From Halopseudomonas oceani (lineage in GTDB: Bacteria > Pseudomonadota > Gammaproteobacteria > Pseudomonadales > Pseudomonadaceae): a DNA stretch of 64,000 nt. A program made the position numbers and the translations under genes. The stretch's first letter is position 1. Every line of letters begins with the position of its first letter. The stretch lies in assembly GCF_002903165.1 (NCBI RefSeq), contig NZ_PPSK01000016.1:1-64000 (forward strand), written 5' to 3'. The notes under the pieces were generated by a model. That model had not been told where the DNA came from and did no database searches. It worked only from the letters and a program-made list of their open reading frames with translations. Positions 1 to 64,000 of the stretch are shown here, in pieces.

Positions 1-72
1 ACATAGCTTATGTGGTTGCAGAGGTTGCTGAGTTCGAGCGTGTTACCGCATCCCGTGCCGCGACTGTATAAG

Positions 73-444
73 CTAGGAGAAGCCGCACCGCCAACCCACT
101 TGAGGACGCTGCGTGATGCCCGGGAGAGAATCCGGCGGGGTGGCTTCATTCGGTGACCTCTCCCCCAAAACCCGCTTCACGTTGACCGGTGGCTGGGCCT
201 GCTGCTCATGCTGCCGACGCAACAGGCCCCAGACCCGGCGATAGCCATAGCTGGGCAACGCGCCGACGGCCCGCTTGATCTGCTCGACCAGGGCCGTATC
301 GTTGAGCATCCGGCGACGACGCGGCTGCGACCCCGGGACAGGTTGTTTTAGTCGAGCCGTCAATTGCGAGCGCGCCACACCGAGACTTTCACTGACCACT
401 TTCACTGGTCGTCCCCCGGCAACAAGGGTGAGTGCGCAATCCAT
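73..444 (-). pseudogene. Truncated IS3-family transposase OrfB
   Basis: The N-terminal part, with the LPSYGYRRVWGLLRR motif typical of the HTH_21 region of IS2-like OrfB, is present to about residue 90 (VNVKRV). After that the reading frame runs into unrelated sequence and stops at residue 123, whereas a complete OrfB is near 280-300 residues and carries an rve/DDE integrase core. This is a 3' deletion, not a frameshift: no integrase motif is readable in the remaining 70 bases of the window. Confidence 0.75.
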
Positions 445-788
445 TTTCGCGAGCGACCGATCTCCATCGCTTCGCGCAGGATCTCTGCCTCCATGGTCTT
501 CTTGCCCAGCATCCGTTGCAGCTCGCGGATCTGTTTGAGGGCATCCGCCAGCTCCGAGGCTGGCACGACAGCTTGACCTGAGCTAACTGCAGACAGGCTG
601 CCGTCTTGATAGAGCTTGCGCCAATGGAACAGCTGGTTTGGGTTGATGCCGTTGCGCCGAGCCACCACCGAGACACTTTGTCCCGACTCTAGACTCTCGC
701 GCACCATGGCGAGCTTTTCCTCGGTGCTCCAGCGGCGACGCCGCTCCTGGCCGAGGATTTCAATGGTTTTATCTTTGCTGGTAGTCAT
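402..788 (-). CDS. IS3-family transposase OrfA (IS2-like)
   Basis: A 128-residue protein with a Cro/HTH-type DNA-binding domain (about residues 14-60; motifs [13 protein letters not shown] and [14 protein letters not shown]) and a C-terminal leucine-rich coiled coil (about 80-115, [18 protein letters not shown]), the standard OrfA layout for terminal repeat binding and dimerisation. The ATG at 788 gives an N-terminus starting MTTSKDKT; another ATG lies two codons upstream at 794. Its partner OrfB is truncated, so it has no functional transposase to work with. Such orphan OrfA proteins can still bind related element ends, but there is no evidence for that here. Confidence 0.85.
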
Positions 789-945
789 AAACACAGTCGT
801 TTGCCTATCCCTTATGGTAAGGGGGAAACCGTGTCCTGTCTTTCAGGGGGCTCGTTCACCGGAGCCTGCAACGCAGTGCCGTACGTGATGGCCCTGTGTT
901 TATAACTGAGAGGAGTGTCGCGACCAGGTGGTCTCTGCTGTGCAG

Positions 946-1848
946 CTAGTGACGCTCAGCGTAGCCTTCCAGTCCGGCAGCAATGGTTTTGATGAGTTGC
1001 CGAGTCGTCGGTGTAATGCCTTTGAACGGCGGCGTCTGGCTGGTCAGTAGCGTAGGCATTGGCCGGTCGTGGAGGCAAACGGTTTGCAACTGATTGGAGG
1101 AAAGCTCTGCTTCGCAACCCACTATTGGCAGGCATGCAATGCCCAACCCCGCCTTGGCAGCGTCCTTGAGCGTTTGCAGGTTGCTGGACACCAGGGAGGG
1201 CTTGTTTACCTGCCTGACACCGCTTTGCAGGTAAAGTGGCGCTGGGGTCGAGCCTTGGCCAAGTACCAGCAACTGAGTGTCTTCAACCTCGGCAATTGTC
1301 GTTTTCTCCGTCAGCTGTGCGGCTAATTCCGGGTTGGCGAAGAATGCCTGGCATAGGTTCGCAATTGGGCGAACCACTATTTCTGAGCTGTTGGTAGGTG
1401 CGGCTTCAAGGGTGAAACTCAGATCAAAGTGAATATTTGATCTACTTGTGATCTCATGCTCGTAATAAAGCTCAAAGCGTACGCCTGGGTAGCGGTTTTT
1501 GAAGTGCTTCAGTTGGCTGATCAGGTAACCTGACAGCACGGCCGGTACGGTAATTTTGATGAGTCCGCCGGGCTCTTCTCTGGCTTCTTCTGCGGACGTT
1601 TTTGCCGCGTGGGCCGCTGCGATCATTTCCAGCGCGTTGCTGTACACCTCTTCTCCGACGCTGGTCATCAGGAATTTGCGAGGGCCGCGGCTGAGCAATT
1701 GCACGCCGAGCCTGGTTTCCAGGCTCTTGATTCTGCGGCTTAGACTTGATTTTGCGATACCGGTTTGCTGCGCCACAGCGGAAAAGCTACCCAGTTCTAC
1801 CACATATGTGTACCAGTAAAGCTCGGTCAGCAGTTGGGGGTCTCGCAT
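946..1848 (-). CDS. LysR-family transcriptional regulator
   Basis: A 300-residue LTTR. The N-terminal winged helix-turn-helix (about 6-65) contains the characteristic FSAVAQQTGIAKSSLSRRIK and LETRLGVQLLSR segments; the remainder is a type-2 periplasmic-binding-like effector domain. The gene diverges from the REC-AraC regulator gene with about 170 bp between the starts, the usual arrangement when an LTTR controls the neighbour and itself. No effector can be read from the sequence. It lies immediately inside the IS remnant, at the left edge of the adhesin island, so control of the sensory genes to its right is an inference from position alone. Confidence 0.9.
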   Translation of the reverse strand: MRDPQLLTELYWYTYVVELGSFSAVAQQTGIAKSSLSRRIKSLETRLGVQLLSRGPRKFLMTSVGEEVYSNALEMIAAAHAAKTSAEEAREEPGGLIKITVPAVLSGYLISQLKHFKNRYPGVRFELYYEHEITSRSNIHFDLSFTLEAAPTNSSEIVVRPIANLCQAFFANPELAAQLTEKTTIAEVEDTQLLVLGQGSTPAPLYLQSGVRQVNKPSLVSSNLQTLKDAAKAGLGIACLPIVGCEAELSSNQLQTVCLHDRPMPTLLTSQTPPFKGITPTTRQLIKTIAAGLEGYAERH

Positions 1849-2018
1849 GGGCTGTCTCGCGCAACGTTAAGTTGCATGGATGTTTCCGCAGAAAACTCCA
1901 TGATTCTTCGAATGGGTGGTAGGTTATCTCGCAGCGCACAGGGCGTGCCTTTGATTGCTCGGCTGCTGGCTTTGAGCGAGGGGAATAGCAGACAAGTACC
2001 TGCTTGGGAGTGCTTGAA

Positions 2019-2837
2019 ATGCTTAGAGGTATAGAAGGGGAAACGGGTCGTATCGCGGACATAGATATCCCGCACATTCTGGTTGTCGACGATAATCCCG
2101 ATGATGTTCGCACGATTATTCAGGCGATGCGCCGGGCGGGGTGGAAGGTTTCGGCGGCAAATGATGCCCGACAGGGTTTGCAGCGTGCTCTGGTGCTGCG
2201 TCCAGACCTTGTCCTATTAGATTTGCAGATGCCTCATATGGATGGTTTCACCTTTTGCCGCCTGCTGAGAGAAGCAGAGGGACTGCATCCTATCCCGGTT
2301 ATCTTCCTTAGCTCCGCAGGCTCGCTGGACAATCGCCTCAAGGGATTTCAGGTTGGCGGTGGGGATTATGTGCTCAAGCCGTGCGACCCCAAGGAGGTCA
2401 TTGCACGCATTCGTGTCCACCTTCATCTTAACTCGTCCCCAACCCCGGAGGCTGTTGCTCTGGCTGACGGGCCGGCTATCACGCGTAACAACAACTCTGA
2501 AGATCAACTGTTGTTGCGGGCAGCCATGCGCCTGATCAACGATAACCTCGGAGAGCTACCGTCCCTCGCTGAAATTGCTCAGCGAGTGGGCACTTATGAC
2601 AAGCGTTTGTCCCGGCTATTTCGTGAGCACATGGGCACGACAGTGTTTGCTTATGTGCGCGAGTTACGATTGCGCAAGAGTCAGCAGTTGCTCGCCGAAA
2701 GCGAGATGAGTGTGCAGGACATCGCAGATTGGGTCGGATACGGCAGCGCCTGTAATTTCACCACCGCATTTCGCCACAAGATCGGCGTGACGCCAACCGA
2801 GTTCAGGCAACAGGCCAAAGAAGTGACCGTTGAATAG
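2019..2837 (+). CDS. Response regulator, REC domain fused to AraC-type DNA-binding domain
   Basis: A 272-residue protein. Residues about 18-135 are a receiver domain: acidic pair D24-D25, phospho-acceptor D68 in LVLLDLQMP, and the conserved lysine K120 in YVLKP. Residues about 165-270 are an AraC/XylS double helix-turn-helix (LAEIAQRVGTYDKRLSRLFR; then VQDIADWVGYGSACNFTTAFR, ending with GVTPTEFRQQ). I chose the ATG at 2019 because GGGAG (2006-2010) lies 8 bp before it; TTG at 2004 and GTG at 2010 are in-frame alternatives. The stop codon lies 52 bp before the probable start of the next hybrid kinase gene, so the two are probably co-transcribed and form a cognate pair. It is the only free-standing response regulator in the island. 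Confidence 0.92.
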   Translation: MLRGIEGETGRIADIDIPHILVVDDNPDDVRTIIQAMRRAGWKVSAANDARQGLQRALVLRPDLVLLDLQMPHMDGFTFCRLLREAEGLHPIPVIFLSSAGSLDNRLKGFQVGGGDYVLKPCDPKEVIARIRVHLHLNSSPTPEAVALADGPAITRNNNSEDQLLLRAAMRLINDNLGELPSLAEIAQRVGTYDKRLSRLFREHMGTTVFAYVRELRLRKSQQLLAESEMSVQDIADWVGYGSACNFTTAFRHKIGVTPTEFRQQAKEVTVE

Positions 2838-2889
2838 TCTTCTTGTTCAGGATGCCGGTGTTGCTAACCCTAGGCGCGGATTGATCCGT

Positions 2890-5271
2890 ATGGCGTTCAA
2901 GGCCGGTGGCGGGTTGTTCTCGGCGCTGCTGTTGTTGCTGGTGTGGCCTCTGTCGGCGGAGGCGGCAGTCGATGCCTGCCTTGATGGGGAGGTGCCGCTG
3001 TATGGTCAGGCATCCCTGCTTGAGGACCCGACCCATGCCCTTGAGCCTGCGGAGGTGCTGGCGCTACCCCTTAGCGCCTTTGTTCCTTATCGACCTGGCC
3101 TTCTCAGCTGGAACTTCACCCGGTCGGCTATCTGGCTCAGGTTCACTTTGCAGAATGAGCGATCAGGCCCTTGCAGCAGTTGGCTGACCATAGGCGAGCC
3201 ACGGCTTGAGGAACTGAAGGTATATAGCAAGGGGGCAGGAGGGTGGACTCTGGAGCAGGCTGGCAGTCTGGTTCCGCTTGACCAATGGGGCTTCCTCGCA
3301 CGGCAACCACGATTTGAATTTCAGCTGCAGCCCGGTGAGCAACGCCAGGTGCTGGTTCGAGTAGTCAGTCGCAGCGTGATGTGGCTAGCGCCGACGTTGT
3401 GGGATCAGCAGACTTTGATTGAGTCGATGTCTGCCGAGCACTTGCTGGATGGCTTTACGTTCGGCGCAGTGCTGCTGATCGTGTTGGTCGGGTTGGTCGT
3501 GGGTATCGTCATTCGCTCGAAGTTACTGGTTCTCAACGGGCTGGCGCTGTTGTTTTATTGTGCGGTTGTGCTGGTCGTTGATGGTTACCTGTTTTATTGG
3601 CCTACGTTGTTGCCCTGGTCGAGGATGGCAGTCGCCATCTTGTCTGCAATCACCTACGTATTTTGCTACTTTTTCATCTTCGAATTGTTTCGCATGCGCT
3701 TTCTCGGGCGCTGGTTTAATGCCATTACGCTGGGCTTGCTCTGCGCGACGGTGATTGTGTTGCTTCAGGGGGCTTTTGGCGATTTTTTCATGTCTCGGGA
3801 GCGCTTTTACATCTTGCGTCTCGGTATCTACATCCTGCTTCCTGTTTCGTTGCTGCTGTCGGTTATTCGCCGGGTTCCAGTTAGTTGGGTTGCTTGGCTA
3901 CTTTGCTTGCAGCTTTTGCTTCAGGGTATCTATTGGCTGTACCGTAACGTTGTCCTCGATTATGAGTTTAAGGTACTGGACGGCTACTCGTTGCAGACCT
4001 CGTTTTTCCTCGCGCTGGTCTTGGTTTGTACCTTGATATCGGAGGTTCGGCAGCTGCGTCAGCGCGAACGTGAGGCCAACGAAGAAGTTGCCCACCTGCA
4101 GCGTGCCAAGCACGAGCGGCTGGAAAGCCAGGTTGAGCAACGTACTACCCAGCTTCGGGAGTCGCTTGACGCTCGCAGCTCCCTGCTCGGGCGTATTAGC
4201 CATGACCTGCGGTCACCGCTGGGCAGCATCATCAGCTACGCTCGTGAAGCGCGGGCTAGCGATTCTGTCGGGTATTTGCGGCGAATCGAGCGACTGGCCG
4301 GACAGCAACTGAGTCTACTTGATGATCTTGTGGCCCTGTCCCGGGTTGAGTTGCAGCACATCGAACTGAGTCTGGCGCCCGGTTACCTGTTCGGTTTTTT
4401 GCGTGAGATAGAGGAAGAGGGCAGCTTTCTCGCTCAACGAGGCAATAACGTGTTGCGCTGTGACTTCGCCGAGGACCTACCGGCCATCGTGAATGCGGAT
4501 TTCCAGCAGTTGCGCCGGGTATTGATGAATCTACTGAGCAACGCGGCCAAGTTTACCCGCGACGGGCTGATCGTATTACAGGTCAGTGCTGTCCGTGAGG
4601 AGGCCAGCGTAAGGCTGCGCTTCACCGTTCGTGACACCGGTGTCGGGTTTCCTGCCGAGAACAGCTATCGGATGCTAGAAGCGTTTCGGCGAGGGGATAA
4701 TGCGTCGGGGGTGGATGGATTCGGGCTCGGCCTGTCGATCGTTGTCGAGTTGCTGAAACAGATGGACGCGGCGCTTCAGGTGAACAGCGTTCCAGGCGGC
4801 GGGAGCGCCTTCAGCTTTGCTCTGCAGCTGGAAGTCGGCTCGGAGGAAGAGGTCGACTCGGTATTTCACGAGGACTACGCCTCCGGTGTGGACGGCGACG
4901 GCTTCAGCATCCTGTTGGTAGATGATGTTGAGCTGACCCGCGAATTTCTTGGCGATCTGTTGCTGGGTTATGGCTTTGATGTCGTAACCGTAGCAACTGC
5001 AGAAGAAGCTCTGGAAGAGCTTGAACGCTCGCCTTTTGATCTGCTGGTGACCGATCAGTTGATGCCGGGGATCGACGGCTGGGAGCTACTGCAGGTTGTT
5101 CGTTCGCGCTATGGGGCATTGCCGGTGTTGCTCTATTCGTCGATGCCGCCGAGGCCGAAGGCCGCATACTCAGACCTGGCATTTGATGCTTCGCTGCTGA
5201 AACCGTCCAGTACCGAGGCGCTGCTGGAGCAGGTCCAGTCGCTGTGCGAGCGAAGGCGGCAGGCGGACTAG
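2890..5271 (+). CDS. 7TMR-DISM hybrid sensor histidine kinase with C-terminal receiver
   Basis: Numbering is from the ATG at 2890 (793 aa). A signal peptide (KAGGGLFSALLLLLVWPLSAEAA) precedes a periplasmic 7TMR-DISMED2-like domain (about 30-170), seven membrane helices (about 185-385), a coiled coil (about 385-430), a HisKA domain with H438 in RISHDLRSP, a HATPase_c domain (N box NLLSNAAKF, G1 DTGVGF, G2 GFGLGLS) and a REC domain with D722 in LLVTDQLMPG. DISMED2 domains are predicted carbohydrate-binding modules, so a sugar-type ligand is plausible. There is no Hpt domain, so a phosphorelay to the REC-AraC protein would need one elsewhere. A TTG at 2830 overlapping the upstream stop is an alternative start that adds 20 residues. 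The 3' end is 15 bp from that of the convergent TorS-like kinase gene. Confidence 0.92.
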   Translation: MAFKAGGGLFSALLLLLVWPLSAEAAVDACLDGEVPLYGQASLLEDPTHALEPAEVLALPLSAFVPYRPGLLSWNFTRSAIWLRFTLQNERSGPCSSWLTIGEPRLEELKVYSKGAGGWTLEQAGSLVPLDQWGFLARQPRFEFQLQPGEQRQVLVRVVSRSVMWLAPTLWDQQTLIESMSAEHLLDGFTFGAVLLIVLVGLVVGIVIRSKLLVLNGLALLFYCAVVLVVDGYLFYWPTLLPWSRMAVAILSAITYVFCYFFIFELFRMRFLGRWFNAITLGLLCATVIVLLQGAFGDFFMSRERFYILRLGIYILLPVSLLLSVIRRVPVSWVAWLLCLQLLLQGIYWLYRNVVLDYEFKVLDGYSLQTSFFLALVLVCTLISEVRQLRQREREANEEVAHLQRAKHERLESQVEQRTTQLRESLDARSSLLGRISHDLRSPLGSIISYAREARASDSVGYLRRIERLAGQQLSLLDDLVALSRVELQHIELSLAPGYLFGFLREIEEEGSFLAQRGNNVLRCDFAEDLPAIVNADFQQLRRVLMNLLSNAAKFTRDGLIVLQVSAVREEASVRLRFTVRDTGVGFPAENSYRMLEAFRRGDNASGVDGFGLGLSIVVELLKQMDAALQVNSVPGGGSAFSFALQLEVGSEEEVDSVFHEDYASGVDGDGFSILLVDDVELTREFLGDLLLGYGFDVVTVATAEEALEELERSPFDLLVTDQLMPGIDGWELLQVVRSRYGALPVLLYSSMPPRPKAAYSDLAFDASLLKPSSTEALLEQVQSLCERRRQAD

Positions 5272-5286
5272 CGCAGTCGCCGGACG

Positions 5287-8076
5287 TCAGCTGCGCACTC
5301 CGAAGTAGGTTTCCAGTGTGGCTACCGAGGTCATAGCGTTCTGGTAGATGGTCATGCACAGTTTTTTCAGTACCGTCTCGTCAGGCGCGTTTTCGAGTTC
5401 GCTCTTCAGCGTCCGTGCGCTTTGCTCTAGCTTTCTCAGCCCGGAGTGTCCCGCCGTACTGATCAGATCATGCGCTTCGCGTGACAACGTCTGTGGGTCG
5501 GCGGCGTCGCCGAGAGCCCGGAAGCGTTCACCGCGTTTTATACAGTCGGCGGTCAGCATCGCGAGCATGGATATAAATCGCTCGGTACTCACCAGTTGCT
5601 TCAGAGTCTCCAGCGGAAGAGGGTCCAGTACCGATGCGCTGTCCTCGGCTTCCGGCGCGGGGGCGCGGGGCGACGGTATGTCGGCCACATTACCCAGGCA
5701 CAGCCGGCTCAGGGTTCTCCAGAGCAAATGCTGATCGATGGGTTTGGGGAGGTGGACATTCATGCCTGCTTGCAGCGATTTTTTCTCATCCTCCTGGCTA
5801 GCGTTGGCGCTCATGGCGATGATTGGCAGTTTGTAGAGCCGGGTATTTTGGCGCAGGATGCGGGTCGCGCTGAGGCCATCGAGTCCGGGCATCATGACGT
5901 CCATCAGCACCGCGTCATAGTTGAGCTGGCTATTTTCGGTCAACTGTTGCACTGCGTCGTAGCCATCCTCGACTTCGTCTACCAATACTCCCGCTTCGTG
6001 CAGAAACTCCCTCGCAACCAGACGGTTAACCTCGTTATCGTCCACTAGCAGAACACGTAACCCGTTCAAACCCGGGTCAGCCTGTGGCGGCGTTGGTGAG
6101 CTGATGGTGAGTGGGGTGTCGGGCGCCGCGATGCCGACTCGCACCCGGAACCAGAAGCAACTACCTTTGCCCAGGGTGCTGCGAACGCCGACGTCGCCAT
6201 CCATTAGTTCGCTCAGACTGCGAGAAATTGCCAGGCCAAGCCCGGTTCCACCATAGCGACGCGTGATAGAGGTATCTGCCTGCTGGAAGGGCGCAAAGAG
6301 CTTTGCCTGTTCCTGTTCGCTCAAGCCGATGCCCTGATCCTCAACCTCGCCATACAGGCAAGTACCTTCGCCAGCGACTTGCTGTAGTTCAAGGCGAAGG
6401 GTAATGATGCCGTGCTCACTGAACTTGATGGCATTGTTGGTGTAATTGAGCAGGATCTGATAGATCCGCACGGGATCGCCGACCAGGTTCGGCAACGCAG
6501 ACGCCGGCTCAAACTCAAGCTGCAAGCCCTTGTCCCGGGCCTTGTCTCCAAGCATCTCCCTAGTGTCATCAAGCAGTTGCTGGGGCGAGAATGGAATGCG
6601 TTCGACGGTCAGATGCTTGCCGTCGATTTTGGAAAAATCAAGAATGTCGTTGATGATGCCGAGCAGGTGTTGGCCTGAGCGCACCAGCTTTTCCATGTGT
6701 TCGCGCTGGCGCTGCTCTAGCGGGTGTTTAAGAACCAGCTCGGCGAACCCCAGGATGGCGTTCATCGGGGTTCGTATTTCATGGCTCATGGTGGCCAGAA
6801 AGTCGGATTTGGCCTTGGCAGCTTGCTCAGCCTGCTCCTTTGCGGTTTCCAGCGCCTGAGCTTGGGCTTTGGCTTCACTGGTATCAAGCCAGATGCCGTT
6901 TAGCAGTGTTGCGCCGTCGCTGGTCTTCCGCGCACTGGCGAGGGTTTTCAGCCAGAAGCGCTGCGTTTCCGTCTCAACTTCCATTTCCATATCCAGCGGG
7001 CACAACTGGTTCAGACTTTGGCTTATGAGGCGCTCCAGCGCTCGGGTATGTTCAGGGCTTTTATCAACGCGAATCCGGTCCAGACGCAATCCTGAGTGGC
7101 TGGCATCGAATGCCGAATCTCCGATGTAGCGGCTTGCCTTGCCGCTAAGGAACTGAAACCGCTGTTCTCCATCCGGATTGACGCGGAGTTGGAACACGGC
7201 TCCGGGCATTGCCTCGGTGAGGTCGATCAACTGCTGTGATATCCGCCTGTTCTCAGCATCGATCAGCGCTTCGCGCTCTAGCCGATCGGCACGTTGCATG
7301 TTGTCTCGGAATACCTCAAGCGCCTTTGCCATGCTGCCCACTTCGTCCTGTCGTTCGGTGTGATCAATAGGGCAGGCATAGTCGCGCAGGCTGAGCCTGT
7401 TCATGGTTCTGGTCAATTGCTTGATTGGCCGCGATATTTGCGTCAATGAAATGTAGGCCGACAAACCAATGACAAGGATCAGGGCCAGGGTGAATGCGGC
7501 GGCGGTGTTCACCATTGTTGCGCGAGTAGTTGCACTGAGTGCCTCTGAGGTGGAGTTGAAATTGTTAACAGTGCGGCTTCGCAATACATCCATATTCTGG
7601 CGTATTGACTGAAGGGTTGGGTCGAACTCCTGGTGAATGATTGTCAGGGCTCGATCACCTCGCCAGCGGGCAGCGGAGTCGATGACGGCGTTGGCCTGCT
7701 CAAATAGAGCCCGTTCCTGCTGGCGGATCAGGCTCAACTGGTGGCTGGCGTTGCTCACCAGCGGTGCGATCGTTGCCAGCTTGTCGTCAAAGTCTTCCAT
7801 GACGACGGCCAGTTGCTGTTGCGTCTGGCGCATGTCGGCGACTTCCTGTTCTGTCAGCACAGACAGGACCAGATGGCTGGCGTCGCTCAGATCGAGCAGG
7901 GCCGCGCTGATCAGCAGTGATGCTCTGGCGTCCTGATTGAGCAGGGCACGATAGTCACGGTCTACCGCCCGCAGGCTGGCCAGTGAATACAACGTGATGA
8001 TGACGGCAAGCGCGCCCAGCAGGGACACTAAAAAGACGATCCTGCTGGTGAGGTTGAATTTGCTGAGAATGTTCAT
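5287..8076 (-). CDS. TorS-like hybrid histidine kinase (sensor-HAMP-HisKA-HATPase-REC-Hpt)
   Basis: A 929-residue three-module phosphorelay kinase. One transmembrane helix (about 12-34) and a second (about 190-210) enclose a helical periplasmic sensor of about 150 residues. HAMP follows (about 212-265), then a PAS-like segment (about 280-400), HisKA with H432 in TMSHEIRTP, HATPase_c (NAIKFS, DQGIGLS, GTGLGLAIS), REC with D726 in VLMDVMMPG, and a C-terminal Hpt with H869 in REAHDLI. The usual HxLKG context of Hpt is altered to HDLIS. The start codon overlaps by 4 bp (8073-8076) the stop of the upstream binding-protein gene, so the two are translationally coupled. This matches the TorT/TorS and LuxP/LuxQ logic of a periplasmic binding protein controlling a hybrid kinase, although here the partner is of the sugar-ABC type. 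Confidence 0.93.
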   Translation of the reverse strand: MNILSKFNLTSRIVFLVSLLGALAVIITLYSLASLRAVDRDYRALLNQDARASLLISAALLDLSDASHLVLSVLTEQEVADMRQTQQQLAVVMEDFDDKLATIAPLVSNASHQLSLIRQQERALFEQANAVIDSAARWRGDRALTIIHQEFDPTLQSIRQNMDVLRSRTVNNFNSTSEALSATTRATMVNTAAAFTLALILVIGLSAYISLTQISRPIKQLTRTMNRLSLRDYACPIDHTERQDEVGSMAKALEVFRDNMQRADRLEREALIDAENRRISQQLIDLTEAMPGAVFQLRVNPDGEQRFQFLSGKASRYIGDSAFDASHSGLRLDRIRVDKSPEHTRALERLISQSLNQLCPLDMEMEVETETQRFWLKTLASARKTSDGATLLNGIWLDTSEAKAQAQALETAKEQAEQAAKAKSDFLATMSHEIRTPMNAILGFAELVLKHPLEQRQREHMEKLVRSGQHLLGIINDILDFSKIDGKHLTVERIPFSPQQLLDDTREMLGDKARDKGLQLEFEPASALPNLVGDPVRIYQILLNYTNNAIKFSEHGIITLRLELQQVAGEGTCLYGEVEDQGIGLSEQEQAKLFAPFQQADTSITRRYGGTGLGLAISRSLSELMDGDVGVRSTLGKGSCFWFRVRVGIAAPDTPLTISSPTPPQADPGLNGLRVLLVDDNEVNRLVAREFLHEAGVLVDEVEDGYDAVQQLTENSQLNYDAVLMDVMMPGLDGLSATRILRQNTRLYKLPIIAMSANASQEDEKKSLQAGMNVHLPKPIDQHLLWRTLSRLCLGNVADIPSPRAPAPEAEDSASVLDPLPLETLKQLVSTERFISMLAMLTADCIKRGERFRALGDAADPQTLSREAHDLISTAGHSGLRKLEQSARTLKSELENAPDETVLKKLCMTIYQNAMTSVATLETYFGVRS

Positions 8077-9344
8077 CTGCTGGTACCGGGGAATGACGGC
8101 GAGAAGCTGGTAATGGCAGCCTTCAATTGAGCAACCGCCTCGGCATCACTCAACTGGTCATTAAGGTGACTGCTGACGATGGTGTATATCGCCTCTTTTA
8201 CTTGGCCCGGATTGGCGTTGCCCATGGCGACGGAACCCATAACGGTGCGCCGCATGTTTGAAGCGCGCAGATCGTTGATTGCCTGCTGGCCGCACAGGTC
8301 AAATGTGGCACTTGGCACATCAACTCTGGCCGGTGCCGCGCCCGTGGCAATGTTGAGTTGTCGCTGTAGCTCGATATCCATCAGCGAGCTGGCAAACGCC
8401 TCGCGTATCTCGGGTGTGGCGGGATAATCCTTGAAGAGCATGTACTGGTCGCTGTTGAACAGAAACAGGCCCTGGGTATCAGGAAAGCGAAAGCAGGCGT
8501 AGTCCTGCTCTGGAATCAGACCGTGCGCGCGGAACTCGCCATTGACCCAGGTGCCCTGAGCCTGCATTAACGCTTGGCCGTTGCGCACCAGGTCGGTAGC
8601 CTCATCCCAGCTACGATTGTGCCTGCCGGCGTCCATATAGCTCCGTAGCTGGCGCATTCTCTCAAAGCTCTGCAGTAACAGTAGGTCGTCTGCTGCCGTG
8701 GGGGTGAGATCGAGGAATACCCGTCGATAGAAATCGGCACCGCCGGTGCCCGCGGCAACGTTCTCAAACAGTAATGTGTGTTCCCACGGCTCATTGCCGA
8801 TTGCAAGCGGAGTAGCGCCTGCAGCACGTGCCTTATCGAGCATCTGCAGCAGCTCTGGCCAGGTATCGGGGGCCGAAAGTTCCAGTTGCGACAGCAGTTT
8901 CTGGTTGAGCCACAACCGGTTGGTCGCGTGCGCATTGATGGGGACGGCGACCCAATGGCCCTGATAGCGCGACAGCGCCTGAATCTCCGCGGGGATTACT
9001 TCTTCCCATTCCTGGTCTACTGCGATGGCGTCGAGATTGGCCAGTTTGCCTTGCATGGCCCAATCCTGGATGTCGTAGCCAATTGCCTGGGAGGCCATCG
9101 GTGGTGCACCGGAGGCCACGCGTTGTCGGACGGCATCCATATAGCTCGATGTGCCGCTGCCTTTGCGCGCCGTGGTGATCCACTCAATGCCACGCTCAGC
9201 CTGATATTGCTGAATGACCTGAATACTCGCTTGCTCACCGGGCGACACCCACCAGTGCATGACATTAACCGCAGCAGCGGCCAGCGGTGCAATGGCACTC
9301 AGCGGCAGCGCGATAGATAGGGAAAATATCCGGAGTGACGACAT
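8073..9344 (-). CDS. Solitary periplasmic sugar-type solute-binding protein (probable kinase partner)
   Basis: A 423-residue family-1 extracellular solute-binding protein. The ATG at 9344 gives a clean signal peptide (MSSLRIFSLSIALPLSAIAP, cleavage after the following alanines) and mature protein starting near VNVMHWWVSPGEQ; a TTG at 9377 is an alternative start. Sugar-ABC binding-protein landmarks include the N-terminal HWW, WVAVPINAHATNRLWLN, and the late TGAAPARVDV segment. There is no lipobox and no ABC permease or ATPase gene anywhere in the island. The gene overlaps the start of the TorS-like kinase by 4 bp. A paralogue lies at 27811-29061, sharing for example FYRRVFL, RFPDTQG, FNSDQ and GAAPARVD. 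I infer a sensory rather than transport role; the ligand is unknown. Confidence 0.88.
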   Translation of the reverse strand: MSSLRIFSLSIALPLSAIAPLAAAAVNVMHWWVSPGEQASIQVIQQYQAERGIEWITTARKGSGTSSYMDAVRQRVASGAPPMASQAIGYDIQDWAMQGKLANLDAIAVDQEWEEVIPAEIQALSRYQGHWVAVPINAHATNRLWLNQKLLSQLELSAPDTWPELLQMLDKARAAGATPLAIGNEPWEHTLLFENVAAGTGGADFYRRVFLDLTPTAADDLLLLQSFERMRQLRSYMDAGRHNRSWDEATDLVRNGQALMQAQGTWVNGEFRAHGLIPEQDYACFRFPDTQGLFLFNSDQYMLFKDYPATPEIREAFASSLMDIELQRQLNIATGAAPARVDVPSATFDLCGQQAINDLRASNMRRTVMGSVAMGNANPGQVKEAIYTIVSSHLNDQLSDAEAVAQLKAAITSFSPSFPGTSR

Positions 9345-9913
9345 GGTGACTGCTCGTTTTTCTTCAGGCGCTGGCAATCATGAGCCAACAGATGGCGTTC
9401 CACAATTGTACTTGCGCCACATCTTAAGTGCCTGATCAGGCGTTGCCTGTCCGCGCATTCAAAGGTGCGTGCCCGGCTCATATACCTCTGAGAGCAGGGG
9501 CCTGTCTGGCGCAATAGCAGACAGCTTGCGGTTGCTGTCGGCGGTAGGGCTTTGAATCGGCGGATTATGGTTCGTTTTCTGACGTTCCAGCTTTCCGGAT
9601 TGTGGCCTGTTTGCGGGTTGCCCCCCTTCAATAGAATTCCCCTCGCGGGGTGGCGACCGGAGTTCAGTCGCGGTTTTTTCTACAGCACTTGAGTCTGACC
9701 GGCTCCAACGGGCCCACCCCTGACGAACAACTGAATGATCGGGAATGTTCATCATGTCTCGCCTGGACGCGACTCCCTCCGCTGTGGCGTTTCGATCTGA
9801 CCTTACATTGGGTTACGTCTGAGCCGCTTAGTGGTGTTAACGCAGCTTCCGTCAAGGTGATCAATGGCATTGGTGTCGTTCGGATCTTGCTGATGAACCG
9901 CTCGGAGTAAGCT
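9345..9913. other. Divergent intergenic region between binding protein and secretion operon
   Basis: About 570 bp without a convincing gene. It must hold the promoters for the minus-strand binding-protein/kinase pair and for the plus-strand secretion genes. Open frames on both strands here are short, lack ribosome-binding sites and resemble nothing I know. I could not identify a credible FleQ-type or sigma-54 site by eye. Confidence 0.5.
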
Positions 9914-11731
9914 ATGCGTACCCACCGTTCTACCTTGATGAAACAGTCTTCCCTGGCGCGTGGGCGCCGGTCTCTGGCGCTGGCGATTGGCTTGGCGATT
10001 TGCTCCATGAGTGCCCAGGCCGAAACCGACTCTTTGCGCGCCGTGGTGGCCGAGACGCTGGATAGCAACCCTGAGATCAGCTCCAGTCTGCAGGCTTACT
10101 ACGCTTCTCAGCATGATGCTCGCGTTGCTGCCGGCGGTTATTTGCCCTCCATTGATGTTGATGCCTCGCTGGGGCAGGGCAATCGTCAGTTTGATAACCG
10201 CAGTGACTATTCTCGAAACTACGCGGAAATTTCACTTACCCAGATGCTGTTTGACGGCTTCCGCGTGCGTAACAACCTGGCCCATGCAGAGTACAGCAGC
10301 CGCGCGCTCTACTATGAGGCGCTGAGCGAAGCCGAGGCCAAGGCGCTGGAAGCGGCAGAGGCCTATCTGGATGTGCTTCGCTATCGTGACTTGGTCGGTC
10401 TCGCTCAGGAGAACCTGAGTCATCACCTGCGTGTGCAGCAGCATGTGGAAGAACGCGCAGAGAGCGGGGTGGGCAATCACGCCGATCTCAAGCAGATCGA
10501 AGGCAGGGTGTCGCTGGCACGCTCCAACCTGATGACCGAAGTTGCCAACCTGCAAAGTGTCACAGCCCGCTTCCAGCGTCTGGTCGGTCGTGCACCCAGC
10601 GATGACATGGACCCGGTCAGCATTCCGCAAGGGCGTGTGCCGGATAGCCTTGAGCAGGTGCTCAATACTAGTTTTGCGAACAACCCAGCGCTGTATGCCG
10701 CTTTTGAGAATATCCGCAGCGCGGAGGCAGATCTGGGCGCTGCCAAGGCCAATCGTTACCCCACACTCGAGCTGGGACTGCGTCAGGGTATTTACAAAAA
10801 CAACAACAGCTTCGATAACCGCACCGATCCAGACTCCTATGGTAGCGAGAACATCGTTGAATTGAGAATGCGCTATAACCTGTTCAACGGCGGCAGTGAT
10901 CGGGCGGCCGAGCGCGCAGCTCACAGCCGAATCAACCAGGCCCAGAGCCTGCGTGACAAGGCCTGTGTTGATCTTCGTCAGACCGCGACTATCGCCTACA
11001 CCGACATTCTCAACATCGAAGTCCGCAAGCAGTCGTTGGCTGCGCACCGTGACGCCTCCGGCAGTGTGATTGAGGCCTATCGTCAGCAATTTGATATTGG
11101 TCGCCGCACCCTGCTGGATGTTCTTGACTCGGAGAACGAGGCCTATCAGGCCGAGCGTGCTTATGTCGCTGGCAAGTACGATCAACAGCTGGCAGAACTG
11201 CGGACGCTTCAGAGCATGGGGACGCTGCTGTCTACGCTGTCGGTGACGGGCGAGCAGGTTCCCACGCTGGAGGATGCCCTGTCCGGTGAGGCTGCTCCGG
11301 CTGAGAGCCGTTACTGCTCAGCCTATAGCGATGCTCAGCTGAACATTAGCCAATATGACCGTGCCATGCCGTTGGCCGAAACAGTAGGTCTGTCCGGCGA
11401 CGCGTTATTCGACAGCGGCAGCGCTGAACTCAAGGCAAGCGCGCTGACCCGGATTAAGGACATCGTTGAGCAGGCGGCGCTGGGCGGCGGACGGGTAAAG
11501 TCCGTTCGGGTCGTTGGGCATACCGACAGCACTGGCAGCGACGCACTCAATCGCTCCTTGTCACTGGCACGGGCGGTCGCTGTTCGCGACTTTCTGATCA
11601 GTGCTGGCGTGCAGGCCAGCGTGATAACCGCAACGGGCATGGCGGCTGACCAGCCCGTCGCGAGCAACGCGACTGCCGAGGGGCGTGCGCAAAATCGCCG
11701 TGTCGAACTGCTGATCGAGCGGACTCAGTAG
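9914..11731 (+). CDS. TolC-family outer-membrane efflux protein fused to OmpA C-terminal domain (LapE-like)
   Basis: A 605-residue outer-membrane component of a type I secretion system. A signal peptide (ending about SMSAQA, residue 36) precedes a TolC/OEP region (about 40-460) with duplicated helical hairpins and paired strand motifs such as SLTQMLFDGFRVRNN and RMRYNLFNGGSD. The C-terminal 110 residues form an OmpA-like peptidoglycan-binding domain (SVRVVGHTDSTGSDALN, LSLARAVAVRDFL, AQNRRVEL). The ATG at 9914 has GGAG at 9904-9907. Ten bases separate it from the ABC exporter gene, so tolC-lapB-lapC form one operon. The OmpA tail should anchor the channel to the cell wall, which ordinary TolC proteins do not do. 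Confidence 0.93.
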   Translation: MRTHRSTLMKQSSLARGRRSLALAIGLAICSMSAQAETDSLRAVVAETLDSNPEISSSLQAYYASQHDARVAAGGYLPSIDVDASLGQGNRQFDNRSDYSRNYAEISLTQMLFDGFRVRNNLAHAEYSSRALYYEALSEAEAKALEAAEAYLDVLRYRDLVGLAQENLSHHLRVQQHVEERAESGVGNHADLKQIEGRVSLARSNLMTEVANLQSVTARFQRLVGRAPSDDMDPVSIPQGRVPDSLEQVLNTSFANNPALYAAFENIRSAEADLGAAKANRYPTLELGLRQGIYKNNNSFDNRTDPDSYGSENIVELRMRYNLFNGGSDRAAERAAHSRINQAQSLRDKACVDLRQTATIAYTDILNIEVRKQSLAAHRDASGSVIEAYRQQFDIGRRTLLDVLDSENEAYQAERAYVAGKYDQQLAELRTLQSMGTLLSTLSVTGEQVPTLEDALSGEAAPAESRYCSAYSDAQLNISQYDRAMPLAETVGLSGDALFDSGSAELKASALTRIKDIVEQAALGGGRVKSVRVVGHTDSTGSDALNRSLSLARAVAVRDFLISAGVQASVITATGMAADQPVASNATAEGRAQNRRVELLIERTQ

Positions 11732-11740
11732 GTCGTTATC

Positions 11741-13912
11741 GTGCAGACCCCAAGCGGCGCTCAGATTGCGCATGATGCGCCTGATCCTCAGGTAGATGAT
11801 CCGCTGAGTGCCTGCCTGCTGGCGCTGGCGACGGATCAGGGCATTGCTACCACTCGTGGTGCACTGGTAGACGGTTTGCCGCTGCAAGGTGGCAGATTGT
11901 CACCTTCGCTGTTTGAGCGCGCTGCTGACCGGCTCGACTTTTCAGTCAACCTGATACGCCAGCCGCTGGGGCGAATTAACACCCAGCTACTGCCTTGTGT
12001 GCTGTTGCTGGAGGGCAATCGCGCCTGCCTGCTCGATCAGATTGACCGTGACAGCAGGACCGCCCAGGTGCGGCAGCCGGAACTGGGTATGCAGCGCCAG
12101 GAGCTGGCGCTTGATGAGTTGGCGCCCATATTCACCGGGGTGGTCATATACTGCCGAAAGGCCTTTCGACCGGCGCCAGACCCTGCCCGCGCAGCGACGC
12201 CAAGTGCCGATGAGCATTGGTTCTGGAGTGCGATCAAGGCTAACCGGCGGGTGTATCGCGATGTGCTGGTTGCGGCGTTCTTCGTCAACCTGCTGGCGTT
12301 GACGCTACCGCTGTTCGTGATGAACGTGTACGACCGGGTCGTGCCAAATCACGCGACCGATACCCTCTGGGTGCTGGCGGCGGGGGCGTTTCTGATCATC
12401 TGCGCGGACCTGACCTTGCGCATGCTTCGCAGCTGGTTTGTCGAACGGGCGGCGCAGCGAGCCGATATGGTGCTGTCGTCGAGAATCATGCAACGCATTC
12501 TCGGAATGCGCATGGAGAAGCAACCCGCTTCCATTGGCTCCTTTGCTGCCAACGTGCAGGCGTTTGAGTCTGTGCGCTCGTTCACCGGCTCCATGGTGGT
12601 GGTGGCGCTGATTGATCTGCCGTTCTTCCTGCTGTTCATCCTCATTATTGGATTGATTTCCGTGTATATGGCGGCGCCTGTGTTGGTCGGGGCTCTGCTG
12701 GTACTGCTCTATGCGCTGGCGGTGCAGGGGCGGATGCACAAGCTGGCAGAAAGCTCCAGCCAGGCCAGCGCCCAGCGCAATGCCGGATTGATCGAAGCGC
12801 TGGGCTCCGCCCAGATACTGAAGAGCTTTAATGCCACTGGGCGCATGCAGGCGATGTGGGAGCAGGCCACAATCTTTCTCTCGGCCTGCTCCGGCAAGCA
12901 ACGGTTACTGGGAAGTTCGGTCGGTACCGGCGCTGCATGGATACAGCAGTCGGTATCGGTGGTGATGATTCTGGTGGGCGTGTACCTGGTCATTGATGGA
13001 GAGATGAGCCAGGGCGCGCTGATTGCCGCCTATATGTTGTCCTCGCGTGCACTGGCGCCGGTATCGCAAGCGGCATCACTGCTGACTCAATACCATCAGG
13101 CGGCTACAGCTCTGCAATCGCTAGAGGGAATCATGGTCAGCGAGCAGGAGCGAGATCCGTCGCGGCAGGTGCTGAGTCGGCCCGGGTTGAGAGGCGAAAT
13201 CGAATTTCGCAACGTCAGCTTTACCTACCCAGGCGAAGACCGGCCGGCGCTGTCTGATGTGTCATTTCATCTTCGTGCTGGTGAGCGGGTGGCCGTGCTC
13301 GGGCGTGCCGGGTCGGGCAAAAGCACGCTGGAGAAGTTGGTGCTCGGGCTGTATCGGCCGAGTTCCGGCAGCATTTTTATCGACGGCGTTCACATCGAGC
13401 AGCTTGATATCGCCGAGTTGCGCAGTGCGATTGGCTATCTGCCGCAGGATATCCAGTTGATCAGCGGCAGCGTGTACGACAACGTCACGCTCGGCATCGA
13501 CTCTCCGGACCGCGGCCGCCTGCTGGAGGCAATAGAGCGCGCGGGTCTCAAGGGGTTGGTCGGCAATCACGCGGATGGTTTGGCCATGCCTGTTGGTGAA
13601 GGCGGACGCCGATTGTCTGGTGGCCAGCGGCAAGGTGTTGCGCTGGCGCGCGCGCTGATGCCAGACAGCGCCATTCTGTTGCTCGATGAGCCTACCAGCG
13701 CGATGGACAGCGTGATGGAAAATCACGTCAGCAGTGCGCTGGGCCAACTGTCGCGTGGCAAATCGTTGCTGCTGATTACCCACCGCACCAGCCTGCTGCA
13801 CATGGTTGATCGGCTGATTGTCATGGATGGGGGCAGCGTCGTGGCGGACGGTCCAAAGCAGGCGGTCCTTGAAGAACTTAATCGCGGTGCCATTCAGAGG
13901 AAAGCACGATGA
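11741..13912 (+). CDS. Type I secretion ABC exporter with degenerate C39-like domain (LapB-like)
   Basis: A 723-residue inner-membrane permease/ATPase. Residues about 20-145 align with the C39 peptidase fold, but the catalytic Cys position is Pro (DPLSACLLAL against the usual DCGxAC) and the histidine region reads GNRAC, so it is a non-cleaving C39-like domain that would bind substrate only, as in HlyB and LapB. An ABC_membrane domain follows (about 165-440, about six helices), then the nucleotide-binding domain (about 480-715) with Walker A GRAGSGKST, signature LSGGQRQG, Walker B AILLLDEPT and H-loop ITHRTS. The start is GTG at 11741, 10 bp after the TolC-like stop. The stop overlaps the adaptor start by 4 bp (13909-13912). 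It should export the giant adhesin downstream. Confidence 0.93.
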   Translation: MQTPSGAQIAHDAPDPQVDDPLSACLLALATDQGIATTRGALVDGLPLQGGRLSPSLFERAADRLDFSVNLIRQPLGRINTQLLPCVLLLEGNRACLLDQIDRDSRTAQVRQPELGMQRQELALDELAPIFTGVVIYCRKAFRPAPDPARAATPSADEHWFWSAIKANRRVYRDVLVAAFFVNLLALTLPLFVMNVYDRVVPNHATDTLWVLAAGAFLIICADLTLRMLRSWFVERAAQRADMVLSSRIMQRILGMRMEKQPASIGSFAANVQAFESVRSFTGSMVVVALIDLPFFLLFILIIGLISVYMAAPVLVGALLVLLYALAVQGRMHKLAESSSQASAQRNAGLIEALGSAQILKSFNATGRMQAMWEQATIFLSACSGKQRLLGSSVGTGAAWIQQSVSVVMILVGVYLVIDGEMSQGALIAAYMLSSRALAPVSQAASLLTQYHQAATALQSLEGIMVSEQERDPSRQVLSRPGLRGEIEFRNVSFTYPGEDRPALSDVSFHLRAGERVAVLGRAGSGKSTLEKLVLGLYRPSSGSIFIDGVHIEQLDIAELRSAIGYLPQDIQLISGSVYDNVTLGIDSPDRGRLLEAIERAGLKGLVGNHADGLAMPVGEGGRRLSGGQRQGVALARALMPDSAILLLDEPTSAMDSVMENHVSSALGQLSRGKSLLLITHRTSLLHMVDRLIVMDGGSVVADGPKQAVLEELNRGAIQRKAR

Positions 13913-15363
13913 GCGCGCGCGACGTAGATACCTCCAAGTCGGTAGAGGGCTCCGTTGAGCAGCAGGCTTTCGACAGGCTTGGTCGTCTGTCGGTCGTCGC
14001 TGCGGCGGGCAGTGGCTGGGTTGACCGGCTGTTTCGTCCGCTGTTCGCCGGGTTTTCCAGCTTTTCTGCCGACTGGCGTATTGCTGCCGACCAGAGCATT
14101 GCAGACCAGCGAGAGCTGCGCGCCCGTGGCCTTTTGTACACGGTTGTTCTGGCGTTGATCGGGTTGCTGGTCTGGGCGTCACTCGCCAGTGTTGATGAAG
14201 TCACCCGAGGCGAAGGCAAGATTATTCCTTCGCAGCAATTGCAGGTTATCCAGGCTGTCGACGGCGGGGTCGTTGAGGAAGTTTTGGTTAGCGAAGGTGA
14301 TCAGGTCAGCAAAGGCGATTTGCTGGTGCGAATCGACCCGACGCGCTTTGTGGCGAGCTTTCAGGAAGGTGCGGTGAAGATGTTCGCCCTCAGTGCCAAG
14401 ATCGAACGCCTTCAGGCGCTGGTCGATGGGACTGAGTATGCACCGCGCTACGACGCGCCACTGACGTCGGCCGAGCAGTTGGTGGCGGATCAGGAGCTGG
14501 ATTACTACCAGTCCAGCCTGGATGAGCTGCAAAAGCGTTTGCAGATCGCCGAGGAGCAGCGCAGCCAGCGTTTGCGCGAGCGCGATGAAGTTGCCGCTCG
14601 GCTGCACGCTGCGCGTCAGGCGCAGGAGATGTCTGCTCGCGAACTGCGCGTAACCCGGCCACTGTTGAAGACAGGTGCGGTGTCCGAGATGGATATCCTG
14701 CGGTTGGAGCGCGACGAAGCATCGGCAAATGGCGAGCGTCGACAGGCCGAAGCAAAGCTGCGTCAGATCGAGGCCAGCATTCAGGAGGCCGCCGCGCGAA
14801 TTTCCGAGGTCGAGTTGGGAATGCGCAATCAGTGGCGCTCGGAGCTCAGCGAGGCAACCAGTACCCGCAGCAGCCTGAGCAAGAACGTGGATGGTCTGGC
14901 GGATAGAGTGAAGTTCTCGGAGATCCGCTCGCCGGTCAACGGCACAGTGCAGCGGATTCTGTACAACACCATCGGCGGCGTAGTGCAGCAGGGGCATGCT
15001 GTGCTTGAGATCGTCCCGAGTGACGATCGGCTGGTGGTGGAAGCGAATATCGCGCCCAAGGACATTGCCTTTCTGCGTCCGGGGCTGCCTGCCACGATCA
15101 AGCTGCATGCCTATGACTTTTCAATATACGGCGGCATGTCTGCCTCACTGCAGCACATCAGCGCCGACAGCATTACCGATGATCGCGACAACACCTATTA
15201 CCTGGTGCGCGCGGTGACCACAGACAACGAATTTGCCCAACGCTTTGCCGTGATACCAGGAATGACTGTCCAGCTGGACATCATGACCGGCAAGCGAACG
15301 GTACTCGACTATCTGCTTAAACCCATTTTGCGGGCAAAAGGGAATGCGCTGAGTGAACGCTGA
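13909..15363 (+). CDS. HlyD-family type I secretion adaptor (LapC-like)
   Basis: A 484-residue periplasmic adaptor linking the ABC exporter to the TolC-like channel. A short cytoplasmic segment is followed by one transmembrane helix (about 67-90, LLYTVVLALIGLLVWASLAS), a lipoyl/biotinyl half (EGKIIPSQQLQVIQ, VSEGDQVSKGDLLVRID), a long alpha-helical hairpin (about 150-330, rich in Glu/Arg/Gln heptads) and the C-terminal HlyD beta domain with the family motif RSPVNGTVQ, followed by GGVVQQGHAVLEIVPSDD. The ATGA overlap with the upstream exporter indicates translational coupling. Length and layout are typical of adaptors for large Lap/BapA adhesins. Confidence 0.94.
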   Translation: MSARDVDTSKSVEGSVEQQAFDRLGRLSVVAAAGSGWVDRLFRPLFAGFSSFSADWRIAADQSIADQRELRARGLLYTVVLALIGLLVWASLASVDEVTRGEGKIIPSQQLQVIQAVDGGVVEEVLVSEGDQVSKGDLLVRIDPTRFVASFQEGAVKMFALSAKIERLQALVDGTEYAPRYDAPLTSAEQLVADQELDYYQSSLDELQKRLQIAEEQRSQRLRERDEVAARLHAARQAQEMSARELRVTRPLLKTGAVSEMDILRLERDEASANGERRQAEAKLRQIEASIQEAAARISEVELGMRNQWRSELSEATSTRSSLSKNVDGLADRVKFSEIRSPVNGTVQRILYNTIGGVVQQGHAVLEIVPSDDRLVVEANIAPKDIAFLRPGLPATIKLHAYDFSIYGGMSASLQHISADSITDDRDNTYYLVRAVTTDNEFAQRFAVIPGMTVQLDIMTGKRTVLDYLLKPILRAKGNALSER

Positions 15364-15560
15364 GGCTTCACTCGGCGGTGCCGTGATTCGGGATGGTGCG
15401 GGCTGGACTGCAGTGCCGCGCTGACCGCAAAGCCGTTTGCTATCGGTTGGAAAACAGCCGAATGCCGCATCGTTTTTAACCGGCGCTCTGCGTCCGGATG
15501 GAATGCAATCAAGTGCGCGCCCGAGGGTTGGGCGGCCAGGGACATGAAAATGAGGTCACT

Positions 15561-18500
15561 ATGAACACGCTGATTACTGTCGTCACTCTTGTTGGTGAAG
15601 CTTGGGCTCTGGCCTCTGGCGGCGCGCGCAGGGAATTGCAAGCGGGAGATCGTCTACTTGCCAGCGAAACGTTGATTGTTGAACCCGGCGCGCAGGTCGA
15701 TGTCGACTTTGGCGACAACCAAGTGATCAGCTTCGTCGGCGAGCAAAGCATGCCGGTGGAAGACTTTTCCGAGCTGGTTGCACAGGTGTCCGTGCCGCAA
15801 TCTCCTCAATCGCCGCAGCCGATAGAGTCCCTGACTGCCGAGGCGGGTACCGCGGCCCGCAGTGAACCGACCGCCGATGTCCCAGTGACGCTGCAGGGCA
15901 GCAAGTTCATTCAATTGGTTCGGATTGCCGAGATCATTGAGTCAGATGGGCTTTCGCCGCTCGCCGTAGCACGTATTGAGGAGACTCTGCGTCCGCTGGA
16001 TATGGGCTATCCGGCGTATCCCCGTGATATCGATGACTGGCGTGAGCATCGAGGTGGGGACGAACATGGTGAGGGGCTGCCCGCGCGCCGCCCCGGAGTT
16101 GATGTGGAGCTGCAGGGGGCCGGGGAAGACGGTATCTACAATGCAGCTGAGATCGGCAGCGATGGCACCGTCTCGGCACTGGTGACGCTCGATGACCAGG
16201 TGCGTGCAGGTGACAAGCTGGTGGTGACCGACGGTGACGACAACGTGCTGCTGGAGCGCATGGTTACCGAGCAGGATCTGCTTGATGGCGTCGTAGTTGA
16301 AGTGCCGGTAGCGGTTGGCCAAACCGATGTGGTGGTAAAGGCCACTGTGTCGGTCGACAACGGCAATAGTGCTTCCAGCGACGACAACAAACCCGTCGAC
16401 AACATCGCGCCGGAGCCGCTGGTTTCTGAGCGAGAGGACGCAGATACCGACGTTATTGATCTGGACCTTGACAGCTATTTCAGTGACAGTTCGCCGATCT
16501 CCTACGAGGTGCAAGGGTTGCCACCCGGCTTGAGCTTTGACCCGCAAAGTGGACGTATTACCGGCACCCTGGATAACTCAGCCAGCCAGGGCGGTGACGG
16601 TTCTGATGGTCGCTATACGGTGACCATTGTTGCCACGGATTCTGCTGGAAACGCCACGACTCATGAGCTGGCCTGGACGGTGACCAACCCGGCGCCCACT
16701 GCCGCAGACGACACCAACAGCATCGCTGAAGATGGCCCGGCAACGGCTGGCAATGTGATCACTGGCGAAGGTGCCGACAACGGATCGGCCGCAGCGGATT
16801 CTGACCCTGACGGGGATGATCTGCTGGTAGTCGGCGTCGAGGCCGGCGCAAGTGGTAGCGACCCGGTCGGCAATGTCGGCGCTACGGTAACAGGGCAGTA
16901 TGGCGAGCTGGTTCTTAACGCCGATGGTTCCTATTCCTACGTGCTCGACAACGACAATCCGTTGGTCAATGCGCTGAAGGATGGCGATACCCTGACTGAG
17001 GTGTTTACCTATCGAATCTCGGACGGAGAAGGGGGGGAAGATACCGCGACCCTGACCATCACCATCAACGGCAACACCGACGGTGCCCCGGGCGTGAGTG
17101 TGGATGACCTGAACGGCGCCGAGGTGGGTGACAACAGCATCGCCGAGGATGCGACGACACCGGTCACCGGCACCTTTACCGTGACTGCCCCGGATGGCCT
17201 GAAGCAGATCAGTGTGGGTGGTATCACCGTCACGGCTGAGCAGCTGGACAATCTGGGCACCACGCCGGTCAATATCACCGGCAGCGAAGGGCAACTGACT
17301 CTAACCGGTTTTAATGAAACCACCGGTGAGGTGACCTACCGCTACCAGCAAACCGGTACCGCGAAGGATCACAACGCAGGCGACGACAGCGTCACCGACA
17401 GCTTCCCGATCATCGTCACCGACAATGCTGACGAGAGCACCGCGCCGAGTGATCTGGTGATCCTGATTACCGATACCGCGCCGGTAGCCAACGCGGATAC
17501 CAACAGCGTTACCGAAGACAGCGCGATACCGGCCACCGGTAACGTCATCAGCGACACCGGCAGCGGTGAAGATGATATTGGCGCGGACACCACCACGGTC
17601 ACTGGTGTATCGACCGGCACCGTGACCACTGAACTGAGCGGCTCGGTCGGTAGCAGTGTTACTGGCAGCTACGGCACCCTGGTGCTGGGCAGCGACGGCG
17701 AGTACAGCTATGTGCTGGACGACAGCAATGCCGACGTCAATGCGTTGAAGGACGGCGACAGCCTGACCGACACCTTCAGCTACACCATCAAGGATGCCGA
17801 TGGTGATTGGAGCACTACCACCCTGACCATCACCATCAATGGCAACACCGATGGTGCACCGGGCGTGAGCGTGAGTGACCTGAATGGCGCCGAGGTGGGG
17901 GACAACAGCATCGCCGAGGATGCGACGACACCGGTCACCGGCACCTTTACCGTGACTGCCCCGGATGGCCTGAAGCAGATCAGCGTGGGTGGTATCACCG
18001 TCACGGCTGAGCAGCTGGACAATCTGGGCACCTCGCCGGTCAATATCACCGGCAGCGAAGGGCAATTGACCCTGACTGGTTTTAATGAAACCACCGGTGA
18101 GGTGACCTACCGCTACCAGCAGAGCGGCACGTCGAAGGATCACAACGCGGGCGACAACAGCGTTACCGACAGCTTCCCGATCATCGTCACCGACAATGCT
18201 GACGAGAGCACCGCGCCGAGTGATCTGGTGATCCTGATTACCGATACCGCGCCGGTAGCCAATGCGGACACCAACAGCGTTGACGAAGACTCGGGCACGC
18301 CCGCAACGGGCAACGTCATCAGCGACAGCGGCAGCGGTGAAGATGATGTTGGCGCGGACACCACTACGGTAACCGGCGTCACTACCGGTACTGCCGGTGG
18401 CGAACTGACCGGCGCCGTTGGCGGCAACGTAGTGGGCAGCTACGGCACCCTGGTGCTGGGCAGCGACGGTGAGTACAGCTATGTGCTGGATGATGCCAAT

Positions 18501-21500
18501 GCTGATGTGAACGCCCTGAAAGACGGCGACAGCCTGACCGACACCTTCAGCTACACCATCAAGGATGCCGATGGTGACTGGAGCACCACCACCCTGACCA
18601 TCACCATTAATGGCAACACCGACGGTGCGCCGGGCGTGAGTGTGAATGACCTGAACGGCGCCGAGGTGGGTGACAACAGCATCGCCGAGGATGCGACGAC
18701 ACCGGTCGCCGGCACCTTTACGGTGACCGCGCCGGATGGTCTGAAGCAGATCAGCGTGGGTGGCATCACCGTCACGGCTGAGCAGCTGGGCAACCTGGGC
18801 ACCACGCCGGTCAATATCACCGGCAGCGAAGGGCAACTGACCCTGACCGGTTTTGACGAAGTCACCGGTGAGGTGACCTACCGCTACCAGCAAACCGGTA
18901 CGGCGAAGGATCACAGCGCGGGCGACGACAGCGTCACCGACAGTTTCCCGATCATCGTCACCGACAATGCTGACGAGAGCACCGCGCCGAGTGATCTGGT
19001 GATCCTGATTACCGATACCGCGCCTGAGGCCAACGCGGATACCAACAGCGTTGACGAAGACTCGGGCACGCCCGCGACGGGCAACGTCATCAGCGACACT
19101 GGCAGTGGTGAGGATGACCTGGGTGCCGATGCCACCACGGTCACTGGTGTATCCACCGGTACGGTGACCACTGAGCTGACTGGCTCGGTTGGCAGCAGTG
19201 TTACTGGCAGCTACGGCACCCTGGTGCTGGGCAGCGACGGTGAGTACAGCTATGTGCTGGATGATACCAATGCTGATGTGAACGCCCTGAAAGACGGCGA
19301 CAGCCTGACCGACACCTTCAGCTACACCATCAAGGATGCCGATGGTGACTGGAGCACCACCACCCTGACCATCACCATTAATGGCAACACCGACGGTGCG
19401 CCGGGCGTGAGTGTGAGTGACCTGAACGGCGCCGAGGTGGGTGACAACAGCATCGCCGAGGATGCGATGACACCTGTCACCGGCATCTTTACCGTGACTG
19501 CCCCGGATGGCCTGAAGCAGATCAGTGTGGGCGGCGAGACCGTCAGCGCCGAGCAACTGGCTGACCTGAGCACGACCCCAGTGGTGATCAATGGCAGCGA
19601 AGGCCAACTGACCCTGACCGGTTTTGACGGAACCACCGGTGAGGTGACCTACCGCTACCAGCAGAGTGGCACGTCGAAGGATCACAGCGCGGGCGACGAC
19701 AGCGTCACCGACAGCTTCCCGATCATCGTCACCGACAATGCTGACGAGAGCACAACACCTGACAATCTGGTGATCCTGATTACCGATACCGCGCCGGTAG
19801 CTAACGCGGATACCAACAGCGTTGACGAAGACTTGGGCACGCCCGCAACGGGCAACGTCATCAGCGACACCGGCAGCGGTGAAGATGATATTGGCGCGGA
19901 CACCACCACGGTCACTGGTGTATCGACCGGCACCGTGACCACTGAACTGAGCGGCTCGGTCGGTAGCAGTGTTACTGGCAGCTACGGCACCCTGGTGCTG
20001 GGCAGCGACGGTGAGTACAGCTATGTGCTGGATGATACCAATGCTGATGTGAACGCCCTGAAAGACGGCGACAGCCTGACCGATACCTTCAGTTACACCA
20101 TCAAGGATGCCGATGGTGACTGGAGCACTACCACCCTGACCATCACCATTAATGGCAACACCGACGGTGCACCGGGCGTGAGCGTGAGTGACCTGAATGG
20201 CGCCGAGGTGGGTGACAACAGCATCGCTGAAGACGCCACCGTACCGGTCACCGGCACCTTTACGGTGACCGCGCCGGATGGTCTGAAGCAGATCAGCGTG
20301 GGTGGTATCACCGTCACGGCTGAGCAGCTGGACAATCTGGGCACCACGCCGGTCAATATCACCGGCAGCGAAGGGCAACTGACTCTAACCGGTTTTAATG
20401 AAACCACCGGTGAGGTGACCTACCGCTACCAGCAAACCGGTACCGCGAAGGACCACAGTGCTGGCGACGACAGCGTCACCGACAGTTTCCCGATCATCGT
20501 CACCGACAATGCTGACGAGAGCACCGCGCCGAGTGATCTGGTGATCCTGATTACCGATACCGCGCCGGTAGCCAACGCGGATACCAACAGCGTTGACGAA
20601 GACTCGGGCACGCCCGCAACGGGTAACGTCATCAGCGACAGCGGCAGTGGTGAGGATGACCTGGGTGCCGATGCCACCACGGTCACCGGCGTCGCCACCG
20701 GTACTGCCAGCGGCGAACTGACCGGTGCTGTTGGCGGCAACGTAGTGGGCAGCTACGGCACCCTGGTGCTGGGCAGCGACGGTGAATACAGCTATGTGCT
20801 GGACGACAGCAATGCCGATGTTAATGCGCTGAAAGACGGCGACAGCCTGACCGACACCTTCAGCTACACGATCAAGGATGCCGATGGTGACTGGAGTACC
20901 ACCACCCTGACCATCACCATCAATGGCAACACCGACGGTGCGCCGCTGCTTACCCCTAACGATGGTAACGGCAGTGGTACGGGTATCGAGGCCGCGGGTG
21001 ATGCGACGGTATACGAATCAGGCCTGACCACCGACGGCCCCGGCATGCAGTTGGCTACGGTTGCTGGTTCGATCCAGCTGAACACGGCTGATGGTCTCGC
21101 CAGTGTGACTCTTGGCGATGGAGCAAACGCTGTTACGTTGACGCTTGCGCAGCTGCAAAGCCTCGGTACGACCCCACAGCAGATCACCACGCCGTACGGT
21201 ACGTTAACCCTGACTGGGCTGTCTGCTACCGATTCCGTTGGTGGCGTCCCCACCGCAGCGGAGCTGCAGTACAGCTACACCTTGGACCGTCCCTACGACA
21301 ATGAGCAGGCTGGCGAAGATGATAACGCCATTGATGCTATTACTGCGGTTGTAACGGATGCGGGCGGGGCGAGCCATACAGACCAGCTGCAGATCAACAT
21401 CGTCGATGACGCCCCTTCTGTTGGCACCGCTGAGAACGCTTCGGTCACTGAGGCTGGTTTGGCCGGCGGTAGCCGGGAAGGCGAAGGGGGAGCACCGACC

Positions 21501-24500
21501 AGCGTTTCCGGTGATCTGGATGTGCGGGTCGGGGCAGACAACACGGCCGGCAGCGGTGTCGCTGATGTCACCTTCGCCGCCAATCAGGCCACCCTTGAGG
21601 CACTGGGGCTGAGTGCCGGCTATGACGGCTCTGGTGATCCAGTCATGCTGCAGTACGTCATTAGCGCTGATGGTCACACCCTCACGGCGTTCAGCGGGGA
21701 CGGCCGTAGCGCTGGCGATCAGGTTTTTGTTGTGTCTATCAACGATTCCAGTAGCAGCGATGCTTCCTACACCTTTACGCTAAATCGCCCCTTGAACCAT
21801 GGCGGCGCGACGTCACTGAATCTGCCATTTGCCTATGACGTGGTTGATGGCGACGGTGACAATGACAACGGTGATTTTGTGATTACCATCGAAGACGATG
21901 CTCCGGTCACAAGCAAGAGCATTACCGTTGACGAAGACAGCTTAGCCGGCAACGCAGCCAATACCTTTAACACCAGCGCTGATGCCAACCCTGAAAATAC
22001 AACGGTTTATGACGTCAATGGCGTACCGTTGACGGCAACTACCAACGGTGACGGCAGCGTCACTTACAGTTATCCAGCCGGTACAGACGTTGCGGACAAG
22101 CATTTTTTCGGCACGGTCACGGTTAACTCCAATGGCAGTATCACCTTCGTGCCTGAGCCAAACTACAGCAATCACGATGGGGCGGACAGCTTCCGCTATG
22201 AGACGGTTAACGGTTCTGATATCGCCTCGGTAACGGTTACTGTAAACGTCACACCGGTTGCCGATGCGCCTCAGTTAAGTACCGATGCGGCTACCGTTAC
22301 CACGAACGAGGACGTCGCGGTTGCGCTTGGCCTGAACGCGCCGGCGGTTGTCGACAGCGGTGACCAGAACGGTGCGGGCGTTGCCGGCGACAACCCGGAG
22401 CTGCTGGGAGTGATAACGCTCTCGGGCATCCCGGAAGGTGCTGTATTGCTGGATGCCAGCAACGGTGACGCACCGCTATACGAGTCGACCGGTGATGCGA
22501 TTACGATTGTGATCAGTGATGGCACGCACATTAGCGGCCTAGCGGGCAACACCCTCACCCTGACGCAGCAGCAGTTCGAGGCACTGAAAGTACTGCCCCC
22601 CGAGGACGCGCATGAGAATTTCACGGTTGAGATGCGCGTTACCAGCTATGAGGTAGACAACACCGGAACGCCGATACCAGGTGTTGCTGGTGCCGAATCG
22701 TCGACCAGTGTTGTCGTCGATGTTGCAGCTGTAACCGATCCTGTATCGCTCAGTTTTGCTGACGATACCGATACCCGCTCGCTGTCGATTAACGAAGACA
22801 GCACCTATGATCTTGCCGCGGCGCTGAAGGTTGAATATCCCGACAATGATGGAAACAGCCTGCCTGATGTTGATGGCAGCGAGGAGCGCTGGTTTGAGAT
22901 CGCCGGTTTGCCGGAAGGCTCTACCGTAACCACTGCCGACGGCGTGATTGTGGTGACTGCTGCCAATCCGGTGGTCACTGTGCCAGCGGGCGGGCTTTCC
23001 ACCAGCGCTACCGGGCTGCCGCAGATGGATATCACGCCGCCAGCGGACTACAGTGGCGCTGCGGTAGCGGTCACTGTCACCCTCAAGTCGCAAGACCGGG
23101 ACGATGACAGCGCTGGTGCTGCACCGGTGGTGGAGCAGGATTCGGTCACCCTGAACCTGCAGGTTGACCCGGTGGCCGATGCGCCGGATGTGGAAGGGGT
23201 AACGGCCCCTGAAGACACGGCGGTCAACTTTCTGGCCAATGTTTCGCCGGGCGATACCGATGGTTCTGAAGAACTTACCGGCATTACTATCAAGGATATC
23301 CCGGCCGGTTGGGTCATCGAAGACCATGAAGGCAATCCGCTGACGCCGACAGGCGGCCAATTGGTGATTGACCCGGCAGATGTGCTTTCGGGTGATTACA
23401 AGTCCTACACCATTAAAGCACCGGGCCACAGTAGCCTTGACACTACTCTGACGCTGGATATTTCGGTTCGCGACAACAGCAACGACGGCGCGGTCGGCCC
23501 GGCTAACCAGACCTTCACTGACATTCAACTTGAGGTTCAGGTTACTCCGGTTGCCGAGACTGTCGACACCGACTCCAACGATGCAGGTGGCAACGATGTC
23601 ACTTTGACGCCTGGTCACGACTATCTAACGCCTGGCGCTGAAGACGCCTGGTTCTCCCTGGGGCAGGAGTCAGGATTTAACCTGGCTGACAACTGGAGCA
23701 ATGAAGACAGCGCCAGTGAAAAGGTGTTCGCGCTGCTGACGCCTGAGCTGGTTGTTGGTGACGGCTCAAATACCGACGCTATCGGTTCCAGTTTCCGTTA
23801 TTCAACTGATGGCGGTACAACCTGGGTAACACAGGTTTACGGCGGCGACCCGATCGAAGTGCCTGTCGAATACCTGGATACCCTCCAATTCAAGGCCGCA
23901 CCGGACTTCTCCGGGTCCTTCTCGATTGATGTTCAAGCCGTTACGCGAGACTACGATGAGGATGATCTGGCAGGCCGCAACGTTGATGAGTTGTCACCTG
24001 CCGAGCTGGCCGCGCTGAGCTATAATGAGGCTGTCAGCGGTAACGCAGTGTTGACCAACGTCTTTATTGCACCGGTTGCCGATACTGCGACAACCACAGT
24101 AACGGCGCATGTCAGGGGGCTGGAAGATGAGGCGATGCCGCTGTCGATTCGGCCTAGCAGCTCTGACCCGTCAGAAACATTCAATGTCACCATTTCGGCA
24201 ATTCCGGACGGAACCACGCTGGTCTACGACGGTATTACGCTGACTCAGGATGCGACCGGTCTGCCGGCCGGTTTCAGCATCGTATCGACGGGAGACGGTT
24301 CCTGGTCTGTTGCCATCGACGACTTTGACCCGGCCAAGGGCGGGGCCATGACTATTACCGCGCCACCGAACAGTAATGAGCCCTTTACCCTGACGGTTGA
24401 TACGGTTTCGGTTGATACCCTGACTATCCCGGGCGACCCAAACTCGCCCTATGTCAGCGAGTCTTCTGCCTATCAACTGGATATTCTGGTTTCACCAAAA

Positions 24501-27500
24501 GGCGTGGCAGACTCAGCGGAACTGACTATCGTCGATCCGGCGGACCAGAGCTTTCAAGAAGCGGATGTCGACGCAAATGGAGGGGTGCCGCTCAATCAAC
24601 TGGTTACCGGCGCTTCGTTGACCGACAGCGATGGTTCAGAAGTCCTGAGTTTCAAAGTCAGCAACCTGCCCGCTGGCTTCACTCTGATCGGCGGGACGCT
24701 GATAGGCGACGGAGTCTGGTCACTGACGGAGGCGCAGCTGCAGACAGCGGTGCTGGTCACTCCGCCGAACTTCAACGGTACTGCGTCGTTTGATCTGTAT
24801 GCAGTGACGACGGAGAACGACGGCGACTCGTTGACTGATCCGCATGTTGTCAGCGTGAGGGTAGAACCGTCACCGGAAGCGAGTATTAACCTGACCGCCT
24901 CCATTGATGAAGATGTCAGTACGGCACTGTCATTCGGTATTCAACATCAGAACGGCGATACCGATGAGCAGCTGGATGCGGTGTGGTTGAGCGTATTGGA
25001 TGTAGATGGTGCCACTGACTTTACGCTGACCTACGGCTCTGGTGGTGTTTCCCTGGCACAGGCTGTGTCGGACGGTTTACCGGGAATCACGCTGGAGGAC
25101 GGTTGGTACAAACTGTCTGGCGACGCGCTCAACAGTATCCACGCCCAGGGGCGCGAGAACTGGAGCGGCTCTGCTGAAATCGATGTCCGTTATCTGATTA
25201 CCGATCCGGCGGCAGATGGCACGGTGAGCGATGTTCAGAGTGCTACCGACGGTTCCTACAGCATCACGGTCAACCCGATTACCGACCAGCCGGTGCTGAC
25301 GGTGACCTCTGGTGCTGATTCCAGTCTGGCGGCGCCGGCAAACGTCGTTGTTGAGCTGAACATTGCTAACCAGGGCGGCGACTATGATGGCAGCGAACAA
25401 CTCAATCGTATTCTTCTCGACAATGTGCCGGACGGTGTGATCGTAGAGAATGGCGAGTATCTGGGGAACGGTCAGTGGATGCTGGTGCCGGAAACGGCGT
25501 TTAACGGCCAGCTTACCCCGTCTGTCACCTTGAGGGTGCAGGCCCGCGCTGGCGGACTGGATGATCACCAGATAACCGTTACCGTGATCACCGAAGACGC
25601 CAACAACGGCCAGCAACTGAGTGACAGCACCAGCGTCAGCCTGAGCACGACGTTCGCTGAAGGCGAGCCAGCGCAGCCCGCAGAGATTCTGCAATGGGAG
25701 CAAAGTGCTTTCGAGCCGACTGAGGACACCGCGTTTTCGCTGGGTGAGGGTATCAATGCGAGCATTGAGGACGGCGTAACCGACAACGGCTTCACTGTCA
25801 CCCTGACCGACTTGCCAGCGGGCACAACCGTGTCCGGCATGCGCTTGACCGTCATCGACGGGCAGGAGGTCTGGACTGCATCGGGAGTCGGCGGGGACGC
25901 TGAGCTGCAGACGCTGCTCGACAGCATTGTGGTGACGCCTCCGGCTGACTGGAACAAGCATGACGGCGATTTTGTCTACGACGCCAAATTGACCACCTAC
26001 GTCCCATCCGGCGGGCGCGCCGAAGCCGCGATTACGATGCAGCAGTCGGTGATTCCTGTCACTGATGACGCAGATGTGTTGATCAGCGCGCCGGCTGTCG
26101 CCGAGGGGAATGATGTTGAGATCAGTATCGACCTGTCCAACCCGGCAGATGATCCGAACTGGACGCTGATCGATGGCAATATTTATCTAACGCTGGACGA
26201 GCCGACGGCGATGCAGGGTGGTGTGTTGCAGGATTCGTCTGGCAATCCGCTGACGCTGACCAGTGTGACCGGCGTGAGCGGTGTACCGGACGGCAGCTAC
26301 TACGTGATTGATGTCGCTGCCGGCGGAAATAGCGTCGATCTGCGCTACACCCCGGTGGACCAGCATGTCAGCGGTTCGATCAACCTCTCGGTCATCTCCC
26401 GGGGTCAGGAGCTGGACTCCAGTGTGGTCAAGACCACAACCACAACGGCGACGGCAACGGTTGAACCGGTCAACAGCGGCTATGACTTTTCCGTTGCTGA
26501 CACCACTGGCGCCGAGAATACGTTTGGGCAGGTCACCGCAAACAAGTCAAATGTTATTCAACTGAACGTAACCGATGGCGGTCTGGTCGACGCAGACGGT
26601 TCGGAGGCGGTCGGGACAATTCTGTTGAGCGGTCTGCCCAACGGCTTCCTGGTGTATGTGGGTGACAGCGCCGCCGATGCCACCTTGGCCAGCCTTGGCA
26701 GCAACGCTGGCAGCGCTGGTGATGGCACCAATACCTGGTTGTTGGGCGAGGGAGAACTTCCCGCATTTATCGGGATCCTGCCGCCAGCCCACTGGAGTGG
26801 TACGCTGGAGCAACTGCGCCTGATCGTAAATAGTCAGGAAAGCAATCTGAGCGAGATTACTGCAACCGAGCAGGGGTTCTCTTTGACCGTTGAGGCTGTG
26901 GCCGAGGGGCTGGCACTCACACCAACGCCCAGTTTTGGCAACGAGGGTGAGATTATCCAGCTGAACCTGAACGCCGAGATGAGAGACATCGAGCAGGTTG
27001 ATGCCACTGACGCGTCGATAGAGACCATCAATCTGCAATTCAAGGGCCTGGGAGAGCATGCGGCGTTCTATCTGGATGGTGTGCTGATTAGTGGTACAGA
27101 GAACGTCAGCTACGCCGACGGCATTTACACTCTGGAGGGTCTGACCCAGGACGAGGTAAGTCGGTTGGGCTTTGTGCAGAGTGTCGATGCTCTGGGTGAG
27201 GTTCAGGTGCGAGCCCAGACGGTCGAGAGTGAGAATGGTGATACCTCGGCATGGACCCACGAGGAGTCTGCTGCCTGGGCTGAAATCACTACCAACATTA
27301 CGCCGCAATACGGTACGGCGGGTGACGACCAGCTGCTATGGACTGGATCGCTGATCAATGGCAGAGGGGGAGACGACACCATTCAGCTACGCTTTGATGA
27401 GTCGGTCACCGGCAGTGAGCTGAGTGGTTCGGCGCGGAATATCGAAGCCATTGATCTGACAGGCAACGGCGAAAACAGTATTGCCAGCCTGAGTGCGGAA

Positions 27501-27701
27501 GACGTGTTTGATATGACTGATGCCCGCAATACGCTGCGTATTGATGGTGATGGTGCCGGCGTGGACAGTGTTGAACTCAGTGCCTCCAGCGGCTGGACTC
27601 TGGATGCCGGGGCCAGCGTGGCTGGTTACGATGTCTACACGGCAACAGTCTCTTCTCAAACGGTTGTGCTGGAGGTGGCGCAGGGCGTGCTGGTGGAGTA
27701 A
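15561..27701 (+). CDS. Giant LapA-type retention-module adhesin, type I secreted
   Basis: About 4046 residues from the ATG at 15561 (GAGG at 15552-15555); a frame-open upstream ATG at 15498 lacks support. Residues 1-125 are a retention module (GEAWALASGGARRELQAGD; FSELVAQ; then the helix QLVRIAEIIESDGLSPLAV), with a di-alanine TAAR at 97-100 where LapG cuts LapA. An Ig-like linker (about 175-375) and one VCBS domain (about 376-506) precede five 257-aa tandem units (507-1791), each a T1SS-143-like plus a VCBS-like domain. Further T1SS-143, cadherin-like and Ig-like domains with recurring PVADAP-type linkers reach about 3915. Only two RTX-like motifs remain (GTAGDDQLL, GRGGDDTIQ), followed by a C-terminal secretion domain (IEAIDLTGNGENSI, NTLRIDGDG). 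It should stay plugged in the TolC-like channel until proteolysed. No lapD or lapG is in the window. Confidence 0.95.
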   Translation: MNTLITVVTLVGEAWALASGGARRELQAGDRLLASETLIVEPGAQVDVDFGDNQVISFVGEQSMPVEDFSELVAQVSVPQSPQSPQPIESLTAEAGTAARSEPTADVPVTLQGSKFIQLVRIAEIIESDGLSPLAVARIEETLRPLDMGYPAYPRDIDDWREHRGGDEHGEGLPARRPGVDVELQGAGEDGIYNAAEIGSDGTVSALVTLDDQVRAGDKLVVTDGDDNVLLERMVTEQDLLDGVVVEVPVAVGQTDVVVKATVSVDNGNSASSDDNKPVDNIAPEPLVSEREDADTDVIDLDLDSYFSDSSPISYEVQGLPPGLSFDPQSGRITGTLDNSASQGGDGSDGRYTVTIVATDSAGNATTHELAWTVTNPAPTAADDTNSIAEDGPATAGNVITGEGADNGSAAADSDPDGDDLLVVGVEAGASGSDPVGNVGATVTGQYGELVLNADGSYSYVLDNDNPLVNALKDGDTLTEVFTYRISDGEGGEDTATLTITINGNTDGAPGVSVDDLNGAEVGDNSIAEDATTPVTGTFTVTAPDGLKQISVGGITVTAEQLDNLGTTPVNITGSEGQLTLTGFNETTGEVTYRYQQTGTAKDHNAGDDSVTDSFPIIVTDNADESTAPSDLVILITDTAPVANADTNSVTEDSAIPATGNVISDTGSGEDDIGADTTTVTGVSTGTVTTELSGSVGSSVTGSYGTLVLGSDGEYSYVLDDSNADVNALKDGDSLTDTFSYTIKDADGDWSTTTLTITINGNTDGAPGVSVSDLNGAEVGDNSIAEDATTPVTGTFTVTAPDGLKQISVGGITVTAEQLDNLGTSPVNITGSEGQLTLTGFNETTGEVTYRYQQSGTSKDHNAGDNSVTDSFPIIVTDNADESTAPSDLVILITDTAPVANADTNSVDEDSGTPATGNVISDSGSGEDDVGADTTTVTGVTTGTAGGELTGAVGGNVVGSYGTLVLGSDGEYSYVLDDANADVNALKDGDSLTDTFSYTIKDADGDWSTTTLTITINGNTDGAPGVSVNDLNGAEVGDNSIAEDATTPVAGTFTVTAPDGLKQISVGGITVTAEQLGNLGTTPVNITGSEGQLTLTGFDEVTGEVTYRYQQTGTAKDHSAGDDSVTDSFPIIVTDNADESTAPSDLVILITDTAPEANADTNSVDEDSGTPATGNVISDTGSGEDDLGADATTVTGVSTGTVTTELTGSVGSSVTGSYGTLVLGSDGEYSYVLDDTNADVNALKDGDSLTDTFSYTIKDADGDWSTTTLTITINGNTDGAPGVSVSDLNGAEVGDNSIAEDAMTPVTGIFTVTAPDGLKQISVGGETVSAEQLADLSTTPVVINGSEGQLTLTGFDGTTGEVTYRYQQSGTSKDHSAGDDSVTDSFPIIVTDNADESTTPDNLVILITDTAPVANADTNSVDEDLGTPATGNVISDTGSGEDDIGADTTTVTGVSTGTVTTELSGSVGSSVTGSYGTLVLGSDGEYSYVLDDTNADVNALKDGDSLTDTFSYTIKDADGDWSTTTLTITINGNTDGAPGVSVSDLNGAEVGDNSIAEDATVPVTGTFTVTAPDGLKQISVGGITVTAEQLDNLGTTPVNITGSEGQLTLTGFNETTGEVTYRYQQTGTAKDHSAGDDSVTDSFPIIVTDNADESTAPSDLVILITDTAPVANADTNSVDEDSGTPATGNVISDSGSGEDDLGADATTVTGVATGTASGELTGAVGGNVVGSYGTLVLGSDGEYSYVLDDSNADVNALKDGDSLTDTFSYTIKDADGDWSTTTLTITINGNTDGAPLLTPNDGNGSGTGIEAAGDATVYESGLTTDGPGMQLATVAGSIQLNTADGLASVTLGDGANAVTLTLAQLQSLGTTPQQITTPYGTLTLTGLSATDSVGGVPTAAELQYSYTLDRPYDNEQAGEDDNAIDAITAVVTDAGGASHTDQLQINIVDDAPSVGTAENASVTEAGLAGGSREGEGGAPTSVSGDLDVRVGADNTAGSGVADVTFAANQATLEALGLSAGYDGSGDPVMLQYVISADGHTLTAFSGDGRSAGDQVFVVSINDSSSSDASYTFTLNRPLNHGGATSLNLPFAYDVVDGDGDNDNGDFVITIEDDAPVTSKSITVDEDSLAGNAANTFNTSADANPENTTVYDVNGVPLTATTNGDGSVTYSYPAGTDVADKHFFGTVTVNSNGSITFVPEPNYSNHDGADSFRYETVNGSDIASVTVTVNVTPVADAPQLSTDAATVTTNEDVAVALGLNAPAVVDSGDQNGAGVAGDNPELLGVITLSGIPEGAVLLDASNGDAPLYESTGDAITIVISDGTHISGLAGNTLTLTQQQFEALKVLPPEDAHENFTVEMRVTSYEVDNTGTPIPGVAGAESSTSVVVDVAAVTDPVSLSFADDTDTRSLSINEDSTYDLAAALKVEYPDNDGNSLPDVDGSEERWFEIAGLPEGSTVTTADGVIVVTAANPVVTVPAGGLSTSATGLPQMDITPPADYSGAAVAVTVTLKSQDRDDDSAGAAPVVEQDSVTLNLQVDPVADAPDVEGVTAPEDTAVNFLANVSPGDTDGSEELTGITIKDIPAGWVIEDHEGNPLTPTGGQLVIDPADVLSGDYKSYTIKAPGHSSLDTTLTLDISVRDNSNDGAVGPANQTFTDIQLEVQVTPVAETVDTDSNDAGGNDVTLTPGHDYLTPGAEDAWFSLGQESGFNLADNWSNEDSASEKVFALLTPELVVGDGSNTDAIGSSFRYSTDGGTTWVTQVYGGDPIEVPVEYLDTLQFKAAPDFSGSFSIDVQAVTRDYDEDDLAGRNVDELSPAELAALSYNEAVSGNAVLTNVFIAPVADTATTTVTAHVRGLEDEAMPLSIRPSSSDPSETFNVTISAIPDGTTLVYDGITLTQDATGLPAGFSIVSTGDGSWSVAIDDFDPAKGGAMTITAPPNSNEPFTLTVDTVSVDTLTIPGDPNSPYVSESSAYQLDILVSPKGVADSAELTIVDPADQSFQEADVDANGGVPLNQLVTGASLTDSDGSEVLSFKVSNLPAGFTLIGGTLIGDGVWSLTEAQLQTAVLVTPPNFNGTASFDLYAVTTENDGDSLTDPHVVSVRVEPSPEASINLTASIDEDVSTALSFGIQHQNGDTDEQLDAVWLSVLDVDGATDFTLTYGSGGVSLAQAVSDGLPGITLEDGWYKLSGDALNSIHAQGRENWSGSAEIDVRYLITDPAADGTVSDVQSATDGSYSITVNPITDQPVLTVTSGADSSLAAPANVVVELNIANQGGDYDGSEQLNRILLDNVPDGVIVENGEYLGNGQWMLVPETAFNGQLTPSVTLRVQARAGGLDDHQITVTVITEDANNGQQLSDSTSVSLSTTFAEGEPAQPAEILQWEQSAFEPTEDTAFSLGEGINASIEDGVTDNGFTVTLTDLPAGTTVSGMRLTVIDGQEVWTASGVGGDAELQTLLDSIVVTPPADWNKHDGDFVYDAKLTTYVPSGGRAEAAITMQQSVIPVTDDADVLISAPAVAEGNDVEISIDLSNPADDPNWTLIDGNIYLTLDEPTAMQGGVLQDSSGNPLTLTSVTGVSGVPDGSYYVIDVAAGGNSVDLRYTPVDQHVSGSINLSVISRGQELDSSVVKTTTTTATATVEPVNSGYDFSVADTTGAENTFGQVTANKSNVIQLNVTDGGLVDADGSEAVGTILLSGLPNGFLVYVGDSAADATLASLGSNAGSAGDGTNTWLLGEGELPAFIGILPPAHWSGTLEQLRLIVNSQESNLSEITATEQGFSLTVEAVAEGLALTPTPSFGNEGEIIQLNLNAEMRDIEQVDATDASIETINLQFKGLGEHAAFYLDGVLISGTENVSYADGIYTLEGLTQDEVSRLGFVQSVDALGEVQVRAQTVESENGDTSAWTHEESAAWAEITTNITPQYGTAGDDQLLWTGSLINGRGGDDTIQLRFDESVTGSELSGSARNIEAIDLTGNGENSIASLSAEDVFDMTDARNTLRIDGDGAGVDSVELSASSGWTLDAGASVAGYDVYTATVSSQTVVLEVAQGVLVE
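17079..20933 (+). repeat. Five tandem 771-bp (257-codon) repeat units inside the adhesin
   Basis: The landmark encoding DGAPGV recurs at 17079, 17850, 18621, 19392, 20163 and, as the start of diverged sequence, 20934; each step is exactly 771 bp. Each unit encodes a T1SS-143-like domain (through SDLVILITDTAP) and a VCBS-like domain (DTNSVDEDSG to TLTITINGNT). The units are close to identical but mosaic. The VCBS half has two versions, one with TVTTEL/GSVGSSVTGSYG (units 1, 3, 4) and one with GELTGAVGGNVVGSYG (units 2, 5). The front half of unit 4 is the most divergent. Confidence 0.97.
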
Positions 27702-27716
27702 TCCACTTGATGGCAG

Positions 27717-27751
27717 GCTGCGCCAGCCCAGGTTCATTGGGATGGCGCAGC
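27717..27751 (+). terminator. Probable terminator hairpin after the adhesin gene
   Basis: GCTGCGCCA (27717-27725) pairs perfectly with TGGCGCAGC (27743-27751), and inside this CCCA pairs with TGGG, leaving a 7-nt loop. It starts 16 bp after the adhesin stop. There is no strong T-run, so intrinsic termination is likely but not certain. It would separate the adhesin transcript from the second binding-protein gene. Confidence 0.6.
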
Positions 27752-27810
27752 TTGTAGTACCGACCTTCGGGCAGGCAGAATGAAGCGTCTTTTGACTCAG
27801 AGACAACGGA

Positions 27811-29061
27811 ATGTTGAAACTCGTGCTGCCTGCATTGCTATTGCTGGTGTCGCCCTTGGCTGCTGCGCAGGATGCCGAACCTGTACCATTTGAGCTGTAT
27901 CACTGGTGGGGCTCCGCCGGAGAGCGGGATGCGGTGGACGCTCTGCAGCGGTACGTCGAACAGCTAGGTGTGCGCTGGGCGGAGAGCGGTCGTGTTCAGC
28001 AGAGTAACCTGATTGGCTACCGCCAGACATTGGCGCAGCGAATAGAGCAGGGCGACGGGCCTGACGCCGCGGTTGTTCTCAGTACCGATGTTCGCCAGTT
28101 GATGAACTCCAACGCTTTGCTGTTGCTGGACGATGTCGCTGCGGCCAATGACTGGGACGAGGTTGTCCCCACGGCGGTGCAGAGGCTTTCTCGCGTAGAA
28201 GGGCATTGGGTCAGCATTCCCATCAACATCCATTCAACCAACTGGATCTGGCTAAACGCGGCGCTAGCACACCAGTTGGATCTACCGGTGCTGGATACCT
28301 GGGATGATTTGATTGTTGCGTTGGAGAAGGCGCGGCAAGCGGGTCTTGTGCCATTGGCTATAGGTGATGAGGCGGGGCAGCACATGTTGCTGTTTGAGGC
28401 CGTGAGTGCTGGGGTGGGTGGTGCCGAGTTCTATCGGCGGGTCTTTCTCCAATTGAAGCCGACCGAGCCTGACCTGGAGCTGCTGAAAGTCGTATTTGCG
28501 CGGATGCGTGAGCTAAGCGATTACGCTCAAACCGCAGGCCTCGGTTTACGTTGGAACGAGGCAACCGCAATGGTGCGTACCGGGAAGGCTCTGGCTCAGT
28601 TGCAAGGCAGCTGGGCTATTGCCGAGTTCAATCATTTTGGACTGGTGGAAGGGCAGGACTACCATTGCCAGCGTTTTCCAGACACTCAGGGCATGGTGCT
28701 TTTCAACAGCGACCAGATAGTTGTGTTCCGTAACCAGAGGACATCGGATTCCGTTCGCGCAGCATTCGCGACTGCGCTAATGAGTCCGGAAGTACAACGT
28801 GAACTCAACATCACCAAAGGGGCCGCACCGGCCAGGGTCGATGCCGTAGCAGACGGCTTTTCAGGTTGTGGGCGCAAGGCAATTCATGATGTGCGTATGG
28901 GCAACATGCGGGGTACGCTGCTGGAGTCTATTGCCATGAGCGGTGCCAGCCCCATGTCAGTGTCCCATGCATTTTATCCCGTGGTCAGCAGTCACTTCCG
29001 GGGAGAAATCTCCGATCAACAGGCGCTTAAAGCTCTGGAGACTGTCTGGGTTAACCAGTGA
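27811..29061 (+). CDS. Second solitary sugar-type solute-binding protein, paralogue of the kinase-linked one
   Basis: A 416-residue family-1 solute-binding protein with a signal peptide (MLKLVLPALLLLVSPLAAAQ) and mature start near FELYHWWGSAGERDAVDAL. It parallels the protein at 8073-9344 throughout: HWW, GHWVSIPINIHSTNWIWLN, AGLVPLAIGDE, FYRRVFLQL, QRFPDTQGMVLFNSDQ, GAAPARVD, and paired late cysteines. There is no lipobox and no transporter gene beside it. It lies about 110 bp after the adhesin stop, beyond a hairpin, so it probably has its own promoter or depends on read-through. I infer a second periplasmic receptor subunit for one of the two hybrid kinases, with a different ligand; a scavenging role with distant permeases cannot be excluded. 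Confidence 0.88.
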   Translation: MLKLVLPALLLLVSPLAAAQDAEPVPFELYHWWGSAGERDAVDALQRYVEQLGVRWAESGRVQQSNLIGYRQTLAQRIEQGDGPDAAVVLSTDVRQLMNSNALLLLDDVAAANDWDEVVPTAVQRLSRVEGHWVSIPINIHSTNWIWLNAALAHQLDLPVLDTWDDLIVALEKARQAGLVPLAIGDEAGQHMLLFEAVSAGVGGAEFYRRVFLQLKPTEPDLELLKVVFARMRELSDYAQTAGLGLRWNEATAMVRTGKALAQLQGSWAIAEFNHFGLVEGQDYHCQRFPDTQGMVLFNSDQIVVFRNQRTSDSVRAAFATALMSPEVQRELNITKGAAPARVDAVADGFSGCGRKAIHDVRMGNMRGTLLESIAMSGASPMSVSHAFYPVVSSHFRGEISDQQALKALETVWVNQ

Positions 29062-29320
29062 TCCCAATGACTCGGGTTTCTCCCGTTTTCACGGACGGTT
29101 TTAAAAAGGTCGAAAACTTCAGATCTTCCTGAGCAACTCTATGACGCATTCGTGGATTATGAAACCGCTCAACGTAGTCGAGCCGATCCGCTGGTGCCCC
29201 ATTGAGTGTCCCGCACGATTGAGGAGCAACACGCTTCCGCTTGAGTTGGCTGAAGAAGCCTTCACAGGCCGCATTATCGCTACAATGACCAAGGGCGCTC
29301 ATGATGCAAGCCAGCGAATT
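29051..29320 (-). pseudogene. IS3-family transposase OrfB C-terminal fragment
   Basis: The minus strand encodes the C-terminal end of an IS3-type integrase domain: GHCSDNAACEGFFSQLKRKRV, which carries the catalytic Glu region, then ADRLDYVERFHNPRMRHR, the usual DYIExFYNxxRRH tail. The preceding sequence in this frame is not transposase but shadow of the RND gene, so the N-terminal two thirds are gone. The last codons overlap the stop of the binding-protein gene. This marks the right edge of the adhesin island. Confidence 0.75.
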
Positions 29321-29324
29321 TCTG

Positions 29325-29353
29325 CCTCGCGCCTGCGTTGGCAAGGCGCGAGG
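29325..29353 (-). terminator. Inverted repeat beyond the RND gene, possible terminator
   Basis: CCTCGCGCC (29325-29333) and GGCGCGAGG (29345-29353) form a perfect 9-bp stem with an 11-nt loop just past the 3' end of the RND transporter gene. No T-run follows on the minus strand, so it may be a weak terminator or part of the mobile-element end. Confidence 0.4.
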
Positions 29354-29361
29354 TAAATTAT

Positions 29362-31719
29362 TCAGCGATTGCTTTTGTTGAAGACCAATAGTGACAGCAA
29401 CGCAGGCATCAACAGCAGCGCACCGACCATATTCCATATGAACAGGAGCGCCAGCAGCAGGCCCATATCGGCTTGGAACTTTAGCGCCGAGAACGCCCAG
29501 GCAGCCACGCCCAGTGCCAGGGTGATGCCGGTAAAAGCCACTGAGGTGCCAGTGCTTTTCAGCGCTTCGAAGAACGCCGCGCGGAGCTTCATCCTCTGAT
29601 GCAGGAAGCTTTCCATGCGGCTGTACAAGTAGATGCCGTAGTCCACACCGATACCAACGCCGAGAGCGATCACTGGCAACGTGGCAATCTTCACCCCCAG
29701 ACCCATCTTCGCCATCAGCGCCTCGCACAGCACCGTGGAAAGGTACAGGGGGGCCATCAGGGCGAAGGTCACTTTCAGCGATTTGAACTCCCACCAGACC
29801 ACCAGCGAGATGATCACGAACACCAACACCAGCATGAGTTTTTCCGAATGCTTGATGACGATGTTGGTGGCAGCCTCGATGCCGGCGTTACCGGCGGCCT
29901 GAAGGATTTCGAAGTCGCCAGTGTCGTACTTTTGCCTGAAGGCCTCAACCGCATCAACCACCCGGGTCAAGGTTTCGGCTTTGTGGTCGGTCAGGTACAG
30001 GCTGATCGGCGCCACGCTGCAGTTGGGGTCGACAAACTCGGAGGCCACGCGGGAGCGGGCGTTGTTCATCACGTACTTATCGCGGGAGAACTCGGCCCAC
30101 TTCGGGTTGCCTTCGTTGAGCGCTAAGATGTTGTAGCGCATTGCGCGATATAGCGATTGCACCGACTCGACACCTTCGACTTCCTGCAGGGCATATTCCA
30201 GTTGGGTTGCGATGTCCGCGGCTGCGAAGCGTGCACACTGCTCCGGTGGCGTAGTGAACATCACCACATAAACATCTGTGCTGGTGCTGTAGTGGTCCAG
30301 CAGGTAAGCGTTGTCTTGGTTGTAGCGGGCCTCTGGACGGAACTCCGGCGCGCCCTTGTCCAAGTCACCTATCTTCAGATCCTGGCGGGCTTGATAGCCC
30401 AGGCCCAGTAGCACCAAGCTTACGAGGATCAGCGGCACCGCGACTTTCGGCTCAACCACGGCGGCCACGCGGCGGAATACCGGCCAGGAGTGGTTGGCGC
30501 GCTTTTCCTGCTGGCGCAGCCCGCGCGGACTAATGCCGACATAAGACATCAGCACTGGCAACAGGAACATTTTCGTGAACACAGAGACGAACACTCCAAT
30601 GCTGGCGGTGATGGCCAGTTGCTTGATCACTCCGATGTCGATCACCAGCAGTGTGATAAAACCTACGGCATCGGCGATCAACGCCGTCGACCCTGGGATG
30701 AACAGCGCGCGGAAGGTGCGCCGCGAGGCCTCCAGTGCCGTAGCGCCGTGGCCCATCTCACTCATCATGAAGTTAATGTTCTGCACCGCGTGACTGATAC
30801 CAATGGCGAAAATCAGGAACGGCACCAGGATAGAGTAGGGGTCCAGGCCAAAATGACCTAGACCGAGCAAGCCGAGCAGCCAGATCACCGTTAGCAGGCA
30901 AGTCAGCACCGTTACCAGGGTGCTGCGCCAGCAGCGACAATAGAAGTACAGTAGCAGCGTGATCAGGCCGACGGTGACGGCGAAGAACAGTGCGATATCA
31001 CTGGCTGCGTCGAGCAGGTCGCCAATGATCTGAGCAAAGCCTATGACGCGAATGCTTAGCCCTTGATCGGCAAAGTGCTCGCGCACCTGCTGTTCCATTG
31101 CATTGGCAAAGGCGCCGTAGTCCAGTGGTTTACCGCTGTCCGGATCGTTTTCCAGCAGGGGCACGCGGATCACCACCGACTTGAAATCGTTGGCGACGAA
31201 GCTGCCGATCATGTTGGCGCGCTGGATGTTCTGCCGCACTTGGGCCAGCGAGTCAGGACTACCGTCATAGGTGTCGGGGATCACCCGACCTGCGCGCAGA
31301 CCCTCGGTGGTCACCTCGGACCACATGGCGTTGGGGGTCCACAGTGACTTTAAGTTGCCGCGATCCACACCAGGCAGGTAGAAAACCTTGTCGTTGACCT
31401 CGCGCAGCGTCTCGAGGAACTCCTTATTGAGGATGTCGCCCTTGGGGCTTTCCACCACAACCCGCAGCACGTTGCTATGCGGGCGCAGCACGTCCTCGAA
31501 CTTCAGGTAGTTGGCGATAAACGGGTGGCCGGTAGGGATCATCCGGCTAAAACTGGCGTCGGGACGCACCGACAAGGCGCAATAAGCCAATAGCAGCGAC
31601 ACCAGCAGGAAAAAAAACAGCACTACTGGACGATTGTGGAACAGGATACGCTCGATGAAGGTGACTATACGCTCCGTCACACTGGGACTACCTGGCAAGG
31701 CGTGTGGCGGCATAGTCAT
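29362..31719 (-). CDS. RND/MMPL-family transporter
   Basis: A 785-residue inner-membrane protein with the two-fold RND layout: a transmembrane helix near residues 30-52, a large periplasmic domain (about 55-220), five more helices, a second periplasmic domain (about 430-610) and a final helix bundle. The second bundle has the MMPL-type signature GVGIGVDYGIYLYSRM, whose aspartate is a likely proton-relay residue; the first bundle has IFAIGISHAVQNINFMM at the equivalent place. There is no membrane-fusion protein or TolC gene beside it, unlike multidrug efflux operons. The start at 31719 overlaps the YCF48-like stop by 4 bp; an ATG two codons on (31713) is equally possible. Context points to moving a hydrophobic compound with the DUF1302 and DUF1329 proteins. 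Confidence 0.9.
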   Translation of the reverse strand: MTMPPHALPGSPSVTERIVTFIERILFHNRPVVLFFFLLVSLLLAYCALSVRPDASFSRMIPTGHPFIANYLKFEDVLRPHSNVLRVVVESPKGDILNKEFLETLREVNDKVFYLPGVDRGNLKSLWTPNAMWSEVTTEGLRAGRVIPDTYDGSPDSLAQVRQNIQRANMIGSFVANDFKSVVIRVPLLENDPDSGKPLDYGAFANAMEQQVREHFADQGLSIRVIGFAQIIGDLLDAASDIALFFAVTVGLITLLLYFYCRCWRSTLVTVLTCLLTVIWLLGLLGLGHFGLDPYSILVPFLIFAIGISHAVQNINFMMSEMGHGATALEASRRTFRALFIPGSTALIADAVGFITLLVIDIGVIKQLAITASIGVFVSVFTKMFLLPVLMSYVGISPRGLRQQEKRANHSWPVFRRVAAVVEPKVAVPLILVSLVLLGLGYQARQDLKIGDLDKGAPEFRPEARYNQDNAYLLDHYSTSTDVYVVMFTTPPEQCARFAAADIATQLEYALQEVEGVESVQSLYRAMRYNILALNEGNPKWAEFSRDKYVMNNARSRVASEFVDPNCSVAPISLYLTDHKAETLTRVVDAVEAFRQKYDTGDFEILQAAGNAGIEAATNIVIKHSEKLMLVLVFVIISLVVWWEFKSLKVTFALMAPLYLSTVLCEALMAKMGLGVKIATLPVIALGVGIGVDYGIYLYSRMESFLHQRMKLRAAFFEALKSTGTSVAFTGITLALGVAAWAFSALKFQADMGLLLALLFIWNMVGALLLMPALLSLLVFNKSNR

Positions 31720-32846
31720 TGCTGTTGCTCCTCCAACTCGTTCAACGACAGAGCTAGCAGACCGCCGTTACCACTCAGTACCAATTGCCCCGGCGCGGCC
31801 TCGACTACACTCATCCAAGTGTTTCTTCTGTCCGGCAACTGCCAGAGCTCGAAACTTAGACCGTCCTCGCTGTGCAGCAACACGCCGCCCTGACCGCCGA
31901 GCAGCAGGCTGCCGTCTGCCAGTTGCGCAGCACCATACAGCGCGGCGCGGGTTGGTACGTCCAGGGCCTTCCAACTGGTACCTTGGTCGTCGCTGCTCAG
32001 TAGCGTGCCGCCGAAGCCGAGCGTCAACAGGCGACCGTCGTGTAACTCCAACAGCTTATACAGCGATGCGTTACTGCCGGAGTCGAGTGCTTGCCAGTGC
32101 TGGCCGCCGTCACGGGATCGGTGTATTTGCCCGCCCTCGCCAACTACAATCAAAGCGCCATCGGTCAGCCCTAACACGCCGTTCAAGTGCAGCCGATCTG
32201 GGTTACCTGGGCCAGTAAGAAACTGCCAGTGCTGGCCGCCGTCGACGGTATGCAAAAACATGCCATAGGCGCCTACCGCCCAGCCTTCCTCGGCATTCTT
32301 GAACCAGACATCCAGCAGCGGCCGCGAAGGGCCGTATTCGCTACCGGCCTGTATGTCTTCAAGGGCGAACAGGGCATTCTCCAGAGCCGTGCTCAGCGCC
32401 TCATCATCCACTGCCGCAGTACTGACTGCCTCTAGCCGAGCAACTTCGGATTCCGCCCAGGCCTTCGCCATATCATTGATGGCCCGACCATCGAGCTGTT
32501 TGTCCCAGCTCCGGCCACCATCCATGCTGTACAAAACCACTCCGTCATGGCCTACCGCCCAACCCTCCTGCGCATCAACGAAATGTACTGCGGTCAGCAA
32601 CACCTCGACAGGCACCCTGACCTGCTTGAGGCTGCCGTTGACGGCGCGCAGCAGCGCCCGACCATTCTGGCCGACCAGTAGCACTTGCCCGCCCAGCGCC
32701 TGGGCGTCAGTGAATAGCGACTCCGCCGCCAGCGGCGACAGCCGCGCCGGCCGCTCCAGCCGATCGGCCAGCCTAGCGGGCTCTTGCGCATGCGCGAAAC
32801 CGGCGCTAAGACCGAGCGCCAGCGTCAGGCAGGTGAGCGTCTTCAT
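31716..32846 (-). CDS. YCF48/BNR-repeat beta-propeller periplasmic protein
   Basis: A 376-residue exported protein. The ATG at 32846 gives a signal peptide (MKTLTCLTLALGLSAGFAHAQ) and has GGGGA upstream; an upstream ATG at 32864 is less likely. The body is a series of BNR/YCF48-type blades with recurring D-G-G-x-x-W: VHFVDAQEGWAVGHDG, YSMDGGRSWDKQ, AEEGWAVGAYGMFLHTVDGGQHW, RSRDGGQHWQALDSG, SSDDQGTSWKALD. Homologues such as HCF136/YCF48 are assembly factors; in proteobacteria the protein recurs beside RND, DUF1329 and DUF1302 genes, where its job is not established. Translationally coupled to the RND gene, so a periplasmic scaffold or accessory subunit is a reasonable inference. Confidence 0.88.
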   Translation of the reverse strand: MKTLTCLTLALGLSAGFAHAQEPARLADRLERPARLSPLAAESLFTDAQALGGQVLLVGQNGRALLRAVNGSLKQVRVPVEVLLTAVHFVDAQEGWAVGHDGVVLYSMDGGRSWDKQLDGRAINDMAKAWAESEVARLEAVSTAAVDDEALSTALENALFALEDIQAGSEYGPSRPLLDVWFKNAEEGWAVGAYGMFLHTVDGGQHWQFLTGPGNPDRLHLNGVLGLTDGALIVVGEGGQIHRSRDGGQHWQALDSGSNASLYKLLELHDGRLLTLGFGGTLLSSDDQGTSWKALDVPTRAALYGAAQLADGSLLLGGQGGVLLHSEDGLSFELWQLPDRRNTWMSVVEAAPGQLVLSGNGGLLALSLNELEEQQQ

Positions 32847-32937
32847 AACAGAACATCCCCGCAAAAGAACTTACGAATTAAAAAAGGACCGAAGGCTCGC
32901 GCCGTTCGGCCCAGATATCACATGGAGTCTTGTCGAC

Positions 32938-34287
32938 TTAACGACCGCTACGACGCAGGGCAGCCGGACGAAAGTCTCTCAGCTCAGCAGTAGCACCAAA
33001 CGTAGCGATCTTCTCTTCGTTATCCAGGCCAAAAATGAGATAGCGATTAGCCTGCAGATCATAGTGAGCCTCGCTGGTGTGGATCGAAGTGAGCACGTCG
33101 TAGCGCTGCATGCTGTGGGCTTCCTGCGTACGCCAGAGCTCACCACGACCATCGTAGAGGTCGGCTGCGAGGATGTTCCAGCTGTCTTCATCGATATAGA
33201 AGACGCGTCTGGCGTACATGTGCCGCTCGCCCGGCTTCAGAGTGGCCTCAATCACCCAAACCCGGTGCAACTCGTAGCGCACCAGATCTTGATTAAGGTG
33301 GTTGGGCTGGATGATGTCCTCGTACTTGAGGCTGCGGTCCGCCAGCTTGTAGTTGTTGTAGGACACCAGCATTTCTTGCTTGCCGATCAGCTTCCATTCG
33401 TACTTGTTCGGCGCACCGAAGTACATGTCGTACTGGTCCATGGTGCGCAAGCCGTCGGAGGTTCCGGTTGGTGCGTCGTAGCTAAGTTCGGGAGCGCGCA
33501 GCACACGACGTTGACCAGGGTTGTAGGTCCAGGCCAGACGAGGCTCCTCGGTCTGGTCGAGTGGTTCGTGGATCAGGTTGCGGTTGCCTGCCACGCTTTC
33601 AGGCGAGATAACTTTGCCGAGGGCATAGGACAAACGGTTTGGTTCCGGGTTGCCCAAGGCTGAGGCCATGACCAGCGTCTGCTCACGGCGCACCGGGGTA
33701 AAACTGCCGTTGGCCTGCACCACCATCTCGGTCGGGTAGACGGTGTAACCGCCGGCACGATAACGAACGACGTGGTTGTAGAGCACCTCCAGTCCCTGCT
33801 TAGGAATCGGGAACGGCACCGTGGTTCTTTCGTAATGCAGCATGCCGTTGCCGCTTTCGGCCAGTTCAACCGAGGTAGCTTCCTTGACGATCTGCGCATA
33901 CTCCTCTGCGGGTAGCGCCGCGGTTCGGTGGCTCGGGTAGATGTTCATTTTGTAGCTGGGATACTTCGCGAGCATGGCCTCGTAGCCAGCCGTCAACTGA
34001 TCGGCGTACTGCGCCATATTGGCTTGGGTAATCGTGTACAGCGGCTGTTCGTTGGCAAAGGGGTCGATATAGCCCGTAGCGGGATCAAAACCTGTCGGTG
34101 GCGTGGTCAGACCGCCAGTCCAGGCCGGGATAGTACCGCTAGCATTACCGGCTTTTTCGGCTCCTACTGGAGTCAGGTCCTGACCTAGGCGAGCAACCTC
34201 GGCCGGGTCCAGCTTGGCGAAGGTGGAGTAGCTAGCCAAGCTAAGGAATGCGCCGAGCATGGCGCTGGACAACAAGTGCTGGTTCAT
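32938..34287 (-). CDS. DUF1329 periplasmic protein (LolA/LolB-like fold family)
   Basis: A 449-residue protein with a signal peptide (LLSSAMLGAFLSLASYSTFA) and the full length of a DUF1329 protein. Family landmarks include LGQDLTPVGAEKAGN near the mature N-terminus, GTIPAWTGG, and RRVFYIDEDSWNILAADLYDGRGELWRTQE near the C-terminus. Pfam describes the family as related to outer-membrane lipoprotein-sorting proteins, suggesting a hydrophobic-cargo cradle in the periplasm. It sits 17 bp after the DUF1302 gene, and the YCF48-like gene follows about 90 bp on, all on one strand. Direct function is unknown. Confidence 0.92.
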   Translation of the reverse strand: MNQHLLSSAMLGAFLSLASYSTFAKLDPAEVARLGQDLTPVGAEKAGNASGTIPAWTGGLTTPPTGFDPATGYIDPFANEQPLYTITQANMAQYADQLTAGYEAMLAKYPSYKMNIYPSHRTAALPAEEYAQIVKEATSVELAESGNGMLHYERTTVPFPIPKQGLEVLYNHVVRYRAGGYTVYPTEMVVQANGSFTPVRREQTLVMASALGNPEPNRLSYALGKVISPESVAGNRNLIHEPLDQTEEPRLAWTYNPGQRRVLRAPELSYDAPTGTSDGLRTMDQYDMYFGAPNKYEWKLIGKQEMLVSYNNYKLADRSLKYEDIIQPNHLNQDLVRYELHRVWVIEATLKPGERHMYARRVFYIDEDSWNILAADLYDGRGELWRTQEAHSMQRYDVLTSIHTSEAHYDLQANRYLIFGLDNEEKIATFGATAELRDFRPAALRRSGR

Positions 34288-34303
34288 ATGTTTACCTCGT
34301 TAC

Positions 34304-36184
34304 TTAGAAGCCTGCGCGCAGGCTGAGGGCGATAAAGTCTTTATCTGTCGGGGCCCAGAAGGCGTTACCGGATCCAGACCAGGACAGTTCGGCAGAGTAT
34401 TTCTGCAGATATGCGGCCCTGACGCCGACAGAGCCGAGCAGACGACCCTCGATAAAGTTGCCGTCATGGGAGGTGCCTTTCACGTCCTGACCGAAGGCCA
34501 CGAAAGGTGAGACATTGATTCCGGCGAACAGCCCCGGATAGTTCAACTGGGCGCGCAGTCGATAGCCCCAGGAGAGATCGGTGACGAACCCGTCGTTGCT
34601 GCAGACTTTCTTGCGGTATTGTGGAGCGACACCCAACGTGCAGCCAACTGAACCTAGGCCCTGGTTGGCTGCAAGGTTGCTGCCAAAGGCATCGGCGCGG
34701 CCATAACGACGCTCATCAAGGCTTGGCAGATTGTGGATGTACTTCGCTGCCACCTCACCCACCAGACTGAGGTTGTCCGCACCCAGCAAACGCGGCACCG
34801 TCTTGATAAAACCCAGCGACAGTTGCGAGATTTCCAGACGGTCATAGCCATTAAAGCGTGAGTCGGGGGCCAGAGCTATGGCTTCGTCGGCCAGCGGTGC
34901 GCCTAGACCGACGATCGCGGTTGGGTTGCCGGAAAAGGCCGGAATGAGGTCGCCGGCATGCAGACGCACTGGCTGGTTTGGCCGGTAGCTATACTCGCCG
35001 AACACCGAGCTGCCAAGCAGGGTGGTGGAGACACTCAGGCCGAAGATGCGGATGTCCTCAGGGAAGGCCGCATAATACGCACCGTTGCTAGCCTGCTGGC
35101 CTGCGATCCAGCCGGCACCGACCTCTGTTCGTCGATCAGTGATCACGTTGGCAACTGGGATACGCGAGTGGATATTCATCGCATAAGCACTGATCTCGGT
35201 CGCCAGGCTTTCGGCGTAGTAGCGGGCAGCCAAGCCAAACTGGCCACCGTCACGCGCCTCGTCGTCCTCCGCTCGGTGGACGATGAAGTCGTTGGCATAA
35301 CCAACTTGGTCGTTTGGATTCTGTGCGAGTGTCCCGCGTCCAATGCCGTAGCATCCCTCGGGTAAGTAATCGTTGACCGCAAAGTAGGTGCCGCAGCCTT
35401 CCAGCACCGACTGTCGCCATTGCAACTGGTAGAAGGCCTCTATGCTGAGAGCGTCGGTCAGGCCGAAGTTGGCATACAGCAGGGGCACGGGCAGCAAGGC
35501 TTCCTTCAGCTGTGAGCCGGGGCGGCGCAGGGCGGCTACGTCTACCGGATTGATGGAGTTGAGGCCGTTCTGGAAAAACAGGCCCTCACCCCAGTTAACC
35601 ACTTGATTACCAGCGCGCAGGTGCAGTGGACGTTCGGCGATTTCGAAATCGCCGAAGACATAGGCGTCCAGCAGCTCAACACCATGGAACTTAGCCAGTT
35701 CGTCGAAGTGGCTGTCGTCCAGCTTGCTGTCTGGGTTATAGCCGTTGGGGGAGTGACCATGAGCGACAGTCGAGTTTTCCAGGGTGTAGTCGTACCAGGC
35801 CTTGGCACGCATGAATACACCATAGTTATGCCAGTTAAGTTCGACTTCACCGAGCAGGGTGGTCGGCGAGGACACCCGATCACCTTTCTGGTAGTTGAGG
35901 CGGCTGTCATCGGCGTTACGTGCACCAGTCGGGTTGAACTCGCCGGCCGAGCCGTAGCCGTTGTGGTCAGCGTTGCCCTGTAAGATCAGGTCTCGATTGG
36001 GGCTTTCCGCGCTCCAAATGACTCCAGTGCTGATGCTGCCATTGGCGCGCCCGCTGATCTCGCCCCACTCGAATTGACCGGCATTGGCTTGCAGCGAGAT
36101 GACGCATGCCAATGGGGTCAAGGCCAGAGCGGTTTTGCCCAACCAGTTACGACTGTGCATGATATTGTTAGCGATTGAAGTCAT
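34304..36184 (-). CDS. DUF1302 outer-membrane beta-barrel protein
   Basis: A 626-residue protein. After an N-terminal signal region (TALALTPLACVISLQANAG, about residues 18-36) the sequence has the alternating polar/aromatic pattern of a large beta-barrel, with GQFEWGEISGRANGSISTG at the start, NQVVNWGEGLFFQNGLNSIN in the middle and a C-terminal phenylalanine (LSLRAGF) typical of BAM-inserted barrels. Its full length matches DUF1302 proteins, which co-occur with DUF1329. It is likely the outer-membrane entry or exit point for the substrate handled by this gene set. First of the tightly spaced minus-strand run; 174 bp separate it from the hydrolase gene, so it may have its own promoter. Confidence 0.92.
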   Translation of the reverse strand: MTSIANNIMHSRNWLGKTALALTPLACVISLQANAGQFEWGEISGRANGSISTGVIWSAESPNRDLILQGNADHNGYGSAGEFNPTGARNADDSRLNYQKGDRVSSPTTLLGEVELNWHNYGVFMRAKAWYDYTLENSTVAHGHSPNGYNPDSKLDDSHFDELAKFHGVELLDAYVFGDFEIAERPLHLRAGNQVVNWGEGLFFQNGLNSINPVDVAALRRPGSQLKEALLPVPLLYANFGLTDALSIEAFYQLQWRQSVLEGCGTYFAVNDYLPEGCYGIGRGTLAQNPNDQVGYANDFIVHRAEDDEARDGGQFGLAARYYAESLATEISAYAMNIHSRIPVANVITDRRTEVGAGWIAGQQASNGAYYAAFPEDIRIFGLSVSTTLLGSSVFGEYSYRPNQPVRLHAGDLIPAFSGNPTAIVGLGAPLADEAIALAPDSRFNGYDRLEISQLSLGFIKTVPRLLGADNLSLVGEVAAKYIHNLPSLDERRYGRADAFGSNLAANQGLGSVGCTLGVAPQYRKKVCSNDGFVTDLSWGYRLRAQLNYPGLFAGINVSPFVAFGQDVKGTSHDGNFIEGRLLGSVGVRAAYLQKYSAELSWSGSGNAFWAPTDKDFIALSLRAGF

Positions 36185-36261
36185 GCGACTCTCTCCTGAT
36201 TGTTGTTATTGATCTGGATTCCTGCGTATACCGTCGCTTGTAGCTAACGATGGGGCGAGGA

Positions 36262-36280
36262 CTGTGACTCAGTTTCACAG
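36262..36280. promoter_or_regulatory. Inverted repeat upstream of the DUF1302 gene
   Basis: CTGTGA (36262-36267) and TCACAG (36275-36280) are perfect inverted arms separated by 7 bp, about 80 bp before the DUF1302 start. The arms resemble a CRP/Vfr site, but the spacer is 7 rather than 6, so the binder is uncertain. Confidence 0.35.
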
Positions 36281-36358
36281 GGACAAGACTCTTTGCCTGG
36301 GCCAGCGAAAACTGCCGCCTCGGGTTGATTGATGATGGGTGAGAGTGCTGAGCCGGTC

Positions 36359-37225
36359 TCAGAGATGCTCGTTCAGCCAATTGATGATCATCTCGGCGAC
36401 CTGCTGCGGCTGCTCAGGCAGCACCGCATGACCGGCATTGGCTAGCATCTGGACCTGCACGCGCTCGGGGAAGGCCTTGAGCAGTTGGTCGGCATTTTCC
36501 GGTGGGGCTACGCGATCTTCCAGCGGCTGAACTATCAGCATGGGGGCAACACCGCCCGCCCACCAACTCTCGAGGGAGGTGGCCTTCAAGGCAGCCTCCT
36601 GATACATCGCCACCTCGGGGTACCAGCCATCACGCCAGAGCGCCGGATCATTGCCCTCTGCAAAGAAGGCCAATTGTACGGCAGCCAGATGCTCGGCTTC
36701 GGGCAGATCCTTTCTGAAGCTGTCGCGCAGGGCCTTAACAATAGCGCTGGGGATATTGGTTGAGCCGCCAGCCGCCAGCAGGATGACCCCCCGCGTGTGT
36801 TGCGGGTACTCGCTGGCAAATGTACGCGCCACGCGATTGCCAAAAGCATGACCGACCACCACTACCGGCTTATCGGTTACCGCCTGACTGGCCGCGTAAA
36901 CGTCTGCGGCGATATCTTGCATGGTTAGCCCGGTGGTACTCCCGGTGCTCTGCCCAATGCCGCGTGGCAGCGGCAGGATTACTTGATATCCGGCATCTGT
37001 AAGGCGTTCCTTCAGGTCATCAAAGTCCTGCGCACCCCGCCCCAAAGAGGGAATTAGTACCACGGGCACCCCCTCGCCGAGTACTTCTACCTGAATGGTG
37101 CGCTGTGGATCGGTGACCATAAGCTCACGTGCTTCGCTCACGGCCGAAACCTGCAGCAGTATCAAACCACAAGCAATGGAAACAAGGTGGCGAATATCTC
37201 GCTTCGAGAAGGGCTGAAGACGCAT
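36359..37225 (-). CDS. Exported alpha/beta-hydrolase-fold protein lacking the nucleophile serine
   Basis: A 288-residue protein with an N-terminal hydrophobic export segment (SIACGLILLQVSAVSEA, about 16-32) and an alpha/beta-hydrolase core (VPVVLIPSLGRGAQDF, oxyanion region). The nucleophile elbow reads VVVGHAFGNRVA: Ser of GHSxG is replaced by Ala (codon GCT). The acid (PLEDRVAPPENA) and the histidine (LANAGHAVLPEQP) are still present. Classical ester hydrolysis by the usual triad is therefore not expected; the protein may bind substrate, or the family may use another mechanism. It precedes the DUF1302 set on the same strand and diverges from a LysR gene, so it is probably part of the same regulon. 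Confidence 0.9.
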   Translation of the reverse strand: MRLQPFSKRDIRHLVSIACGLILLQVSAVSEARELMVTDPQRTIQVEVLGEGVPVVLIPSLGRGAQDFDDLKERLTDAGYQVILPLPRGIGQSTGSTTGLTMQDIAADVYAASQAVTDKPVVVVGHAFGNRVARTFASEYPQHTRGVILLAAGGSTNIPSAIVKALRDSFRKDLPEAEHLAAVQLAFFAEGNDPALWRDGWYPEVAMYQEAALKATSLESWWAGGVAPMLIVQPLEDRVAPPENADQLLKAFPERVQVQMLANAGHAVLPEQPQQVAEMIINWLNEHL

Positions 37226-37354
37226 AAGTAACTCTCTCAGGCTAGGCCGGCTGCACGGTTCTAGGCTACCCCGGCCTTTTCATTCAGGGTGCCAGTAACA
37301 CGTGGTGCGGCGTTTGTTGTTGTGTAGCCCGCAGTCTAAGCTTGCGAAAAGATC

Positions 37355-37368
37355 ATTAATAGTTTAAT
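37355..37368. promoter_or_regulatory. AT-rich inverted repeat, candidate LysR operator
   Basis: ATTAA (37355-37359) and TTAAT (37364-37368) form a perfect inverted repeat in an AT-rich patch between the hydrolase and LysR genes, 34 bp before the LysR start. LTTRs bind AT-rich T-N11-A dyads in such divergent gaps. Overlap with the LysR -10 region is likely, which would fit autoregulation. Confidence 0.35.
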
Positions 37369-37401
37369 AAAATCATTTATCGATGCATTTTAGGAATCAA
37401 A

Positions 37402-38325
37402 GTGCTGACACTCAAACAGCTCAAACACCTGATGGCTATTCATCAGTACGGCAGCATCCACCGTGCGGCTGAGGCGCTTTACATTACCCAGCCAGCACTG
37501 ACCCGCAGCCTCGGCAATCTGGAGGAAGCTCTTGGCGTTCGGCTGTTCGATAGAAGCAAAAGTGGGATGCAAGCAACTGAGTTTTATCTAAAAATTAGAG
37601 ATCGCTGCGCCCACCTGCTACTCGAAGTAGAGGAACTCGAGCGAGAAGCAGGGCTCTACCGCAACCTTGAATCGGGGAAACTGTCGGTTGGCATAGGTCG
37701 AGCATCCCGGGAGCTGGTCCTACGTACCGTCTTACCCCGATTCGTAAAACATCACCCGCATATCCAGGTGCGAATTCACGAGGGCGGGGCCGAAGAATTG
37801 GCCTACGGTCTGACCACCGGCAGCTACGACTTAGTAATTGCTGGCCTGGGTAGCTATAGACACGTCGAGGGGCTGGTGTGGCAAGCGCTGCAGGACCTGA
37901 AAATTTCACTGATCACCAGGAAAGGCCACCCCCTGGCGCAGCAACAAGCGCCCCCGTTTACCGATTTGCTGAACTTCCCGCTGATGTCTGCCACCGAGCT
38001 TGCTCCCAGCCACCCGCTATACCAGAGGCTCCCAGAGTTTGCCAAGCTGAAGGCCAGCGTGTTGTGCAGCGACTTCCACGTACTGAAACAAATAACCCTG
38101 GAGACTGATGCAGTTATGGTGGCACCAGAGCGGCAGTTCCACGCTGAACTGGCCGAAGGCGATCTGGTGACGCTGGATATAGACGGCTGGGAGCTAGTGG
38201 CGGAGCTGTGTGCCATTGAGCTGGCGGGGCGCTCTCGCTCGCCCGCCGCGCAACGCTTCATTGGGCTGTGTCAGGAGTTGCTACCAACGCAGGCGTCAGT
38301 ACCTGTTCAAGGTCTCGTGAGCTAG
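37402..38325 (+). CDS. LysR-family transcriptional regulator, divergent from the DUF1302/RND set
   Basis: A 307-residue LTTR. The N-terminal helix-turn-helix reads YGSIHRAAEALYITQPALTRSL followed by LEEALGVRLFDRS; the effector domain covers about residues 90-295. The start is GTG at 37402 with AGGA at 37392-37395. It diverges from the alpha/beta-hydrolase gene with about 175 bp between, and is the obvious candidate regulator of the envelope transport genes. The ligand cannot be inferred. Confidence 0.92.
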   Translation: MLTLKQLKHLMAIHQYGSIHRAAEALYITQPALTRSLGNLEEALGVRLFDRSKSGMQATEFYLKIRDRCAHLLLEVEELEREAGLYRNLESGKLSVGIGRASRELVLRTVLPRFVKHHPHIQVRIHEGGAEELAYGLTTGSYDLVIAGLGSYRHVEGLVWQALQDLKISLITRKGHPLAQQQAPPFTDLLNFPLMSATELAPSHPLYQRLPEFAKLKASVLCSDFHVLKQITLETDAVMVAPERQFHAELAEGDLVTLDIDGWELVAELCAIELAGRSRSPAAQRFIGLCQELLPTQASVPVQGLVS

Positions 38326-38693
38326 AGATAGAAGGCGTAACAGCCCAAGCGGGAGGGCTAGCGAATCAGTTGGGCGAAGAAGCGCATTACACGAGCGGTA
38401 TATGATCACTCTGAACCTGACTTCAACCCAATATGTCAGGCGCGTGACAGACCGTGATCAGCTTCTGTGTGCCTGACAAAGAAAGAGGCAGGCAGTCGCC
38501 GACCTTCCGTTATATGCATAAATAGGCGGACATTTTGGAACTTTTAGTTATCTGCTTGGCAGCCCAAACTAGCGCTCGGCAATCGAGCGTCTATGGCGCA
38601 CGCACACATCATTTCCAATGTGTAGGAGCAAGCCAAGGTTCACAATAAGAAACCACTCATCAGTCCGAACGATTACCCCATGCATGCACAGCG
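38326..38693. other. Gene-free stretch after the LysR gene
   Basis: About 370 bp between the LysR stop and a possible small ORF. I see no gene, RNA or clear terminator. A GTCAGGC and a GCCTGAC lie about 40 bp apart (around 38435-38480) as widely spaced inverted arms, too weak to name. Confidence 0.4.
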
Positions 38694-38867
38694 CTAGAAG
38701 GCATCCTGAGGCTCAGTTTGATTCTTGCGCTTGGATTTACGGCCTTGCCGGATAGCGCGTGCGGACGTGATCAGGTGGAGACGCCAGAACACTGTCGGAC
38801 CGTTTGTCAGCATTTCCCACGGCGCGAAATCGCCGCGACGGCTCGAATAAGTAATAGTTAACATCAT
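38694..38867 (-). CDS. Possible 57-aa small basic protein
   Basis: An open frame with two consecutive ATGs (38867, 38864) and a TAG stop at 38694-38696. The predicted protein begins MMLTITYSSRRGDFAPWEM, continues with an aromatic/hydrophobic middle (TVFWRLHLITSA) and ends in a strongly basic tail (RQGRKSKRKNQ). Third-codon positions are GC-rich, as in the neighbouring genes, which argues for coding. Against it, no purine-rich ribosome-binding site precedes the ATGs. I do not recognise a family. Confidence 0.3.
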   Translation of the reverse strand: MMLTITYSSRRGDFAPWEMLTNGPTVFWRLHLITSARAIRQGRKSKRKNQTEPQDAF

Positions 38868-38918
38868 GATACGGCCGGCAGCCGGCGGCCGGACCAGGGG
38901 CCTGGAGGTATCTAAGTG

Positions 38919-40061
38919 ATGAGTAAGGATGACGGCAAGGGGCTTGGAAAACGCTGCCCGCGCAGGTTCACCGATTGGCGTCCGACGCGCCTGTCGGCGA
39001 TGCTGGTGTCTTTGCTGGCGGCTGCCCGCGCAGCGGTCACCGGATCACTCAGACCATCGCTACCGATCTATCCCGAGTCGGCACAGTTTCGCCATGAGCG
39101 CTTTCGCAACAAGGTGTCGCGTGAGCCAATGACGTTTCGGCAGGGGCTGGCGGTCTGGCGCGACTTCCTCTTCAACAAACCGTCAGGAACGGTACCGGAT
39201 CGGGCTATATCAGTGCAGCCGTTGACTAAGGCTGATCTGCTGGCGGCGCCTGACAACAGCGTCTGGCGGCTCGGCCATTCCAGCCTGGTGTTCAAACTCA
39301 ATGATGCCTTCTGGCTAACCGATCCGGTGTTCAGCAAGCGCGCTTCGCCAGTGCAGTGGTTTGGGCCAAAACGCTTTCATGCGCCGCCTATCTCGATTGC
39401 CGAGTTGCCACCGATCAAGGTGGTGGTGCTGTCGCACAATCATTACGACCATCTGGATCACGCTGCAATTCGGCAGCTGCAACACAAGGTCGAGCAGTTC
39501 ATTACACCGCTGGGTGTCGGCGCGACGCTGATCAGGTGGGGCGTTCCACCCGGCAAGGTGCGGGAGCTGGACTGGTGGGATGACGTCGAAATCGATGGTG
39601 TGCGTGCGACGGCGACACCGGCGCAGCACTTTTCCGGTCGCGGGTTCTCGGACGGCAACCGTACGCTCTGGTGCTCATGGGTGCTGCAGCATCCGGACAG
39701 CAAGCTGTTTTTCAGCGGTGACACCGGGTATTTCGACGGATTTCGCGAGATAGCTGAGCGCCTCGGCCCGTTTGATATCGCTTTTATGGAGACCGGGGCC
39801 TACAACCCGCGTTGGGTGTATGTGCACATGCTGCCTGAACAGACCCTGCAGGCCTTCCTCGATCTCAGGGCGCGCTGGCTGTATCCGATTCACAACGGCA
39901 CCTTTGACCTGTCGATGCACACCTGGGAAGAACCGTTTGAACAGATAACCCGACTGGCTGAGCAGCACGGTGTGGCGCTGGCCACGCCGCAGATGGGGGA
40001 GCCTCTTGATATGTCTGCGCCGCATGGCGGCAGCCAGTGGTGGCGACCGTCAGCAGAGTGA
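38919..40061 (+). CDS. Metallo-beta-lactamase-fold hydrolase (UlaG/NAPE-PLD-like)
   Basis: A 380-residue MBL-fold protein. GGAGGT at 38904-38909 is an excellent ribosome-binding site for ATG 38919 (GTG at 38916 is the alternative). The metal-binding motif is LSHNHYDHLD, with later histidine and aspartate ligands in TPAQHFSGRG, FFSGDTGYFDG and the final YPIHNGTFDLS. The N-terminal 90 residues (NKVSREPMTF, WRDFLFNK) are typical of the branch related to phospholipase D NAPE-PLD and RomA rather than true beta-lactamases. A basic, hydrophobic N-terminus (LSAMLVSLLAAARAA) may associate with the membrane. Substrate is unknown. It stands alone, with no operon partner. Confidence 0.88.
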   Translation: MSKDDGKGLGKRCPRRFTDWRPTRLSAMLVSLLAAARAAVTGSLRPSLPIYPESAQFRHERFRNKVSREPMTFRQGLAVWRDFLFNKPSGTVPDRAISVQPLTKADLLAAPDNSVWRLGHSSLVFKLNDAFWLTDPVFSKRASPVQWFGPKRFHAPPISIAELPPIKVVVLSHNHYDHLDHAAIRQLQHKVEQFITPLGVGATLIRWGVPPGKVRELDWWDDVEIDGVRATATPAQHFSGRGFSDGNRTLWCSWVLQHPDSKLFFSGDTGYFDGFREIAERLGPFDIAFMETGAYNPRWVYVHMLPEQTLQAFLDLRARWLYPIHNGTFDLSMHTWEEPFEQITRLAEQHGVALATPQMGEPLDMSAPHGGSQWWRPSAE

Positions 40062-40224
40062 CGGCTTTGGCTGTGCATCCAGCGCATAGCGCAGCCGTTC
40101 ACTGCCGTCGTTGGCCTAGCCGGTCAACGTCGTTATGAACAGGGCAAACAAAGTCAGGGCAACAAGGTATTTCATCGAAGACTTTTCCGGGCTGTGCGCG
40201 GCGACCTGGGAGAGTCGTCGCGCC

Positions 40225-41124
40225 TCAGCTTTTGCGGATCAGGTAAATGCCGGCGATCACCAGTGCCGTGCCACCGAGCTGTACCCAGGTAAGCGGTTCG
40301 GCCAACAGCAGCCAACTGAAGAAAATGGTCATGACCGGACCAAGCATCCCCACCAGAACCGTTGGCCCGGCGCCAATACGCTGAATTGCTCCGGACTGAA
40401 AGAAGATCGGTAGCACGGTCGAGAACAGCGCCATGGCGGCGCAGTAGGCGTAGATTGGCCACGGTTGGATCAGGTCGCTGATTGGGTTGGTGACCACAAA
40501 GTGCAGTTGCGCGGCGAGGATCGACACGATCAACGCCAAAATCGAAAACCGCGCGGCGCCGAGCTTGGCGATCGACACTTCGGCGAACGCGGTGTAGCAG
40601 GCATAGGACAGCGCCGAGCCGAACACCAGGGCCGCGCCGATCCAGGGGGCAATGCTGTCTTCGGCGAACTGGTGGTCGCTGAGAAACACCAGACTCACCC
40701 CCGCGTAGCAGAGCACCAGCGCGCCGATCAGGCGCGGGCTGGCGGTTTTACCAAGAAACAGCAGGCCGATCAGGATAGTGATGGTCGGATAGGTGAACAG
40801 GATTACCCGCTCCAGCCCGGCAGAGATGTACTGCAGCCCGGCAAAGTCCAGAATCGACGCGCCGTAGTAACCGGTCAGACCGAGAAAGATCAGCAGCGCC
40901 CAATCCTTGCGGTTGAGGCTGGGGCCGGTGCGCAGGTAGGCATAACCGCTGAGCAGGAACATCGGCAGCGAAAACAGCATGCGCAGCGAGAGCAGGGTAA
41001 TCGCGTCGACGGGGCCGACAAGGTAGGCGAGCTTGACGAAAATCGCCTTGAACGAGAAGCCGAAAGCCGCAAGGACGGCAAGCAGCATACCGATCTGTCT
41101 GGGGGAAAGGGCGGTGCGGGTCAT
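40225..41124 (-). CDS. EamA/DMT-superfamily transporter
   Basis: A 299-residue inner-membrane protein made of two EamA repeats with about ten transmembrane helices: first repeat from QIGMLLAVLAAFGFSFKAIFVK, second from APWIGAALVFGSALSYACYTAF, ending with a short basic tail (LIRKS). I chose the ATG at 41124 (MTRTALSPRQ); frames further upstream run into the divergent LysR promoter. Members export amino acids, metabolites or nucleotides; the substrate here is unknown. It diverges from a LysR gene with 105 bp between the starts, an arrangement typical of an exporter controlled by its LTTR. Confidence 0.9.
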   Translation of the reverse strand: MTRTALSPRQIGMLLAVLAAFGFSFKAIFVKLAYLVGPVDAITLLSLRMLFSLPMFLLSGYAYLRTGPSLNRKDWALLIFLGLTGYYGASILDFAGLQYISAGLERVILFTYPTITILIGLLFLGKTASPRLIGALVLCYAGVSLVFLSDHQFAEDSIAPWIGAALVFGSALSYACYTAFAEVSIAKLGAARFSILALIVSILAAQLHFVVTNPISDLIQPWPIYAYCAAMALFSTVLPIFFQSGAIQRIGAGPTVLVGMLGPVMTIFFSWLLLAEPLTWVQLGGTALVIAGIYLIRKS

Positions 41125-41150
41125 GGGAGACTCTATTGGCCTAGGTTCAA

Positions 41151-41165
41151 TTAGTTGGATGCTAA
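41151..41165. promoter_or_regulatory. Candidate LysR operator between EamA and LysR genes
   Basis: TTAG-N7-CTAA (41151-41165) is a perfect interrupted palindrome containing a T-N11-A core, in the middle of the 105-bp divergent region. This is the expected form of an LTTR recognition site. Confidence 0.5.
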
Positions 41166-41229
41166 TCTCCTTAAGGCGTCTGTAGAATTGCGTTTTTCCC
41201 ATTCAATCGTTCGTATTTTTCGAATTCAT

Positions 41230-42111
41230 ATGAAATACAACCTGACTGATCTACGCCTGTTCATTGCCATCGCCGAGTGCCAGAGCCTGACGCACGGCGC
41301 GGAGCGGGCGTTCTTGGCACCGTCCTCTGCCAGCCATCGGATCAAGATGCTGGAAGCGTCACTCGGCACGGTATTGCTGCACCGGCGCTCACGCGGCGTC
41401 GAGCTGACCCGTGCCGGCGAAATCTTTCTGCGCCATGCCCGGCAGGTGTTCGCCCGGCTGGAACAGATGCATTCGGATCTCGCGCCCTTTGCCGAGGGCG
41501 TGCAGGGCCATGTGCGGCTGTGGGCCAACACGCACGCGATTCACAGCTATCTGCCGAACGATCTGGCAGCGTTTCTGGCTGAGCATCCACAGGTCAGTGT
41601 GAATCTGGAGGAGCACACCAGTGCCGACATCCTTGCCGGTGTTGCTCGTGGCGACGCCGAAATCGGCATCGTGGCCGGTTACGACGACTATCAGGACGTT
41701 GATCTGGTGCCGTACAGGGCGGATCGACTGGTCCTGATCACCGCTCCGGGCCACCGGCTGGCGGCAGCCGGTTCATTGGCGTTCGCTCAGGTGATTGGTG
41801 AACCCTTTGTCATGCTGCATGCGGGCTCGGCGATCCACACCTTCACCATGAATACCGCTTCCAACATGGGCTCGCATTTGAACGTGCGCGTGCAGGTCAA
41901 CAGCTTCGAGGCGGTATGCCGAATGGTTGCCGCCGGGGTTGGGGTTGGTTTGGTACCGCGTGAGGCGGTCAAGCTGTCGGGCCGTCAGCCGGTATCAATC
42001 ATCGAATTGGCAGACAGCTGGGCCCAGCGTGATCTGAAAATCTGCACCAGCAGCAAGGCACCGGTTTCATCGTTCGCCCGTGCGCTGATTGACCATTTGC
42101 TCGCTGAATAG
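41230..42111 (+). CDS. LysR-family transcriptional regulator, divergent from EamA exporter
   Basis: A 293-residue LTTR from ATG 41230 (MKYNLTDLRLFIAIAE). The helix-turn-helix is AERAFLAPSSASHRIK followed by LEASLGTVLLHRRSRGVEL; the effector domain (about 88-290) contains VAAGVGVGLVPREAV, common in LTTRs. It is the probable regulator of the EamA gene. Nothing in the sequence identifies the inducer. Confidence 0.92.
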   Translation: MKYNLTDLRLFIAIAECQSLTHGAERAFLAPSSASHRIKMLEASLGTVLLHRRSRGVELTRAGEIFLRHARQVFARLEQMHSDLAPFAEGVQGHVRLWANTHAIHSYLPNDLAAFLAEHPQVSVNLEEHTSADILAGVARGDAEIGIVAGYDDYQDVDLVPYRADRLVLITAPGHRLAAAGSLAFAQVIGEPFVMLHAGSAIHTFTMNTASNMGSHLNVRVQVNSFEAVCRMVAAGVGVGLVPREAVKLSGRQPVSIIELADSWAQRDLKICTSSKAPVSSFARALIDHLLAE

Positions 42112-42307
42112 CCCCTCAACAGCAGACTGACCAGTCCGGTAATTGGCAGGATCGTCTGCCTTGTGCCCCTTATCAGCGGAGGCTGCCGCTCTACAATGGG
42201 CTATCGCCGCGCAATGCTTGGCGCGGTCATCGCATCGTTCACGTCCACCGATGCCGGCAGGTGCCTGGCACCTGCGCATCGGCCAACAACCATAAGAGGG
42301 GACGGGC

Positions 42308-43174
42308 ATGAGTCAGCGCGTGTTATCGGGTGACAGTGAGTACCTTAAAAGCGGCTACGCCAAGGCCTACAAGTCGACTGCCGGCAGTCAGGATACGGTT
42401 GATGCCGCCGAGCTTGAGCGGCTGCATACGGCATTGCTGCGCGATGGTTATGTGATTCTGGAGCGGATTGTTCCAGAGGCGCAGATCGAGCAGATCAGCG
42501 CCGAGTTGCGGGCGCTGCTGCCCGAGCACTGCGGTCGCAACGACTTTGAAGGGACGCTGACCCAGCGGCTCTATGCGGTGATTTCCAAAACCCTGGCGTG
42601 CAATCCGCTGGTTGAGCATCCGTTGGTGCTAGGGCTGCTGGATAAGGTGCTGGCGCCGAATTATCTGCTCTCACAACTGCAGGTGATCAACATTCTGCCC
42701 GGCGAGCAGGCGCAACCGTTGCACCACGACGATGCCTTCTACCCGGTGCCGCGGCCGCGCCCGCATTTCGGCGCGGCGACCATCATTGCGATGGACGATT
42801 TTACCGCCGACAACGGTGCCACCGTGGTGATTCCCGGCAGTCATACCTGGGACGGCCATACCCCAACGCCGGACGACTGCGCCAAGAGCATTCCAGTGAT
42901 CATGCCCAAGGGCTCTATGGTGCTGTTTCTCGGCACCCTGTGGCATGGCGGTGGTGCCAACCAGAGCGCCGCGCCGCGTCTTGCCGTGACCGCGCAGTAC
43001 TGCGAGCCCTGGGTGCGCCAGCAGGAAAATTTCAGCCTGTCCGTCCCGCTGCCGCGCGCCCGCGAATGCAGCCCGCATATTCAGCGTATGCTGGGCTACT
43101 CGATCCATCCGCCGTTCATGGGCATGGTTAACGGCATGCATCCTAGGCGGCTGCTGGAAGACAAACCCAGCTGA
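42308..43174 (+). CDS. Phytanoyl-CoA dioxygenase-family Fe(II)/2-oxoglutarate oxygenase
   Basis: A 288-residue PhyH-family protein. The iron ligands are visible as H139-x-D141 in QPLHHDDAFYP and the distal H213 in LWHGGGAN; a strand with GATVVIPGSHTW lies between, as usual in the double-stranded beta-helix. Such enzymes hydroxylate aliphatic or amino-acid-like substrates using O2 and 2-oxoglutarate. AGAGGGGAC before ATG 42308 serves as the ribosome-binding site. It is followed 40 bp on by an MBL-fold hydrolase gene, so the pair may act on one compound. The substrate is not recognisable. Confidence 0.9.
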   Translation: MSQRVLSGDSEYLKSGYAKAYKSTAGSQDTVDAAELERLHTALLRDGYVILERIVPEAQIEQISAELRALLPEHCGRNDFEGTLTQRLYAVISKTLACNPLVEHPLVLGLLDKVLAPNYLLSQLQVINILPGEQAQPLHHDDAFYPVPRPRPHFGAATIIAMDDFTADNGATVVIPGSHTWDGHTPTPDDCAKSIPVIMPKGSMVLFLGTLWHGGGANQSAAPRLAVTAQYCEPWVRQQENFSLSVPLPRARECSPHIQRMLGYSIHPPFMGMVNGMHPRRLLEDKPS

Positions 43175-43214
43175 CCCATTCTCCACTCACTCCTGATCAA
43201 GAAGCAGTAACGCG

Positions 43215-44255
43215 ATGGCTACAGAAGGTCTGATTTATCCGCTTACCACACCTGCGCTGGGCGCGACGCTGGAGGTGCAGCCGGGCGTGCTGTGGATTCG
43301 CATGCCGCTGCCGTTCAGGTTGGATCACGTGAACCTCTGGGCACTGCGTGATCGCGACGGCTGGGCGCTGGTCGATACCGGCGTCTGGACCAGGCAGGCG
43401 ATGGCCGTCTGGGAGCAGCTGTTTGATGAGGTACTTGGGGGGCTGCCGGTAACGCGGGTCATCTGTACCCACCGTCACGCTGATCACGCCGGTCTGGCCG
43501 GCTGGCTGGTCGAGCGTTTTGGCTGCGAGCTGTGGATGCCGCATATCGAATATCACGCCTGCAACGCGGCGCGGCTGCAGGGCCGGGAAGCCCCCGAGGT
43601 GGAGCTGGCGTTCTACCGTCGTGCCGGCTGGAACGACAGCGCGCTTGCTTACTGGCGCGACAACTACGGCGGTATCTCCAGCATGGTGCATCCGTTGCCC
43701 GAGCGCTTCCGCCGTATCGGTGACGGCGACGTACTCAGCATTGGCGAGCACGACTGGCAGGTGATCGTCGGCCAGGGCCATACCGCCGAGCATGCCTGCC
43801 TGTACTGCGCGGAACTTGAGTTATTCATCTCCGGCGATCAGGTATTGCCGCTGATTTCATCCAACGTATCGGTACAGGCCCGCGACCCGGATGGCAACCC
43901 GTTGGGTGAGTGGCTGACCTCGATGCGCCGGATTCGTGATGTTGTCAGCGATCGCGTGCTGGTGCTGCCGTCACACAACGCCTGCTTCCAGAGTTTGCAC
44001 GCACGGATTACTGATTTGGTCGACACTCAACAGGCGCTGCTGCACCGGCTGCGTGACGAGCTGCGTGAACCCCACCGCAGTGTCGATATTTTCGAGTGTT
44101 TGTTTGGTCGGCCGATTGGCATGGATGACGGCATCGTGCTGGCGTTGGCGACCGGTGAAAGCCGCGCCAACCTCAACTGCCTGATTGCGCAGGGCCAAGT
44201 CGAAATGCAGCGTGATGCCCATGGCGTGGAGTGGTATCGGGCTTGCGGGCACTAA
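43215..44255 (+). CDS. Metallo-beta-lactamase-fold hydrolase (glyoxalase II-like layout)
   Basis: A 346-residue MBL-fold enzyme with a complete HxHxDH motif in ICTHRHADHAGLAGWL, the third-motif histidine in VIVGQGHTAEHACLY, and the bridging aspartate in LFISGDQVLP. A helical C-terminal region (about 255-345) includes VLPSHNACFQSLHARI, giving the last histidine ligand. This layout matches MBL hydrolases acting on thioesters, lactones or similar, rather than antibiotic lactamases. It follows the PhyH gene closely and converges on the HxlR gene with 1 bp between the ends. Physiological substrate unknown. Confidence 0.88.
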   Translation: MATEGLIYPLTTPALGATLEVQPGVLWIRMPLPFRLDHVNLWALRDRDGWALVDTGVWTRQAMAVWEQLFDEVLGGLPVTRVICTHRHADHAGLAGWLVERFGCELWMPHIEYHACNAARLQGREAPEVELAFYRRAGWNDSALAYWRDNYGGISSMVHPLPERFRRIGDGDVLSIGEHDWQVIVGQGHTAEHACLYCAELELFISGDQVLPLISSNVSVQARDPDGNPLGEWLTSMRRIRDVVSDRVLVLPSHNACFQSLHARITDLVDTQQALLHRLRDELREPHRSVDIFECLFGRPIGMDDGIVLALATGESRANLNCLIAQGQVEMQRDAHGVEWYRACGH

Positions 44256-44256
44256 A

Positions 44257-44760
44257 TCAGGTGGTCAACGCTGGGCGAGCGTGCTTGCGGCCAAGACGCT
44301 CGCGCATCGCGTCGCTGGCGGCCGGCCCCGGCTGCACTGTGCACTGTTCCGGCGCGAGCACACGGCCGTCCTCCGGGTCGGTGAAGGCCAACTGCAGGCG
44401 CTTGCCGGTGTCACGATCCACCACCTGCACGCTTTCGCCCTCAGCGGCGTAGTGGCGATTGCCCCAGTCAACGAAGGCCATCAGCACCGACGCAAAGTCC
44501 TCACCCTTGGTCGTCGGCACGTATTCGTAGCGCAGCGGCCGCTGGCTGTAAGGCACCCGTTCCAGCATTCCGGCCTCGACCAGTGCGTTGAGGCGCCGGG
44601 TCAGCATGTTTGGCGCAATGCCTAAACTCTGTGAAAACGCATCGAACCGACGTAATCCATGCAGGGCATCACGCATCAGCAAAATACTCCACCACTCGCC
44701 GACTTGATCCAGGCTGCGGGCAATGGGGCATTCGACGTGGGTGAGCTTCTTTCGCTGCAT
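44257..44760 (-). CDS. HxlR-family transcriptional regulator
   Basis: A 167-residue winged-helix protein. The HxlR signature is clear: CPIARSLDQVGEWWSILLMRDAL, then FDAFSQSLGIAPNMLTRRL and LVEAGMLERVPYSQRPLRYEY. Cysteine 11 sits at the position of the redox-sensing Cys in YodB/HypR-type members, so thiol or quinone sensing is possible. The C-terminal 60 residues extend beyond a minimal HxlR domain. It diverges from the fabF-like gene, and a 23-bp palindrome (44801-44823) lies between them. The simplest model is repression of the ketosynthase gene and of itself. Confidence 0.92.
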   Translation of the reverse strand: MQRKKLTHVECPIARSLDQVGEWWSILLMRDALHGLRRFDAFSQSLGIAPNMLTRRLNALVEAGMLERVPYSQRPLRYEYVPTTKGEDFASVLMAFVDWGNRHYAAEGESVQVVDRDTGKRLQLAFTDPEDGRVLAPEQCTVQPGPAASDAMRERLGRKHARPALTT

Positions 44761-44800
44761 AAATCTGATCGTCCGGTTGCATACAAGTCTGGCTCAGAAT

Positions 44801-44823
44801 GTTACTTTCATTATGATAGTAAC
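44801..44823. promoter_or_regulatory. Nearly perfect 23-bp palindrome, probable HxlR operator
   Basis: The site begins GTTACT and ends AGTAAC, with inner TCAT/ATGA arms; 10 of 11 base pairs are symmetrical around the central base. A TATGAT at 44812-44817 inside it is a candidate -10 box for the fabF-like gene, so occupancy would block transcription. Confidence 0.7.
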
Positions 44824-44869
44824 GTCCATCTGCTATTGGACTTTCCCGAAACGAAGGAGCAGGACTCTG

Positions 44870-46141
44870 ATGAACAAGCGCATTGTGGTCACCGGCATGG
44901 GCGCGGTATCGCCGCTGGGAACAGGAGTGGAAGCGGTCTGGCAACGGCTGACGGCTTGTCAGTCCGGCATCCGCACGTTGCCCGAAGAGCTGATCGGTGA
45001 CCTGGCGGTTCGTATTGGCGGCCAGGTACCGAGCGTCGAGCAGGACCCGCAAGCCGGGTTCGACCCGGACTGCTACCTGCCGGCGAAAGAGCAGCGCAAG
45101 ATGGACCGCTTTATCCTGTTTGCCATCGCCGCTGCGCAGGAGGCACTGACCCAAGCGGGCTGGGCTCCGCAGGACAGCGAGGGGCAGGAGCGTACCGCCA
45201 CCATCATTGCTTCGGGCACTGGCGGCTTCCCGGCCATGGTCGAAGCGGTGCGCACTACCGACAGCAAAGGTCCGCGCCGGCTGTCGCCGTTCACCATCCC
45301 GGCCTTTCTCTGCAACATGGCTGCCGGCCACATTTCCATTCTGCACGGCTTCAAGGGGCCGCTTGGCGCGCCGGTTACCGCCTGTGCAGCGGGCGTGCAG
45401 GCGATTGGTGATGCGGCGCGGATGATTCGCGCAGGCGAAGCCGATATTGCCATTGCCGGCGGCGCCGAGGCCTGCATTCACCGCGTCAGCCTCGGCGGCT
45501 TTGCAGCAGCGCGTGCGTTGTCCGGCAGCCACAGTGATGCGCCGGAAAAGGCCTCGCGGCCTTTTGATCAGGCGCGTGACGGTTTTGTCATGGGTGAGGG
45601 GGCAGGACTCTTGGTGATCGAGTCACTGGAGCATGCCTTGGCCCGCGGTGCGACGCCGCTGGCAGAGTTGGTGGGTTACGGCACCAGCGCCGACGCCTAT
45701 CACATGACCGCTGGACCGGAAGACGGCAGCGGCGCGCGCCGGGCCATGGAACAAGCGCTCAAACAGGCGGGCGTCACTCCGGAGCAAGTGCAGTACCTCA
45801 ATGCCCATGCCACCTCCACTCCAGTCGGTGATCTGGGGGAACTGGCGGCACTCAAAGCGTTGTTCGGTAACAGTGATGGCCCGGCCATCAGCTCGACCAA
45901 GTCGGCTACCGGCCATTTGCTGGGTGCGGCAGGCGGCATCGAGGCGGTGTTTACCGTGCTGTCGCTGCGCGACCAGTTGGCGCCTGCAACGCTGAATCTC
46001 GACAACCCCGATGAGGCGGCGGCGGGCCTGGATCTGGTACGCGGCGGTGCACGGCCAATGGCTATCGAGTACGCACTGTCGAACGGGTTTGGGTTTGGCG
46101 GGGTGAATGCCAGCGTGCTGTTTAAGCGTTGGGCGTCGTAG
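44870..46141 (+). CDS. fabF: Beta-ketoacyl-ACP synthase II (FabF type)
   Basis: A 423-residue thiolase-fold ketosynthase. Catalytic residues are C172 in APVTACAAGVQA, H313 in NAHATSTPVGD and H349 in SATGHLLGAAGG, matching the Cys-His-His triad of FabF. The reaction is decarboxylative condensation of acyl enzyme with malonyl-ACP. AAGGAG at 44853-44858 fixes the ATG at 44870 (MNKRIVVTGMGAVSPLG). The gene is not next to acpP, fabG or fabD as the housekeeping fabF is, and lies under apparent HxlR control, so I think it is an accessory copy used in a stress response or for a special acyl chain. The symbol denotes the family. Confidence 0.88.
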   Translation: MNKRIVVTGMGAVSPLGTGVEAVWQRLTACQSGIRTLPEELIGDLAVRIGGQVPSVEQDPQAGFDPDCYLPAKEQRKMDRFILFAIAAAQEALTQAGWAPQDSEGQERTATIIASGTGGFPAMVEAVRTTDSKGPRRLSPFTIPAFLCNMAAGHISILHGFKGPLGAPVTACAAGVQAIGDAARMIRAGEADIAIAGGAEACIHRVSLGGFAAARALSGSHSDAPEKASRPFDQARDGFVMGEGAGLLVIESLEHALARGATPLAELVGYGTSADAYHMTAGPEDGSGARRAMEQALKQAGVTPEQVQYLNAHATSTPVGDLGELAALKALFGNSDGPAISSTKSATGHLLGAAGGIEAVFTVLSLRDQLAPATLNLDNPDEAAAGLDLVRGGARPMAIEYALSNGFGFGGVNASVLFKRWAS

Positions 46142-46211
46142 ATACCGTCTTGGGGGACTCTGTGCTTGATTAGGTACAGGGGAGGGAGTGCAGAAGGGAA
46201 AAGCAGATGGC

Positions 46212-46237
46212 GCGGGCGGCGGCGTGGAGCCGCCCGC
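46212..46237. terminator. Bidirectional terminator hairpin between fabF-like and acyl-CoA dehydrogenase genes
   Basis: GCGGGCGGC (46212-46220) and GCCGCCCGC (46229-46237) form a perfect 9-bp GC stem with an 8-nt loop in the gap between two convergent genes. On the minus strand a TTTT run follows about 8 nt after the stem. Confidence 0.6.
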
Positions 46238-46270
46238 AACCTTTCCGATTTCAGGCCCTGAGGCCCAAAC

Positions 46271-48073
46271 TCAGAACCAGGCGTCTTGCATGTCGTAGGT
46301 CAGGCGGTTGCCGGTGCTCAGCAGGCTAGCCTGGCTGGCGAGGCTGGCCAGTTCCCAGTCCATGAAGTAGCGCGCGGCGTGCAGCTTGCCCTGGTAGAAG
46401 TCGGCCTCGCTGCCTTCTGCGCCAGCCTCCAGCGCGCGTTCGGCCACCAGTGCCTGACGCAGCCAGATCCAGCCGACAACCACGCGACCAAACAGGTCTA
46501 GGTAGGCGGTGGCATTGGCCAGACCCAGGTCGACGTCAGCTGCGACCTGTTGCAGCAGATCGCTGCTCACCTGATCCAGAATGCCAACCGCGTCGTTCAG
46601 CGCCGCGGCCATGCCAGCGCATTGTTTGCTGGTGCCGGCTTCGGCAATGCTGGCGCGCGCTGCGGCGAGGAACAGGCGGTAGCCCTTGCCGCCGCGTTGG
46701 CTCAGTTTGCGGCCCAGCAGGTCGAGCCCGTGGATGCCTTCGGTGCCTTCGTGGATCGGGTTCAGGCGGTTGTCGCGGTAGTACTGTTCCAGCGGATATT
46801 CGCGGATGTAACCGGAGCCACCGAGGATCTGGATGCCCAGATCGGAGGCGATCACGCCGTACTTGGAGGGGTAGGACTTGACCATCGGGATCAGCAGATC
46901 GAGCAGCTCGTTGGCGTCTTCACGCTCGGCTTCGGTCGGCGCGGTGTGCGAGTCCTCGAACAGGCTGCTGGCATACAGGCACAGGCTCAGGCTGCCTTCG
47001 GCGTAGACCTTCTGCTGCAGCAACATGCGGCGCACGTCAGCGTGCTGGACGATGCGCACCTGGGTAGACAACGGGTCCTTGCTGCCCGGCAGACGGCCCT
47101 GCGGGCGTTCGCGGGCGTAGTCGAGCGCGTGAATGTAGCTCTGATAGGCCAGCACGGAAGCGCCGAGGGCAACGCCGATACGGGCTTCGTTCATCATCTG
47201 GAACATATACGACAGGCCCTTGTTGGCCTCGCCGACCAGATAGCCGACCGCACCGTCCTGCTCACCGAAGCTCAGTACGGTGGAGGTGGTGTTGCGGTAA
47301 CCCATCTTGTGCAGCAGACCGGCCAGTGCGACGTCGTTGCGCGCGCCCAGGCTGCCGTCCTCGTTGACCAGCACCTTGGGTACCAGGAACAGGGAGATGC
47401 CCTTGACGCCAGCCGGTGCGCCTTCGATACGCGCCAGCACCATGTGCACGATGTTGTCGGTCAGCTCGTGGTCGCCGCCGGAGATGAACATCTTCTGGCC
47501 GAATACGCGGTAGCTGCCGTCTGCTGCCGGGCGTGCGGTGGTGCGGATGTCGCCGAGGGCAGAGCCTTGGCCCGGCTCGGTCAGGGCCATGGTGCCGCTG
47601 TAGCGGCCGTCCAGCATCGGCGGCAGGAAGCGCTCGCGCAGCGCATCGCTGGCGAAGCTCTTGACCAGGTTGGCGGAGCCGATGGTCAGGAAGGAGTAGC
47701 CGGAAGTGGAGATGTTGGCGGCGCTGAAATACGCAACGCAGCTGCGCAGGATGACTTCCGGCAGCTGCAGGCCGCCGTCTTCGGCGTCGTGGTGCGCGGC
47801 GTGGAAGCCGGCCTCGGCCAGTGCATTCCAGGCGGCTTTGGTTTCCGGAATCAGGGTGACCTTTTCACCGTCGAAGGTCGGCTCGTTGGCGTCGCCTTTC
47901 TGGTTGTGCGGGGCAAGAAATTCGGCAGCGATGCCGCGGGCGGTTTCCAGCGTGGCGTCGAAGACGGCGCGGTCGTGCTCGGCGTAGCGCGGACGTTGCA
48001 GTAGCGCCTCGGTGTCGAGCATTTCGTAGAGCTGGAAGTTCAGCTCGCGTTCGTTCAGCAGCTTGTCGGACAT
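46271..48073 (-). CDS. Acyl-CoA dehydrogenase (large, ~600-aa type)
   Basis: A 600-residue FAD-dependent acyl-CoA dehydrogenase from ATG 48073 (MSDKLLNERELNFQLYEML). An N-terminal extension, the ACAD N and middle domains (GTMALTEPGQGSALGDIRTTA; MFISGGDHELTDNIVHMVLARI) and the C-terminal domain (GVIASDLGIQILGGSGYIREYP, then RLNPIHEGTEGIHGLDLLGRK) are all present, plus a C-terminal extra helical domain. The Glu of NPIHEGTEG is the likely catalytic base. Such 590-600-residue enzymes act on medium/long-chain or aromatic acyl-CoAs in Pseudomonas. Chain length cannot be read from the sequence. A MalT-like regulator gene lies upstream on the same strand with a 116-bp gap. Confidence 0.92.
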   Translation of the reverse strand: MSDKLLNERELNFQLYEMLDTEALLQRPRYAEHDRAVFDATLETARGIAAEFLAPHNQKGDANEPTFDGEKVTLIPETKAAWNALAEAGFHAAHHDAEDGGLQLPEVILRSCVAYFSAANISTSGYSFLTIGSANLVKSFASDALRERFLPPMLDGRYSGTMALTEPGQGSALGDIRTTARPAADGSYRVFGQKMFISGGDHELTDNIVHMVLARIEGAPAGVKGISLFLVPKVLVNEDGSLGARNDVALAGLLHKMGYRNTTSTVLSFGEQDGAVGYLVGEANKGLSYMFQMMNEARIGVALGASVLAYQSYIHALDYARERPQGRLPGSKDPLSTQVRIVQHADVRRMLLQQKVYAEGSLSLCLYASSLFEDSHTAPTEAEREDANELLDLLIPMVKSYPSKYGVIASDLGIQILGGSGYIREYPLEQYYRDNRLNPIHEGTEGIHGLDLLGRKLSQRGGKGYRLFLAAARASIAEAGTSKQCAGMAAALNDAVGILDQVSSDLLQQVAADVDLGLANATAYLDLFGRVVVGWIWLRQALVAERALEAGAEGSEADFYQGKLHAARYFMDWELASLASQASLLSTGNRLTYDMQDAWF

Positions 48074-48189
48074 GATGGCCTCGTCGGCAGGGTGGATCAC
48101 AGGCAGACGTTGTAACAAGCCGGACGCGGGTTTGCGTCAAACCACGGGTGGATTTGCAGGTTGAATTTTGGGTGGAGACGGGTGGAGAT

Positions 48190-50820
48190 TCAGGTCAGCA
48201 AATTCAGTGTGCGGGCAATCTGAATGGCCTGCTGCCGCTCGGCGGCGCCGAGTTTGCGGAACAGGTTGTTGATGTGGGTCTTGACCGTGCTGAGGCTGAC
48301 GTTGAGACCGTTGGCAATCTGCTGATTACCCTGGCCGCGGGCGATCCGCTGCAGCACGTCCTGCTCACGTCGGGTCAAGGGGTCGATCAGGGTCTGCTGC
48401 GGATCGGCGTCAGCAAGCAGGGCCTGCAGTGGATGGAGCAGTTGCTTGCTGGTCGGTAGGTCGGGCAAGCCTTGCTGGCGACGGAAGGCAGGTGACAGCA
48501 ACTGACGCAGCTCGTTGCGCAGTTCCGTGCCTTCGTGCTGGAGCAATTGGCCCAGGCGGTGACCAAGGCTCAGCTGCAAAGCCTGCTCCAGCGCCAAATA
48601 CAGCTCGGCCTGCTGATGCCCGTTTCGGGCGATCCGAGCGTTGAGCAGATGCACCTGCAACGCGAGCAGTCGGTTGCCCTGTGCACTTGCCTGCTCCTGT
48701 AGTTGGTGGGCCAGCGCCTGCGCCGTTCGAGTCTCCCCCTGATGGCAGAGCACCCAGCCGCGGGCCAGGCGTTCTTCGTAGTGCAGTGCCTCGCCGTAGT
48801 GCTCTTCACACCAGCCCCATTCATCCAGCCACTGGGCAATGATGGGCTCGTCCTGCTGACGCACCGCCAGCCGTACCCGCCAGGCGCCGGCGATGCGATA
48901 GATACCGTACAAGCGGTATTGCCATGCCAGCCTGCGCGACTCATCCCAGAGCTTGATTGCCTGCTCGGGCTGACCCCAGGCGTCGTACAGACAGGCCTGA
49001 TGGTGCAATACCCAGGGCAGGGCTGCGCTGTGTACCACCTCCAGCGCGGCGGCCTCGGCCTGGGCCAACTGCTGGCGCGCTGCCTCAAATTTGCCTTGCT
49101 GCATCTGGACCAGCGCCTGGCCGATGTTGAGGAACAGGTCGTAGAAGGTGTTGGAGGTGGCTGCTGGGTCGTGCTGCAGCATGCTCACCAGGCGCTGGTC
49201 AGCCTGCAGGGTATCGCCGCGAGCAAGGTCGATCTGGGTCAGTAGCAGGTGCAGGTTGTGGGTGTAGCCGCGGAAGGCGAACTGGGTCAGTTGTTCCAGT
49301 GCTTCATGGGCCGCCTGCTCGGCGCAATCCAGGTCGCCGAGTGCCAGCAGGCAGCTAGCGCGGTTGTAGAGCAGCACAGCGCTGGCGGCGGTACGTTGGG
49401 GCCAGTGACGCATGCTGCTGTCAGTCAACCGCAGACCATGCCGGTAGTTGCCGCCCAGTACGGCGAGTCTGCTGCGCAAAAAGGCGATGGTCTGGAACAG
49501 CCGCTCGGGGCGGTCGGCGGGCACCTGCGCCTCACGCACCAGGCGTTGCAGGAGCAGCAGGCAGTGGCGCGCACGCTCGATATCATTGGTGGCGATTACG
49601 GTGCTCGCCTCGGTGATCGCCAGTGTCAGGTGATCGGTGTCACGGTCGGGCAAGTCCATCAGAAAGTCGACGATGGAGTCGACCTTGCCCTCGCGCAGCA
49701 GGTCAAAACTGTGCTGTTCGACCTCGGCCAGCAAGCGGTTGTAATCGCCGCCGCGCCCCAACTGGTAGACCGCCTCGCCATAGCAGCGATGCTGCAGCAG
49801 CCAGTCGGCGGCCTGCAGATGCAGGGCGCGCAGTGACGCTGAGTCGCAGCGTTGCAGGTGACGAAGGCAGGCGCTGCGCAGGGCGGGGTGGTAGCGGTGG
49901 GTCAGCAGGTCATCGGGGTTGGGCTGGATGAACAGGTCGTGGCGGCTGAGCCAGCGCAGGGTACGCTCAGGCTGTTCGTCCCCGCTCAGCTGCGCGGCCA
50001 GCTCGGGGTTGAACGCACTGACCACCGCAGTCTGCTGAAGAAAGTACTGCATTTTGGGCGGCAGACCTTGCAGCAGCGATTGGCTGAGGTAGTCGGCGAT
50101 ATATTCGCTGGCGTCTGCGTTGTCGGCGCGTGCTGCCAGCGCAAGCAGCACGCCGCTGATCCAACCTTCACTGCTGGTGCGCAGCTGGTAGATGCTGTCG
50201 TTATCCAGTATGGCGCCGCGTTTACTGGCCAGTTGTGCGATCTGGGTGTTGTCGAGCGACAGCTCACTGGTACCGATCAGCTGTAATTGCTGGTCCCTGC
50301 GCAGGTGCGCGATTTCCAGTTCGGGTAGCCCTTCGCTTGCCGCGACGATTCTTAGTTGGGGCGCGGCGAAGCCAATCAGTTCATTCAGCAGCCGTCGGGT
50401 GCCGGGCGAACGCAGCAGATGCAGGTCATCGAGAAACAGGGTGAAAGGCCGGGAACGGGCTTCGAGTGCATTGAACAACGCGGTGCCGAGTGTCTGCTCC
50501 TGTTCAGGGGACGACGGTAGCAGGCCGAACAGGGCAGCGAGATGCTGCAGAAACACCGCTGGCTGGTTGTCTGCGCTGCAGCATCGCAGCCAGCCCCAGT
50601 CTCCGTCCATGTTAACGGCGCAGGCTGCCATCAGTGTCGTCTTGCCGTAACCGAGGGGGCTGGTCAGCAGGGTCAGACGGCTGCCTGATGCGCTCAGGCA
50701 CCGGACCAGTGCATCGCGTTCAAGCATGGCTGCGGGTAACGGCGGCGGGCGCAGGCGTGCACGGTTGAGTGTGACCGCTGACACTGTTCCCACTTTGCCT
50801 GCTTGCTGCAGCTCTGTCAT
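48190..50820 (-). CDS. MalT-like LuxR-family regulator (STAND ATPase)
   Basis: An 876-residue signal-integrating activator from ATG 50820 (ATGs at 50832 and 50931 are alternatives). Walker A is SPLGYGKTT (about 54-62), Walker B lies in FTLFLDDLHLL, and a long TPR-like helical array occupies about residues 350-780. The C-terminal LuxR helix-turn-helix (LTRREQDVLQRIARG, VSLSTVKTHINNLFRKL) binds DNA. This is the MalT/AlkS architecture: the TPR region senses an inducer, the ATPase drives oligomerisation. Location upstream of an acyl-CoA dehydrogenase gene on the same strand suggests, but does not show, a fatty-acid or alkane-type inducer. Confidence 0.9.
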   Translation of the reverse strand: MTELQQAGKVGTVSAVTLNRARLRPPPLPAAMLERDALVRCLSASGSRLTLLTSPLGYGKTTLMAACAVNMDGDWGWLRCCSADNQPAVFLQHLAALFGLLPSSPEQEQTLGTALFNALEARSRPFTLFLDDLHLLRSPGTRRLLNELIGFAAPQLRIVAASEGLPELEIAHLRRDQQLQLIGTSELSLDNTQIAQLASKRGAILDNDSIYQLRTSSEGWISGVLLALAARADNADASEYIADYLSQSLLQGLPPKMQYFLQQTAVVSAFNPELAAQLSGDEQPERTLRWLSRHDLFIQPNPDDLLTHRYHPALRSACLRHLQRCDSASLRALHLQAADWLLQHRCYGEAVYQLGRGGDYNRLLAEVEQHSFDLLREGKVDSIVDFLMDLPDRDTDHLTLAITEASTVIATNDIERARHCLLLLQRLVREAQVPADRPERLFQTIAFLRSRLAVLGGNYRHGLRLTDSSMRHWPQRTAASAVLLYNRASCLLALGDLDCAEQAAHEALEQLTQFAFRGYTHNLHLLLTQIDLARGDTLQADQRLVSMLQHDPAATSNTFYDLFLNIGQALVQMQQGKFEAARQQLAQAEAAALEVVHSAALPWVLHHQACLYDAWGQPEQAIKLWDESRRLAWQYRLYGIYRIAGAWRVRLAVRQQDEPIIAQWLDEWGWCEEHYGEALHYEERLARGWVLCHQGETRTAQALAHQLQEQASAQGNRLLALQVHLLNARIARNGHQQAELYLALEQALQLSLGHRLGQLLQHEGTELRNELRQLLSPAFRRQQGLPDLPTSKQLLHPLQALLADADPQQTLIDPLTRREQDVLQRIARGQGNQQIANGLNVSLSTVKTHINNLFRKLGAAERQQAIQIARTLNLLT

Positions 50821-51049
50821 CGACCTGCCCATCACCTTTTGCAATGCGGCCATTATACGGCTGCAGGGCGTTGCGCATAGGGCTTGCGTCGGCTTTGGCC
50901 AGGGCGGCCTTGCGCCATTACTGATCAACACTATGCTCTAAAAAGAAAGGAAGCAGGTATTGGTTCTGACCTCCGCTAACAGTGCAGGCGCGGACGCAAG
51001 GGTGGGCGCAGGCTCGTCTTCGAGTCTTGGGCAATGAGGACGATGTGCA

Positions 51050-52897
51050 ATGGGAAAGCACGTGAGCAGCAATCTGAAAGACGCGCGCCACGACGCCGAG
51101 GTGCTCATTCAGCTGACGCGACCTTATTTGCTCGCTGAGTGGGATGCCGCGTTGGATGCGGTCGTTGGGCGAGATACCGTGGCGCGGATCAAGCAGGGCG
51201 CTGGGCTCGGTTTGCTGGTTTCACCGCTTTCTGCGCGGCGGCTTGACGAGCTGTTTATCCAGTTGGCGAAAGGGCAGGACAGGCGTCGTCAGCTGACCTT
51301 TCTGATCGGTGACCGTTGGGTGATGCTGTCGTTTGACGGGGCGCGTCCGGCGCCGGATCTGGTGCAGGTCTTCCTGCAGGATGTGACCCCCCTCAAGTTG
51401 GATGAGCGTGCCGAAGAGCAGGCTTCCCATCGGCTGCTGGCCGCGCTCCAGACAGCCTGTTCTGGCGTCTGGGAGTGGTGCCCGGATGATCACTTTGTCA
51501 CCCTGTGCGAACGTGCCGCTGACTGGCTCGGACTGGGGCCGCATGCTGCGGACCTGTCGCTTGAAGCCTGTCTGGAACGGATCCATCCCGATGACCGCCA
51601 GACGCTCGAACAAGCGGTCAAGGCAGGCCTGACTCCGCGCGCGAGTTTTGACGTGGAGGAAGTTGAGCTGCGTGTACGTGCGGCTGATGGTCACTATCGC
51701 TGGATCATTGTTGCGGCGGCCACCTTGCCGGCGATGGAAAAGGGGGAGTATGCGCGGGTCTGCGGCTGCATTCGAGATGTCACCCTCCATCGGCAACTGG
51801 AACAGTTGGACGTGCGCCAGCAGGAGTTGATGTCACTGGTTGCGGAGGTGCAGCAGGCCTTTTTGGTCGATCAAAGCCTGGTCGCCGCGTGTGACCGCCT
51901 GTTCGAGCCGCTGCTGGCGATCACTGACAGCCGGCTGGGCTTTATTGGCATTCTGCGTAACACCGAAGACGGTTCGCAGTATCTGGAGGTCCCCAGCATC
52001 TCCAATATCAGCTGGGATGACGCCAGTCGCGCCTGGTATGCCTCCCACCGGTACGAGGGGCAGTCCCTGCGCTTTCACTCGCTCAACAACTTGTTTGGCC
52101 ATGTTGTCACTCACAACACGGTGGTCTGCACCGACACGGTCAGTCGGCATCCGGCCAGCCGGGGCCAGCCGCATGGACATCCGGCGATCAATAACTTTCT
52201 GGGCATTCCGCTGCGCTTCAATGGCGAGGCTGTCGGGATGATCGCGGTTGGCAACCGTGATGGCGGATACAGCAAGGAGCAAATCGAGTTGCTGGCGCCG
52301 TTTGCGACTGTGTTGGGCACCATGATCCGCGCCCGCCAGCTGGAAGAGCAGCGCGCGCAGGCTGAGGCCGCGCTGCTGCGCGAGGCGACGCATGATGCCC
52401 TGACTGGACTGGCCAATCGCAAGTTGTTTTTCAGCATGGCCGACAGCCTGTTCGAGCAGGCGCTGCGCTATGGTCAGCGGGTCTCGCTGGCGGTCATGGA
52501 TATCGACTTTTTCAAGTCGGTAAACGACAAATACGGCCATCAGGCGGGAGATAAGGTTCTGCAGTTGTTTGCACAGACGCTATCCGATGCCGTGCGGCGC
52601 TCGGATGTGCATGCACGGGTAGGCGGGGAGGAGTTTGCGGTGCTGCTGACCCAGACGTCAGAAACAAATGCCCTCGATGTGCTGGAGCGATTTCGGCTGT
52701 CGCTGCAGGCGTCCTGCATCCAGCTCGACGACGACATCGAAATCGGCATTACCGTCAGCATCGGCTACTGCGACTTTTTTGATGGCCTGCACGATGTTGA
52801 TCACTGGTTCAACCTTGCGGATCGTGCACTCTACCTTGCCAAGGCGCAGGGGCGTAATCGTGTGGTGCGGTGGACGCCGGACCAGGCGGGCAGGTAA
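51050..52897 (+). CDS. Diguanylate cyclase with PAS and GAF sensor domains
   Basis: A 615-residue cytosolic protein with no membrane segment. An N-terminal helical domain (1-125) is followed by PAS (about 135-255, with the PAC-like YRWIIVAAATLP), GAF (about 270-430, FLGIPLRFNGEAVGMIAVGNRDGGY) and GGDEF (about 445-610). The active site GGEEF is at 525-529 and an allosteric inhibitory site RRSD at 516-519, five residues before it, so c-di-GMP synthesis with product feedback is expected. c-di-GMP controls LapD-type adhesin retention in Pseudomonas, so this enzyme may bear on the adhesin 24 kb away; that link is inference. The gene diverges from the MalT-like regulator. Confidence 0.93.
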   Translation: MGKHVSSNLKDARHDAEVLIQLTRPYLLAEWDAALDAVVGRDTVARIKQGAGLGLLVSPLSARRLDELFIQLAKGQDRRRQLTFLIGDRWVMLSFDGARPAPDLVQVFLQDVTPLKLDERAEEQASHRLLAALQTACSGVWEWCPDDHFVTLCERAADWLGLGPHAADLSLEACLERIHPDDRQTLEQAVKAGLTPRASFDVEEVELRVRAADGHYRWIIVAAATLPAMEKGEYARVCGCIRDVTLHRQLEQLDVRQQELMSLVAEVQQAFLVDQSLVAACDRLFEPLLAITDSRLGFIGILRNTEDGSQYLEVPSISNISWDDASRAWYASHRYEGQSLRFHSLNNLFGHVVTHNTVVCTDTVSRHPASRGQPHGHPAINNFLGIPLRFNGEAVGMIAVGNRDGGYSKEQIELLAPFATVLGTMIRARQLEEQRAQAEAALLREATHDALTGLANRKLFFSMADSLFEQALRYGQRVSLAVMDIDFFKSVNDKYGHQAGDKVLQLFAQTLSDAVRRSDVHARVGGEEFAVLLTQTSETNALDVLERFRLSLQASCIQLDDDIEIGITVSIGYCDFFDGLHDVDHWFNLADRALYLAKAQGRNRVVRWTPDQAGR

Positions 52898-52907
52898 TGC
52901 CCGCCTG
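52883..52907. terminator. Hairpin straddling the diguanylate cyclase stop codon
   Basis: CAGGCGGGCA (52883-52892) and TGCCCGCCTG (52898-52907) form a perfect 10-bp stem whose 5-nt loop contains the TAA stop (52895-52897). It lies between convergent genes. No T-run follows, so Rho-independent termination is uncertain; it may protect the 3' end. Confidence 0.55.
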
Positions 52908-52934
52908 AGCGGCGAATAGCCCGCAGCGGCGCTG

Positions 52935-54020
52935 CTATTCCAGTTCCTCGGCCTGCTGCTCCACTGCCTGCGCGTCGGCGGTCGGATTAAACTCTTCGAC
53001 AAATATCTGCCAAAAGGCAATAAACAGCGCCGCAATCAGCGGTCCAATAACAAAACCGTTTATGCCGAACAGGGCAAAGCCGCCGAGCGTTGACAGCAGG
53101 ACCAGATAGTCCGGCAGCTTGGTGTCGCGCCCCACCAACAGCGGGCGCAGCAGGTTATCGACCAGGCCGATGACGAGCGCGCCGAAGGCGATCAGGATGA
53201 TGCCTTGGGTCCAGTGCCCAATCGCCAACAGATAGATCGCGACGGGGCCCCAGATCAGGCTGGCACCGACTACCGGGATCAGCGACAGCATTGTCATCAC
53301 CACACCCCACAGCAGTGGACCGGGGATATCCAGTGCCCAGAAGATCAGTCCGCCGAGCGCGCCCTGGACTGCGGCGACCACCAGATTGCCTTTGACGGTG
53401 GCGCGGGTCACTTCGGCGAACTTGCCGAACAGCTGATATTCGCGTTCATCGCCCAGTGGCAAGGCGCGTACCAGCAGATTGACCAGCTCGGGACCATCGC
53501 GCAGCAGGAAGAATGCCAGGTAAATCATCAGTGCCAGGCTGGCGAAAAAGCTCAATGTTCCTTGGCCTAGCTGAACGGCATTCTGTGCCAGGAAACGGCT
53601 GGAAGTAACCGCTGCATCAGTGGCGAGCGACTTGATGCGGTCGAGGTCGATATTCAAGCGTCCAAACAGGCTCTCAACCATCGGGAAGCTGGTACGCAGT
53701 TTGTCCATGATCGCGGCCGGGTCCAACTTGCCGCTCTGCACCCGCTCGTACAGCGCGTGGCCTTCCTGCACAAACGAGGTGATGACAAATACCGCCGGCA
53801 GAATACACAGCGCCATGCAGACAGTCAGTGTGGCCAGTGCGGCCATGTTTTCGTGGCCGCCCCAGCGTTTGCTCAGGCGTATATGCAGGGGGTGGAACAG
53901 CAGGGCAATCACACATGCCCAGAACACTGCGCCGAAAAAGGGTTTGAGTAGATAGAGAAAGAGAAGGGTTACAACGATCAGCAACAATAGAAATGAACGC
54001 TGCTCAAGTTTTGCCTGCAT
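52935..54020 (-). CDS. AI-2E transporter family (PerM/UPF0118) membrane protein
   Basis: A 361-residue polytopic protein with about eight transmembrane helices: an N-terminal pair (SFLLLLIVVTLLFLYLLKPF, then a second helix), a soluble segment (about 85-150), and a C-terminal bundle with the family motif GALVIGLVDNLLRPLLVG followed by LSTLGGFALFGINGFVIGPL. The family includes TqsA/YdgG and proton antiporters; the name does not prove autoinducer transport. It ends in a charged tail. It stands alone between convergent and tandem neighbours. Confidence 0.9.
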   Translation of the reverse strand: MQAKLEQRSFLLLLIVVTLLFLYLLKPFFGAVFWACVIALLFHPLHIRLSKRWGGHENMAALATLTVCMALCILPAVFVITSFVQEGHALYERVQSGKLDPAAIMDKLRTSFPMVESLFGRLNIDLDRIKSLATDAAVTSSRFLAQNAVQLGQGTLSFFASLALMIYLAFFLLRDGPELVNLLVRALPLGDEREYQLFGKFAEVTRATVKGNLVVAAVQGALGGLIFWALDIPGPLLWGVVMTMLSLIPVVGASLIWGPVAIYLLAIGHWTQGIILIAFGALVIGLVDNLLRPLLVGRDTKLPDYLVLLSTLGGFALFGINGFVIGPLIAALFIAFWQIFVEEFNPTADAQAVEQQAEELE

Positions 54021-54324
54021 TGGCTCGGGCTCCTGCCATGGAAAACCCGATTTGAGCAGAAAACCCGGACGTTTACACCCTCCTGATAATCCAAATGGTG
54101 CTCAAGCTGCCCGTGCTAGTAGCATTATTAACGGATCTGCCAACTGCTGCGCTCATCAGAACCCTGATTGAAATCCAACATTGGCCGTGGTCGAGTTTGG
54201 CGCTAGCCGTTCGGAGTGCTGGGCATTGCCGGGTGTTAACGGCAAGACTTCGGCGGGGAAAATGTTGGTGACGATGCACTGTTAGCTAAATAGAGAGCCT
54301 GATTGATATGTCTTGTATTTCAAA
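54021..54324. other. Intergenic stretch upstream of the AI-2E family gene
   Basis: About 300 bp between the helicase stop and the AI-2E gene start, both on the minus strand. It is more AT-rich than its surroundings and should contain the AI-2E promoter. A 68-codon open frame here has no ribosome-binding site or family resemblance. I see nothing else. Confidence 0.45.
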
Positions 54325-56667
54325 CTAAATCAGAGGGGTGCTTTGGTTTTCCAGATTGAGTCTGGAATTGTTATGGGGTGGCGGAAGCACCTGACTACCA
54401 ATTTCCCACCACCGTGGCAGCAGCTCGCGCACGGTGCGCTGGCCGAAGCGGTCGTCCAATAGATAGACCACGCCCTGATCCTCCGTTGTACGAATTACCC
54501 GTCCGGCTGCCTGCACTACCTTTTGCAACCCGGGGTACAGGTAGGCGTATTCGTAGCCGCTGCCAGCGCTGCCGTTGAACATGACTTCCAGCCGTTCGCG
54601 CATTTCTTCGTTGACCGGGTTGATCTGCGGTAGCCCGAGGGTCGCGATAAAGGCGCCGATCAGTCGACGCCCTGGCAGGTCGATGCCTTCGCCAAAAGCA
54701 CCACCGAGCACAGCGAAACCGATGCCTTGCCCCTGTTCGTGAAAGCGGGCCAGAAAGGCGCTGCGTTCTCCTTCGTTCATGCTGCGGGACTGAGTCCAGA
54801 CCGGGATATCCGGGTACAGGCGCTGGAACTTCTCCACGACCTGTTCGAGGTAGGCGTAGCTGCTGAAGAAGGCCAGATAGTTGCCGGGCTGGCGGGCAAA
54901 TTGTTGGGCCATCAGTTCGCTGATCGGCTGCAGGCTGGCAGTGCGGTGCTGGTAGCGGGTAGACAGGTTGCGGATGACCGAGACGCTGAGCTGACCTGCA
55001 TGGAACGGCGACTCGACTTCCAGCCATTGGCTGTCCTCGGGTAGCCCGAGCAGGTCACGGTAGTAATGGGCGGGGCTCAGGGTCGCAGAAAACAGCGTGG
55101 TGCTATGGGCGGTGGTAAAGCGCTGCTGGAGAAACGGAGCTGGCACCATGTTGCGCAGGCACAGGGTCGACAGGGTGCGGCGGCCACTGGCACCAGCGTG
55201 GCGGGTAATGTCGAACAGCGAGTGCGGACCGTAGGCTTCGGCCAGACGACAGAACAGCATGGCGTCGAAGTAGAACAGGATCAGCGCGTTGGCGTTGCCA
55301 TCGGGCTGGTCGGTCAGATGTTCGGTAATGGCGCTGACGGCTTTCTGCAGGCTGAGAATGAACAGGTCGGCAATCGCCGGGTAGATCTGATAGTCCTCGG
55401 TCTGGTCGCGGTGCAGTGCATTCCAGTGTCGGGCGACCCGGTCCAGCGGTGCTTTCAGGGCCACCGGGGCTTGTTTGCGCAGGGTATTGAATACGCCCTG
55501 GTCCAGCTCAGCGGTGTACATGCCGCGTGCCCGATCAATCAGGTTGTGGGCTTCGTCGACCAGTACGGTGACGCGCCAGTCATTGAGGACCGTCAGTCCG
55601 TAGAGCAGGGCGGTCATGTCGAAGTAGTAGTTGTAGTCGCCCACCACCAGATCGCTCCAGCGGCACAGCTCCTGACTGAGGTAGTAGGGGCAGATACTGT
55701 GTTTCAGGGCGATGCGGCGCACGGCAGCCTGATCGAGCCAGTGCTCGGCAACGGCCTCGGCACGGGCGGCCGGCAGACGGTCGTAGAAGCCTTCGGCGAG
55801 CGGGCAGGATTCGCCGTGGCAGGCCTTGTCCGGGTGTTCGCAGGCCTTGTCGCGGGCGATGTGCTCCAGAATGCGCAGGTTCAGTGGTGTCTCGCTGTGC
55901 GCACGCAGGCTTTGCAGAGCGTCCAGCGCGAGCTGACGACCGGGTGTCTTGGCGGTGAGAAAGAAAAGCCGATCTACCTGCTGTTCCGGCATCGCCTTGA
56001 GCTGCGGGAACAGGGTGCCGAGCGTCTTGCCGATGCCGGTGGTGGCCTGGGTCATCAGCGTCTTGCCGTCACGCGCCGCGCGGTAAACCGCCTTGGCCAG
56101 TTGGCGCTGGCCGGCACGGAAACTGGGGTAGGGGAAGGTCAGTTGCTGCAGCTGCTGATCGCGGGCACCACGGTGGTGGGTTTCCTGCCGGGCCCAGGCG
56201 ATAAAGCGGTCGCACTGCTGGGCGAAGAACTGGCGCAGCGCGTCGGCGGCAAACGTCTCACGAAAGACGGTTTCCTTTTGGGTGACGACATTGAAGTAAA
56301 CCACCGCCAGGTCAATCTCTTCGAGTTGCAGCTCGGCACACAGTAGCCAGCCGTAGACCTTGGCCTGCGCCCAGTGCAGCACCCGATGGTTGTCCGGGAT
56401 GCGGCTGATGTCGCCGCGGTGAGTCTTGATCTCTTCCAGCAGGTTTTGCTCGGGGTCGTAGCCGTCGGCCCGTCCGACTACCAGCAAACCGGGATAACTG
56501 CCTGCCAGCGTCAGCTCGCTGAGGTAGCCCGCGCCGCGGCGTGAGACCACGGTCTGGTGCCCGGCGATACCTTCCTGCGCGGTGGGCGCCGGGGTAAAGC
56601 GCAGGTCCAGGTCGCCTTGTTTAGCGGTGAACTCGCACAGCGCGCGCACGGCAACTTGATAGCTCAT
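54325..56667 (-). CDS. XPD/DinG-like DNA helicase with N-terminal PD-(D/E)XK nuclease
   Basis: A 780-residue protein from ATG 56667 (MSYQVAVRALCEF). Residues about 1-160 carry a PD-(D/E)XK nuclease core: D68 in VGRADGYDP, E79-x-K81 in LLEEIKTHRG and Q101 in WAQAKVYGW, the RecB/Cas4-type pattern. The helicase follows: Walker A TQATTGIGKT, DEAH box VLVDEAHNLIDRA, four Fe-S-type cysteines (ACEHPDKACHGESCP plus ICPYYLS) and C-terminal motifs such as GGAFGEGIDLPGRR and QAAGRVIRT. This is superfamily 2 Rad3/XPD type, expected to unwind 5'-3'. It overlaps the FAN1-like gene by 4 bp (56664-56667), so the two proteins are probably made together for crosslink or branched-DNA repair. Confidence 0.92.
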   Translation of the reverse strand: MSYQVAVRALCEFTAKQGDLDLRFTPAPTAQEGIAGHQTVVSRRGAGYLSELTLAGSYPGLLVVGRADGYDPEQNLLEEIKTHRGDISRIPDNHRVLHWAQAKVYGWLLCAELQLEEIDLAVVYFNVVTQKETVFRETFAADALRQFFAQQCDRFIAWARQETHHRGARDQQLQQLTFPYPSFRAGQRQLAKAVYRAARDGKTLMTQATTGIGKTLGTLFPQLKAMPEQQVDRLFFLTAKTPGRQLALDALQSLRAHSETPLNLRILEHIARDKACEHPDKACHGESCPLAEGFYDRLPAARAEAVAEHWLDQAAVRRIALKHSICPYYLSQELCRWSDLVVGDYNYYFDMTALLYGLTVLNDWRVTVLVDEAHNLIDRARGMYTAELDQGVFNTLRKQAPVALKAPLDRVARHWNALHRDQTEDYQIYPAIADLFILSLQKAVSAITEHLTDQPDGNANALILFYFDAMLFCRLAEAYGPHSLFDITRHAGASGRRTLSTLCLRNMVPAPFLQQRFTTAHSTTLFSATLSPAHYYRDLLGLPEDSQWLEVESPFHAGQLSVSVIRNLSTRYQHRTASLQPISELMAQQFARQPGNYLAFFSSYAYLEQVVEKFQRLYPDIPVWTQSRSMNEGERSAFLARFHEQGQGIGFAVLGGAFGEGIDLPGRRLIGAFIATLGLPQINPVNEEMRERLEVMFNGSAGSGYEYAYLYPGLQKVVQAAGRVIRTTEDQGVVYLLDDRFGQRTVRELLPRWWEIGSQVLPPPHNNSRLNLENQSTPLI

Positions 56668-58304
56668 GGCGCTTCCCACTGCACATGCACTACCTCAACC
56701 GGCATCGCGTGCTCGGCACAGAACGCCAGCCAGCGGCGCTGGTTGTCCTGCAGGCGATCGCCAGGCCCTTTGACCTCGACCATGCAATAGCGCTGCTCGG
56801 CGGGCCAGAACTGGATCAGGTCGGGCATGCCGGCGCGGTTGGCGCGGATGTCTTTGAGCATGCGTTCACACCAGAGCCGCAGGTGGCGGGCAGGGATGCA
56901 GTGCAAAGCCAGTTCCAGCAGTGGCTCATCTAGCAGCCCCCAGAACACAAAGGGTGACTGCAGCCCCTGCTTGCGCTGCCAGGTGCTGCGGATATGGTCG
57001 CGGTAACTGCCATCGTCGAGCCGGGCCAGCGCGGCATCGAACAGCGCCGCGCGGCGGTCGGCAAAGTCGGCGTCGTACAGGTCGGCTGGCCCGCTCTGGA
57101 ACGGGTGGAAGAAGGCGCCGGGCAGCGGTGCGAAGATGGCGTCCCAGCAGAGCAGGCCGAACAGGCTGCAGATCAGCGCATTCTCGACGTAGAACACCGG
57201 CGCCTCCGGGGTCGCCAGATGGGCAGCAACGGCCAGTTCGACACCCTGCGGGTCCGGCCCCGGCAGTATCAGTTGCGTGGTTTTCGTTTCGGGTTTCGGC
57301 ACGGGGCTGGGCACCGGCTGCTGGAGTTTGCGGCCAAGCCGCTTCAGTGCCCGCTCTACCAACTGCTGCTCGCTCGCAGTGTGAGGCGCCGCATGAGCCG
57401 TGGTTGCCAGCGTGTAGGCCTGTTCGTATTGCTCCAGCCGCTCATGCAGCCTGATTGCCCGCTGGCGTGCCTCGCTGTGGCTGCACTGCAGGTAGAGTGC
57501 CAGTGCCTGCTCCAGTTGCTGCTCGCGCTCCAACTGCTGGCCGAGCTGAAAGCGCAAACGCTGATGCCGACGTTCGATCCAGGGGTTGTCGGTAGCAAAA
57601 GGCGCAAGTTGAGCGACAATCGTCATGGCGTCGTCGCCGGCCTCAAGCTCGTCCCGACAACGCCTGAGAAAAATGTATTGGTCAACATCGCAGGGCTGAT
57701 GAAAGCTGCGCGAATGGGCCGGAAACGGCACCGACTCGTACTGCTGGACGTCGAGCTCGGTCAGCACGAACTCGCTCCAGTCCTGCGACAGATTGCCGAA
57801 AAACAGCAACCTGAAATGATCGCACAGATCACTGATCTGCAGACTCAAGACATTGTCTGTCGGGATGCCTGGCCAGGCGTGCCAGGGCCTTGGTGCGTGA
57901 TTACCGGCCAACAATGTATCGATCAGCGCCTGCTTGCCCAGCTTGCCGGCCTGCTCAACGCCCAGATCCAGTGACGCCAATTCCGTCTTGAGCAGCAGCC
58001 TGGCGAGGCTGGATACATCGATGGGTTCTTCAACGGACAACCAGTTCAGGTCCAGCAGAGGCTGCGCCGCGGACTCAATATCGCCGATCTCCTCATAGCG
58101 CAGCCGGCTGACCCGGAAATGATCGCCCTTTCGCATGATCAAGCGCACCAGCAGCGCCCGTGAGCGCTCGGGCAGGGTCGGAAAATGCTGAACAAACCGG
58201 CGTTCCTGCTCACCCAGCAGATCGTCATAGCGCGCACTAACCCACTCCAGAACAAACTCGAAGTTGCGCAGGTAGTAGAAGTCGGTCGCGAGCAGAGCGG
58301 GCAT
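56664..58304 (-). CDS. FAN1-like VRR-NUC domain structure-specific nuclease
   Basis: A 546-residue homologue of Fanconi-associated nuclease 1. The N-terminal part (FYYLRNFEFVLEWVSARYDDLL, then SRALLVRLIMRKGDHFRVS, LRYEEIGD) matches the SAP-like DNA-binding region, the middle is a helical TPR-like region, and the C-terminal VRR-NUC domain has D495 in GMPDLIQFW, E510-V-K512 in MVEVKGPGDRL and RLQDNQRRW. The 15- and 17-residue spacings agree with those I recall for the P. aeruginosa FAN1 catalytic residues. The expected activity is 5'-flap endonuclease/5'-3' exonuclease in interstrand-crosslink repair. The gene overlaps the start of the helicase-nuclease by 4 bp. Confidence 0.92.
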   Translation of the reverse strand: MPALLATDFYYLRNFEFVLEWVSARYDDLLGEQERRFVQHFPTLPERSRALLVRLIMRKGDHFRVSRLRYEEIGDIESAAQPLLDLNWLSVEEPIDVSSLARLLLKTELASLDLGVEQAGKLGKQALIDTLLAGNHAPRPWHAWPGIPTDNVLSLQISDLCDHFRLLFFGNLSQDWSEFVLTELDVQQYESVPFPAHSRSFHQPCDVDQYIFLRRCRDELEAGDDAMTIVAQLAPFATDNPWIERRHQRLRFQLGQQLEREQQLEQALALYLQCSHSEARQRAIRLHERLEQYEQAYTLATTAHAAPHTASEQQLVERALKRLGRKLQQPVPSPVPKPETKTTQLILPGPDPQGVELAVAAHLATPEAPVFYVENALICSLFGLLCWDAIFAPLPGAFFHPFQSGPADLYDADFADRRAALFDAALARLDDGSYRDHIRSTWQRKQGLQSPFVFWGLLDEPLLELALHCIPARHLRLWCERMLKDIRANRAGMPDLIQFWPAEQRYCMVEVKGPGDRLQDNQRRWLAFCAEHAMPVEVVHVQWEAP

Positions 58305-58552
58305 GGCTTGAATCGGATACTGGTTGAATGTCCAGCATTGTGCGCATCTGCTCGGGTGAATTCAAGCACTGGGGGTCTTTGGCCGAACGCAGCTAAGCAC
58401 GCTCGCAGCTGGTGTTGCGGGGTGGGGCTTGCTATGACCTCAATCACTTAAGGCTTGCGTTCCGTTCATTCCCATAATCCCGCGTCGCTACAAATAAATG
58501 CGCTGTGTAGCTCGATTTAGAGCGGTCAGCCGTGGTGCGCTACGCGTATTCG

Positions 58553-58569
58553 CGCACCCTATAGGTGCG
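58553..58569. promoter_or_regulatory. CGCACC-N5-GGTGCG dyad upstream of the BMP operon
   Basis: CGCACC (58553-58558) and GGTGCG (58564-58569) are perfect inverted arms around CTATA. It may be an operator or a short hairpin; nothing identifies a binder. Confidence 0.3.
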
Positions 58570-58650
58570 TCGATGGCGCGATTTTCAGACGTGACACCCC
58601 CATAACCTGCGGTTCCGACTATCTGGCATAAAGAATGCTTGCATGCTCGC

Positions 58651-58672
58651 TGGTATACAAGATGGTATTCAA
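58651..58672. promoter_or_regulatory. Direct repeats TGGTATACAA / TGGTATTCAA
   Basis: Two near-identical decamers (58651-58660 and 58663-58672) are spaced 12 bp apart, about 60-80 bp before the BMP gene start. The TGGTATAC core resembles half sites of FadR-type GntR regulators, which often control uptake operons. Confidence 0.35.
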
Positions 58673-58733
58673 AGTCATGCGCGCGTCCAGCGAGCTAAAT
58701 CCCGCTAGCCGCACACGCAAAAAGGAGCTTTTC

Positions 58734-59843
58734 ATGTCGAATATTGATCGTCGCACATTATTGAAACTGGCCGGACTAATTGGCGTGACTGCGGCGATGC
58801 CGTTCAGCTTTGCCCGCGCCTCTGACCAGCCGTTGGTGGTTGGTTTTATCTACGTTGGTGCGCGTGACGACTTTGGCTACAACCAGGCGCACGCCGAGGC
58901 GGCCGCCATCATCAAGACGCTGCCGAATGTGGTGGTGATTGAAGAAGAGAACGTGCCCGAGACGGTGGCGGTGCAAAAATCCATGGAAGCGATGATCCGT
59001 CAGGACGGCGCTACGCTGATCTTCCCGACATCTTTCGGGTACTTCGACCCTCACGTTATCAAGATGGCAGAGCGTTTCCCCGATGTGCACTTCGCCCACT
59101 GCGGCGGCCTGTGGACCGAGGGCGTGCACCCGACCAATGCCGGCAGCTTCTTTGGTTACATCGACGAAGGCCAGTATCTGAACGGCGTGGTTGCCGGGTT
59201 TGCCAGCAAGACCAAAAAGCTCGGCTTTATCGCCGCCAAGCCGGTACCGCAGGTGCTGCGTAACATCAACGCCTTTACCTTGGGCGCGCGCTCGGTTGAC
59301 CCGGAAATCACCACTACCGTGATCTTTACCGGTGACTGGTCCTTGCCGATCAAGGAAGCCGAAGCGGCCAACAGCCTGATCGACCAAAGCTGTGACGTGC
59401 TGACCTGCCACGTCGATGGCCCCAAGGTCATCGTGGAGACTGCCGAGAAACGCGGCGCCATGACCTGTGGCTATCACGCCGATCAATCCGCGCTGGCGCC
59501 CAACGGCTACCTGACCGGTGCCGAGTGGAACTGGGAAACCCCGTACCGCGCCCACGTGGCGGCGTCGCAGGCAGGTCAGCCGATGATCAACTTCCTGCGG
59601 GGCGGCCTGAAGGAAGGCTTCGTCAAGACCTCGCCCTACGGGCCGCTGGTCAGCGATGAGGCCAAGGCACGCGCTGACGCTGTCAAGGCGGAGATGCTGG
59701 CCGGTGGGTACGCCATCTTCCGCGGCCCGCTGAAGGACAATCAGGGCAACGAGGTGATCGCCGCCGGCACTGCGCTGGGTCAGACCGATGTCGTGCTGGA
59801 GAGCATGGACTATCTGGTCGAAGGCGTACGCGGCCAGATTTGA
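58734..59843 (+). CDS. BMP-family ABC transporter substrate-binding protein
   Basis: A 369-residue periplasmic protein from ATG 58734, with AAGGAG at 58721-58726. The N-terminus has a twin-arginine signal (DRRTLLKLAGLIGVTAAMPF), so export is probably via Tat. The mature part is a BMP/Med-type binding fold: VVGFIYVGARDDFGYNQAHAE, then PDVHFAHCGG, GYIDEGQYLNGVVAGF and GYHADQSALAP. BMP proteins bind nucleosides, purines or related small heterocycles and amides. It heads an operon with two permeases, an amidase, a cysteine hydrolase and an ATPase, which points to a nitrogen-rich substrate hydrolysed after uptake. Confidence 0.93.
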   Translation: MSNIDRRTLLKLAGLIGVTAAMPFSFARASDQPLVVGFIYVGARDDFGYNQAHAEAAAIIKTLPNVVVIEEENVPETVAVQKSMEAMIRQDGATLIFPTSFGYFDPHVIKMAERFPDVHFAHCGGLWTEGVHPTNAGSFFGYIDEGQYLNGVVAGFASKTKKLGFIAAKPVPQVLRNINAFTLGARSVDPEITTTVIFTGDWSLPIKEAEAANSLIDQSCDVLTCHVDGPKVIVETAEKRGAMTCGYHADQSALAPNGYLTGAEWNWETPYRAHVAASQAGQPMINFLRGGLKEGFVKTSPYGPLVSDEAKARADAVKAEMLAGGYAIFRGPLKDNQGNEVIAAGTALGQTDVVLESMDYLVEGVRGQI

Positions 59844-59851
59844 GGTAGCTG

Positions 59852-60958
59852 ATGAAACCTCGCAATGCGATCTATCGGGCCGGGGGGCTGTTGCTCCCCG
59901 GTCTGCCAACCCTGCTCGCTGCGCTGACGACCTTTGTGCTGTTCATGCTGTTTCTGGCAGTGCAGGGCAAGCCTGCCTGGCAGGCCTGTCAGCTGGTGGT
60001 ACAAGGGGCATTCGGCTCGGCCTTCGCCTGGGAAAACACCCTGCAACGTGCCGCGCCGTTGATGCTGACTGCTCTCTGCGTCGCGCTGCCGGCGCGTGCA
60101 GGGTTGATCATTATCGGTGGGGAGGGCGCACTGGTGCTGGGTGGTCTCGCTGCGGCGGTTGCGCCGCTCTGGCTGCCTGACATGCCGGTCTTGCTCTTGC
60201 TGCTGTGCATGGCGTTGTCGGCAATGGTGGTCGGTGGGTTCTGGATTGGTCTGAACGGCTGGATGCGTCAGAAGCGTGGCCTGAACGAAACCATTGGCAG
60301 TCTGCTGCTTTCCTACGTTGCCATCGCGATCTTCAATCAGTTGGTTGAAGGCCCGCTGCGTGACCCGGCCAGCCTTAACAAACCTTCGACAATTCCGCTG
60401 AATGAGAACCTCATGATCGGCCCGATCAGTGACGCTTTTCAGGTGCATTGGGGGCTGGTGGTGGGGGTTATCGCCTGCTTACTTGCTCAGGTATTGGTGC
60501 GCAACAGCGTCACTGGTTTCTCGCTGCAGGTAGTCGGTGGCAACGTCCGCACCGCACGCATGATCGGTCTGCCGGTTGACCGGTTGGTGATTCTGACCTG
60601 TGTGCTGGGCGGCGCTTGCGCCGGCCTAGCCGGGATGTTTGAAGTGGCCGCAGTGCAGGGCAGTGCCAACGCAGCAATTATCGCCGGCTACGGTGCCAGC
60701 GGCATTCTGGTCGCCTTTGCGGCGCGGCAGAACCCGCTGGCGATCATTGTCTGCGCCATCCTCCTAGGCGGCATTGAGGCCAGTGGCAGTCTGCTGCAGC
60801 GCCGACTCGGCCTGCCGAACGCCACCACGCTGATCCTGGAGGGGATTCTGTTTACCAGCCTGCTGGCCTGGGAAGCCTTGACCCCGCGCATTGTCGCCTG
60901 GCGCTTGCGTCTGAATGAGCGTGCCGAACAGACGCAGGGGGCGTTGCAACATGGCTGA
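59852..60958 (+). CDS. ABC transporter permease, BMP/nucleoside type (first)
   Basis: A 368-residue inner-membrane permease of the BPD_transp_2 family (YufP-like), with about nine or ten helices starting at LLLPGLPTLLAALTTFVLFML. Landmarks are PLMLTALCVALPARAGLIIIGGEG and GLNETIGSLLLSYVAIA, the EAA-like coupling region. It begins 8 bp after the binding-protein stop (GAGGTAG precedes the ATG). The gene end overlaps the start of the second permease by 8 bp, so the two are translationally coupled and form the heterodimeric channel. Confidence 0.92.
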   Translation: MKPRNAIYRAGGLLLPGLPTLLAALTTFVLFMLFLAVQGKPAWQACQLVVQGAFGSAFAWENTLQRAAPLMLTALCVALPARAGLIIIGGEGALVLGGLAAAVAPLWLPDMPVLLLLLCMALSAMVVGGFWIGLNGWMRQKRGLNETIGSLLLSYVAIAIFNQLVEGPLRDPASLNKPSTIPLNENLMIGPISDAFQVHWGLVVGVIACLLAQVLVRNSVTGFSLQVVGGNVRTARMIGLPVDRLVILTCVLGGACAGLAGMFEVAAVQGSANAAIIAGYGASGILVAFAARQNPLAIIVCAILLGGIEASGSLLQRRLGLPNATTLILEGILFTSLLAWEALTPRIVAWRLRLNERAEQTQGALQHG

Positions 60959-61871
60959 TCTTGATCTGGCGACTTTCTTTCTGGCCCTGCTGGCGGGTGC
61001 AATCCGGGTCGGTACACCGTTCATTTTTGTCAGCCTCGGCGAGTGTCTGACGGAGAAGAGCGGGCGCATCAACCTGGGTCTGGAAGGCATTCTGGTCAGT
61101 GGCGCGATGGCGGGTTACGCCGTGGCCTATCTCAGCGGTTCTGCCTGGACGGGCGTGTTGGCGGCTGGCGGCACCGGTTTGCTGCTCGGGCTGTTGCATG
61201 GGGCGATCTGCTCGCTGCCGCGGGTCAACGACATTGCGGTCGGTATCGCGCTGATGGTGCTGGGCACTGGCCTGGCCTTCTTCCTCGGCAAAAACTTTAT
61301 CCAGCCACAGGCCCCGTCTTTGGTGGCCATCGGGCTGGGTGACTGGAGCGATGACGAGCGGGTGCGCTCGGCGCTCAGTATCAACGTGTTGTTCTTTATC
61401 GGCGTGGCACTGGCCTTTGCGCTGCATTGGGGCCTGCGTAGTACGCGCTGGGGTCTGATGCTGCGGCTGGTGGGTGACCATGCCGAATCGGCCCGTGCGC
61501 TGGGCTATCGCCCGGTGCTGGTGCGCATCGCGGCAACCGCTGCCGGTGGCTTTTTGGCCGGTATCGGCGGCGCCTACCTGTCGCTGTATTACCCGGGCAG
61601 CTGGAACGAAGGGCTGTCGAGCGGGCAGGGGATCATGGCGGTTGCGCTGGTGATTTTTGCCCGCTGGCAACCCATGCGCTGCCTGTGGGCGGCGCTGCTG
61701 TTCGGCGCTGCCGGGGCCATCGGCCCGGCGTTGCAGTCGGTCGGCATCAGTACCGGCTACTACCTGTTTGCTGCTGCGCCCTACGCGCTCACGCTGGCAG
61801 TGATGTTCATCACCTGCCGGCCCAATCAAACCCTGAGCGGCGCCCCCGGCGAGCTCAGTCTGACTCGATAG
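60951..61871 (+). CDS. ABC transporter permease, BMP/nucleoside type (second)
   Basis: A 306-residue permease of the YufQ-like branch, from ATG 60951 overlapping the previous stop. It has about eight to ten helices: LATFFLALLAGAIRVGTPFIF, the family signature EKSGRINLGLEGILVSGAMAG, and INDIAVGIALMVLG-like text (VNDIAVGIALMVLGTG). The final GQGIMAVALVIFARWQP segment is also typical. It pairs with the preceding permease; the cognate ATPase gene begins at 63584 after two enzyme genes. Confidence 0.93.
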   Translation: MADLDLATFFLALLAGAIRVGTPFIFVSLGECLTEKSGRINLGLEGILVSGAMAGYAVAYLSGSAWTGVLAAGGTGLLLGLLHGAICSLPRVNDIAVGIALMVLGTGLAFFLGKNFIQPQAPSLVAIGLGDWSDDERVRSALSINVLFFIGVALAFALHWGLRSTRWGLMLRLVGDHAESARALGYRPVLVRIAATAAGGFLAGIGGAYLSLYYPGSWNEGLSSGQGIMAVALVIFARWQPMRCLWAALLFGAAGAIGPALQSVGISTGYYLFAAAPYALTLAVMFITCRPNQTLSGAPGELSLTR

Positions 61872-61880
61872 GAGATACCC

Positions 61881-62888
61881 ATGTCCAGTGGTCTTGGTGG
61901 TCTTAACAAGTCGCCGAACGGTGTTGTCATCGGTCTGGCGCAACTGGCATTGCCTGATCCGCATACCCGCGCCGAGCTGTGGGAACAGACCCAGAAGGTC
62001 GTTGCCATGGTTGGCAAGGCGCGGCGCAGTGTGGCCGGGATGGATCTGATCGTGTTCCCGGAATACTCGCTGCACGGCCTGTCGATGGATACCTCCGACG
62101 ACATCATGTGCACCCTCGATGGCCCGGAAGTCAGCGCCCTGCGTCAGGCCTGCGTCGACAACGCGATCTGGGGCTGCTTCTCGATCATGGAAGCCAACCC
62201 CAACGGTAACCCCTACAACAGCGGCATTATCGTCAACGATCAGGGCGAGATTCAGTTGTATTACCGCAAGTTGCATCCTTGGGTCCCGGTCGAGCCGTGG
62301 GAACCAGGTAATCTTGGGATTCCGGTCTGCGACGGGCCAAAGGGCAGCAAGCTGGCGTTGATCATCTGCCATGACGGCATGTTCCCCGAGATGGCCCGAG
62401 AATGTGCTTACAAGGGCGCGGAAATCATGATCCGCACCGCCGGCTACACCGCGCCGATCCGTCATTCCTGGCAGATCACCAACCAGGCCAACAGCTTCTG
62501 CAACCTGATGCAGACTGCCAGCGTGTGCATGTGCGGCTCAGACGGCACCTTCGACTCCATGGGCGAGGCGATGTTTGTCGACTTTGACGGCACGCCGATG
62601 GCGGTAGGGGGCGGCCGCGCCGACGAAATTGTCAGCTGCGAAATGCGCCCGGACCTGGTACGCGAAGCGCGCATTCACTGGGGCGTGGAAAACAACATCT
62701 ATCAGTTCGGCCACCGCGGCTACACGGCCGTCAAGGGCGGCGCGCAGGACGCACCCTACAGCTACATGCATGACCTGGTCGCCGGCCAATACCGGCTGCC
62801 CTGGGAAGACGAGGTGGTCCACACCGACGGCACTTCCTGTGGCTTCGACACGCCCGAACGGGCCTATCAGCCGGCTGAGGAGCACTGA
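61881..62888 (+). CDS. Formamidase/aliphatic amidase, nitrilase superfamily (AmiF-like)
   Basis: A 335-residue cytosolic amidase. The nitrilase Glu-Lys-Cys triad is E61 in VFPEYSLHG, K130 in YYRKLHPW and C163 in IICHDGMFPE. The full-length pattern (GGSKLA-like GSKLALIICHDG, NNIYQFGHRGYTAVKGG, LPWEDEV) follows formamidase AmiF, about 334 residues, more closely than acetamidase AmiE, judged from memory. The reaction would release ammonia from formamide or a similarly small amide. TAGGAGA before the ATG is the ribosome-binding site. Its place between the importer permeases and a biuret-hydrolase-like gene suggests a pathway that breaks C-N bonds of an imported compound; the true substrate is untested. 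Confidence 0.9.
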   Translation: MSSGLGGLNKSPNGVVIGLAQLALPDPHTRAELWEQTQKVVAMVGKARRSVAGMDLIVFPEYSLHGLSMDTSDDIMCTLDGPEVSALRQACVDNAIWGCFSIMEANPNGNPYNSGIIVNDQGEIQLYYRKLHPWVPVEPWEPGNLGIPVCDGPKGSKLALIICHDGMFPEMARECAYKGAEIMIRTAGYTAPIRHSWQITNQANSFCNLMQTASVCMCGSDGTFDSMGEAMFVDFDGTPMAVGGGRADEIVSCEMRPDLVREARIHWGVENNIYQFGHRGYTAVKGGAQDAPYSYMHDLVAGQYRLPWEDEVVHTDGTSCGFDTPERAYQPAEEH

Positions 62889-62891
62889 ACC

Positions 62892-63581
62892 ATGACCGAA
62901 CGCTATCTGGACTCTGCTCCCTATCCCTGGCCCTACAACGGCAACCTGACGCCGGAGAACACCGCGCTGATCGTGATCGACATGCAGACCGATTTCTGCG
63001 GTGAAGGCGGCTACGTCGACTCGATGGGCTACGACCTGTCGCTGACCCGCGCCCCGATCGAGCCGATCAGCCGGGTACTGGAAGTGCTGCGTGAGCAGGG
63101 CTTCTGGATCATCCATACCCGTGAAGGGCATCGCCCGGACCTGTCGGACCTGCCGGCCAACAAGCGCTGGCGCTCTCAGCGTATTGGCGCGGGTATCGGT
63201 GACACCGGCCCCTGCGGGCGCATCCTGGTGCGCGGCGAGCCCGGCTGGGAAATCATCCCCGAGCTGGCGCCCCTGGACGGCGAGATCATCATCGATAAGC
63301 CCGGCAAGGGCTCGTTCTGCGCCACGGATCTGGAGCTGATCTTGCGTACCCGTGGTATCGAAAACATCATTCTGGCCGGCATCACCACGGACGTATGCGT
63401 GCATACCACCATGCGCGAGGCGAACGACCGCGGCTTCGAGTGCATTTTGCTGGAAGATTGCTGCGGCGCGACCGACCACACCAACCACCTGGCGGCCTTG
63501 AGCATGGTTAAGATGCAGGGCGGCGTGTTCGGCGCGATTGGCGACTCGACCATGCTGATCGACTGCCTCAAGCGGAGCTGA
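62892..63581 (+). CDS. Isochorismatase-like cysteine hydrolase, probable biuret amidohydrolase (BiuH-like)
   Basis: A 229-residue cysteine hydrolase. The catalytic triad is D30 in [11 protein letters not shown]136 in [10 protein letters not shown] and C169 in [12 protein letters not shown]. As I recall it, Rhizobium biuret hydrolase has D36/K142/C175 and a substrate Gln at 215; this protein has the same spacing shifted by six, with Q209 in [10 protein letters not shown], and the same YPWPYNG and [10 protein letters not shown] text. Biuret to allophanate plus ammonia is therefore the best guess. Ureidoacrylate or carbamoyl-amide hydrolases of the same superfamily are alternatives. It starts 3 bp after the amidase stop (GAGGAG upstream). 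No allophanate hydrolase gene is in view; it could lie past the window. Confidence 0.85.
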
Positions 63582-63583
63582 AC

Positions 63584-64000
63584 ATGCGTGCCCTGAGTCT
63601 GGAAACCATTGGCGCCGGCAAGGTGTTCGGCAATTTTCGCGCGCTGGATGACGTCTCCATGCGCGTGCGCGCCGGTACGGTACACGCGCTGCTGGGCGAG
63701 AACGGTGCCGGCAAGAGCACGCTGGTCAAGGGGATCGTTGGCTACGGCCCGCTGGATGAGGGCAGTGTGCTGGTGGGTGGCAAGGAACAAAGTATCCAGT
63801 CCCCGCGTGATTCCCACTCCCTCGGCATCGGCATGGTCTACCAGCACTTCACCGTGGCGCCTGGCCTCAGCGTGGCCGAGAACCTGGTGCTGTCACGGGG
63901 CGAACTGCCGTGGGCCATCGACTGGAAGCAGGAACGCGCAGCGCTGGATGCCTTTATGGCCAGAATGCCGTTCAAGCTGGATATCGAGCGGGCAGTCAGT
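63584..64000 (+). CDS. ABC transporter ATP-binding protein, BMP/nucleoside type (cut by window end)
   Basis: The first 139 codons of an ATPase start at ATG 63584, two bases after the previous stop. The N-terminal nucleotide-binding domain is recognisable: FGNFRALDDVSMRVRAG, Walker A GENGAGKST (about 38-46) and the Q-loop GMVYQHFTVAPGLSVAENL, the latter text typical of YufO/nucleoside-type ATPases that carry two NBDs in tandem (about 500 residues). The signature and Walker B motifs lie beyond the window. It should energise the two permeases encoded upstream. Confidence 0.9.
   Translation, partial: MRALSLETIGAGKVFGNFRALDDVSMRVRAGTVHALLGENGAGKSTLVKGIVGYGPLDEGSVLVGGKEQSIQSPRDSHSLGIGMVYQHFTVAPGLSVAENLVLSRGELPWAIDWKQERAALDAFMARMPFKLDIERAVS

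Follow-up and report, generated by a model that had tools for sequence, protein, structure and literature searches.

A putative REC-AraC/7TMR-DISM controller and a solitary glucose-type binding protein beside a giant adhesin operon of Halopseudomonas oceani

Periplasmic binding proteins that lie beside or act on a hybrid kinase are known from TorT/TorS, LuxP/LuxQ and CBP/ChiS, and in Tar/MalE and Trg/RbsB a solute-binding protein (SBP) docks on the four-helix-bundle domain of a HAMP-containing chemoreceptor. Binding-protein input reaches biofilm formation through c-di-GMP in NspS/MbaA, and in P. putida an arginine-linked c-di-GMP control is said to carry nutrient input to the biofilm. Matrix production is decided by a 7TMR-DISM kinase together with a second hybrid kinase in RetS/LadS with GacS. 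The two-component genes of PvrSR/RcsCB-cupD were reportedly acquired, in all probability, along with a surface-structure cluster. To our knowledge, it is mostly not known which signals lead environmental pseudomonads to deploy giant adhesins. In P. aeruginosa, the family-1 glucose-binding protein GltB is described as needed to activate the kinase GtrS, with its pocket residues required (PMC7927077). According to a passage of a 2022 review, which speaks of domains within such proteins, SBP_bac_3 was the only PBP-clan domain that had been investigated in c-di-GMP networks (PMC8846402).

Here, we analyzed a 64,000-nucleotide stretch of Halopseudomonas oceani (contig NZ_PPSK01000016.1, positions 1 to 64,000; the window), in which a first-pass annotation had placed an adhesin island with two sugar-type binding proteins and two hybrid kinases. 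Every gene of the island was found where claimed, by open reading frame (ORF) and by Pfam or TIGRFAM profile score. A LysR-type regulator (946..1848, minus strand; Pfam HTH_1 and LysR_substrate) is divergent from the REC-AraC response regulator (2019..2837, plus strand; Pfam Response_reg and HTH_18), whose ORF begins at a TTG at 2004 and whose ATG at 2019 matches the start of the 272-aa relative P0163 (96% identical). The ORF of the first hybrid kinase (2830..5271, plus strand; start codon uncertain) overlaps REC-AraC by 8 bp and reads DISMED2-7TM-HisKA-HATPase-REC. Its DISMED2 scores 79.6 bits (cut-off 22) and its 7TM domain 22 bits, below the cut-off of 29; both precede the kinase part, and we class it by these domains as a 7TMR-DISM kinase. 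The second hybrid kinase (5287..8076, minus strand) begins with an ATG that overlaps the stop of SBP1, a solitary SBP_bac_1 protein (8073..9344, minus strand; Pfam), by the 4 bp originally proposed. The SBP1 ORF extends to 9377; the 423-aa length of the protein is a database prediction, and relative P0008 (95%) is likewise 423 aa. On the plus strand follow a TolC-type outer membrane channel with an OmpA domain (9914..11731; TIGR01844, 266.5 bits; PF00691), an LssB-type type I secretion ABC exporter (11741..13912; TIGR03375, 862.5 bits, cut-off 693.1), an HlyD-type adaptor (13909..15363; TIGR01843, 388.6 bits), a giant repeat adhesin (15561..27701) and SBP2, a second solitary SBP_bac_1 protein (27811..29061; Pfam). 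The two binding proteins are 46% identical over 382 aa and do flank the adhesin and its secretion genes as paralogs, and Pfam domains bear out that the 7TMR-DISM kinase and REC-AraC adjoin the SBP1/kinase pair.

The second kinase consists of a transmembrane segment, a periplasmic sensor, HAMP, HisKA, HATPase, REC and an Hpt domain (Pfam and model), the last of which, at 22.2 bits, falls short of its 24.6-bit cut-off. It had been described as TorS-like. This suits the kinase core only (TIGR02956, 392.4 bits, which misses the curated TorS equivalog cut-off of 676.5 bits); the sensor is modeled as a four-helix bundle (pLDDT 87.8), and in fold it is matched best by sensor domains of chemoreceptors and of NarQ. 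Tar/MalE and Trg/RbsB are named as the closest physical model, with the difference that the output here would be a kinase or GGDEF protein and not CheA. TorT/TorS, LuxP/LuxQ and CBP/ChiS differ in that our sensor is a simple four-helix bundle and our binding protein an SBP_bac_1 member; NspS/MbaA and the P. putida arginine control also differ from the SBP1 system in SBP class.

The nearest solved chains to SBP1 are 4r2b and 5dvf, the latter being the glucose-binding counterpart from P. putida CSV86. SBP1 retains 9 of the 12 glucose-pocket residues of that protein, with K92I, K339T and H379M changed. The SBP2 pocket, WWENVLWWNDKM, is more altered and retains eight (W35, W36, E41, W250, W270, N301, D303 and K339). 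As first described, both proteins appear solitary: no cognate permease or ATPase lies within the island, and one CUT1 permease query against the genome gave nothing close (best 21.6 bits). By island content, that one query and the pocket changes, neither fits a CUT1 transporter-binding protein with its permease/ATPase partners and full 12-residue pocket. In 22 of 29 SBP1 relatives, the gene cluster also encodes a membrane protein that has the sensor domain of the second kinase, which links the family to sensing. An ordinary role in transport for SBP1 and SBP2, with a permease encoded elsewhere, would suit their SBP_bac_1 fold and the retention of most sugar-pocket residues; this already disfavored reading is scarcely credible given the CUT1 query, the translational overlap of SBP1 with a kinase, and the sensor pairing of its relatives. 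SBP1 is homologous to GltB of the GltB-GtrS/GltR system, a glucose-binding protein that activates a sensor kinase. GltB, however, belongs to the gltBFGK-oprB transport operon; SBP1 stands alone beside a putative adhesin controller and no longer has K92, K339 and H379.

The adhesin passes the BapA/Bap/LapF model NF045619 (269.8 bits, cut-off 180) and contains VCBS and T1SS-143 repeats. Its ORF spans 4,067 aa from 15498, and the Met at 15561 (~4,050 aa) is the start in the aligned relatives from loci L039 and L109. Of the earlier term "retention-module adhesin," the large Bap/LapF-family adhesin stands and the retention module is weak: retention_LapA (NF033682) is not listed for the window adhesin at E 0.01, and the L109 and L039 relatives reach 49.6 and 49.1 where the cut-off is 50. 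In none of the three adhesins does [TAP]AA[GVAS], which we take to be the LapG-type cleavage motif, occur within the first 260 aa. A retention module and LapG control were both rejected as established features. LapD and LapG have one match each in the genome, adjacent to one another on contig C7.

An AraC-type double box, CTTTGCTTGAGCGGA, with a 21-bp period precedes REC-AraC and adhesin genes across loci. In the window it lies upstream of REC-AraC as a 21-bp direct repeat (1949..1984, plus strand; position weight matrix, PWM) and scores 20.6 in a leave-one-out PWM, versus shuffle maxima of 12.1-14.7, and 25.3 where the highest of 10 shuffles reached 16.0. Leave-one-out scores exceed shuffles in 8 of 13 loci (the window, L013, L014, L016, L029, L038, L039 and L109). 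We also used a leave-clade-out PWM, trained on REC-AraC upstreams from other clades only, which gave p values of 0.0005 (L014), 0.034 (L017), 0.012 (L039), 0.001 (L109), 0.0005 (L038) and, upstream of the L029 kinase operon, 0.039; these shuffle p values, like all those for boxes, take no account of shared descent. The divergent SBP1/tolC region of the window has half-sites at 9450..9464 (minus strand; PWM) and 9550..9564 (plus strand) and no good double box. The first scores 15.3 with the leave-clade-out PWM (dinucleotide-shuffle p 0.007 for the region), and none of 1248 overlapping stretches of equal length across the window scores as well; the second ranks fourth among half-sites in the first 36 kb. 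Over those 36 kb the top half-site (15.8) does not exceed the shuffled maxima (mean 14.6, highest 19.0; 10 shuffles), so the case for a box here rests on position. Both sites are among nine genome matches to a half-site pattern that was drawn after both had been seen, and the remaining seven, six of them inside ORFs, led nowhere. With the leave-clade-out PWM we found no box before the window adhesin gene itself (hlyD-adhesin; p 0.94), before SBP2 (p 0.27), or before the SBP of L013, L016, L015, L039, L104 or L028 (p 0.15 for L028).

Held-out loci, which are new sequences but include relatives of training genes, have the double box before 21 of 41 REC-AraC-labeled genes and lack it before 20; among the 41 are paralogs and a single plain AraC gene (L216), and L200 and L205, whose ORFs were joined in processing, stand outside the REC-AraC box and tree counts. 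All four tpsB genes are preceded by a double box, all six SdrD genes by a half-site, and tolC by a half-site in five of nine cases (four without). The boxes might instead belong to the divergent LysR regulator, whose gene, by tblastn label, adjoins REC-AraC in 8 of the 13 SBP loci and in 18 of the 37 loci without an SBP. We consider this improbable, as boxes also occur where no LysR label adjoins REC-AraC (L013, L016, L029, L209, L211, L212, L215 and L222) and direct repetition with a 21-bp period is the layout of an AraC-type site.

We think it fairly probable, from these sequence features, that a dedicated phosphorelay controls the adhesin operon, with REC-AraC and the DISM kinase as its core and SBP1 and the second kinase as an added input. 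REC-AraC would bind the repeats upstream of its own operon as well as those in the SBP1/tolC region, and so set, in either direction, transcription of the exporter-adhesin operon and probably also that of the SBP1 and second-kinase genes. Its core phosphodonor or phosphatase would be the DISM kinase encoded alongside. SBP1, of glucose-binding type but changed in its pocket and apparently freed from transport, would respond to some ligand by docking on the four-helix-bundle kinase as a second input; an invariant RWRGD motif is a candidate for the interface. Unlike RetS/LadS-GacS, the arrangement proposed here includes a local REC-AraC that has boxes of its own upstream of a single adhesin operon.

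A REC-GGDEF gene adjoins the second kinase in 11 of 24 loci of kinase-type relatives, and the same sensor is fused to GGDEF in L020 and L022. Because SBP pairs elsewhere with REC-GGDEF or a sensor-GGDEF fusion, c-di-GMP is likely a second output of the SBP-sensor system. No REC-GGDEF match lies beside the window's second kinase, so this kinase probably signals to REC-AraC or to a c-di-GMP enzyme encoded elsewhere. SBP1 and its kinase could even act only through c-di-GMP, by an unlinked GGDEF protein and the post-transcriptional LapD/LapG route, apart from the DISM kinase and REC-AraC. The 11 loci, the two fusions, and LapD and LapG on C7 would agree with this. Nevertheless, it seems unlikely to us: the genome has no close full-length REC-GGDEF homolog (best near-full-length match 32% identity; one 49% match spans the REC part only), the adhesin N-terminus has no LapG-type site, and REC-AraC half-sites lie within the SBP1/tolC region.

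REC-AraC was matched in 57 of 398 family genomes. An adhesin system (type I secretion, T1SS; two-partner secretion, TPS; or SdrD-like) is present in 25 of 37 REC-AraC loci lacking an SBP, as T1SS in 8, SdrD-like in 8 (weak in L201 and L207) and TPS in 9. None of 16 control stretches with other SBP-family members has one; drawn in 14 cases from beyond the family sample, these controls give a tentative base rate of adhesin systems. The first-pass annotation had two sugar-type binding proteins govern the adhesin. We rejected the SBPs as the main switch because no SBP occurs in any of 40 REC-AraC stretches, taken from genomes or contigs that had been selected for this regulator, although many of them hold adhesins. 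The conserved adhesin partner, and by gene neighborhood the predicted controller, is the DISM kinase with REC-AraC rather than the SBP pair. The expected conservation of SBP, kinase and REC-AraC beside exporter and adhesin genes is seen in part: in L039 and L109 the SBP and its kinase again lie next to an adhesin with a Lap-type exporter, but many REC-AraC/adhesin loci have no SBP. Linked Lap-type exporters occur at SBP loci of two lineages only. The SBP locus and such an exporter are both present but apart in S. stutzeri 95A6, Pseudomonas sp. ABC1 and S. kirkiae, and H. salegens has SBP, kinases and REC-AraC with no LssB exporter at the cut-off used. Other SBP pairs adjoin PgaABC, SdrD-like or DUF11 proteins, or no recognized matrix gene; no name was found for a 1492-aa ORF of L104. 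Two binding proteins together, although both present here, were seen in this island only, and SBP2, which lacks a regulator box, has few relatives above 50% identity.

A TonB-dependent receptor occurs in 1 of 13 SBP/REC-AraC loci versus 30 of 37 others (BLAST labels; Fisher 4.5e-6, taking no account of shared descent). A profile search, which detected a receptor in L037 that the BLAST label had overlooked, found it in 2 of 26 SBP-sensor loci (H. salegens and L037), 31 of 40 others and 0 of 16 controls. SBP1 with its four-helix-bundle kinase thus looks like an alternative input at the position of the relatives' TonB receptor. The two inputs are not strictly exclusive, since H. salegens and S. 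kirkiae L037 hold both, the latter with SBP, DISM kinase and receptor together and no REC-AraC there. On a careful REC-AraC tree, with 5 of 55 rows omitted as long branches or paralogs (L216_2, L225-L228) and H. salegens coded as SBP though carrying both inputs, the SBP/TonB state changes at least five times and a single SBP clade is rejected (AU p 3.9e-10). A quick tree of all 55 rows has 5 SBP/TonB changes and 11 target changes. By these trees, the SBP1/kinase input is predicted to have joined the REC-AraC controller several times. Hitch-hiking on a mobile island, with sensors and adhesin functionally uncoupled, would account for the narrow spread of the SBP family within the genus (2 of 37 genomes) and for the nearest REC-AraC kin on the tree being from Marinobacter; we regard it as very improbable in view of DNA boxes common to unrelated adhesin classes and recurrence across many genomes.

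We lean, by a little, towards a widespread plug-in controller, in which the REC-AraC/DISM pair and its box have been repeatedly coupled to non-homologous adhesin exports (type I, two-partner, SdrD/OmpA-like, DUF11, perhaps PNAG) and to exchangeable sensors (a TonB-dependent receptor, or a solitary sugar-type SBP with a four-helix-bundle kinase or GGDEF). PvrSR/RcsCB-cupD differs in serving fimbriae, and we know of no regulator box there common to several adhesin classes. Neither a REC-AraC/DISM adhesin regulator nor an SBP_bac_1/GGDEF biofilm sensor was recognized in a search of titles and abstract openings of open-licence literature. The shared box would make the regulon directly testable and predict which adhesin answers to which sensor, and the exchange of inputs and outputs around one regulator would be a natural experiment in two-component rewiring. 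The results also point to solitary glucose-type binding proteins as candidate sensors for biofilm formation; this class is absent from the PBP-clan domains that the review passage names as studied in c-di-GMP networks (PMC8846402).

The 40 REC-AraC stretches cover 43 of 66 listed places, with 8 in stretches examined earlier and 15 outside the sample. L226-L228 carry no REC-AraC label by BLAST and were left out of the 37 counted loci; L226 does hold an exporter, an adhesin and a TonB receptor.

The island is ordered LysR(-), REC-AraC(+), 7TMR-DISM hybrid kinase(+), hybrid kinase(-), SBP1(-), tolC(+), lssB(+), hlyD(+), adhesin(+) and SBP2(+), and all genes named in the first-pass annotation are present in the window. 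That annotation proposed that two solitary family-1 (SBP_bac_1) binding proteins, SBP1 and SBP2, together with the kinases govern the Lap-type adhesin. The sensory-adhesin linkage is real, but the emphasis fell on the wrong genes. The best supported core is the REC-AraC response regulator with its DISM kinase rather than the SBPs. In this reading the two form a controller that has its own DNA box, and SBP1 with its HAMP-HisKA-HATPase-REC-Hpt kinase was added to it as an input. We infer that the SBP would bind a ligand and dock onto the kinase, that phosphotransfer would take place, and that REC-AraC would bind DNA, with a presumptive sign of control. No published description of this controller was recognised in the open-licence literature searched by title and abstract start.

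A search with REC-AraC alignment A2 (E 1e-55) gave matches in 57 of 398 family genomes, some of them weaker paralogs. These outnumber the 12 genomes that have sensor-type SBPs by score (nine with at least 668 bits, and three others, G053, G130 and G068, at 397-430). We fetched 40 REC-AraC-centred stretches, none of which contains the SBP; 37 keep the REC-AraC label. Of these 37, 32 have a DISM kinase and 25 an adhesin system, which is type I in 8, SdrD-like in 8 (including the weak matches L201 and L207) and two-partner in 9. Among the 12 stretches lacking all three systems, L192 and L200 carry DUF11 repeat proteins, and L199 and L204 are close to the ends of their contigs. In a rough comparison set of 16 other SBP-family stretches (L031-L036, L040, L106, L107, L112-L118), no adhesin system was found. 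Neighbours of the SBP form of the controller are PgaABC (L028, L029), SdrD-like proteins (L014, L017), DUF11 proteins (L016 and L013, the latter also with a DUF4347 protein) and Lap-type exporters (L039, L109). Three loci from other genomes of the genus (L209, L211, L212) have two REC-AraC genes near a Lap-type exporter, and the Denitrificimonas caeni DISM kinase (L041:13980-15641) is seemingly split into two ORFs.

A direct repeat of CTTTGCTTGAGCGGA with a 21-bp period recurs upstream of REC-AraC, and this box scores above shuffles in 8/13 loci in a leave-one-out scan. We trained a half-site matrix on REC-AraC upstreams of other clades only. In the SBP1/tolC region of the window there is a half-site at 9450 (p 0.007; equalled by 0/1248 stretches of the same length) and another at 9550; taken over the whole 36 kb, the half-site score is unexceptional against shuffles. 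The test was also positive for the SdrD/SBP regions of L014 and L017 and for the stretch separating REC-AraC from tolC in L039 and L109; L038 gave a positive downstream of REC-AraC, and L029 one ahead of the kinase operon. It was negative for the hlyD-adhesin and adhesin-SBP2 regions, L028, L041 and the upstream regions of five SBPs. A pattern that fits the two window sites, and was picked after they were seen, occurs nine times in the genome, twice in the window. Held-out loci have a double box before REC-AraC in 21/41 cases and sites before tpsB (4/4), SdrD (6/6) and tolC (5/9). The four site-less tolC genes (L194, L195, L208, L226) lie downstream of REC-AraC in the same orientation and, as a guess, could be read from its promoter.

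The locus of S. stutzeri (L194) reads LysR, REC-AraC, DISM, TonB receptor, small ORF, tolC, lssB, hlyD, adhesin; in the window, the SBP1-kinase pair occupies the TonB-receptor position in inverted direction. A TonB-dependent receptor is present in 1/13 SBP loci with REC-AraC (H. salegens) versus 30/37 other REC-AraC loci, and a profile search agrees with this distribution. The exclusion is not strict, because a TonB receptor adjoins the DISM kinase at L037 of S. kirkiae, where the SBP occurs in the absence of REC-AraC. On a REC-AraC tree (50 rows, 5 outliers dropped), SBP/TonB state changed at least five times (42 rows) and target type at least nine times (36 rows). The window's REC-AraC groups with Marinobacter L014 and L017 (support 100/99). 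A single SBP clade on this tree was rejected (AU p 3.9e-10). At L099:11273-16428, inferred to be H. salegens, two divergent DISM kinases and a TonB receptor accompany an SBP-kinase pair.

The periplasmic part of the SBP-linked kinase contains an RWRGD(R/K)AL motif that is invariant in 19 aligned sensor regions. The AlphaFold2 model of the sensor is an all-helical bundle (pLDDT 87.8), and its top Foldseek matches are the four-helix-bundle sensors of chemoreceptors (Vc1313, MCP2201) and NarQ, with E below 0.001 for only one among the best (7.4e-4). Binding proteins dock onto four-helix bundles in chemoreceptors. One published study (PMC11113362) reportedly concerns binding proteins and the kinases AgtS and AruS. 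In Paenacidovorax caeni (L020) and Accumulibacter (L022) the SBP-linked sensor is fused to HAMP-GGDEF, without a kinase. A full-length REC-GGDEF gene adjoins the kinase in 11/24 distinct kinase-type loci (L013, Pfam-checked, L014, L017, L018, L019, L023, L024, L028, L029, L037, L104). The window's kinase has no REC-GGDEF match next to it, and in the own genome the best hit over most of the query is 32% identical.

SBP1 and SBP2 are 46% identical, and SBP2 has few relatives above 50% identity. The sensor-type SBP is found in 2/37 genomes of the genus, and a 398-genome sample of the phylum gave nothing above 492 bits apart from the own genome. The claim that the binding proteins lack a cognate permease agrees with a single-query search using the CUT1 permease of a transporter-type relative (L112), which had no close match in the own genome (best 21.6 bits). 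Among 29 SBP1-relative loci in named genomes, 22 encode a same-domain membrane sensor in the same gene cluster and seven (L031-L036, L040) do not. The nearest solved structures to SBP1 are 4r2b and the P. putida CSV86 glucose-binding protein (5dvf). A direct precedent exists in GltB-GtrS (PMC7927077), where a binding protein of SBP1's family acts on a kinase. SBP1 retains 9 of the 12 glucose-contacting pocket residues given in that paper, with K92 replaced by I, K339 by T and H379 by M. Across the 16 members of alignment A1, position 379 is always M and position 92 either I or L; Denitrificimonas-like sensor-adjoining SBPs (L038, L039, L041, L109) deviate differently, position 379 being N or H. 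Of the nine transporter-type relatives (L031, L036, L112-L118), seven have L-K-H at positions 92/339/379. The SBP2 pocket is altered more than that of SBP1 (G68N, Q90V, K92L, H379M). Given the residues kept and lost, sugar binding by SBP1 is plausible and glucose specificity doubtful.

Other binding proteins were also seen. Sensor-type SBPs with M379 pockets occur at L106:4517-5824 and L107:7130-8413, with no kinase match in either stretch; neighbours of the former include genes for a GAF/PEP-utiliser (PtsP-like) protein, a T2SSE-type ATPase and SPFH. A third SBP class (L032-L035, L040) has the pocket CWEGMAWWIDSF and is followed by a DUF1800 gene as its immediate neighbour in L032 and L040, where this was checked. 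A single 805-aa open frame (G000:C6:28879-30876) has two SBP_bac_1 matches and is perhaps a tandem binding-protein fusion. Directly after SBP2, a separate cluster of MMPL, BNR/YCF48-like, DUF1329 and DUF1302 genes spans 29362-36184. The own genome also encodes a further LssB-type exporter, 43% identical, with TolC and HlyD (L158, G000:C30:20302-22413).
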